Shown here: piece by piece, positions 1-64,000 of the stretch
Position numbering within the stretch: position 1 is the stretch's first letter
Layout: each line of letters opens with the position of its first letter
DNA from: Gigantopelta aegis
Taxonomy: Eukaryota > Mollusca > Gastropoda > Neomphalida > Peltospiridae
Direction of reading: 5' to 3'
Assembly: GCF_016097555.1 (NCBI RefSeq)
Contig: NC_054708.1
Location: forward strand, 1,306,382 to 1,370,381
DNA: 64,000 bases
Made by a program: the position numbers and the translations under genes
The notes under the pieces: generated by a model
What the model was told of the DNA's origin: nothing
Seen by the model: only the letters and a program-made list of their open reading frames with translations
The model's database searches: none

Positions 1-893
1 ATCTACAGTAACACACACATCGTTGCTACACACCGTACCAACCAACATGATCACCTCCAGAACCAGATCATCGTCAGCCTCTCCTAGTTAAATAAACAAC
101 ACCAGACATCTTTACATTATACTGTGATCTACAGTAACACACACATCGTCGCTACACACCGTACCAACCAACATGATCACCTCCAGAACCAGATCATCGT
201 CAGCCGCTCCTAGTTAAATAAACAAACACCAGACATCTTTACATTATACTGTGATCTACAGTAATACACACATCGTCGCTACACACCGTACCAACCAACA
301 TGATCACCTCCAGAACCAGATCATCGTCAGCCTCCCCTAGTTAAATAAACAAACACCAGACATCTTTACATTATACTGTGATCTACAGTAACACACACAT
401 CGTCGCTACACACCGTACCAACCAACATGATCACCTCCAGAACCAGATCATCGTCAGCCTCTCCTAGTTAAATAAACAAACACCAGACATCTTTATATTA
501 TACTGTGATCTACAGTAACACACACATCGTCGCTACACACCGTACCAACCAACACGATCACCTCTAGAACCAGATCATTGTCAGCCGCTCCTAGTTAAAT
601 AAACAAACACCAGACATCTTTATATTATACTGTGATCTACAGTAACACACACATCGTCGCTACACACCGTACCAACCAACACGATCACCTCTAGAACCAG
701 ATCATTGTCAGCCGCTCCTAGTTAAATAAACAAACACCAGACATCTTTATATTACACTGTGATCTACAGTAACACACACATCATCGCTACACACCGTACC
801 AACCAACATGATCACCTCTAGAACCAGATCATCATCAGCCGCTCCTAGTTAAATAAACAAACACCAGACATCTTACAGTGATCTACTGTAATT
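1..893 (-). repeat. Tandem array of the KIFAP3 exon 12 acceptor and exon start, ~126-bp unit, about 7 copies
   Basis: The period is about 126-128 bp, with unit starts near 1, 127, 253, 381 and 508. Read on the gene's strand, each unit has a splice acceptor (TTTATTTAACTAG) followed by codons for (G)AADDDLVLEVIMLVGTVC or close variants. This matches the human exon 12 segment AEDDLVLEVVIMIGTVS and follows exon 11 in the right phase (CCAG|GA). About 75 bases of exon are included per unit, then intron-like sequence. The array reaches the window edge, so the complete exon 12 is probably just outside. One copy could be the functional exon. Confidence 0.85.
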
Positions 894-974
894 TAATATA
901 TTTCTTCATTTTCATAATTTAATTCTATAATTTTTTATTAACACTGGAAACAGTGTATTTTTATATGACTGTAC

Positions 975-17019
<16,045 letters not shown>

Positions 17020-17830
17020 GTTGACACTTTCTTATGGTAAAGTAATTTTGTTAATGTGATATAGACCTTTCAATTATAAATTATTTTCAACTGTTCACAT
17101 TTTTATTTCTCTACAAGTTTTGGTCAAGTCGGCCATGTCAAAATATGCGTTAATCTTAAAACTAAATTAATAAATTATCTTTCTACCACTGAATTTTAAT
17201 TAGTCTCTACAGTAATACGTATATTGATTTCAATAATATTTATAATTAATATTCTTTTAAATATGTATTAATTTTGTTTTATAAGATATATGCTTGGCTA
17301 ATATATTGCTTTGAGATTAACATAAAATATTTGATTGGTTCTCTTTGCACTATAAAGCGTAACTTAGTATAAATAACCGTTAAATAAATGTATTCGATTA
17401 GTGAGTTCGAGTAATCAGAGTAACGACTGTAAGTGTATGGCACAATGGGTTAATATAATGAGAGAAAAACGATTGATGTATTGGGAGTGGCTGTTAAATA
17501 CCATTTATGTTATAACGTGTGTTTTTTAACGTATCTAACAAGCGAATTCATAAATAATAAATACGCTCAATAAATTATTCATATGAACACAAATATATAT
17601 GAAAGCTTATCAGTAATTCAAAAACAGGGTGTAATCAAAGTATTCTTAAAACTAACTGGCGCCCAAGTCTCTCACCCAGCCACCTACCCTGGTTCATCTC
17701 TGGGGGGAAAAGTGGAGACAGATACATTTGTGATGCTGTGGAAACTGATAGATCAACTTCAAAACAAACAAGCTCCGAGAGAAATTTGAAGCCTTTTTAT
17801 ATAGATAACCTGGTGATAAACAAGAAAGTA
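17020..17830. promoter_or_regulatory. Shared intergenic region between divergent KIFAP3 and NTMT1
   Basis: The two start codons are 1.2 kb apart and point away from each other. This AT-rich stretch must hold the KIFAP3 5' UTR and promoter, and probably part of the NTMT1 promoter. I see no clear TATA box at a defined start. A short open frame at 17583-17789 is not recognised. Confidence 0.5.
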
Positions 17831-17839
17831 GTATGAACT

Positions 17840-17915
17840 GGCCGTAACGGGATTTGAACCACTGTCGTCAGCTTGATAGTCCAGCAGCATATCCACTGAA
17901 CCACTAATGACCCGT
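17840..17915 (-). repeat. tRNA-like sequence (pseudogene or SINE head)
   Basis: On the minus strand it has an A-box-like TAGTGGTTCAGTGG and a B-box GGTTCAAATCCC, but the ends do not pair into an acceptor stem. It is probably a SINE head or a tRNA pseudogene rather than a working tRNA. Confidence 0.5.
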
Positions 17916-17930
17916 AGTAATTAGAATATA

Positions 17931-18182
17931 CCACCTCGGTGGATCCATTCAACTGACTGGTTTTTTCTCTCCTCCAACAAGTGCACCACAAATGGTCACT
18001 GACTCAAATTCAAGGTTATGGTATATGCTTTCCTGTGGGTTGGTGCATATACAAGATCTGTTGCTGCTAATGAAAAAATGTAGCAGGTTTATACGAGTTA
18101 TAATTACCAACTGTTTGACATCCAATAGCCGAAGATTAATTAATCAATGTGCTCTAATGGTATCGTTAAACAAAACCTCTTT
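17931..18182 (+). mobile_element. SINE just upstream of NTMT1
   Basis: It starts ccacctcggtggatccattc and ends with the family tail gtgctctaatggtatcgtta plus AAC. The target duplication TAATTAGAATATA is at 17918-17930 and 18183-18195. It lies about 70 bp from the NTMT1 start codon, so it may be in or near the 5' UTR. Confidence 0.85.
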
Positions 18183-18251
18183 TAATTAGAATATATTGTA
18201 GAATGACTATAGTAAGCCAATCGAATGTGCTCATATACATGTACCACAAGC

Positions 18252-18428
18252 ATGTCAGAAAGTGAAAGTGAAATCCGTTGTTCTGGCAATGACAGTAAAT
18301 TCTACACAGATGCAGAAACATACTGGCGAAATGTTACGCCCACAGTTGACGGAATGTTAGGCGGATTTGCGAAAATATCGCCTGCCGATATTGATGGATC
18401 GAAGGCATTTTTAAGACCATTTTTGAAG
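18252..18428 (+). CDS. NTMT1: NTMT1 coding exon 1
   Basis: The exon encodes 59 residues, MSESESEIRCSGNDSK to KAFLRPFLK, and contains the substrate-binding N-terminal segment PTVDGMLGGF. It ends in phase 0 before GTCAGT. Confidence 0.92.
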
Positions 18429-20418
18429 GTCAGTATAAAACTACAATAGTGTATTTGAATCAGTTTTCGCAATGAGCTTAATGTCATTAAATTGTGGATT
18501 GTCACTGTCTGCTGGCATTCGAAGCCAGCAATCTCATTTCGGGATATTTTGATGAAGTGGACTGAATCAGAGAATCTGTTGAGTATGCTCAGTTCAAGTT
18601 TTGTTTAATTTACTGGCACATGGTTGACATAAGCCATGATGATGCTCGTCTAAACCACGGTTACATGATCATCATGATGATCAAGTCTACAGAATGAAAA
18701 ATGTGAATATAAAAATAATAATGTGATGTTCCAACGATTGATTTTAACTGAAAATTTATTAGTTAAGCTCTACCAACTTGATTATAAACATTAAGATTTT
18801 TTGTTTAAGGCCTGGTTAAACATGATTTCACACACAAAATTGGATTGTTAAGTGGGGTTTTGTTGTTGTTTTTTTTGGGGGGGGGGGGGGGGATGGGGGT
18901 TGCACTGTGGCATCATAATGTAAAGAATTTACTAGCAGCTTGAAAGAATATTTCGATGATGTCAAATTGTGTATACCATTAATAACCTGCTTGTGAAAAC
19001 TCAGATACATTCAAAAAGACTTAAACACCTGCACCTAGTAAAAACAGGCTTCATAAATTTGACCTCAGGTATTTAACCATTGTAAATTTTTATGTACAGT
19101 AAAATCTCGTAGACTCGATCACACCGCAACGCTCGAACCAAAAACGAAGTCCCAATTTTTTTGTTCTGAAGTAAACCCTTATATTAACTGATGATGAGTC
19201 GAACACGTCCAGGTTCGACTATAAGCCTTCGCTCAAACTAAATTATCAGTCCCGTCTGTGATATTAGCTATATTTCCCTTGAACTGGTGATCCATCAAAA
19301 TTAATATCAAATGGAAAACCACCGAAAAGGATCAATTGCTGCACTTGCACAGTTGGTTATTACAACCTTCGGATTAATTATTTAGGCGGAACAAGCTATA
19401 GATGAATCGGAGAATCGCAACAATAACCATGCAATCCTTTCTTTAGCATACCTGTCATGTTGTGTGTTAAGCGGCTATTGATAATGATCTTTCAAATACA
19501 GCTAGTGTTACGGTACCTGTTCGATGAACCGTGATACCAATCAAACAGTTAGTGCAAAAAATTACCTTGGCGTGAAGCGTTACTCTGAACACGTCTACAA
19601 GACCAGTTTTAAATGAAACTATGGGCGAGTTACTCAGCTATCATCACTTCAGCAACCACACATTTAATTAATACCGACAAGGACTTCTGCATCATACAAA
19701 CTGCATGGTTCGGTAGAACTACCCGATGGGTTGAACACTTTCTCGAGCACCGATGGGGTTCAAGCCAATGGGATTCAACTGTAGTTACAACATATACTAA
19801 GATAAAAGCAGGATTTGTAAATTGGGCCCAATATCTTTTTATAAAACTAAGCATTTACTTGCTATTTTTCATATTGTTCATGTGTGATGTTTTTATGTCT
19901 GGTAGATTTCAGGTGGTAAAACCAACAACGGTCGAGCGCTGGACTGCGGGTCAGGAATCGGCCGGATCACTAAGCGTCTGCTCCTGCCCATGTTTCAGAC
20001 GGTAGACATGGTGGACGTTAACCCCAACTTTCTGGAACAAGCAAAATCTTTCGTCGGAGAAGAGTCCTCGCGAATAGACAAAGTAATTTGTTCAGGATTG
20101 CAACACTTCTCCCCCGAACCTGGTCAGTACGACGTCATTTGGTGTCAGTGGGTCCTCGGTCATTTGTTTGATGACGACTTTGTTTCGTTTTTCAGACGGT
20201 GCCAGATTGGGTTGGCACCTAATGGTTTGATTTGTGTGAAGGACAATATGGCGTCTGGGAAGGAGAAAGATTTCGACAAAGAGGACAGCTGTTACACCAG
20301 ACCCCTGCCAGATTATGTTCAACTGTTTAAGAAAAGTGGTTTGACAATTGTGAAACAACAGAAACAAAAAGGATTTCCCAAAGGCTTGTATGATGTGTAT
20401 ATGTTTGCTTTGAAATAA
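18252..20418 (+). CDS. NTMT1: Protein N-terminal Xaa-Pro-Lys methyltransferase 1
   Basis: This is a SAM-dependent methyltransferase that modifies the alpha-amine of proteins starting X-Pro-Lys after Met removal (family knowledge; RCC1 is a known substrate in animals). Exons 18252-18428 and 19906-20418 join in phase 0 and give 229 residues, against 223 in human. Visible matches are KFYTDAETYWRNVTPTVDGM with LGGF, the SAM-binding DCGSGIGRITKRLLLP, VDMVDVNPNFLEQAK, the core QYDVIWCQWVLGHL, RRCQIGLAPNGLICVKDN, and YDVYMFALK at the end. I chose the ATG at 18252 because MSESESEIR fits the human length; an in-frame ATG at 18225 would add nine residues. The donor is AAG|GTCAGT and the acceptor GGTAG|ATT. 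Polyadenylation candidates AATAAA lie downstream near 20650 and 20900. Confidence 0.95.
18429..19905 (+). other. NTMT1 intron
   Basis: This is mostly unique-looking sequence. It holds a T/G-rich homopolymer stretch near 18860-18890 and one pogo-like end, CAGTAAAATCTCGTAGACTC, at 19097 after TA. I could not find the matching right end. Confidence 0.6.
19906..20418 (+). CDS. NTMT1: NTMT1 coding exon 2
   Basis: The exon encodes ISGGKTNNGRALDCGSGIGR through YMFALK and the stop TAA at 20416-20418. The Rossmann-like SAM fold lies wholly in this exon. Confidence 0.94.
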   Translation: MSGGKTNNGRALDCGSGIGRITKRLLLPMFQTVDMVDVNPNFLEQAKSFVGEESSRIDKVICSGLQHFSPEPGQYDVIWCQWVLGHLFDDDFVSFFRRCQIGLAPNGLICVKDNMASGKEKDFDKEDSCYTRPLPDYVQLFKKSGLTIVKQQKQKGFPKGLYDVYMFALK

Positions 20419-20986
20419 ACTGATTGGGCTGAATTATACTCGTCTTAGGCATGCCACTAGGTGGTAAAAAATCTAATCGGTTGATCTGTACTTACGTTTT
20501 TTCCACAGACATGGGTATCCATGTGGGTGCTAGCCATGCATTAAAAAATATTTTTTTTATCAGTTATTTTTAAAAATCTTGCTAGGGAATTTATGAAATG
20601 TCGTCATTTATGTGTGCGTGTGTATGTGTATGTGTGGGGTTTACTGTAAAATAAAATAGAAAACATGACCATTTAACCAATTGATGACATCATATGGAAG
20701 GAATCGCATTGTAAGAATGCCTCAGTGGAAATGTGCAAGTCGTGCTACAAGCACTATACCAATAGCAAAGCAACCTTGTGTTGTGTTGCCACCCAGACTT
20801 GGATGGCCACAGTAAACATGGATTATGATAACGTATAAATGTATACAGTCAAGCCTTTTTCTTCCAAGTCGCTAACCAATACATGCCAAAATAACTGAAA
20901 ATAAAATTAACTTTGCTTTAAAATAGTTTTTGTTGTTATTTACAAAGTAAACATATGTCCATTCAGCGCATATTGGTACTTAGCAT
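20419..20986. other. NTMT1 3' UTR and downstream spacer
   Basis: AT-rich sequence with several AATAAA-like signals. No gene is recognised. Confidence 0.6.
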
Positions 20987-21293
20987 CATAAACGTACAAT
21001 AGGGGCAGGACATACACCCCACCCCTCACCCACACCCCAGTGCTGGTGCAAATCTACAAATTCGTGCAAAAACGATAGATATATTGGGACAAAATGAGCT
21101 GGCCTAAAACCTTTTCACCATGTATTTCAATCCTACCTATGTTCGGTGTAAATTGTAATCCATGTAAAAATGTGCAGGGATTTGTTTGCAACCATATATA
21201 GCCGTTTCGCAGTAATGCCAATATGAATAAATGTTAATCGGATTCGGGCATGCCCCCCCCACCCCTTGAAAAATTAAAGCCCGTACGCCTATG
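20987..21293. mobile_element. MITE with 8-bp target duplication
   Basis: It starts CATAAACGTAC and ends GTACGCCTATG. CTTAGCAT is duplicated at 20979-20986 and 21294-21301. The 8-bp duplication fits the hAT superfamily. Related sequence lies at 42657-42801 and 46342-46837. Confidence 0.75.
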
Positions 21294-21301
21294 CTTAGCA
21301 T

Positions 21302-22336
21302 CTAATCACCAGTGTTTGGCAGTACTATGGCATTTGTTGGATAAAAATCCAGTATTCAGGTGCAAGTGCAAACATGTATACTGGGGGGGGGGGGGGGGGT
21401 AGTCTGGCGTTAATAGGGTCATCGAATAATGTTCCCCCGGAAGATATACTACCACAAAAGGCTTGAGGGGGTGACCATCGACCCCCTTCACATGCACCTG
21501 GTATTGAGGCATTATCAAAACGAGAGATCTTACAGTTCACTTCCCAGAAAACTGCGTCACACTACAAAACAAACCACTACTGTCACATGCCAACAAAAGG
21601 CTTAGACCGAATATTTCCGTCTCTGTCAAGTTTTATTTCACGTTTTGTATTTATTTTTTTAATTTGTCCACTTTATAAAAAGGTAGTTTTTAGAACAGAT
21701 GGATGGACAATTGTCTTATCTGTCATTAAATGATTTAGTTTTTCTGTTATAATTTAATTCCATAATGCTCTAAAATAGATATCGGAGCTCCTAATTTTCC
21801 ACTAAATTCCAAATTAGGGCCATCTCATTTCCAGCAGGCCACACTTCTTTTTGGTCCTCAATTTAAAAATAATAACAGCAGGATGTAGTTCTTTTATCAA
21901 TCCAATTAAAATTAGCTCCACTATTATATCTGGATCGAACAGCAGCCCGTTGGAGCTCATGTCCAGTTGACCTTTCATTCGACCAATCAAAACCTTACTT
22001 GTAAAATCATGTCAGCGATTTTAAAAGAATTTGAAAAGATTCGGGATTATGCCGAGGTTATACGAAATGATTCGAGTGAATTACGAAGTATGCCGGAAAC
22101 TAATTTAAATATAAAATCCGTTTCAAGACGAAAAAAAAAAAACGTGATGGTATAGCCATAAAATCTGTTTATACCAGTATACAATCCAGAGTTTATTACT
22201 GCACTTTGTCTATTTCAACATTGAAAAAAACGGGTAAACAAGTTCGCCTAGTGCATAGTTTCACCCGATATTTTTAGAATTTGTATGCTCCCGAATAACG
22301 CTATAGAAGGCGAAGTGTAATTGGTCGATATTTAAA
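21302..22336. other. Intergenic stretch, no gene recognised
   Basis: It contains a G homopolymer near 21382-21398. A 62-codon open frame at 21967-22155 (MTFHSTNQN...) has no family I recognise and is probably chance or old element sequence. Confidence 0.5.
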
Positions 22337-22400
22337 TTGGAGAAAACTTGAGTGTTTTCTCTTTTATAGATACATTACCTGTCCTCAAACAAGGGCACCC

Positions 22401-22431
<31 letters not shown>

Positions 22432-22989
22432 AAGTGGTCTGGTCCGAACATCCCAACAGCCAATGGGATGGCCTAAATTCTGCTACTGCATACTGCTCTC
22501 TAGTTCCGGTCACATGACTGTAACTTCCTTCTTTTTCCCTGAGCGCATCGCACGGAGAACAGGAAGCGGGGAGGCCCGGGCGGGATAAATCTTGAGGACA
22601 GGTAATGTATCTATAAAAGAGAAAACACTCCCAAGTTTTCTCCATTTCTATAGACATTACCTGTCCTCAAACAAGGGCAGCATTCAACAGATGGTGGTGG
22701 GTGCTGAGATCCGTAGATGCTTGTGATAACTCCCCAACCTGAAAGAGGCCGACTAGTGGAAGAATAAGGCCAACCTTGGTAAGCTCTCCTCCTAGGGATG
22801 CCTGTCACAGACCAATGCAGGTGATGTTAGTAACAACAACTAGAATGGTGGAATCCGTCAGCAGTGGCAGGTACGGCTCCTAGAACAAGGACCAGGAGGC
22901 GGCTGCCACATCTCATGCTGGTTCTGACAGAGTGGGAAGTCGTAGCCACCAGGGATGCAGGTGTTAGGTAACCCTCACGTATTGAAGTG

Positions 22990-23830
22990 TTATTTTTGTA
23001 ATAACAAGCGACAACCTAATGAGGTGCATCCGTCAGAACATTGAACTGCTGGACCAACGATAGAGGAGAGGGCCTGCACAACATACGAACAAGGCGCTTG
23101 GTCTGGTAACTGATTCTTTGCAACAAAGTTCATGAGTAACCCCAAGTTGATTGCACGCCGATCTCGGTGAAAACGTACCAAGTCTACATCAAGAGCATGG
23201 AGTTCTGAGACACGGGCAGCCGTGGCGAAACCGAGTAAAAACACCGTCTGCCGCGTCAAGTCTTGCAGGGAAGAGGATTCGATCGGCTCATAAGGTGCGG
23301 TCGATAACGCTCGTAACACCAGATTCAGGTGGTCGAAACCAGTGTACTTGATCATCAAGGCGAAACCCTTTGATCATCTTATGGATGTCAGGAATACCCG
23401 ACAACTTCATTCCAGTAGTGACATCACGAACAGTAGCGATGACCGAAACGTACCCAGCGATGGTAGACCCCTTCAATCGTAAAGTGGTCCACAGATACAG
23501 CAAAAAATCAGCAAGACGAGGTATCTGGATCGTCTGAGATTTGAGTTTTTGCCGGACACACCATCGGTGAAAACAAAGCCATCTGACGTTGTAAGCCGCA
23601 GTAGTAGATGATCTGTTCGCTTTCAAAATGGCTGCCGTAGACTGTGAAGAAAAACCTTTCTTCCTCAAACTCTTGGAGATAAAGTCCACGCGTGCAGTTG
23701 GAACAACTGCGGATGTGGATGGTATAGTCTTGACGTGGGATGCAGCAACAGATGATCCCAGTCTGGCAGCGATAAAGGATGTGGATCGGCAAGACGTATT
23801 AGATCTGGGTACCACATCCTGGATGGCCAC
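22990..23830 (-). mobile_element. DIRS element: tyrosine recombinase region
   Basis: The sequence resembles a tyrosine recombinase, with an N-terminal SAM-like part (WLCFHRWCVRQ) and a catalytic-domain part (FLLGFATAARVSELHAL). Broken; part of the element at 22337-27603. Confidence 0.75.
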
Positions 23831-25700
23831 AATGGTACAGCTGAAACCTCTGAAGCACCCTTGGAAGGAGGATTGGTGGAGGAAAAGCGTACGCGTCCAT
23901 CTGTTCCCAGCTGATGGCCAAGGCGTCGAGATCCAGAGCTTCGGGATCCGGCACCAGAGACACGTAAACCCTCAGCTGATGGTTGAATCGTGTGGCGAAG
24001 AGATCGATGTTTGGTGTCCAAAGTCTGTCGCACACCCATCGAAACGCTTCGGGATGGAGCATCCATTCCGTCGGCTGTGGAGACGACGGTCGAGACAATG
24101 TGTCGGCTAGTACATTGGAAACCCCTGGAATATGGCGAGCCCGAAGATGCAACGGAATCTCATCGACCAGCTTGTAGAGATGATAAGTCAACTGCAGCAG
24201 ACTGCTGGAGTGGGTTCCGCCCTGACGGTTGATATAAGCCGCCGTGGTAGTACTGTCTGTGGCCACCATGAGAGAGGCCCCTGTCAACATGTCGCCAATG
24301 AAGGATAGCGTAGTAGACTGCCAACAACTCTAGCAGGTTGATGTGGAGTCCGAGTTTGCCGGGAGACCACAGCCCTGAAGTAGTCTGGTTGCTTAGATGG
24401 GCTCCCCAACCTTCCATTGACGCACGACGAACAGGTGATGAGTGGCTAGGAAGGCCTGCATAGAGACACCGTCTAAGACGTTCGATCGGAGCTGCCACCA
24501 CTGCAGGCTGGAGCGTAGATTGTCCGGGAGTGAGATGATCAAGTCCGGATTGTTGAAACGAACAACGGGTTGAGAAACATCTGCAAGCGCCGCAACTGGA
24601 GACGACCTCAGTGTGTCAAATCCTGAGCGGAAGTGAGGAGACCCAGGAGACTCTGCCAACCGTGGAAAGTCGTTGGAGCGGTGAGGGCTATGGCAATCAT
24701 GGTCTGGATCTTCTCCCAACGGTCTAGTGGAACTTGAACGAGGCCCAGGTCGGGTCGAAGCCAAGCGCCTATGAACTGTAGAGACTGCGTGGGAGCCAGT
24801 CGAGATTTCTCGATGTTGATAATCCAACCCAGATGCTTGGAAAGTCCATGATGAAGGCAACATGTGCAGTAAGCCCTGTCTTGCTCTGACACTTCATCAG
24901 GCAGTCGTCGAGGTACGGGTAAAAGGATATACCTCTGCGATGCAGGAAGCGGGACATCGAAGTCGTGATTCTGGTGAACAGCCATGGCGCCATGGATATC
25001 CCCAAAGGGCAGGACTGTCCATTCGTAATGCCGACCCTGTAGCATAAACCGGAGGTAGCGATGAAAATCGAAATGCATCAGAACGTGAAGGTAGGCGTCC
25101 TTGAGATCTAGCGAGGCAAGCAAATCCCCCGGTTTGATCACGGCAAGGACATTTCGCAACGTTAACATCTTGAAGGTCGGAGGAGGAAACAGGTAGTGGT
25201 CGTTAAAAAACGCCAAGTTGTGGATCATTCGCAGCTCCAGAGAATCTTTCTTCGGTACGAGGAAGATGTCCGAGTAAAAGCCGGGTGTTAAGCGTGCTTC
25301 CGAAATGCTGCAAACGGCTCCCTTCTCCACCAGTTTGTTGATGGACTCCTGTAGGACCTTGACTTGCGAGACGGAATGCCGCGGTTCTCGAGGTGAAGTG
25401 GTCAATGGAGGGATGGCAGACAATTGCAGACGATACCCTGTCTTCAAGATCGACGTGACAAACGGATCTTGGCAAAGTGGCTGCCAGTTTTGCCAATAAC
25501 GGCGAAGTCGACTTCCAACCATGGATATTTCGACCGGTGTGTTGCACACTGGAAGCGTCAAAACCGAGTCGTTGTTCTGGTTCAAAATCAGGGGCGGGCG
25601 TAGGTCGAAACAATCTGAGCAGTCCAAGATCTGTTGGCTGGCGTCAACGTCGACCAGGCTTCCCCTAGGTCCGAGCTGAGGACCGGATGGTAGTCTGTCC
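23799..25700 (-). mobile_element. DIRS element: reverse transcriptase and RNase H region
   Basis: RT-like motifs (FYSDIFLVPKKD, LLASLDLKDAYLHV) and an RNase H-like part (ATDSTTTAAYINRQGG, HIPGVSNVLADTLSR) are visible. This order and sequence are characteristic of DIRS elements. Broken. Confidence 0.8.
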
Positions 25701-27174
25701 GGAAACCGTCGAGAAGGTTGACCTTGAAAGGTTACCTCTCCAGCACTTAGATGGTGGTACGTAGACTTTCGCTTCGTGGATTCCAACGTCGAAAAAAGTT
25801 GCAACGCTTTGACAGTTGCTGTCGACTGTTGGTCCTTATCATTGGCCGTAACCACGTCAGAAACCTTGCCTGGAAACAGCTTTGTTGCGGACCACAGTTG
25901 AGCTAACAACTCTTTCTTATGCTGGAAATCCAAAGTTGACTTTTTCAGATAAGCCTGGCGACGGTACTGCATCAACATCGATGACATAGAGGTAACCGAA
26001 GACGTCAGGAAAGCTAGCATCTGCGCTGATTGCTGAAACAGCGCGTAGCACCGTGCATCTTTTGCCTGGGTGGCCATCGCAGAAAGGAAAATGTCCAAGT
26101 AAGATAACACAAACAAGCAACGTCTCTGGGCAGTATCCATGGCTTGGACCCGTTTGTCCATCAAATCCACAGTTGACGACTTCCCAAGATGGTGAACATC
26201 TTCATCCACAGACGGAGCCCCATCTTTAAAGGGCATGTGAAACACCGGATACATACGGTGATTCCAAGACAGGAAGGCGACAAAGGACGCTGTGTTTTTA
26301 AAGGTGCGGTCTAAATCCGTCGCGAGTGTACCGGTGTATCAGTCGCTATCATCGGTGTCGGTCCCTTCTTGGATGGCGTTGGTGGATGTGGCAAGGACGA
26401 CAACATGTCATAGACGGCCGCCAAGCAATCCCTCATAGTCATATGGTTAGGAGAGTCAGGCTCATCAATGATAGAAACCGCTGCATCTCCAAAGTCTCGA
26501 AGCACTCGAGCACAGGCTAATCGATCTGCCGAAATGGAAGCCGCTGGTGAACCGGACTGCGGACGGTCCCGTCGAGAACCCTCGGAGGCCTCAATCGAAG
26601 GTCGGCACTGACGATCCATGGAACCCATAGGGAGCCGTGCAGGTCGTGGGGAACGACTACGGTCCCGGCTCCGATGCGCCGAAGATGACTTCCCCGCTGA
26701 AGATCAGTGAGCCTTGGAGTCCGTGGAATGTCTAACTGCATGAGTCGGCTTGTCAGAGGGCTGCGTAGGAACCGCAGGCCTGTCATCCGAAGTCTTACAT
26801 CTTGGTAGAGCTGAAGAAGCCGCACCCCCTGAAGAGGGGACTTGCACCGGACCTGACCCCAAAACCGCTGGTTTTGGTAAGGTCGCCATTGACGCCATTG
26901 TTTCTTTCAGCATGGTCGGTAGCATTGAATGTAATACTTCCGCTACGGAGTCAGCAATTGAAGGCGAAGATTCCACTTTCTTGGTTCTCGCTGACACCAC
27001 CTTCAGGTAAGCCGCGAACTCGACATTAGACAGGCCCGAACACAGGTCGCTTCTCGAAGAGAGGCTACAAGGAACACGACAACCCTGACATAAATCATGA
27101 GGGTCGCCGCCCGCAGTAAATTTCTTACAGCGTAAACACGCTCGTACCTGTCGCTGAACATTAACATCCGACAT
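25701..27174 (-). mobile_element. DIRS element: gag-like region
   Basis: The start of the element's first reading frame has a cysteine cluster (CLRCKK...CQGC) followed by serine/proline-rich sequence. The family role is structural; function here is not claimed. Broken. Confidence 0.6.
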
Positions 27175-27844
27175 GATAATAAGTTTTCAATCTGTGAAAG
27201 AGCAAGAAAAAACCAACCATGACACAAACACAAAGCCGGTCAACAAAGACGCCATTTTGCAAATGGCGTCCAACACGACAACCGGCAATATATCAACATT
27301 TCATGTAAATAAACGCTTGGAAAGTCAAGCGAAATACGCGAAGACATACGAAAGCTAACGAAAACGAAGGTGAAACACATTTCACCCAAACACAAATACA
27401 AAACCAAAGGTCTTATAAAAAAGTCGACTCCAAACAGAGCCAAGCAAAAGGACGTCCAGACCCTTTAACGAAGAGAAAAAGAGAGCAGTATGCAGTAGAA
27501 GAATTTAGGCCATCCCATTGGCTGTTGGGATGTTCGGACCAGACCACTTGCGTGGGGGAGGGAGGTGCCCTTGTTTGAGGACAGGTAATGTCTATAGAAA
27601 TGTTATTTATTGATGAAATGTCACCTGGACATGGAGTCCATGCAATGCTGCTAGCTCTACTGGTATATACCAGTAGAGCTAATTTTAATCAGATTGTTCT
27701 TTTATTTCAAGCCCTTCAGACATCAGACATGTAGATTTGTGCGTCATTTAGTAAAAGGTCGCACAGGTCAGATCAACTGAAAATTTTCATCCAATGATTC
27801 AGATTACAACTCATGAACCCTTTACCAAGCGATTCTTTTAACTT

Positions 27845-27917
27845 TAAATGCCAAATACACCCAATAACCGATGTGTATTTTTGTGCTGGGGTGTCGTTAA
27901 ACATTCATTCATTCATT
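27845..27917 (+). mobile_element. LINE 3' tail fragment
   Basis: The sequence acccaataaccgatgtgtat...gtgctggggtgtcgttaaac followed by (CATT)n matches the 3' end of the LINE ending near 59150. Only the tail is present here. Confidence 0.7.
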
Positions 27918-28081
27918 AAACCCCAAATGTGACATCAGGGCAAGGTAAAATTTGGCAACAAATAGAAAAAGAATGGAACACACGTTTCAATAAAATGTAA
28001 ACATAAAAATTAAAACTAGGGTAGGGCAAGACGAAAAAATGTTGTTTGGACACAAGGGTACATGGATTTATTAAAATCATA

Positions 28082-28275
28082 CTATAGGATGTCAAACATT
28101 TGGTAATTTTGATATATTAGTCTTAGAAAGGAAACCTGGTATATTTTTTAATTAGTAGCAAGGATTCTTTTATATGCACCATTACGCAGATAGGATAGCA
28201 CATACCACAGCCCAATGGGTCCACTAACGGGGATCGATCCTAGACCGACCGCACATCAAGAGAGCACTTCAGCAC
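28082..28275 (-). mobile_element. SINE fragment, minus orientation
   Basis: Read on minus it has the GGATCGATCCCCGTT B-box-like block and the central domain (ATATAAAAGAATCCTTGCTA). It abuts a plus-oriented SINE head to head. Confidence 0.65.
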
Positions 28276-28525
28276 TGGTTTACGTCATGGCCTTAGGGCA
28301 GGAGGAAGGGCACTCGCCCGATGTGTGGTATTGTCTAGGATCAATCAGTCAGTGGGAGTGGGCCCATTTTCTCATTATCAATGGTTGTACATACCATCCT
28401 TTCGGCGTGATGGTACACATAAAATATCCCTTGCTACTAATGGAAAAACTGTAGTGGATTACAAACTGACGGCAATAGCCAATCATTAATAAATCAATGA
28501 ACTCTAGTGGTATTATTAAACTTTA
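28276..28525 (+). mobile_element. SINE, plus orientation
   Basis: The head has GGATCAATC. The central domain (aaaatatcccttgctactaa) is followed by the tail caatgaactctagtggtatt. Confidence 0.7.
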
Positions 28526-28955
28526 AAACTGGTGCGATATGTTATGTGCAATTTAATGAACAGTAGATCCTTACAAAAGGAGCAACATATTCCCACCTCA
28601 CTTTAATCCAGTGCAATGGGGTTAGACATCGTTGAAAATAGTTTTGATACAATCAGGGTTAAGATTATTAAGGTATGCACAGAGTGAAACACATTAAAAA
28701 AATAAAAGCTCAATACTATAACTTTAATAAATGTAATTTTCCAGCATTTCTGATTAGATCTTACTTTGTGAAAATAATTTTACCCCCCCAAAAACTGAAA
28801 TCTTGAAATAAAAATCAGAAAAATCATCTCCATGTATGCACCATAATAAAGACGACAATGTCGCACCAAGAAACAGCAATAAAACAAAACCTCTAAAGAT
28901 TTAGCACCGATTATTAGAAAACAAAATCAAGTGGCTGGAAATTGTTTTATTTAAT
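28526..28955. other. Spacer downstream of RPL35
   Basis: AT-rich sequence with no gene seen. The RPL35 polyadenylation signal AATAAA sits right after its stop codon, at about 28945-28950 on the minus strand. Confidence 0.6.
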
Positions 28956-29187
28956 TTATGCCTTCACAGCATATTTTCTCACAGGGTACAGTCTTTCCTT
29001 GCGCTGCTGTTTCTTTGTTTTACGGCCGAGCTCGTATTTTGTGAGTGCTCTGCGCATCGCTCTCGTCTTCTTGGGTCGCAGGTCCTTGGGCTTGTGGCGC
29101 TTTCCCTTGAAGAACATTCTCAAGTTCTCCTTCTGTGTCTGGTTAATGACGGTGAGGACTCGCGCAATCGACTTTCTTACTGTGCAT
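28956..29187 (-). CDS. RPL35: RPL35 coding exon 4 (last)
   Basis: The exon encodes [20 protein letters not shown] through RKYAVKA and stop. The acceptor is TTATTTCAG|A and completes the split Ile codon from exon 3. The AATAAA signal overlaps the end of the coding region by only a few bases. Confidence 0.95.
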
Positions 29188-32047
29188 CTGAAATAAGAAA
29201 TAAATTTACATTGAAATTAAAACTAAGCACTCTGATCAACAAGCAGTACATAAAGTTAATGCATGCTTTGTTTAACGACACTACCAGAGAACAATTTTTA
29301 CATTGTCTTAGAAAACCCGCAACATTTTACCATTAGTAGCAAGGGTCTTTTATATACACTATCCCAGACAGGATAGCACATACCATGGCCTTTGATATAT
29401 CAGTCGTGATGCACTGGCAAGAATGAGCCTAATGGGTCCACCAATGGGTATCGATCCTAGACCAACCACATACCAAGCGAGCTCCTTACCACTGTGTCAT
29501 GTCCCGCCCAAATACTTTGATGAACAAGGAGTACATCAGACAAGACAATGGGGAAAACAACGATTATACCTTTTTTTAAATTGGGTAAAAAAGAAAAAAT
29601 ATATATATACATGTATTAAGAAAATGTATACAGATAAAACATGAAAAAAAAAAATTCAAATATATTCCAGTTTAAGAAAGTGACAAAAAATTAAAAAAAC
29701 TCCCCGGTATTTCCGATTGCCTTGAGCACTTGCAGGGGTTATGCAACTATGATCCACATTTCACCATCTAGTATTAGAGCCAATGTAAATAACACAGAGC
29801 TAAATTCAGAAGTTGGCAAACAAATAAGACATGTATTAAAATCATAGAATGTGGTGAACAATCGAGAACTTTTAACTTTCATTGATCTGGACTTGCAGTG
29901 TGTGAGAAACAAAGAAAACCCCCAGAAATGTTTATTTAATAATTATTTAGTTATGTATGAGGTCATAACTGGTCAAGAGAAACAGAAAAAACATGAAACC
30001 GTAACCTGAGAACTCTTCATTTAACAAGATGGTTTTCACATCTCATGTTACATCATGAAACCGTAACCTGAACTCTTCAGTTACACACTTAACAAGATGG
30101 CTTTCACATCTCATGTTACATCATGAAACCGTAACCTGAGAACTCTTCAGTTACACACTTAACAAGATAGCTTTCACATCTAATGTTACATCAATGTAGT
30201 TAATACTTGTTGATGCTGAAAAAAGGTTTAAAGAAACTAATTGTGTTTGTTTCTTGCATTAATAACAACAAAAGGTGAGACTGTGACTTGTACAAATGAA
30301 ATGTTTTATGAAGCAATCCCTGCAATTATGTCCACGGCAAAAAATAGTGCTGTGGAGAACAAAAAACTCCACGGCAATTGCAGGGATTGTGAAGTGTGCA
30401 GTTACTCACATCTTTGCCAATTTTGAAGCTGCCCCTCCAGTAACCTTGGCAACACGAAGATTCGCAAGTTCCTGAAAATTACGAGTGAAATACTTATTAC
30501 TCTACATTTGAAATGTGGCTTTTGGTCTGCAATGTATTTTGTCATGCCAAAAGTAATCATTATTTTTTTTTTTAATGCAACCCCCCACCCCGATTTTTAA
30601 GCTGCTGCTTGCCAATTGGCCTAATGCATGTTTTTTAGCGAACAAATTTAATTACTAATTCTCTAAGAAGTTAATTTTAGAATCATCTGCCATCATTTTA
30701 ACTCTTCAGTTAAATGAATGTGGCAACTGATTTTCTATGAAAATTTGCCAAATTGCTACTATTTCATGGGCTTCATCCTAAAACCTGATAATCCATATTA
30801 CAATCAGTCATGTTAGTTACAAGAGAAGAAAACAAGGGCAAACCTCTTTCAACTCTGTCAGCTGTTTCGTTAAATCTTCCTTCTTCTGACCTCGTAGGTT
30901 CTTCGTCTTCACCTTCGCCTAGAAAAGAAATTCAGAAGAAATGCTTTATTTAACGACGCACTCAACACATCCTGTCTTTGGGATGGTGCACATAAAAGAT
31001 CCCTTGCTGCTAATCGAAAAGAGTAGCCCATGAAGTGGCGACAGCAGGTTTCCTCTCTCAATTTTTGTATGGTCCTTAACCATAAGACTGACGCCATAAA
31101 ACCGTAAATAAAAGGTGTCGAGTGCGTCGTTAAATAAAACATTTCCTTCCATTCTTCTTTCCTGTGTTGTGTGGGCATTTGTGTGTGTTTTAGTTTACAT
31201 AAATAAAATACCCTTCGGTACAATTGAAGACCTAGTGAACAAACAAAATATGTATTTTGTAAATACAATAATTGTTACAGGGGCATAGCGTTATCTAGAA
31301 CGGAGAGGGGGGGGGGGGGGTGTCCTGAATATGAACAGAGCGGACCCTTTTTTCCTTTGGGCCACAATACATCGCAAGTAACTCCCCTTGGTATGAGTTC
31401 ATTAGAGAAAAGAATGTACTGTATATCATGTCAATGTCTTCCATTTTCAACTGCGAAACGAAGCAGCTCACTGGACACCGCCATTTTAATTAGTGCACTC
31501 TACTATACCTAACTGTTAATGTCATCGAAACCTCTTGCACTAACCATGTAAACAGTTACGGATACGTCCTCATATGTTTAACTAAATGTAGTCGTGACGC
31601 TAACCGTGGGTGATCGAAACCTCTTACACTAACCATGTAAACAGTTACGGATACGTCGTCATACGTTTAACTAAATGTAGTCATGACACTAACAGTGTGT
31701 GCTCAAAACCTCTCTAATTCAGTCATTTCCTAATCATAGAATCTAATCATTTAAATATACAGTATGTACGGTAAGTTTCACTTCACAGCTGATGAAATAC
31801 AGTGGTATTATTATTATACACTAGGAGATTTTACCAAATGTTATCATTTTTAGTACCGTCAATCAAAAAGATTTCCCCAAGTTCACACAATAATAAATAT
31901 GACCAGGCTCAGATACAAATGCATTTAAACAAACTATTATTTAATACCAGTTATTGTGTAAAAACCCAGAAATACAGCTTAGAAGTTGTCAAGACTCTGG
32001 TTGTCAGGTTAATTCTACCTACTAAATTAGCATGGCCATTGGAAATG

Positions 32048-32122
<75 letters not shown>

Positions 32123-32253
32123 ACTATAAATAGCCATTCATGTTTAATACGACCGTCAGGGCGATCAGTGACCATTACGAATGTTGGTAATTTGTGAATA
32201 CAGAAAACATTTAGTCTCTGCGTTCAGCCACGAGCATTTGGAAAAATTACCAT
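28956..32253 (-). CDS. RPL35: 60S ribosomal protein L35 (uL29)
   Basis: This is a component of the large ribosomal subunit near the tunnel exit (family knowledge). Three certain coding exons are 30918-30844, 30471-30410 and 29187-28956; with a lone initiating Met they give 123 residues, equal to human. The protein reads (M)[73 protein letters not shown] and [15 protein letters not shown]. Exon 2 starts in phase 0 with GCGAAG, so the first exon should end exactly at ATG. A candidate ATG|GTAATT lies at 32253-32251 but is unproven; the sure coding span is 28956-30918. Intron 3 carries a SINE, a short repeat and a stable hairpin. Confidence 0.93.
29262..29512 (-). mobile_element. SINE in RPL35 intron 3
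   Basis: Minus-oriented copy. Its tail appears on plus as ctttgtttaacgacactacc, then the central domain, then ggtatcgatcctagaccaac of the head. Confidence 0.75.
30000..30200. repeat. Short tandem repeat in RPL35 intron 3, ~70-bp unit, about 3 copies
   Basis: The unit contains atgaaaccgtaacctgagaa and cacatctcatgttacatc. No clear exon similarity. Confidence 0.8.
30314..30389 (-). other. Perfect 14-bp stem hairpin in RPL35 intron 3
   Basis: CAATCCCTGCAATT (30314-30327) pairs perfectly with AATTGCAGGGATTG (30376-30389). The loop contains a nested GTGGAG...CTCCAC stem. It lies 20 bases inside the intron from the exon 3 donor. It could be an intronic RNA or a splicing-related structure; no snoRNA boxes were recognised. 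Confidence 0.6.
30410..30471 (-). CDS. RPL35: RPL35 coding exon 3
   Basis: The exon encodes [20 protein letters not shown] plus two bases of Ile. Acceptor TTTTCAG|GAA, donor AT|GTGAGT. Confidence 0.95.
30844..30918 (-). CDS. RPL35: RPL35 coding exon 2
   Basis: The exon encodes [20 protein letters not shown] and TELKE, 25 codons in phase 0 at both ends. Acceptor TTTTCTAG|GCG, donor GAG|GTTTGC. Confidence 0.94.
30945..31144. mobile_element. Composite SINE fragments in RPL35 intron 1
   Basis: It starts with an inverted tail (atttaacgacgcactcaaca) and ends with a direct tail (gagtgcgtcgttaaataaaa). The central domain lies between. Two truncated copies are probably joined. Confidence 0.65.
31517..31705. 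repeat. Two-copy ~93-bp tandem duplication
   Basis: The segment with aaccatgtaaacagttacgg and ttaactaaatgtagtc occurs twice with few differences, in or just upstream of RPL35. Confidence 0.8.
32047..32122. repeat. (AT)n microsatellite
   Basis: An uninterrupted TA run of about 60 bp, with a short AAATA break near the end. Confidence 0.95.
32251..32253 (-). other. RPL35: Candidate RPL35 initiation codon exon
   Basis: On minus the sequence is CATGCGCGAA ATG|GTAATT. This supplies a lone ATG in phase 0 directly before a donor, as exon 2 requires. A pyrimidine-rich CTTGCCC lies about 20 bases upstream. Alternatives with ATG|GTTAGT exist at about 31540 and 31630. Confidence 0.35.
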
Positions 32254-32259
32254 TTCGCG

Positions 32260-33540
32260 CATGGGCAAGTTTGTCATTTTTTTTATTATTTTTTTTAATA
32301 TTTACAGTGACGAAGACAGATTAATCATTTTTAAAAGAAAAAATTTACTTTGTCAAAAGCTGTCAGTTCACCCTTTTTCCCTAATGATCACCAACACTGT
32401 ATGTCAATACATACCAGTGAATAGTTTGTAAAATGACAATTTTTTAATTAACTGATTTTTAATTACAAAAATGCAGCATGCCATTTACAAACTGAATATA
32501 ATAATTAATAACAAATTGTAACGTGGAATGAAAATCATAAAAATTCAACGATTTGGCCTTGTTGATCCGACATGTGTCAAGTGGACCCGAAATCAGCAAT
32601 TTTAAGAAATAAACAAAAATGATGTAGTAAAATTAAATTAAAAAAATTAGGGTTTGTAAAGTTTTGTATTTCAATACTTACAAGTCTAAGTTTATTGTTA
32701 CTGAAAATGTTCCCGAACTGTTTAGAAAATCCTCACAAATAAATGGCAAGCAGATGACAACACATCAGATGTTAATTACGCGAACCATGCTCAAGAAAGC
32801 AATCATAATGGAGTTTGATACATAATGCAGTTGGGGACGTTGATGATATAATATATATACCTCGTCTCATAGCACCGACTGACGGCCATGTTCAACACAG
32901 GTATAGGAAGGTACCAAAAAAAAAGAAGGGGGGGGGGGGGGCACAAGTGCATGATGCATATTAATTTTGGTCTGTTAAACTTTGAAGTACTCCAAGAAGA
33001 GCAAGATGGAAGCCGTTCAGGTTTTTTTTGTCTGAGCAATGTTTCTCTTTTTTGGTAAATAATTAACCAACAGTACAGCAGAAATATGTCCGGTGACAAT
33101 GTAAACTTTGTATCACTTTTTCTAACACCATCACTGACGTCATAGCGCTGATGAATGGTTACTTTGTTTAACTAAATGATTTATCTGTTGTTAAAAGTTA
33201 CAAAATACAATGTGGAACTGGAAAATCTGTGTGCATCTTTGTTTCTTTATTGCAGTAACATTTATGTAAATATTATTGTAGTTCATGCAGGGTTTATTTC
33301 TTGATAATGAGTTACTGGATCGGCATCTTAATGCAATGGATATTGTTTTGAAATGGCAACATCACTGAGAGGAATGTGGAAATAAAGAGTTGAAACATGA
33401 ATATGAAATGATGTAATAATAATCAACATTCTGTGTAACATTCATTAAATGTTTATCAAATAACTGGAAATATTCACTATATTCATGACAATGTAAGTTC
33501 CAAAGACATTTGCAAGTCGACTTTTAAACACACTCACGAT
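32260..33540. other. Intergenic stretch, no gene recognised
   Basis: AT-rich, with a G homopolymer near 32930-32942 and a TGACGTCA (CRE-type) site near 33134. No element boundaries were identified. Confidence 0.5.
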
Positions 33541-36070
33541 TTCAATGACATTTAGTTTAAAAAAGAAATCGCCAGTAAAAATATAGATACCTAGCAACAA
33601 TGACATTGCGATGTTTGCTAAAACAGAGGAGCATTTGGGAGAAATAATTCATAGATTTGAATCCATGATTGAGGAGTGCCGGAAGACAACAGAGTTCAGA
33701 ATAAAAATCTACTTAAAGTATCTACAGATGACATTAACCAAAGACTGGTAACTCTGGAAGAAAATTGTGCAAAACAATCCTCTAAAATAGCTAATCTAGA
33801 AGAAAAAGAAAAAACCCTCATCTGAAAGCAAAATTAAATGCATCGGATAAGAAAAACAAAAGAGCACATGATGTTAAACAACCAGCAGTACACAGTGGGA
33901 TAACTCCTACACTGAAGACATTGCCAGCTAAATCATCAGCTAGCCAGGCCTTCCAGGGAGATGATATTAAACAACAAGCAGTACACAGTGGGATAACTCC
34001 TACACTGAAGACATTGCAAGCTAAATCATAATCTAGCCAGACCTTCCAGGGAGATGTGACAGAGAACCAGGCTCAATATGCAATCAGGATTCCTGCTGAG
34101 GAGGAACGTTTGCCAATGTTAACAGACATTGCCCTTACAAACAGGTACAGCTGTCTTAACATCCAACTATTCTCAGAATCATCAACAGGTCAAAGAGGAT
34201 CAACACACTGGCGTTTAAACAACACACAACAGCAGTGGAACAAAACAGAGGAGACCCAAGCATCTTTTGTTCCATCACTATCCATGCCAAAAAGTTGTAA
34301 TAGGCAGTTCGATGGTGAAAGGGCTGAATCCAAAATGGCTCGATAGGTCTGGAAAACCCCATGTAAAAACATACCATGAGGCTACCATCAATGACCTATT
34401 GCAAATGTTTTCAACACATCAAGCAGTACATGCAGAAACCAGTGATGTTGCTCTACTCGTTGGCTCAAATGATTTTTGCACAGATGAAACAATCAATACA
34501 ATCTTAACAAAAATATCTGCACTTGTGAAAGATTTCAAGAGTTTTTCCAAATGCCACCTTACACATTTGCACCATTCCACCCAGGAATGGGGAAAATTGC
34601 AATGCCGGTAATGACTGTATCAATGAATTCAATTGTGCAATTAAAGGCCTTGGGGACTGTTAATTGACCGTTATAAAACAGCTTGTTGGACAGAACAACA
34701 TGCCAAAACATTAGCTGTATAATGGTACAACTCACCTAAATGAAAAAGGGACAAGTGTACTGACAGGCATCTTGTCCAAGGCATTGCATCTATGGTACAA
34801 TGGCATAAACAAAAGACAGGAACCAGAAAAAGGTAGCCATTTTACAGCCAAATGTGATGGAGAGATTCCCAAACACTCCAGCTGCAGATGCAAGAAACTC
34901 GCAGAACGAGACCCAAAACACTCATGATTCGGCCTATCAGTAAACTAAGCAGGCTTCTCGAAGCAGTTTGCCTCAGACTCAGCAACCCCAGCTTCCATAT
35001 TGTCACCCTTCTAGTGTACAATATCACAACCCATTCCAACCACATGTTGACATCTCCCTGCTTCAGACATTACCCTCTGCAAACTGCCAACAACAATGGA
35101 GTGGATTTGAACCACAGGCCATACTGTATTATCCTGCTGGTGGTAGTGCATTCGGTTTATCTACTTTCCAGTATCCTTGTACCTACAGCCCACCGTTGCC
35201 TTCAGGTGGTATCCAGCCCCTTTGGGCAGCTTACTAAGGACCATGTTTTGTACTATGTATTCAGGTTCTCAACTTTACAAAAGACCACAACTTATTCCAA
35301 CATTTGCTACAATATCCAAATTAATGGTGGATTCAATGTGTGCAACCTACATGTACAGTATATAAACAGTACATTTGTGTGTTCTATGAGATAAGATATT
35401 TGTGTGCGTGCATTGTGTAGGCATTTGGAAACTAAAAAGAAATACCTCAAACTAACACATTGGTGTTTTACAACACAAGCAATGCTTTCAAAAGCCATAA
35501 TATTCATGCAGTTGCAGCTGCATGTATGGAAATATTAATTAATGTTTAACAGTCATGTATGCTAAAAATGTTATAATAACAGCCTACATAGGCTCTAAAT
35601 TTCTTACCATCTTGTTGCATATATGTTTATTTAAATTTAGTTAACGATATTTCAGTGCTATCTTGGAACAAGGACTTGGTTCCAAGGCTATTGCAGTATT
35701 GGCAGAACAGCAAAATTCAATGACTTTGAACGTATAGTTAACCGTTATGATTTCGTGTATTCAACTGAAACATGGACCACCAAAGAACACACCAAGAACA
35801 TCATGCAAAGCTCTCTCTTTATAACTGGGAAAACCAAAAATGTAATCCTATTGTAATAAAAATTGCTAAACCTATTTTACAGGTGCCTAGAAGATGCAGT
35901 AATATAGGATCCCTTAGTGAAATGGGTTTATTTCCATTATCATATGATATAATATTATTAATGTTGAAGTATTACAACAGACTCCAGTTAGCTACAAATG
36001 ACTGTCTTATTCACAAAGCTTGATTGAGGATATTAAGCTGAAGTCTTCAAATGTGTGCAGTTCATTAACA
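33541..36070 (+). mobile_element. Decayed LINE, 5' part (ORF1, endonuclease start, C-terminal piece)
   Basis: The ORF1-like part has a coiled-coil segment near 33610-33800 and an SGNH-like segment (VVIGSSMVKGLNP, LLVGSNDFC) near 34290-34480. A ~87-bp piece is duplicated in tandem near 33880-34050. Near 35650-35800 an endonuclease-like start is visible (ISVLSWN..., then FERIVNRYDFVYSTETWTTK) across frame changes. Most of the RT is missing: from about 35850 the sequence is already C-terminal (PRRCSNIGSLSEMGLFPLSY). A 4.45 kb hAT-like element interrupts it at 36076. Clade not resolved. Confidence 0.65.
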
Positions 36071-36522
36071 AAATGCAAGGCTCGAATTTGGCAGGCGGCA
36101 GGCGGCAATTGCCGCTCAAAGCGCACAAAATGCTTTCCAAAAAACCGTTTCACAAGCAGGTTTTGCTTTCCATCTGGTTTCTAAAATTTGTTTCCGGTAT
36201 ATCCCAGAATTCGCGTTTGTCGCACGTTTTAAAACTTAAAACAGTGCTATATTTGTATCGACATCGTAGACGCGGCCATGTTACATTGGAGCGCACACCA
36301 ATAATGGCAGAATTATCGACCAACAACATTCTCGAAACTCATTCGGATCACATCGGCCGATTACGGTTTTTCAAATCCGAGTTCAGCGACAGCGAGTAAT
36401 GCAAACGTCCTGAGCTATTTGGACTGGTTCTCGGACTGGTCATTCGGTTTAACATGTAGCGTAAAAACTAGTCTAGCCAACGTTAGGAAACAACTACTGG
36501 TTGAACTTACGCTTATTTATCG

Positions 36523-36813
36523 ATGGAATCAGCCGAGAAGTTCCGAGTGTCGCGACTTTCAAAAACGACTACAATTTTAGAGACTACCATCGACCAAGCT
36601 ACTTTAGAACTTATTACAATCATGGCCGCGGTGGCCAAAAAAGCTACTGTCGAGAAATGGGCAAGTACACACGCAAACTGGTTAGAATTTGAATGCGCCG
36701 AAAAAGGTTCTGTGACGATTTCATGCAAAATTTGTAAATTGATGAAAAGAAGAATTTGTGGGTTGCGAAACTATAGTGCTAAATACGTTGACGGTACAGG
36801 CGATTCTTGGTAA
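36523..36813 (+). pseudogene. Fragment of a hAT transposase N-terminal zinc-finger region
   Basis: The 96-residue frame has CKICKLMKRRICG preceded by WLEFECAEKGSVTIS, the usual C-x2-C beginning of TTF/BED-type fingers in hAT-derived proteins. The catalytic region is not present in recognisable form. Confidence 0.5.
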
Positions 36814-37566
36814 TAAAGATAATCAACCATATAAATAAACAGTAATATAAAATGTAAATTTAGGTAAACATTTGGCACCAAAAACAGTGTTGTTCGAGCT
36901 GGCATACTTTGTGTAGTTCCGGATCACTTTCGAAAAATAGAGGCGTACGCCTTCAAAAACACAATTTCCAACATGTTAGCACTTTCAGCACGTTCGTGGA
37001 TCCTGCCGGACATATTTTATGATCATTTGCAACTCCATAGGGTTCCCATCCCCCTGATTACGCCCCTAATTAGCAATTTCTAAAATCGACTGAAAATCAA
37101 CGATGGCGTCCCATGACGTCAGCTACACGGGGCGTTTTAAAAGTAAAGGTGCGCGATCCTTATTTTCGTTGTGTACTTTCAACAAGTTGAATTATATTTG
37201 ATTTCTGGCATTCTAGTATATAATAATAATAATAATTAATATTATTATTACTAATAATAAATAATTGTTTTCATTTATTATCGTATATATCAATAATAAT
37301 AATAATAATAATTATTATTATTATATTGATGACTTTTAAAAGTCACATTTTCTTTGTGAAAGGAACAAAGGCTTGAAAATAGAAAGAAATGACATAGCAA
37401 AATGTCAACTTTGGGACTGTTTAGTATTTATCATAATACAGGGGTGGATTATGCTTTAGGTGGGGTGGGGTGGGTCCAGAATTATAAATTTTACAGGTTA
37501 TCTATGTGGTGGGGGTGGGTTTTTTTTTTAGCCGGATATAATCCACCCGTTTAAATATTAAAATTA

Positions 37567-38502
37567 CCGTATATCTTCGCCTGTAAGTCGATCTCGGCTA
37601 TAAGTCGAGTCCCTAATTTCAAGTCCCTGAAAACTTATTTTTTTATTGACCCGTTTATAAGTCGACCCATGAAAAACAACTTATAAATATTGAAGTATTT
37701 CTTATTTTCAGCACATGAGAACAATAATGTACAATATTTGAACAAAAGAAAATTATTTTACAAACTTTGGTTTTCACGTTTTGTAGATCGCAAACAAGTA
37801 ACATAGCATCAAAACGAAATATTCCCTTAGTAGATAGTGCAAGCTGTTTGGCTGTTACCGTATGGCACTGTACAGCATGGGTTTGTGCACAGACAACAAC
37901 TTTATTTATAAACACTGACAACAGATCACTACAATAAAACTGAAAGTATCAGTTAATCACGTTTTGTCGCCATATTAATACATGTAAGGAGGATAACTCT
38001 GGAAAGTACACTGGTTTTTATGTATGTCCCTATTGCTCTAGTGAACTGCAGAAATCAGTCTAAGCTGTTTTAAGGGAAAGCTCAGTAATATTCATGAAGA
38101 TAATCACCGACAAAACATTGTTTGAACAACCATTAATGCCAGTGACCAGATTTCAAAATAAACTCAGGCAACAGGTAGTTAGTATTGTTTACATTTTTGC
38201 TATTAGTGATGACTGTTATTTTAACTAAGTGGACTGTTCTCTTGGCATGTGAGTGAGATCGCACGCCTTTTTGTGTAACCAAAACCGTTCTATTGCCAAA
38301 AAAAAGAAGGTTATAATAAATGCGTCAAATTAACATATTTGAGTACAAATACAGGGCATACTTCAACAATAACACTTGTAAATAATCCCCAAAACGGTAA
38401 TATTTTTGGGTGAAATTTTTTTACCCTCTTATAAGTCGACCCCCCAAGTTATAAAATAAGTTTTGGGTGAAAAAAATTTGACTTATAAGCGAAGATATAC
38501 GG
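37567..38502. mobile_element. Pogo-like element flanked by TA, nested in the hAT-like element
   Basis: It begins CCGTATATCTTCGCCTGTAA and ends TTATAAGCGAAGATATACGG; the ends are complementary. TA lies at 37565-37566 and 38503-38504. No intact transposase was seen. Confidence 0.75.
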
Positions 38503-40530
38503 TAAGCTTATAATTTTGAAGCAGGACGGTTAGACCCCTCGTTAATAATGATATATATTAATATAGTGACACACACTAAACAGTCACAAAAGTGGATTAT
38601 TAATTATTATTTCTGATGTGTTGTTCCATTTGCCCTTTTCTGGTTAGTCTCCCACCCCCCGCAAAATAATTCCTGGATCTACTCCTGAATACAGAATTAT
38701 TTTCAAGGATGGTCTAAAGGCTAGGGCTAGCTCAGAATGACCATATGAATACACAGATCAGTGGCCAACGGACTCTCCTGCATCAGAATGCGATTGTGTA
38801 AAACAAAAATTCCACTGAAAAAAATAATCCACCCTATAGTGGTACAGACTGTTTAAATGCGAATTATAATTAAGCCGAATAAGAGATTTTCACTTCGTTG
38901 ACAAAACCAAATAGAGGACCCCTTCCCCCTCTCTCCCAAAGTCGAGTAGTCGAGTATGCGAAAAGCACGTGCAATGGCACATGCGAAACAGACCACTGGC
39001 GGTGGCATGGTTTTATAAAGGTCCTCATGTCAAAATTGTTCCGATTCTTTTCTTTGTACATTAAACTTTTTTCTTTTTTTTCCAATCAATCAATCAAGCA
39101 AGCAATGGGGTGGACGGCTCTCACACTGAGGGGGGCGGGCAACATTACTGAATCGTCTTATGGGGCAAATACAAAGACACGTGTGCAGCGATTTTAGCAA
39201 TTCTAGACTGGCGATCTAACAGGTCATACGGGCTCTTATTTTTGTAGGGGGCAGGGCAGACTGATTTTTGCCCAAATTAAACGAAAATGGAATTTTAAAA
39301 AACTACATTTTATTTATATTAGCCATATTTGTGAATGACTGCGGCTGGTATTCGTACGAATGGCTAATTACATGTAGGCTTACAAATATAACGTGAGAGA
39401 CAAGTGGACAAACACTTAAAATCGTAGTTTCAGTTTGTAAAATACATGTCTTTACATTATATACATATTGTCATTACCTGTAGAAAACAAAAATAATACA
39501 AGAAAAATAGGTGGAACTACAACGATTAATATATTTTGAAGAGGATGACTGGCCATGGGACGAACAGTCTAGGGCTACTATGACATGGGCCCCGAGACAT
39601 ACAGAGTCGAATTATTATGAACTAGTGTTTAAAATGACGAATCAAGAGGTTTAAGAAGAAAATAATAATGATAATAATCATCATCATCGTTATAAAGGAA
39701 GGGGGGGAAGTGGAAGAAAAAAATTCCACCGTATTCAACGTTTTTGAGTCTCGAGATAAACCCTGTGTTCATCGCCCCATCTAGCGGCAGTTACAACGTA
39801 AATACTTCCGTTTTGTGAGTGATCCGCAACTGGCGTATCAAGTGTGTCCCCTTTGAGGAGTTACAGTAAGTCGTTTACAGCATCACTTTTCATAAAACTA
39901 GTCATGCACAATCTATATATGTTTCCCCTACTCGTACTATAAAATTTCAAAGGATATAAAAAGAAAAACATCAAAAACTTCATCTCTCTTTTTAAACGTA
40001 TAATTTTTTCATGTCGTCAGTTCGTGTACAGTTTTAATAGTGGTTATGTATCGCCGTCTAAAATAAAACCAAGACTATATACTGTTAGTTATTTTACATA
40101 CAATTTCAAGAAACATGTATTATTTGTTTGTTAGAATATTTGTTTAATGAAATTTACATAGAAACGACTAAAAATTGAATATACCGACAGACTGATCGGT
40201 AACTACAGGTGATCTGGAACTGGCGCATCACCTGTACTAACAATATTAAATTGGACATGGTTAAAAAAACAGCTGAAGGAGAGAGTGAGTCTGAGAGTGA
40301 TACTGACATTCAATAATCTGTCACTGTCTCAGGGTAATAAACATATAAACCAGGTACATAATTTGTTTGGACTCTTTTATTTTGTATAGATTTAATAAAA
40401 TAAGTGTAAAATAAAAGCAATACCTGTGCTCTAGAACTGCTTCTCAAATTCAAACATTTGCCTCCCAATTAAAGTTTGAAAAGCAAAGATTGCCCCCCAA
40501 TCAAACAAATTAATTTCGAGCCTTGAAATG

Positions 40531-41291
40531 TATAAACCATATTTGCTCAAGTGTTGATATCCCATTCGATAATGTGCTTAACAAATGTTTATTCAGAATA
40601 GATATCATTTCTGTAAAATTGAAAAACTTGTTCAACGATATGTTACACATACCTATTTACCCATTAACCCAAGAGGAAAAAGTTAACAAATTAAGAACAT
40701 ACGGTATCTTCAAGCATGAGGCCAGTTGCTCAAACTACCTCAACATAAAAAAAACAAAGACCACATGAAAGCTCTCATTACTCAGGGCAAGTTGTCATCC
40801 ACTGGAAATTGAAAGGGGGCATTACCACAAACAAAAAAACGCACGAGCAAAGATTTTGTCCTTTCTGCCCCAATAAAACTGAGGATGAGTTCCACTTTTT
40901 GCTAAAATGTATAGCATATACTACAAATAAGAAAAAAATGCTAACTGATAATCATATTGCTAAAAAATATATGATGCTAACTGATAATCATATTGCTAAA
41001 AAATATATGAACTTAAAAGTTTAACCTTTTGAATAAAAATTAACAACTAAAAATAATTTTGAAAACACCAATAGATATTGCCCTTTAAACAAGCGAATGT
41101 TTTTGAAAATCTGAAAACTCGATCATCTAGACTGTCTCATTAAGTTAGCTACTTGCATGCAAATTTTATGGACCTATTAGTTGTTAACCATACACGTTTT
41201 ACCATGTAATGTACATATATGTAATTGTTATTGTTTTTGTACCTGCTCCTTTTGAGTTTTTTGTACAATAAAATTGAATTGAATTGAACTG
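40531..41291 (+). mobile_element. Decayed LINE, 3' part beyond the hAT-like insertion
   Basis: It continues the LINE C-terminal region (NHICSSVDIPFDNVLNKCLF, then the zinc-binding EQRFCPFCPNKTEDEFHFLLKC) across frame changes. It ends with AATAAAATTGAATTGAATTG, a polyadenylation-like tail of (TTGAA) units. A ~36-bp direct duplication is present near 40935-41008. Confidence 0.75.
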
Positions 41292-42656
41292 AATACTTTT
41301 CTTAGAACCACTTTTTTTTCTACGTCTGTTTGGACTAGGGGACACACACACATGCCACCCCCTCCAACGCTTGGGGGTGGGAAGCTCTTATTAAATGCGA
41401 GTTCATATTGTGGCCCCATACTAGCCTGAAACTTAAAACTGGCAAGTAGTTTATTGCTCTCCTCAATTGGGGGTGGGGGAGTGGGGGGTATCAATCGTTT
41501 TGCTATGGCTATTGTTGAAGAAAGTCACGACTTAAAGAACGGTTTCAAATTGTAAACCCATCAAGGCAATATCGTAAAAACAGCCATTTTGTTCTTTAAC
41601 ACTAAACTATCACTGCAACAGAATGCATAAACGTTGATGACGGGCTATTATTATTATTATTATTATTATTATTATCAGCGTTACTTACTGCCTCTACGTC
41701 ACGTCACGTCCACCAGTGAACGATTAAGAAAATACCTCTTGAAAAATAACCCTAGTTTTAAAAATCAAAATGGAATGCACACAAAAATTAGTTATTCAAT
41801 CACTGAATATATTTCAATATTTGAGTTGGTTAATCTGTCAGCTGTTTCAAATTACTAAATTGAAACGTTTTGCATGCTTGCGTGAGAAATTGGTTTTCAA
41901 TATGGGTACGTCTTCATCATACACCAGTGGATGTTAGATCGTAGCTGAAAGAGGTTTCCAGTCTATTGCCGAGATGGCTTTGGGAAAACTTGCATAACTA
42001 TCAACCCGTTACATTCTAAATAAAGCTATACACAATTTTTTATTGTTTATTTTTTAAATTGCTCTTCTCATTTGGTATTTCTCGCCTGGGATCATATTCA
42101 AGAGAGCAGTGGATTGCTTTCCTGCTACTTTCAAATGGAGAGGCCTGTTACCGTATTTATTGCGTCTATGCAGACGTTTTTAACGATTTGCTATTTATTT
42201 TTGTCATAAAAATAAAGCAAAGAGAAAAAGATAACTTTTTCTGTTTGCTCCACAAATATTGTGAATAACTACAACACTTAACTCAAACACTGAATTCTGA
42301 ACGTTGGGGCTAGATTTTGCATGAACTTAAAAGATAAAATTTCATCTCTTAATTTATTCAGAAACATTAAAATACGCGGCTTAAAACCAAATCTACATGT
42401 TATTGTTTCAGTGAGTTTAATCTGCAGTTCTGATTTTAATTGGATAAGTTGTGATGAATGCGATTACAAACGAAGTATAAACTAACCATGTCTACAATAC
42501 TTGAGTATCACAAAAAAAAGACTGAATCCAGGTCACTTTGCGAAGAAGGCGTAACAGATTTTGAATACCGGTAGTATTCTTATTGCGTACGTTTATACTA
42601 ATGTGCATATTTGTAAATATATTTGCTGGGTGATTCTAAACTAAATTCTTTAAAGG
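41292..42656. other. Intergenic stretch, no gene recognised
   Basis: It holds a (TTA)n microsatellite at about 41643-41675 and otherwise unique-looking AT-rich sequence. Confidence 0.55.
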
Positions 42657-42801
42657 CATAAGCGTACAAGACAGGATGGTGGGGGTGGGGATGGGGTTGG
42701 AGGTGGGGACAACTGCTAGAGCGAAACCTCAAATTCGGGCAAAAATTATAGAGATATTCGGAGAAAAATGTGCTAAACTGAGACCTTTTATTTAGTTAAT
42801 T
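42657..42801. mobile_element. MITE end fragment
   Basis: It starts CATAAGCGTACAAGACAGG and is related, in inverse orientation, to the right half of the element at 46342-46837. Both contain the anchor aaattcgggcaaaaattata or its relative. A SINE is inserted at its right side. Confidence 0.6.
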
Positions 42802-43218
42802 CCATCATAGGAAAGAAAGAAAGAAATGTTTTATTTACGACGCACTCAACACATTTTATCTACGGTTATATGGCGTCAGACATATGGTTAAGATATTGAA
42901 ATTAAACAATTAGAAGAAGATGAAAACCAGATTAACTCAGAAATATTAGAACAAAAACGAAACGAATTAATAGAATTAAGAAAAAACACATTAAACGGCA
43001 AATTTGTCAGATCAAGAGCGAAATGGATCGAAGAAGGAGAAAAACCTACTAAATACTTTTGTAACATGGAATCACGGAACTATACTAGTAAGCTAATTTC
43101 TAGAATAGAGTTAGGTAATGGACAAATAATAACCAATCAAAAAGATATCTTAGAAAAAACAAAACGATTTTACTAAGCTCTCTACTCCGAAAGAAATAAG
43201 CAAATTGACGATGACTTT

Positions 43219-44202
43219 ATGGAAACTATAACACATATCAATTTTAACAAACTCAGTAATGATGAAGCAGAAGAACTAGAAGGTGAAATTAGTTATTCTG
43301 AAGCATTAGCTTTTCTCAAAAATATGAAAAATGACAAAAGCCCTGGTTCAGATGGGTTTACAGCAGAGTTTTTCAAAATGTTCTGGAACGATGTTGATTA
43401 TTTTATTATACGGTCAATTAATTACAGTTACAGTATAAGCGAAATGTCAAATACTCAAAAATTAGGCGTGATCACTTGTATCCCAAAGCCAAATAAACCT
43501 AAACAATTTCTCAAGAATTGGAGGCCAATTACTCTGTTGAATTGTACATACAAGATTGCATCAGGATGCATAGCAAATCGAATAAAAAATGTATTAGACA
43601 AACTTATTGCAAGTGATCAAACTGGTTTCATAAAAGGTAGATATATTGGGGAAAATATAAGATTAATATACGATATATTGCAGTACACAGAAGAACAAAA
43701 TATACCTGGTATATTATTATTAATAGATTTCGAAAAGGCATTTGACTCTCTTTCTTGGAAATTTATCGAAAAAGCGTTGGAATTGTTTAATTTTAAAATA
43801 TCTATTAAAAACTGGATAAAAACCCTTTATAACAATTCAACTTCAAGAGTACTTAAAAATGGATTTTTATCAGAAAGCTTCAACTTAGAACGTGGATGTA
43901 GACAAGGTGACCCTCTCTCACCATATATTTTTATTATATGTGCAGAAATCCTCGCAATATTAATCAGAAATTCTAAAAATATAAATGGTTTAAAAATTAG
44001 TGGAGAGGAATTCCTCTTATCTCAATATGCAGACGACACAACCTTCATTCTAGATGGATCTCCCAAATCCCTTGAGAATACCTTAAAAATCCTAGATGTG
44101 TATGCTAATGCTTTTGGTTTGAAGATAAACTATTCGAAATCGAAAGTCATTTGGATAGGCAGTAAAACGTTCTCAAAAGAGGTTTATCATCAAGTAAGAT
44201 GA
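43219..44202 (+). pseudogene. LINE ORF2 reverse transcriptase segment
   Basis: This is the longest open stretch of the L1/Tx1-type ORF2, covering the RT fingers, palm and the YADD box (327 residues). The frame actually extends upstream to the truncation point near 42904 past a single stop and continues downstream past another. It copies RNA at target nicks in working relatives; this copy is interrupted. Confidence 0.9.
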
Positions 44203-44669
44203 AAATTAGAATGGGGTGCAGAACATTTTGAATTGTTAGGAATAAAATTTTCAGTTGACCTGAAACAAATTACTACAATTAATTTTGAAATAAAAATTAA
44301 TGAAATAAAAAATTTAATAAAACTTTGGACAACAAGAAAACTGACTGTGTTCGGTAGAATAGTTGTTTTAAAATCCTTAATTATCCCCAAATTAACACAC
44401 TTACTAATTTCACTGCCTAACCCATCAGACAAAATGATAAAACAAATAGATAAAATGTTTTTAAACTTTATCTGGCAAAATAAACCAGACAGAATAAAAC
44501 GCGAAGTTTTAACTCAAAGTTACTCAAATGGTGGCCTTCAAATGCTAAATATTTTGAATTTTATGATAGCTTTAAAATCCACCTGGATTAGCAGACTATT
44601 TTCAACTAACGCAAAATGGAAAACATTTTTTGAAGTTACTACAAAATTATCTGTGCAAAATCTTATTAC

Positions 44670-45728
44670 GTGTGGGGATTATTTTATCCAAAAAAAAAAA
44701 AAAAAAAAAAAAGTAACTCTTTCTGGGGAAATGTTTTACATAGTTGGTGGCCAATTCAACAAAAACTAATTCCCGAATGTAAAAATGAAATAATTAGAAT
44801 TAATATTTGGTTTAATAGTAAAATAACTATTGACCACAAACCTATATATTATGAAAACTATATTAAAAATGGAGTTATATTTATTCAAGATTTAATGGAT
44901 GAACATGGTAGATTTTTAACCAATGAAACATTTAGATTTAAATTTCACATACATTCAAACTTCTTAGAGCATGCATCTTTAATCAAAGCAGTTAAAACCT
45001 TTATGCATTGCACATTGTCAAGTATCAACAACCAACAGGTTAACACCTTAAATCCTATATTCCCTTTTAAATTGAAGTTATTTTTTAAAACTACTAAAGG
45101 GTGCAAAGAAATGTATAATATTTTAAACAAATCGACAATAGTGCCAACTTCCCAAAGAAAATATTACAATTTAGGTTTCATACTATCATTACAGGAGTGG
45201 GAAAAGGTGTATAATTTACCATTTATATGTTTAAAAGATACAACTTTACAGTGGTTTCAATATAGAATTCTACATCGAATAATCACCACAAACACGTTCT
45301 TATATAAAATAAAATACATAGAATCAAATGTTTGCGATTTTTGTCATAGACAACCAGAAACATTGGAGCATTTGTTCTATGACTGCTCTAAAGTCTTTCT
45401 TTTATGGAAGGAAATTGAACAATGGATTCAGGACAAAGGTGAACGTACACAACTCGATAAACAGACAGTCTTGTTTGGAATCATAAAGAGGGAAAAAAGC
45501 AAGATGGTATTTATTAATTGGCTCATTATCAATGTTAAATACTATATAAATAGATCTAAAATGCAGAAACATGGACCTAACATATATGCTTTTTTAAATA
45601 TTTTAAAAGATAAAATAGAAATTGAAAAATATATACTTCTCAAAAATTGTCAATTTCAAGAATTTGAGGAATATTGGGCACCTTGGTCCAGATACCTAGA
45701 AACAAGACATGGCAATACAAATTTCTAG
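44670..45728 (+). pseudogene. LINE ORF2 C-terminal segment
   Basis: The 352-residue frame follows the A-run frame change and ends at the ORF2 stop at 45728. It includes WFQYRILHRIITTNTFLYKI and the CCHC-like CDFCHRQPETLEHLFYDC typical of the L1/Tx1 C-terminus. Confidence 0.85.
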
Positions 45729-46341
45729 AGGTATTTCAATACAAATATGTTTTCTCTTTCGAAATTAAAGTATTTAATTCACTCTTTCTTTCTTTCCTTC
45801 TTCCTTCCTTACCTTCTCTTTTCTCCCTTTACCATTTCCTTCAAATCTTTCCTCTACCTCTATCGTCACTGTTAACCCCACATATTAGTGAACTCCATGT
45901 TTTCATGTATTCATGCTTATTAATATTATTATATTGATTCTAATTACACTATATTATATATATATAAATAATGTTCATATGTACTTATAACATGGATGTA
46001 AGGTAGTGAAATCAGGGTCCCCAACCCTGACACTGCCATACTTGTGTCTGGGGACAATAAATTATAAAAAAATAAAATAATTTCAAGACATAAAAAAAAA
46101 AAAAAAAAAAAAAAAAGATATTGAAAGAGGAAATTCACGGGCTACTCTTTTCGATTAGCAGCAAGGGATCTTTTATATGTACCATCCAACAGACAGGGTA
46201 GTACATACCACGGCCATTGATATACCAGTCGTGGTGCACTGGCTGGAACGAGAAATAGCCCAATGAGCCCACCGACGGGGATCGATCCCACACCGACCGC
46301 GCATCGAGCGAGCGCTGTACCACTGGGCTACGTCCCTCCAT

Positions 46342-46837
46342 CATAGCGTACGGGCTCCCATTTTTGTACGAATTAAACGAAAATGACCTAATCTGGATAA
46401 CATTTCCACCCCCACCCCCTCAAATTAGCATTACTACCAAACAACTAAAAGGGTTGCAAACGAATATTTATGCATGTTTACATGGATTACCAAGGCCGTA
46501 GCTAGCATGGGGGAAAGGGGTGGGGGGGGGGGGGGGGGGGGGGTGGGGGGGAACTGCCGAAAAAAATTGGAAAGCATTATAGAAACTTAAAGAAAAGGAG
46601 TTTTAGACTATTAACTACTCAGTCCCCCCCCCCCCCCCCCCCCCAAACAAAAAATCCTAGCTACAGCCCTGATTACAAATAAATTTGCGGGTAGAATGAT
46701 GAAAATACATGCTAGAAAGGTCTCAGGTTAGTATATTTTGCCCAAATATCTCTATCGTTTTGCCCGAATTTAAGGATTTTCTCCAGCACTAGGGGGGTCA
46801 GTTGTCCCTTCCATGGCCCCTGTTTCGTACGCTTATG
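46342..46837. mobile_element. MITE related to the element at 20987-21293, with a nested MITE
   Basis: It begins CATAGCGTACGGGCT and ends GTTTCGTACGCTTATG, complementary ends as in the copy at 20987. A second MITE sits inside at 46491-46671. The target duplication is not clear here because a SINE duplication overlaps the left end. Confidence 0.6.
46491..46671. mobile_element. Small MITE with poly(G)/poly(C) arms and 5-bp target duplication
   Basis: It begins CAAGGCCGTAGCTAG and ends CTAGCTACAGCCCTG. ATTAC is duplicated at 46486-46490 and 46672-46676. Long G and C runs lie just inside the ends. The CA-A/G-GGC termini and 5-bp duplication resemble the hAT-like elements at 36076 and 48563. Confidence 0.75.
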
Positions 46838-46841
46838 ATAA

Positions 46842-46920
46842 TAATAGTAATAATAGCAGTAGCAGTAGCAGAAGCAGCAGTAGCAGCAGTAGTAACAATA
46901 CTAGTAGCAGCAGCAAAAAG
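46842..46920. repeat. (AGC/AGT/AAT)n microsatellite
   Basis: A trinucleotide run of aataatag, cagtagcag and similar units over about 75 bp. Confidence 0.85.
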
Positions 46921-47037
46921 TAAGAACAAAACATCTCAAATCTGTGTATTGGTCTCTAATAAGACAATTATTAAGATAAATTTATTTTAGAAGAGTAGTC
47001 TAAAAATAAGTCAAGAAAGAAATTTAAAGAAATACAC

Positions 47038-47415
47038 AAACAAATACAGAAGTAAAGAGAGCGTCAGTGGGGACCTAAAACTAGCCTGATGGCTGCTTCA
47101 ACTTTGCACACAATCAAATACAGAAGTAAAGAGAGCGTCAGTGGGGACCTAAAACTAGCCCGATGACTGCTTCAACTTTGCACACAATCAAATACAGAAG
47201 TAAAGAGAGCGTCAGTGGGGACCTAAAACTAGCCTGATGGCTGCTTCAACTTTGCACACAATCAAATACAGAAGTAAAGAGAGCGTCAGTGGGGACCTAA
47301 AACTAGCCTGATGACTGCTTCAACTTTGCACACAATCAAATACAGAAGTAAAGAGAGCGTCAGTGGGGACCTAAAACTAGCCTGATGGCTGCTTTAACTT
47401 TGCACACAATCAAAA
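47038..47415. repeat. Tandem repeat, 73-bp unit, about 5 copies, upstream of ARPC5
   Basis: The unit contains aaatacagaagtaaagagag and ggggacctaaaactagcc. Copies differ at one or two bases. No exon similarity; it lies about 0.7 kb before the ARPC5 start. Confidence 0.9.
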
Positions 47416-47430
47416 TTAAACACATTTGAC

Positions 47431-47905
47431 TTTAGGATCTAGCTCAGTCAGTCGCTTTGGTTGCAGGATCGAAGCCCCTCAGCGGACCCATTCTCTGATT
47501 GTTTTCCCACCCCAACCAGTGATCAGCAATTATTTATTTTAAAGGCCATGGTAAGTACTGTCCTGTCTAGGAAAGTGCATACAAAAGATTGATTCTTGCT
47601 GCTAATGGAAACATGTTCTAAGACTCATTCCTGACGTTACGCGTTAAGTATTACGTAACCACCGGCTCGCGAGAGGGCGTATTCGTAGCCGTCACATTTA
47701 ACCGTTTTATTAATTAAATGTAAGATTATACTTGTTGATATTAAGCAATAGTGTTGAATATGCATTCCAGTCGAAAAGCCTTGCTTAAGCATTCCTTTAA
47801 GCTACTAATGTAGCGGGCTTTCTCTCTCTAAAACTACATGTCAATTTTACCAAATGTTTGATATACCAAAGTGTTCTAGTGCTATCGTCAAACATACCAA
47901 ACTTT
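47431..47905 (+). mobile_element. SINE interrupted by a MITE-like sequence
   Basis: The head has TTTAGGATCTAGCTCAGTCA and GGATCGAAGCCCC. The tail is gtgttctagtgctatcgtca. A ~200-bp insertion at 47617-47816 breaks its central domain. Confidence 0.75.
47617..47816 (+). mobile_element. MITE-like sequence with a second copy at 61445-61697
   Basis: It contains attcctgacgttacgcgtta and taaccaccggctcgcgag. It matches, in reverse orientation, the sequence at 61445-61697 over most of its length. It is inserted in a SINE. Family unknown. Confidence 0.65.
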
Positions 47906-48021
47906 AACTTTTATCGTTTGTGAGACACAAAAATATAGTAATTTATGTTTGTTGTTAAGTACCAACGATAATTGATTGATACGCTTCGTTTTCACCTATG
48001 TAAGAAAACCAATCTAATTCT

Positions 48022-48029
48022 ACTTCCGG
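48022..48029 (+). promoter_or_regulatory. ETS-type site ACTTCCGG before ARPC5
   Basis: ACTTCCGG lies 55-62 bases before the ARPC5 ATG, a common position for ETS sites in TATA-less housekeeping promoters. Function is inferred only. Confidence 0.4.
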
Positions 48030-48083
48030 GGTGGTGTTTTTTTTTAACGTGTTAGACTCTATTTCCCTAAATTAATTAGAACG

Positions 48084-48220
48084 ATGTCCAAGAACACAGG
48101 TGCTAGCAAGTTTAGGAAGGTTGATGTCGACCAGTACGATGAAGATAAATTCCAAGATGAAGAGACTGATGTAGCAGAACAAGGACCAAACGAATCTGAA
48201 GTTAACACCCTACTGAGTCA
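48084..48220 (+). CDS. ARPC5: ARPC5 coding exon 1
   Basis: The exon encodes [40 protein letters not shown] and NTLLS plus two bases (CA). It ends directly before ATATCCTTCC. No GT donor keeps the frame. Confidence 0.9.
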
Positions 48221-51200
48221 ATATCCTTCCTTGTTCAAGTTATGGAATTGTAAAACTTCGGCGGAGGAATTGGGGTGGGTGGTGGCTGCATCCCCAATAA
48301 TTATCCTTTACCCCCCCCCCCCCCCCCCGGGATTTTCATGAAAGTAATTTATCCTGTTGAGATTTGTTAAAACTAAAACTTCGGATATATTTCCTAGTTG
48401 ACACACAAAAGTTTTTTAAATAATCGGAATAAACATCCACCCCACTCCCATTATTTTCATGAAAATAGGGAACCCATCCTAACCCAAAATCTAATTCCAA
48501 ACCCAAACTCTAAACCTAACCATAACCAATTGGGGTGGGGGGAGTAACAGTTGGATTGTTTACAGGCATCGAAATAACTATAAGCATTGTGTCTGGTAAC
48601 CCCTTTACAGGTTACCACAAAAAATAGCCTGGTAACCTATAGGTTACCACAACTATATGAAAGTTAGAATTGACTTCCTGTTACTACTACTTTTAACATG
48701 GCCGTTCTGATATTGTATCGATGCGTGCAAACATCGATACGAGAAACAAAATCCAGAAGTAAATTTATCTAGTGGATGCTGCTTAAACGCAGATTGCCGA
48801 AATTGCTTTGCAGTTGCACAAGTGCGCACAAACATCGATGCAATTCCTTGTGAGAAAATGAAATACGGAAGTCCGGAATGCATTGCCTGGTTTACGTTCG
48901 GAAATGAAACTACCGTTTGAAATTTTTGTCGAGAACAAACCACCGTTCTTGACTTTTTTTACATGTGGTAACCTCCTGGTAACCTGAACGATCATTCTTG
49001 ACTTATTTCGATGCCTGGTTTACTCCTTTGGGATAAAAAGTTAGTTTGTTTTGTTAAATGACACCACTGACTGACTTACTTATCCTCTTAGTACCTTGTG
49101 GCACATAAGGCCCACACAAGATCTCTCCAAACTACTCTGTCTTGGAGTTTCTTGGCTCCCATACACCATGTCAGTTCAGCATTCTTTAGTTCTTCCTACA
49201 TTGTCCATCGCCATGTGGTTCTTTTATGTCCGAAACTAGTTACATACCCTATATGTAGCTGGTATTCAAAACTTGTGGCACCATGTTTCAAATGTTTCTC
49301 AACCGAAATAGTGCACAAATGGACACACAAACCAAAAATGTATAATCTACCATACTAAATCCCGATTGAAGTACTTGTGTCATTATTAACAAAATAAATC
49401 TCCCAACGACAACCATCAAAAGTCCCCCGCCATTTTAAATATGTTACATAGAGGAAAGCAGCTCGCCGTGCACGTAAAGAAAAGTATTGACATAATGTGC
49501 CCCGTGCACTAGTCTTAAAGGGGAAGCCTGCTACATTTTCCACAATTGGTAGCAAGGGATATATACACCATCCCACAGACAGGATAGTGCATACCATTAC
49601 GTTTGATATACCAGTCATGGTGCACTGTCAGAGATTGATCCTGTGCATCAGGCAAGTACTCTACCACTAGGCTACATCCTGCCACATCCTTTGAGATACT
49701 GGAGTTGAAATATTTCACCAAACATCATGCATATCAGATATTGAAGACTGTTAAATTTGAAAGTTAAAAGTGCATGAAAAAGTGATGGATTATTAGAGTG
49801 AGATAAAAAAAAATATGAAGACTGATTCCCTATATTATGTAATAAATTACATAGCTTTTTTTTAAAGTTTAATTTTTATTTAAATTGTTTTGGGGTTTTT
49901 AAACATGCATTGACATGAACATATGTATGGATGCAACTTTTAAGTGTAGGTGAGATTTTTAATTTTGCTGAATTCTTGTTATGTTTTATTAACTAATTCC
50001 TTGACTGTAATAACAAAAAAGAATGCTGATGCGCTGAAGTTGGTTTTGAACTCTGCACCCATTGGAACTAAGAATCAAGCTGTAAAGGTAAGCTATTATA
50101 GCACACACATGTATATACAGACAGACAGACAGACAGACAGACACGCATGTATATACATACACAGACAGACACACAGACAGACAGAGACAGACAAACACAG
50201 ATAGACAGACAGACACACACAGACAGACAGAGACAGACAAACACAGACAGACAGAGACAGACAAGCACAGACAGACAGAGACAGACAAACGGATATCATA
50301 TTCAACATACAAATGTATTTGTAAATGCATATGATATTTGTCTTGGTACATGTATGTGTAAATTGTATGCTAGTATGCAGGTCCTAATTTAGAATTGAAA
50401 AAAGTAGATGTGACTTCTCCTTTCCCAGTGTGATCAAAATGGTGAAGTTAACATTTATCACATTTTAACTGATTTTCATACAAACAGAAATTAATTATAT
50501 AAAAATGTATTAAACAAGATTGTCTGATGTCAAGAACAAATTATGTTTAATTTGTTCTTGTTCAAATAATCCTTAAAAAATTCATTTCTGTTTGTATATG
50601 TATAAAATTATTTATTTATGCTGAAAGGCTAGTGATATATACTCTTCCAAAAAAGTAGGGGAACTCTAATAAGAATTTACAATTGCCAAAATTGTAAGGT
50701 ATATTAGCTGTGGGGAATGGTTATATGATAATAGTGAATTAATTGGGCAAACATTACAACTGGTAGTTCAGTATTATAGTAAGGATGATTGGGGTCAGAA
50801 GTGAAATTTGAAAGTTGATGGGTTTTTTATCAGTAAATTGCAAATTCAAACAATAAAAATGACTAAAAACAAAACAATAATAACTGTATGATCAACAGAA
50901 TGAAAAACATTGACAGAAATAATGTTCCACATTGATTAATGGACCTTCCTGGAAATTGTCAAAATCGAGAATGACACCCCGCATACATGTACAGGGCAAC
51001 TGCGTGATGCATGTGCAAACTATGGAATGTGTTTCGGTGTGTTGATAAACAGACCTGAACATTCTTTATTAGGATGTCTGTGGTCAAAACGTATGTTTGG
51101 TCTAATAGTTGATATTAACATTAATATTTCAGGTTCCCCTGCTTTTTTTGAAGAGTATATATAACTGTTATAAGAGTGTATAAAGTTATACATGTATTTC

Positions 51201-54200
51201 CATATGTACATATTTATTGTTAATTTTCTGTGAATCTGAATTGTCAAAATAATGTATGCAATTTTTATGGTTCCATGTTATCATTGAACTGTTTGTTATT
51301 CGCTTTTCAAGTTATTTTTTTAATGGATTCACAGATGCATCTAATCCCACAAGAAATCATCATTGAGTAGTTTTAACTGAACAAGGTTCTTACTGTCTTT
51401 TCAAAATTAATTTCTGACAATATGCTGTCATGATTGGGTATACGCATATGGGTATTGCAAGTACCTGCATATGTAAGCAATCAACATGGATGCTAATTTG
51501 CATATTTTGCTTACGTACATGGAAAATGTGCACATGGAAATGTAGCTTAATATTGCATTTGTTTTTAAATGGGTGCACTGTGTATTAATTATTATGTGTA
51601 TTTTGTGAAGTAGGAGATGTGTACATTAACATGGATTTTTCAGGATAAAGCTGGTGCACTTGTTTTGAGAGTTCTTACGTCATTCAAGACAAGCGATATA
51701 GAATCAGCCATAAAGTCGCTGGACTCCAAACTGATTGACATTCTGATGAAGTACATATACCGAGGGTTTGGACATCCGTCTGATAACAGTAGTGCTATTT
51801 TATTAGCCTGGCATGAGAAGGTGAGTGTATGTACATCAGTGTATAGATCTGCCGAGATTTGAACATCTGTCTGATAACAATAGTGCTATTTATTAGCCTG
51901 GCATGAGAAGGTGAGTGTATGTACATCAGTGTATAGATCTACCGAGATTTGAACATCTGTCTGATAACAATAGTGCTATTTATTAGCCTGGCATGAGAAG
52001 GTGAGTGTATGTACATCAGTGTATAAATCTACCGAGATTTGAACATCTGTCTGATAACAATAGTGCTATTTATTAGCCTGGCATGAGAAGGTGAGTGTAT
52101 GTACATCAGTGTATAAATCTACCGAGATTTGAACATCTGTCTGATAACAATAGTGCTATTTATTAGCCTGGCATGAGAAGGTGAGTGTATGTACATCAGT
52201 GTATAAATCTACCGAGATTTGAACATCTGTCTGATAACAATAGTGCTATTTTATTAGCCTGGCATGAGAAGGTGAGTGTATGTACATCAGTGTATAAATC
52301 TACCGAGATTTGAACATCTGTCTGATAACAATAGTGCTATTTTATTAGCCTGGCATGAGAAGGTGAGTGTATGTACATCAGTGTATAAATCTACCGAGAT
52401 TTGAACATCTGTCTGATAACAATAGTGCTATTTATTAGCCTGGCATGAGAAGGTGAGTGTATGTACATCAGTGTATAAATCTACCGAGATTTGAACATCT
52501 GTCTGATAACAATAGTGCTATTTTATTAGCCTGGCATGAGAAGGTGAATGTATGTACATCAGTGTATAAATCTACCGAGATTTGAACATCTGTCTGATAA
52601 CAATAGTGCTATTTTATTAGCCTGGCATGAGAAGGTGAGTGTATGTACATCAGTGTATAAATCTACCGAGATTTGAACATCTGTCTGATAACAATAGTGC
52701 TATTTATTAGCCTGGCATGAGAAGGTGAGTGTATGTACATCAGTGTATAGATCTGCCGAGATTTGAACATCTGTCTGATAACAATAGTGCTATTTTATTA
52801 GCCTGGCATGAGAAGGTGAGTGTATGTACATCAGTGTATAGATCTGCCGAGATTTGAACATCTGTCTGATAACAATAGTGCTATTTATTAGCCTGGCATG
52901 AGAAGGTGAGTGTATGTACATCAGTGTATAGATCTACTGAGATTTGAACATGTGTCTGATAACAATAGTGCTATTTTATTAGCCTGGCATGAGAAGGTGA
53001 GTGTATGTACATCAGTGTATAAATCTACCGAGATTTGAACATCTGTCTGATAACAATAGTGCTATTTATTAGCCTGGCATGAGAAGGTGAGTGTATGTAC
53101 ATCAGTGTATAGATCTGCCGAGATTTGAACATCTGTCTGATAACAATAGTGCTATTTTATTAGCCTGGCATGAGAAGGTGAGTGTATGTACATCAGTGTA
53201 TAAATCTACCGAGATTTGAACATCTGTCTGATAACAATAGTGCTATTTATTAGCCTGGCATGAGAAGGTGAGTGTATGTACATCAGTGTATAGATCTGCC
53301 GAGATTTGAACATCTGTCTGATAACAATAGTGCTATTTATTAGCCTGGCATGAGAAGGTGAGTGTATGTACATCAGTGTATAGATCTACCGAGATTTGAA
53401 CATCTGTCTGATAACAATAGTGCTATTTATTAGCCTGGCATGAGAAGGTGAGTGTATGTACATCAGTGTATAGATCTACCGAGATTTGAACATCTGTCTG
53501 ATAACAATAGTGCTATTTATTAGCCTGGCATGAGAAGGTGAGTGTATGTACATCAGTGTATAGATCTGCCGAGATTTGAACATCTGTCTGATAACAATAG
53601 TGCTATTTTATTAGCCTGGCATGAGAAGGTGAGTGTATGTACATCAGTGTATAAATCTACCGAGATTTGAACATCTGTCTGATAACAATAGTGCTATTTA
53701 TTAGCCTGGCATGAGAAGGTGAGTGTATGTACATCAGTGTATAAATCTACCGAGATTTGAACATCTGTCTGATAACAATAGTGCTATTTATTAGCCTGGC
53801 ATGAGAAGGTGAGTGTATGTACATCAGTGTATAGATCTGCCGAGATTTGAACATCTGTCTGATAACAATAGTGCTATTTATTAGCCTGGCATGAGAAGGT
53901 GAGTGTATGTACATCAGTGTATAGATCTACCGAGATTTGAACATCTGTCTGATAACAATAGTGCTATTTATTAGCCTGGCATGAGAAGGTGAGTATATGT
54001 ACATCAGTGTATAGATCTGCCGAGATTTGAACATCTGTCTGATAACAATAGTGCTATTTATTAGCCTGGCATGAGAAGGTGAGTGTATGTACATCAGTGT
54101 ATAAATCTACCGAGATTTGAACATCTGTCTGATAACAATAGTGCTATTTATTAGCCTGGCATGAGAAGGTGAGTGTATGTACATCAGTGTATAGATCTAC

Positions 54201-57200
54201 CGAGATTTGAACATCTGTCTGATAACAATAGTGCTATTTATTAGCCTGGCATGAGAAGGTGAGTGTATGTACATCAGTGTATAAATCTACCGAGATTTGA
54301 ACATCTGTCTGATAACAATAGTGCTATTTATTAGCCTGGCATGAGAAGGTGAGTGTATGTACATCAGTGTATAGATCTACCGAGATTTGAACATCTGTCG
54401 TTCATGCTCTTAAATCATCTGGTGAAAGCAACTAGTTTTATTTTTGATCTTGTGAATTGTTACCTTCGGACACTTTTCTCCCTGAATTTTATAAATGTTC
54501 ACCTTTTTTGTGTAATACCAGTTTTTTTTACTTTGATGAACCCCTTGTGTTGCTTCAAATGCCAGAGGTTTGGCCATGGTCAGAACACATGTCGTGGAAA
54601 ACTTACATATGCTCGTTGTGGTTTGTTTGACCATGACAGCAAGACATGTAAGAATGATATACTTTGTCTCAATTGCAAGGGCAACCACTGTGCATACTCA
54701 CGAGAGTGTCCACGGTGGAAGCTGGAAAAACAAGTTCAAAAGGTAAAGGTACAAAATAAACTGTCCTTCACGGATGCCAGGAGGTTGGTGGAGACAGCAA
54801 CACCGACAGTGGTTGACAAGTCATATGCAGCTGCAGCTGCTGCCAAAGTCGCCACTAAAAGTGTTGCAGTCAACACAGACCTCACCTGGCATTGTGATGA
54901 AGCCAAGTACAAGAAACTGTCCGATACTGAGAAGGCACAAAAACAGGTGCAAAAAGCAGCACAAAAAGAAAAAATTACACCCCAGCAAAAGGAAATCGAA
55001 ACACAAGTGTCACTGGATTTTAAAAATCCACCAAATAGGTCGAGCACTAGTCTCCCTAAGACACGCAATGACACAAAGAAATCTTCAAAGAAATCTACAG
55101 AAGTACTGTCTGGTAGGCTGAAAAAGATCGAACTACGTTCGGTCCCGATCAGCAATATCTACGAAACATTGACTGATATTGGTGATGATGATAATATGGA
55201 GATTTCATCTCCAGATCATTGCCGATCACAAAGACCACCAGCAAAGCCAAAGATAAAACCCATACTTCCTCCCGATGAAAAATAAAGTTATCCAGTGAAA
55301 CTGTCGTTTTGATGAATTAAGTCTTCTAATTCAAAAGTATAATCCTCTTGCAGTGTGTCTTCAGGAAACTTTCCTAAAGGATACTGACAGTATTAACATC
55401 AGAGGATTTAATCTCTACCATAAATGTCAAGAAACTGACAATAGAGCGTCTGGGCGAGTTTCCATTATTGTAAATGAAAACATGCCCCAGAGTAAAGTCA
55501 TATTAAAGTCGACTTTACAAGCTGTGGCTGTAAAGGTCACGGCTCATAAAGCTATTACTCTATGTTCAGTTTATTTACCCCTTCTAAACAATTACAATTT
55601 AACACTAGGGAATTTCAAAGTCTTCTTGATCAACTCCCTACTCCCTTTATTATCGTGGGAGATTTTAATGCTCAACACACGTTGTGGGGATGCGATGACA
55701 TAAACACTAGAGGTAAACAATTAGAAGACTTAATTCTCAAAAATGACTTAATATTACTTAATGATAAAAGTCATACATACTTTGTCATTAATATTGTCTG
55801 ATGTCCATCTCATTTAGGAGAGCACTTATATAGGCTCTGCCTGTTGTGCAATCCTTTTGATTCTTTTTTGATCAAAAAAATATCTCAAAACAAAACAAAT
55901 ACATACTTTCATCCTGCAAGTGGTTCTTTCACATCCATTGATTTAACCTTTTGTAGTCCATCACTTTGTCTTGATTTCTCCTGGAAAGTTTGTCCAGACC
56001 CTTGTGGTAGTGACCACTTTCCAATTATTTTGGAGAATGATGGACCTCCATCACTTTGAAAGGGCTCAGAGGTGGCAGTTGACGGGCAAACTGGGATCAA
56101 TTTCGGCATCTATGCAGCAACAAACTGCCCTGATTGGTGCCGATGATCCCATGTCTTTGTTCACCTAAATCTTGAAAGATATTGCAGACGAAACGATTCC
56201 TAAGACTATCCTGAATATTTATTGCATTGCTCGGGCAAAGGCTCATAAAGCTATCAGACAGAGTAAGAAATCATCTTGGAGAAATTATGTCTCCAAGTTG
56301 AGTTCTCAAACATCTGTGAAATCTTGTCTGGAATAGGATACATAAAATCAAGGGAAAAGAATCCAATAATACAGTTCGCCATTTGTCTGTCAATGACACG
56401 GATGTGACGTCTCATTGTGACATTGCCTGTGAATGACACGGATGTGACGTCTCATTGTGACATTGCCTGTGAATGACACGGATGTGACGTCTCATTGTGA
56501 CATTGCCAATGCATTGGCAGACGATTTCTCTCACAACTCTTCTTCTTCTTTCAGTACAGATTACTACAGATGCTTTTACATCTGTCATAAATAAAGCTGA
56601 AAAGCAACCTATTAACTTTTCATCTGAAAATGCTGAAGTATACAACAGGCACTTCTGTTTGGAGGAGTTGCAGGATGCTCTACGTAGAGCCCATGATACT
56701 TCAGTAGGACCAGATGAAATACATTATCAACTCTTAAAACACTTACCTGAATCATCCTTGATGGTTCTATTAAATATCTTTAACAAAATCTGGATTTCGG
56801 GTGACTTTCCTTCTGATTGGAGAAAAGCAACTGTCATTCCTATTCCTAAGCCTGATAAGGATTCAACAAATCCTACCAGTTATCACCCTATTGCTTTGAC
56901 AAGCTGCATTTGTAAAACCATGGAAAGAATGTTCAACCGTAGACTTGTCTGGTATCTCGAGTCCCACAAATTGCTTACTAACATGCACGGTCGATCATCT
57001 TGTTAGATTTGATGCTTTCATCCATAACCAGCATTTGGTATCGGTCTTTTTTGACCTCGAGAAAGCTTATGATACCACGTGGAAGTATGGGATTTTGAAA
57101 GACCTGCATGGCATGGGCCTAAGAGGCTGTATGCCTGACTTCATCTCAAATTTTTTACAGAATAGGTCTTTCAAGGTACGAGTGGGATCTACGTTATCTG

Positions 57201-60200
57201 ATTCTCACTCCCAAGAGATGGGTGTCCCTCAAGGTAGCATCCTGTCAGTAACTTTATTTTCCGTGAAAATTAACTGCATCAACCAGTGTTTAAAACCTGG
57301 CGTTGATAGCTCGTTATATGTCGATGATTTTCAGATTTGCTACAGGTAATCCAGTATGAGTATCATTGAACGTCAGTTGCAGCTTTGTTTGAATAAACTT
57401 CAACAATGGATTCGATTCTCAAAGTCAAAAACTGTCTGTATGCATATCTGCCAGAAAAGAGGTCACCATTTAGGTCCTCAGCTGTTTCTGGACAAAAATC
57501 TGGTTCCAGTTGTGGAGGAGACCAAATTTCTGGGGATTATTTTTGACAGGAGGCTATCTTTTGTTCCTCATCTACAGTACGTTAAAAAGAAGGGCTTGAA
57601 GGCCCTCAGTATCTTAAAAGTTATTGGCAAGACTGAATGGGGAGCAGATCGAAAGGTTATGCTCTGACTTTATAGATCTTTAGTTAGGTCTAAACTTGAT
57701 TATGGGTGCATTGTGTATGGGTCAGCACGTAAGTCTTACTTGCAAATGCTAGATCCTATACACAACCAGGGACTTAGGCTTTGTCTTGGTGCTTTCAAAA
57801 CATCTCCTGTGGAGAGCTTGTATGTCGATGCACACAAACCTAGTTTGGGTGCTAGACGTGCAAAGCTTTCTCTGCAGTATGCTACAAAGATCAAATCAAT
57901 GCCAAAACATCCTGCACATAATGTGGTGTTTGATAACAAATATATGAAGTTATTTGATGCGAAACCGAATGCGATTCGAATATTTGGTATTTGCATTAAG
58001 CAGTTTTTATCAGTTTCCAACATTGATTTAACAGACATTTTGGAAATGCCTTCATATTTTATTTTGCCACCTTGGTGTATCAAACCACCAAATATTGTAT
58101 TCGATCTTGTGCATCTAAAAAAAGATCGCACAGATGCAGTTATTTATAAACAACATTTCATGGAAATCCAAGAGTGGTACTGTGATTACATTCCTGTTTA
58201 CACAGACAGATCATGGGATGGGAATTCTGTGGCTTGTGCTACAGTTTTTCCATCAAACGTAATAATTTCCATGAGATTGCCCGATTCAGCATCAATATTT
58301 ACTGCTGAAATCTGGGCCATCATTAAAGCCCTGGAACAGATTAAGGATTCATGTGCATCCAAATATATTATTTTTACACTGACTTTTGTGTCTCCAAGCT
58401 CTACAGTACATGAAATTGGAGCATCCCTTAGTTGGAATGGCGATACGAAAGTGTGTCTTTTTATAAATTACCAATAAAGATGTTATATTTTGTTGGGTAC
58501 CCAGCCATTTTGGCATTAAGGGTAATGAAAAGGCAGATGTTGCTGCCAAGTCTGCTTTGAACTTGCCCCATGTCCATGTTGGTGTCCCCTACAGTGATTT
58601 TAAATTTCATATTAACCAATATATCTTTTCGACATGGCAAGATGATTGGGACGGTGCGGTTGCGAATAAGCTCCATCCTGTCAAGCCAGTCCTGGGAGAG
58701 TGGCAGTCATCCTACAGGCGGTGCAGGAAGGATGAAGTAGTCTTGTGCCGTGCCCGCATCGGTCATACATATTTGACACATTCATTTATTTTAAAGAAGG
58801 ACCCTCCTCCTCAATGTGAACATTGTCAGTGTACACTGACTGTGCGCCACATTTTGGTGGAGTGTGATCATCTCAAGCCGACGAGAAATGATATATTTGG
58901 TAACAGAAATGTTTTGGAATCGTTTAAATTACATCCAGAATTAATTGTTACGTTTTTAAAACACTTTGACTTCTATACAAAGTTATAAAATATACTTACC
59001 TTGATTTTATGTATTATATTATACGTTTCCCCCACAGCTCCTTACACTGTGGTTTTACATGAATATATATAAATAATATTTCCTTATACACCCAATAGCC
59101 AATATGTATTTTGGTGCTGGGGTATCGTTAAACATTCATTCATTCATTGATGAAAGCAATGTTCAGTATGCAGGAGTGACTGGCTTGGATCCTTCTGTTC
59201 TAAGGTCTACAACCAGATCATAGCACCTGGCCTTCATTCCTGGAGGTCATGAACAAAACATGGGGTAGACTTTGATGAAAGCAATGTTCAGTATGCTGGA
59301 GTGACTGGCTTGGATTCCTTCTGTTCTAAGGTCTACAACCAGATCATAGCACCTGGCCTTCATTCCTGGAGGTCATGAACAAAACATGTCGAGTGCTTGT
59401 ATTTTTAGAGAAAATGGCTACTTACACAAGCTGCATAGACGAAGATGTTATTCAGTAAATATGACTTGTTACATTATGTCAGTTATTGGAACTCTAGGGA
59501 TGCTATCTGGAGTGTGTGTGTGTGGGACACATTCTCTGTGGGAGGAGGCACATTTTAATCTTTATTATCCATATGGTTCAACATAACCGAGTTAATAATA
59601 ATCATATGAAGCACACGTGTAATAACAAGTGTAATGACGTAATTGTGGGAAGCGATGTCATAACATGACGTTGCTTCTCCAGTCCTAGCTCAAACTGTGC
59701 ATTTGAAATATGAAATATTTTGTCATCTCCTTCTAGTTGTGGTTGGAACCTTTTGCATTGGGTCTTGTTGTACATAAAGAAGACAACAATAATAATATGG
59801 ATAATAAAGAAATTATTACACTCGCGTGTGAGTTGTACTGATTTTACGAAACTCATGTCAGGATCCATGTATTACCCTCGTTTTCGCTCGGGAAATACAA
59901 AAATCCTGACACTCGTTTCGTAAAATCAGTACGACACACAAACTTGTTTAATAATCTCTATGTATAGAGTAGGACAAAAACCAGACATTTTCATCAAGTG
60001 GAGCAAGGACATAGTCCCTCCACAGCCCCCCCCCCCCCCCCCCCCCCCCACACACACACCTAATTCCTGTGGACCTGGTTATATACCACTGACAGTACTT
60101 AGTGGCTCATAAACCCGAATACTGCTCCTTTAAATGTGGCTTCACTGTAACGAGACATCTCTGTACGTTTGACCATATGTATATTTTTGTGTATTTCAGA

Positions 60201-60262
60201 CATTCGCTATTGGAGGATTAGGATCAATAGTGCGGGTTCTGGCGGACAGGAAAACTGTGTGA
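48084..60262 (+). CDS. ARPC5: Actin-related protein 2/3 complex subunit 5
   Basis: This is the p16 subunit of the Arp2/3 complex, which nucleates branched actin (family knowledge). Exons 48084-48220, 50015-50087, 51644-51820 and 60200-60262 give 149 residues, against 151 in human. The start [20 protein letters not shown] closely matches human MSKNTVSSARFRKVDVDEYDE. Also seen are [41 protein letters not shown] and the end [17 protein letters not shown]. Intron 1 fits the U12 AT-AC class. Intron 3 (8.4 kb) contains about 28 copies of the exon 3 end with its donor and then a decayed LINE. AATAAA at 60312-60317 is the likely polyadenylation signal. Confidence 0.96.
48563..49017. mobile_element. 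hAT-like MITE with 5-bp target duplication in ARPC5 intron 1
   Basis: It begins CAGGCATCGAAATAA and ends with the complement TTATTTCGATGCCTG. GTTTA is duplicated at 48558-48562 and 49018-49022. Length 455 bp. Inner sequence has repeated GGTAACC motifs near both ends (ggttaccac, ggtaacctcctggtaacc). Open frames on minus are not recognised as transposase. Confidence 0.82.
49541..49687 (-). mobile_element. SINE fragment in ARPC5 intron 1
   Basis: Minus-oriented central domain and head (on plus ggtagcaagggatatataca, then gagattgatcctgtgc). The tail is missing. Confidence 0.65.
50015..50087 (+). CDS. ARPC5: ARPC5 coding exon 2
   Basis: The exon completes Gln and encodes [20 protein letters not shown] and QAVK. 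The donor AAG|GTAAGC is a normal U2-type site. Confidence 0.9.
50115..50290. repeat. (CAGA)n microsatellite in ARPC5 intron 2
   Basis: Imperfect cagacagacaga / cacacaga runs of about 175 bp, starting about 27 bases after the exon 2 donor. Confidence 0.93.
50642..51155. mobile_element. Tc1/mariner-like MITE flanked by TA
   Basis: It begins CTCTTCCAAAAAAGTAGGGG and ends complementary (CCCCTGCTTTTTTTGAAGAG). TA lies on each side. Length 514 bp. Central sequence hints at old coding remnants but shows no intact frame. Confidence 0.82.
51644..51820 (+). CDS. ARPC5: ARPC5 coding exon 3
   Basis: The exon encodes [40 protein letters not shown] and [19 protein letters not shown], 59 codons in phase 0 at both ends. 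Acceptor TTTTTCAG|GAT, donor AAG|GTGAGT. Its last ~62 bases seed the array that follows. Confidence 0.96.
51821..54397 (+). repeat. Tandem array of the ARPC5 exon 3 end and donor, 90-bp unit, about 28 copies
   Basis: The array starts immediately at the exon 3 donor. Each unit holds a copy of about the last 62 exon bases (from the Gly-Phe codons to GGCATGAGAAG), the donor GTGAGTGTATG, and about 28 intron bases. Most units share changes absent from the exon (GAACATCTG for GGACATCCG, AACAATAG for AACAGTAG, and one T fewer in ATTTATTAG). One unit has GTGAATG and one GTGAGTATATG at the donor. The T loss shifts the exon-like frame in most units. A LINE lies at its right end. Confidence 0.95.
54500..55285 (+). 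pseudogene. LINE ORF1 (gag-like, CCHC knuckles), partial
   Basis: The frame from about 54540 codes [20 protein letters not shown], a middle knuckle lacking its first Cys ([14 protein letters not shown]), and a third [10 protein letters not shown] Lys/Gln-rich tail runs to PPDEK at the stop at 55285. The N-terminal part is missing or replaced by non-homologous sequence, consistent with 5' truncation. Confidence 0.8.
56497..57667 (+). pseudogene. LINE ORF2 reverse transcriptase region, interrupted
   Basis: RT motifs lie in order but in different frames: [71 protein letters not shown] and [10 protein letters not shown], then thumb-like [16 protein letters not shown]. At least two frame changes lie within. 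Confidence 0.85.
57713..58988 (+). pseudogene. LINE ORF2 RNase H and C-terminal region, interrupted
   Basis: [34 protein letters not shown] and, after a frame change near 58470, [20 protein letters not shown] mark an RNase H domain, as in I-group LINEs. The end has a zinc-binding-like CEHCQ...HILVECDH. Stop at 58986-58988. Confidence 0.85.
59151..59390. repeat. Two-copy ~122-bp tandem duplication after the LINE
   Basis: The segment tgatgaaagcaatgttcagt...ggaggtcatgaacaaaacat occurs twice with few changes. It begins exactly at the LINE tail. Confidence 0.88.
59826..59941. repeat. Hairpin of ~47-bp imperfect arms in ARPC5 intron 3
   Basis: TGTGAGTTGTACTGATTTTA at the left pairs with the complement TAAAATCAGTACGACACACA at the right, continuing through CGAAACTC and TGTCAGGAT. 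A GC-rich loop ccctcgttttcgctcggg separates them. It may be part of a MITE; outer boundaries not found. Confidence 0.75.
60200..60262 (+). CDS. ARPC5: ARPC5 coding exon 4 (last)
   Basis: The exon encodes [20 protein letters not shown] and the stop TGA at 60260-60262. The acceptor TATTTCAG|ACA is in phase 0. It matches the conserved C-terminus GGVGSIVRVLTARKTV of human ARPC5. Confidence 0.96.
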   Translation, partial: TFAIGGLGSIVRVLADRKTV

Positions 60263-60311
60263 GACCGTGACACTTCTTGATTTCCACGCTCTTGTACATT
60301 TCATTAGAAAC

Positions 60312-60317
60312 AATAAA
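60312..60317 (+). terminator. ARPC5: ARPC5 polyadenylation signal AATAAA
   Basis: AATAAA lies 50 bases after the ARPC5 stop, followed by a short (TA)n run. Confidence 0.7.
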
Positions 60318-60485
60318 TATATATATATATACACTACCCTACCCTACTTATAGTACATTATGATGCAATAATATATCTTGTTTTTGTCCTGGAAGGACAA
60401 GAAATTTAATTATGAACAGCAAAAAAAAACACCATAAAGTTTATTTTCAGTGATGATAGCCATGTTAAAAAGTGATTTGCTTGTA

Positions 60486-60729
60486 CAGTAGAACCTGCCT
60501 AAACCGAATCTTAATAAAAGATTACAGCCAAATATTTCAGTTCCAACTTTTCCCCTAGGTTTTTGATATATATTAAAACCATCAATAAACCGAATTCTGT
60601 CCATTCTGGAAACCGGATGGATTTTTTGCACCAACACATTACCATCTAAATCAATAAGCCAAAATGAGACTTCTCTAAACCAAATAAATGTTGACTTTCC
60701 AATGTGATTCACTTTAGTCTGGTTCCACG
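60486..60729. mobile_element. Pogo/Tigger-like MITE, diverged
   Basis: It begins CAGTAGAACCTGCCTAAACC after TA and ends CTTTAGTCTGGTTCCACG before TA. The ends are roughly complementary and similar to the MITE at 14288-14459. Confidence 0.6.
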
Positions 60730-61149
60730 TAATAATTAACGTGTATTTATTATTATGCCAGGCAGTATCATATCTTGCAGTGCTGAAATTATTGTACCAA
60801 GTACAGCCTAATGAACGGCTATACTTGCATATTGCAGTTGGTGTGTTACTCAATGACGTGGATAAAAAGAAAGAAGAATGTGTTGAATGTGTCATTAAAT
60901 ATAACATTTCTTTCTTTGATGACAAGTGTTCAGATACTTATTTAAAAGCACGCTTCACATTCAGTGTAAGAGAGTAAGATGTAGTATACAAATGTATAAC
61001 TGTGTATTATATTTTATATTGCTCATTTGTAAATAAACAACAAAATTCAGCGTACTGTCATCATTAATGTATTTGTTATGTTTTCTCTCTTTTGATTGGC
61101 TTCAAGTGGCATGCCATATTTTACTCTGTACTAATAATTAATATAAAGT

Positions 61150-61450
61150 ATTACAGTCCTGGGGTTGAGTACATGAGTCAGTAGAGTGAAGCATTTGTTG
61201 AATGTCAAACTTGGTCTGATGTTAACGACACTAAACCACATGAGTCTGTAGCTGGTAGGAGTGAAACATCTGTTGAATGTCAAACTTGGTCTGATGTTAA
61301 TGACACTAAACCACATGAGTCGGTAGGAGTGAAGCATCTGTTGAATGTCAAACTTGGTCTGATGTTAATGACACTAAACCACATGAGTCGGTAGCTGGTA
61401 GGAGTGAAACATCTGTTGAATGTCAAACTTGGTCTGATGTTAATGACTAA
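61150..61450. repeat. Tandem repeat, ~75-86-bp unit, about 4 copies
   Basis: The unit contains gttgaatgtcaaacttggtc and gacactaaaccacatgagtc. It lies downstream of ARPC5. Confidence 0.9.
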
Positions 61451-61697
61451 TCAGGAATCAAGTTTGTTAAAGGAGAGGACAATTAAGGCATTTGGCCTGG
61501 TATGCATATTCAACGATATATAATGCACATTATTGCTTAATATCAACACGTATAATCGTATAGTTAATTAATAAAACGGTTAAATGTGACGGCTATTATA
61601 TATAACGGGCGCAGCCATTTTGTACCATCTCAGTGAGTATGCCCTCTGGCGAGCTGGTGGTTACCTAATACTTAACGCGTCACATCAGGAATGAGCC
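61445..61697 (-). mobile_element. MITE-like sequence, second copy of the 47617-47816 family
   Basis: It matches that sequence in reverse orientation, for example ttaataaaacggttaaatgt and acctaatacttaacgcgtca. It is longer than the first copy by about 50 bp. Confidence 0.65.
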
Positions 61698-63390
61698 TGA
61701 ACAGGAACTAGAGAAACACAATCTACCTGGTTTTTGCGGGATGATAAATAGTCATACATTGCAATGTTCTGTAATAATACACATCCCAGTAAGCCAGCAA
61801 TAAGTATATCCAGCACTATATATTTTTTTTTTCAATACAAATAAAATACCATTGTCAAAGTGGCTACACAACAAGTTGAAACAATTAACAATGTTTTGCC
61901 CATGCATTAACCTACGTACTGAAATGATACACAGAGTGTTTTTTTAGTTAATTGGTCTATGTTGTTAGTTGCTCCTACCTGTAATTCCTGATTGGCAGGT
62001 GTGTATTTGATTGGTAACCAGACGAGCCAATTAATTGATGCTGTCTAGACACAAAAATACATACCGGTATTGTGGAATATTACCTGTCACCCCTAAAATT
62101 GTAATGGACATGGTTTATTACTGTAAATAGTTCTGTAAAACTATTGATTAAGTAGACTTTTTCCATCTAAAACCATAGAACTGACCAATTACATAGTCCC
62201 AAAGAAAAAAAAAAAAATCACTTTGGTATCGTGGGTTGTCATTTTTGCTCCAACGTAGCATATCAGTAGGCCTAATAGTGTACATTTTTCCTTTGGATTA
62301 TTAAACAGAGAAAAATACTATAACCCCATTTTGTTCTGTTAATGCAACTTGAAATATATTTAGTTAAATAGTTTATTATATTATTACGTCATTTATGCTG
62401 TTTTACAAGTCAGGTTGATCAAAGAAAAGCACCGTGTCGAAAATTACTGCTTTTGTTTACACTGTACATACAGGAGATGGTCAGGAGCTGACGTCACTTT
62501 GCCCCAAGCTATCCCACCTGACGTCACAAAAACGAAACAAAATGGTTGCCCCCAGGAATAATCATGTTTTTTTATTAACTCTAAAATTACACGTTTTTCA
62601 TTTGCTAAAGTGTCAGTATGTGTTGGTGGTCCAGGTATGCATCTTTCCAACACATAAGGCTCTTGTTTGAGTTGACCCTACCTTTAAGACAAAGGCAGGA
62701 ACAATATTATTTCTTTTATTATTGAAGTCCAAACCAAATTATTTGGTCTGAATTTTTTTTTTTTTAATTTAAAATATGATTTTATGTACTGAGTAGTGTT
62801 TTCTCATAGAGAGTCATATATATATATATGATAGCTGTCAAACGTGGTGACAATAACATTTGCACCCCAGCACATCAAACAGTAGTGATTAAAGTAAATT
62901 TAAAATAATGTAACTGACACTACACTATAGTCCACCTAGCAGAACAGATTTTTATATACCTGTCTTGCATACAAGTACAACTTGGGATGGTGGGGTGTCA
63001 TTTACCATAATTAGGTCACTGTGACCTACTTGTAACAGATTACTTGACTTTAAAGGAAATCTGTGTCTGGCCATACCATCCTTGTTAATTTACATAAGAT
63101 CATCAAATCTTGCATGCAAGTACTACATAAGATGCCAGTGTATTGTATACTATAATTAGGTCATCAAGACCTACTTGTGATGGTTCTAGATAATACACCT
63201 GTTATTGGACCACCTAGACATGCTTTACATTGTAATACATTGTATATCGGACTACTACAAGTAACATAAATTTTCATAACTATTTCAATACATTGTATTA
63301 TTAAATACAAAGTAACATCTGACCATTTTATTATATTATAACACTATTTAAGAAGCAGACATAGTAGGCCCTAATAGTGACCTCATCATA
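61698..63390. other. Intergenic stretch, no gene recognised
   Basis: AT-rich sequence without long open frames that resemble a protein. Two short segments with aattaggtcactgtgaccta / ggtcatcaagacctacttgt are similar to each other. Confidence 0.5.
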
Positions 63391-63392
63391 AG

Positions 63393-63925
63393 AGAGAAAG
63401 TTATGTTTAATGACACCACTAGAGCACATTGATTTATTAATCATCGGCTACTGGATGTCAAACATTTAGTTATTTTAACATAAATAAGGTAAATCGTCAT
63501 GAAAGTCAAACTTGATTTGTAACAGAACATGACAAAGCTATACACAAAATTTCAGCTCAATATGTCAAGGCATTGCAAACAAAATCCAGAAAACAAATTC
63601 TTGTATATATATGTTCAAGGCCATAACTATGTCAAAAATGGGTCAATTGCCTTTTTGTTTAATGACCCCATTAGAGCACTAATTTATTAATCATCGGCTA
63701 TTAGATATCAAACATTTGTTAATTTTGACAGTTTTAGAGAGGAAACCTGCTAAATTTGTCCACTAGTAGCAAGGGATCTTTTATATGCACCATCCCCATG
63801 CCACGACCTTTGATCTACCAGCTGTGATGCACTGGCTGGAGCGAGGAATAGCTCAATGGACCCACCTACGGGATCGATCCGATCACGCCTCAAGTGAGCA
63901 CTTTACCGATGAGTTACATGCCACC
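63393..63925 (-). mobile_element. SINE, minus orientation, with interrupted and duplicated tail region
   Basis: The tail domain is seen twice on plus (gtttaatgacaccactagag near 63403 and gtttaatgaccccattagag near 63656), separated by about 150 bp of other sequence. The central domain (agcaagggatcttttatatg) and head (acgggatcgatccgatcacg) follow. Confidence 0.75.
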
Positions 63926-64000
63926 TCCATAGGCGCGAGAAATGCATTGATCAATTATAGCCACATCATTGACACAATATAAATAATAGTGACATGTCAC

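Follow-up and report, generated by a model that had tools for sequence, protein, structure and literature searches.

Tandem arrays that straddle exon-intron boundaries in the KIFAP3 and ARPC5 genes of the gastropod Gigantopelta aegis

Are exon-intron boundaries preferred starting points for tandem amplification in the genome of Gigantopelta aegis, or do they become part of minisatellites only as often as chance would place them there? The question is raised by a window of 64,000 nucleotides (the whole stretch of DNA that was analysed; contig NC_054708.1, positions 1,306,382 to 1,370,381), in which six arrays, five in KIFAP3 and one in ARPC5, are built of repeat units that straddle the edge of the adjoining exon and include 4-72 exon bases each. 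We take both of these array-carrying genes to be housekeeping genes. The genome assembly comprises 1,149,253,464 bases in 5,216 contigs. Exon edges were set by homology to KAP3, NTMT1, and ARPC5 and by splice junctions, and the genes and exons that matter here are as follows.

From ~16.6 kb leftwards to beyond base 1, minus strand: KIFAP3 (matches to PDB 9w9h, KAP3 homology), with the exons numbered 2-11 in the window (KAP3 homology and splice junctions)
16465..16596, minus strand: KIFAP3 exon 2 (junctions; presumptive assignment by reading against KAP3)
12880..12975, minus strand: KIFAP3 exon 6 (KAP3 homology and junctions)
3011..3229, minus strand: KIFAP3 exon 10, with arrays at both edges (KAP3 homology and junctions)
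18.25-20.42 kb, plus strand: NTMT1 (homology and junctions)
~48084-48220, 50015-50087, 51644-51820, and 60200-60262, plus strand: ARPC5 coding exons (homology and junctions)
51644..51820, plus strand: ARPC5 exon 3 (Pfam P16-Arc match and junction)

Exon 3 of KIFAP3 was, like exon 2, presumptively assigned by reading against KAP3. The body of exon 10 (query 3046-3230) has a single match in the whole genome. The 10 kb directly left of the window (L032) are the continuation of KIFAP3 and contain exon 12, which is the true source exon of the array at 1-893, plus an exon 13. Two introns, KIFAP3 intron 5 (12976-13262, minus strand) and ARPC5 intron 1 (48221-50014, plus strand), start with ATATCCTT and end with AC. 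Close to the 3' end, each has a branch site that resembles CCTTAAC or CCTTGAC; judging by these motifs, we take both to resemble U12-type AT-AC introns. The donor of exon 13 in L032, GTATCCTT, is likewise U12-like, and an array begins ~9 bases downstream of it. Long open frames at 22990-27186 (minus strand) resemble, by eye, a DIRS-type element with reverse transcriptase and tyrosine recombinase, and a LINE-like element was seen, also by eye, at 42892-45728.

Arrays were called with TRF at a period of at least 15 and a score of at least 50. The array at 15776-16464 is detected by TRF from 16115 on, and its portion past an insert was recovered by BLAST. The six boundary-spanning arrays are:

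1..893, minus strand: KIFAP3 exon-12 acceptor array, 127-base unit with 72 exon bases, the acceptor, and intron (TRF)
1320..3010, minus strand: KIFAP3 exon-10 donor array, 67-base unit with 30 exon bases (two mismatches) and GT (TRF)
3230..4575, minus strand: KIFAP3 exon-10 acceptor array, 84-base unit with 24 exon bases (TRF)
10815..12879, minus strand: KIFAP3 exon-6 donor array, 46-base unit starting ~4 bases inside the exon (TRF)
15776..16464, minus strand: KIFAP3 exon-2 donor array, 71-base unit with 56 exon bases, GT, and ~15 intron bases (TRF and BLAST)
51821..54399, plus strand: ARPC5 exon-3 donor array, 90-base unit with 63 exon bases and GTGAGT (TRF)

All six units contain the splice signal, the exon-6 array only marginally, since its match there is 11 bases long and includes 4 exon bases. 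The exon-12 array runs on into L032 (9630-10000), where it reaches the true exon 12, and translation of its copies gives KAP3 fragments in each of the three frames searched. In each of the six arrays, homology and junctions indicate that the functional source exon is intact at the array end and that the copies derive from this adjoining exon. TRF and BLAST calls, junctions, and homology thus agree that the six arrays named in the original prediction are real and that their units carry the splice site of the adjoining exon; the coordinates given there hold, as does its count of 24-75 exon bases in five of the six (exon 6 having 4). The same architecture was also said to recur in unrelated genes, at donors and acceptors alike, which the independent arrays of KIFAP3 and ARPC5 bear out. 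The further statement that the arrays all start at an exon boundary is true of them but adds no separate evidence, because any unit that includes the splice site necessarily abuts the exon.

Anatomically, these arrays are what has been called 'mirages', i.e. tandem repeats over exon-intron boundaries, named in amphioxus Adh3 and also found in the globin genes BflGb6 and BflGb9 (PMC3087553, as excerpted). A mirage in PGBD5 was added later, and one in troponin C was reported, both in amphioxus (PMC3902484, as excerpted). The original prediction knew of no such pattern as a general feature of genomes, a point that the amphioxus mirages answer. According to the same excerpt of PMC3087553, amphioxus mirages occur at 5' or 3' exon edges, leave splicing undisturbed, and are unstable in length, and an intron-gain model was proposed for them. 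Common to both groups are a unit that lies over the boundary and includes the splice signal and an intact end exon. In contrast to the cephalochordate cases, the present ones are found in a gastropod, reach up to 29 counted copies, form six arrays in two genes of one window, and affect both edges of a single exon (KIFAP3 exon 10). No report of boundary-spanning arrays in molluscs was recognised among the matches listed, which gave titles and abstract starts from the open-licence literature. What is added here is a gastropod case, a high density, an exon affected at either edge, and a test against a null model.

KIFAP3 contains further arrays that span no boundary and are lacking from the list of the original prediction; those at 4627-4930, 5819-9109, and 9914-10387 were taken as controls.

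4627..4930: 73-base intronic array (TRF)
4993-5068: array (TRF)
5819..9109: 64-base intronic array (TRF)
9445..9631: 21-base array that stops 12 bases short of KIFAP3 exon 7 and has no exon bases (TRF and junctions)
9914..10387: 57-base intronic array (TRF)
14586-14665 and 15019-15248: arrays (TRF)
L032 5017-9412: 69-base array of 4.4 kb without an exon edge, filling a KIFAP3 intron from ~160 bases past exon 12

The array at 5819..9109 is split by an inverted-repeat element at ~7164-7714, the arms of which are well over 100 bases long and highly alike. In L032, five of six arrays span no exon boundary. With the array at 1-874 left out, arrays fill 18,469 of the 26,700 bases of the KIFAP3 region, i.e. 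at least 69.2%. The boundary-spanning arrays are like ordinary intronic minisatellites in that their unit sizes and copy numbers match those of the neighbouring arrays, and unlike them in that the unit holds an exon edge and a splice site.

Kinesin-motor exons (Pfam PF00225) were used as a sample picked blind to arrays. The best-ranked 62 of the 124 matches genome-wide were taken, and two near a stretch end were removed (n = 60; PF00118 matches, n = 64, are not part of this exon sample). Array sequence makes up 13.8% of the 216 kb sampled, and boundary-spanning arrays were found at 4 of the 60 exons (coordinates on the strand of the gene).

L046, exon 6319-6453: donor array, 105-base unit, 7 copies
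L033, exon 4297-4466: donor array
L044, exon 1994-2177: donor array
L048, exon 4829-4941: acceptor array

Boundary-spanning arrays are thus not confined to KIFAP3 and ARPC5, and their expected occurrence elsewhere in the genome is borne out. L046 and L048 probably belong to one gene, because they follow each other along the same strand within a span of ~60 kb, giving three genes for the four cases. On the minus strand of L048, from 4942 onwards, there is also a 20-base array of ~107 copies that opens with the donor's own GTAAGTTTTAACATCCACGA and has no exon bases; this array begins right at the splice junction. Arrays inside the exons of L051 and L025 (~2 copies each, with units of 21 and 16 bases, respectively) were not counted, nor was one that overlaps a dropped L004 match.

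The arrays were compared with a null model in which founder segments are placed at random in the array-collapsed sequence at the local array density. Among the kinesin exons, 102 of 114 boundaries were tested after three L004 matches had been dropped (the best one has 14 stops inside); small stretch overlaps (L041/L042 and L012/L037) were retained. The expectation counts the insert-split exon-10 array twice and omits 1-874, which belongs to the array at L032 9630-10000. Spanning arrays numbered 4 against 2.19 expected at the 102 kinesin boundaries (P 0.18), 5 against 3.26 at 24 boundaries of KIFAP3 (P 0.23), and 1 against 0.18 at 6 boundaries of ARPC5 (P 0.16), and the three sets pooled gave 10 against 5.63 (P 0.06). 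With units of at least 40 bases, the corresponding counts were 4 against 1.41 (P 0.054), 5 against 3.06 (P 0.20), and 1 against 0.15 (P 0.14), respectively. A local test of arrays up to 100, 200, or 300 bases from a kinesin boundary gave P values of 0.09-0.33. Only the kinesin sample was drawn independently of the finding; the window with KIFAP3 and ARPC5 was chosen because of the pattern.

In the kinesin sample, no spike of array starts was visible at boundary position 0; starts lie on both sides, including just past boundaries at +3, +27, +40, +54, +79, and +93. The exon share of the unit ranges from 0.09 to 0.79 and fits a uniform spread (KS P 0.64, with low power at ten values). The central claim of the original prediction, that exon edges are preferred starting points, is thus not supported: the counts do not lie significantly above random placement, and a preference for exon edges is unproven. 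In each of the three comparisons, boundary arrays tend to outnumber their expectation; by point estimate the excess is just under two-fold, and an excess of about this size may be real. It may be, although we think it rather unlikely, that exon edges are genuine, approximately two-fold preferred birth sites of minisatellites genome-wide, linked to transcription or splicing, and that mirages are thereby a general animal phenomenon.

The reading that we favour, and consider quite probable, is that the arrays are mirage minisatellites that arose from founder duplications straddling exon edges by chance in a minisatellite-rich genome. The genome would form and retain many tandem arrays, presumably through slippage or unequal exchange. 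A founder segment of ~45-130 bases in a gene with short introns would often take in an exon edge; the array would then expand into the intron, and its copies would homogenise mutually with the functional copy at the exon end excluded. Such arrays would be tolerated, as we assume, neutrally, with the spliceosome joining the site nearest the exon body, and we propose that it is for this reason that they survive. Under exon definition, an established principle, a partner site at the opposite edge belongs to the real exon alone. Protein homology likewise suggests that the site used in each array is the one adjoining the exon body.

An alternative is that exon-intron boundaries are true hot spots of tandem amplification, for example through transcription-linked breaks or structures. 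The observed number exceeds the expected one in three of three sets with a pooled P of 0.06, and four of the six kinesin arrays that have units of at least 40 bases and lie within 300 bases of a boundary are spanning, but no single set reaches P 0.05, two of the sets come from a window chosen for the pattern, array starts fall to either side of the boundary and do not visibly pile up at position 0, and the exon share is evenly spread. We consider this alternative improbable.

The original prediction described the introns as fields of decoy splice sites, and this description is apt, as GT or AG is kept in nearly all decoys. The six arrays hold dozens of decoys, most of which score as high as the real site under consensus weights. 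The donor dinucleotide GT is present in 4 of 4 decoys of the exon-2 array, 23 of 24 of the exon-10 donor array, and 28 of 28 of the ARPC5 exon-3 array, and 3 of 4, 23 of 24, and 27 of 28 of these decoys, respectively, score at least as high as the true donor. In the exon-10 acceptor array, 9 of 10 decoys have AG and 7 of 10 score at least as high as the true site; in the exon-12 acceptor array, AG is found in 9 of 9 decoys (seven window copies and two in L032), and the two L032 decoys, the only ones scored, both equal or exceed the true acceptor (2/2). For the exon-6 array, the motif AGAG/GTACACA (the slash marks the exon edge) was counted 35 times over the stretch scanned, the true site among them, and it is absent elsewhere in the window on that strand. 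Among the kinesin cases, decoys scoring at least as high as the true site number 6/6 in L046, 3/7 in L033, 0/6 in L044, and 1/2 in L048, and the weakening of decoys may matter in L044 and L033.

In five of the seven donor cases, splicing at the first decoy donor would bring in an in-frame stop before the end of the first unit. After read-through of the true donor, the stop lies 1 base on in exon 2, 11 in exon 6, 15 in exon 10, 39 in ARPC5, and 18 in L046. The stop is reached after 57 bases in L044 and after 98 in L033, in both cases past the first unit, and the added 56 and 50 bases, respectively, would shift the frame.

The exon parts of the 28 decoys in the ARPC5 array are 98.4% alike but only 90.4% like the true exon; this one array has been homogenised internally with its functional end copy excluded. 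Internal homogenisation with the end copy left out is also the pattern described for amphioxus mirages (PMC3087553, as excerpted). A LINE-like element at ~54400-58990 (recognised by eye, with a Pfam endonuclease match) starts about where the ARPC5 array ends; its insertion may therefore have cut off the far end of the array.

The largely intact decoy dinucleotides of five window arrays could also suggest that the arrays are under selection, serving as reserve splice sites or in regulating splicing or the speed of transcription. This is very unlikely, since intactness can come from recent homogenisation such as that of the ARPC5 units, the use of decoys would cause early stops or frame shifts, and many arrays in the same gene have no exon edge.

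The exon-10 acceptor array is split by an insert at ~3772-4176 with a 14-base target duplication (TTTATAACAGGTTA), and the exon-2 donor array by an insert at ~15841-16112 with an 11-base target duplication (GTATCTTCTGA). Both target duplications consist of array sequence; the two arrays therefore predate their inserts. We take the inserts to be molluscan SINE-like elements; a scan of viral contigs yielded no match to a SINE core.

Could the arrays represent early intron gain? Models of this kind set out from tandem duplication of exon-edge segments, and one has been proposed for the amphioxus globins (PMC3087553, as excerpted). The same paper also cites the Rogers model, in which introns are gained by tandem genomic duplication; the RdRp gene of potato provides a case of this kind (PMC4974935, as excerpted). 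The snail arrays resemble the Rogers model and the potato case in that segments with splice signals are tandemly duplicated, and differ from them in that the duplicates remain inside introns. No new exon or intron position was seen here, and 11 units searched against the window each matched their own array only, which, as far as the window goes, speaks against dispersed introners. We regard early intron gain by either route as highly improbable. Least credible of all is an assembly artefact in which a short real repeat was falsely expanded: array lengths in draft assemblies are generally unreliable, but two arrays contain inserts with target duplications of array sequence, the ARPC5 units share changes relative to the true exon, and similar arrays occur at unrelated loci.

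Each intron that carries such an array constitutes a natural experiment in which the spliceosome chooses one site among up to ~30 near-identical ones. Annotation pipelines may misplace exon edges at such arrays, which have also been proposed as raw material for new introns. The presence of boundary-spanning arrays at 4 of 60 unselected mollusc exons suggests that mirages may be widespread in animals with minisatellite-rich genomes.
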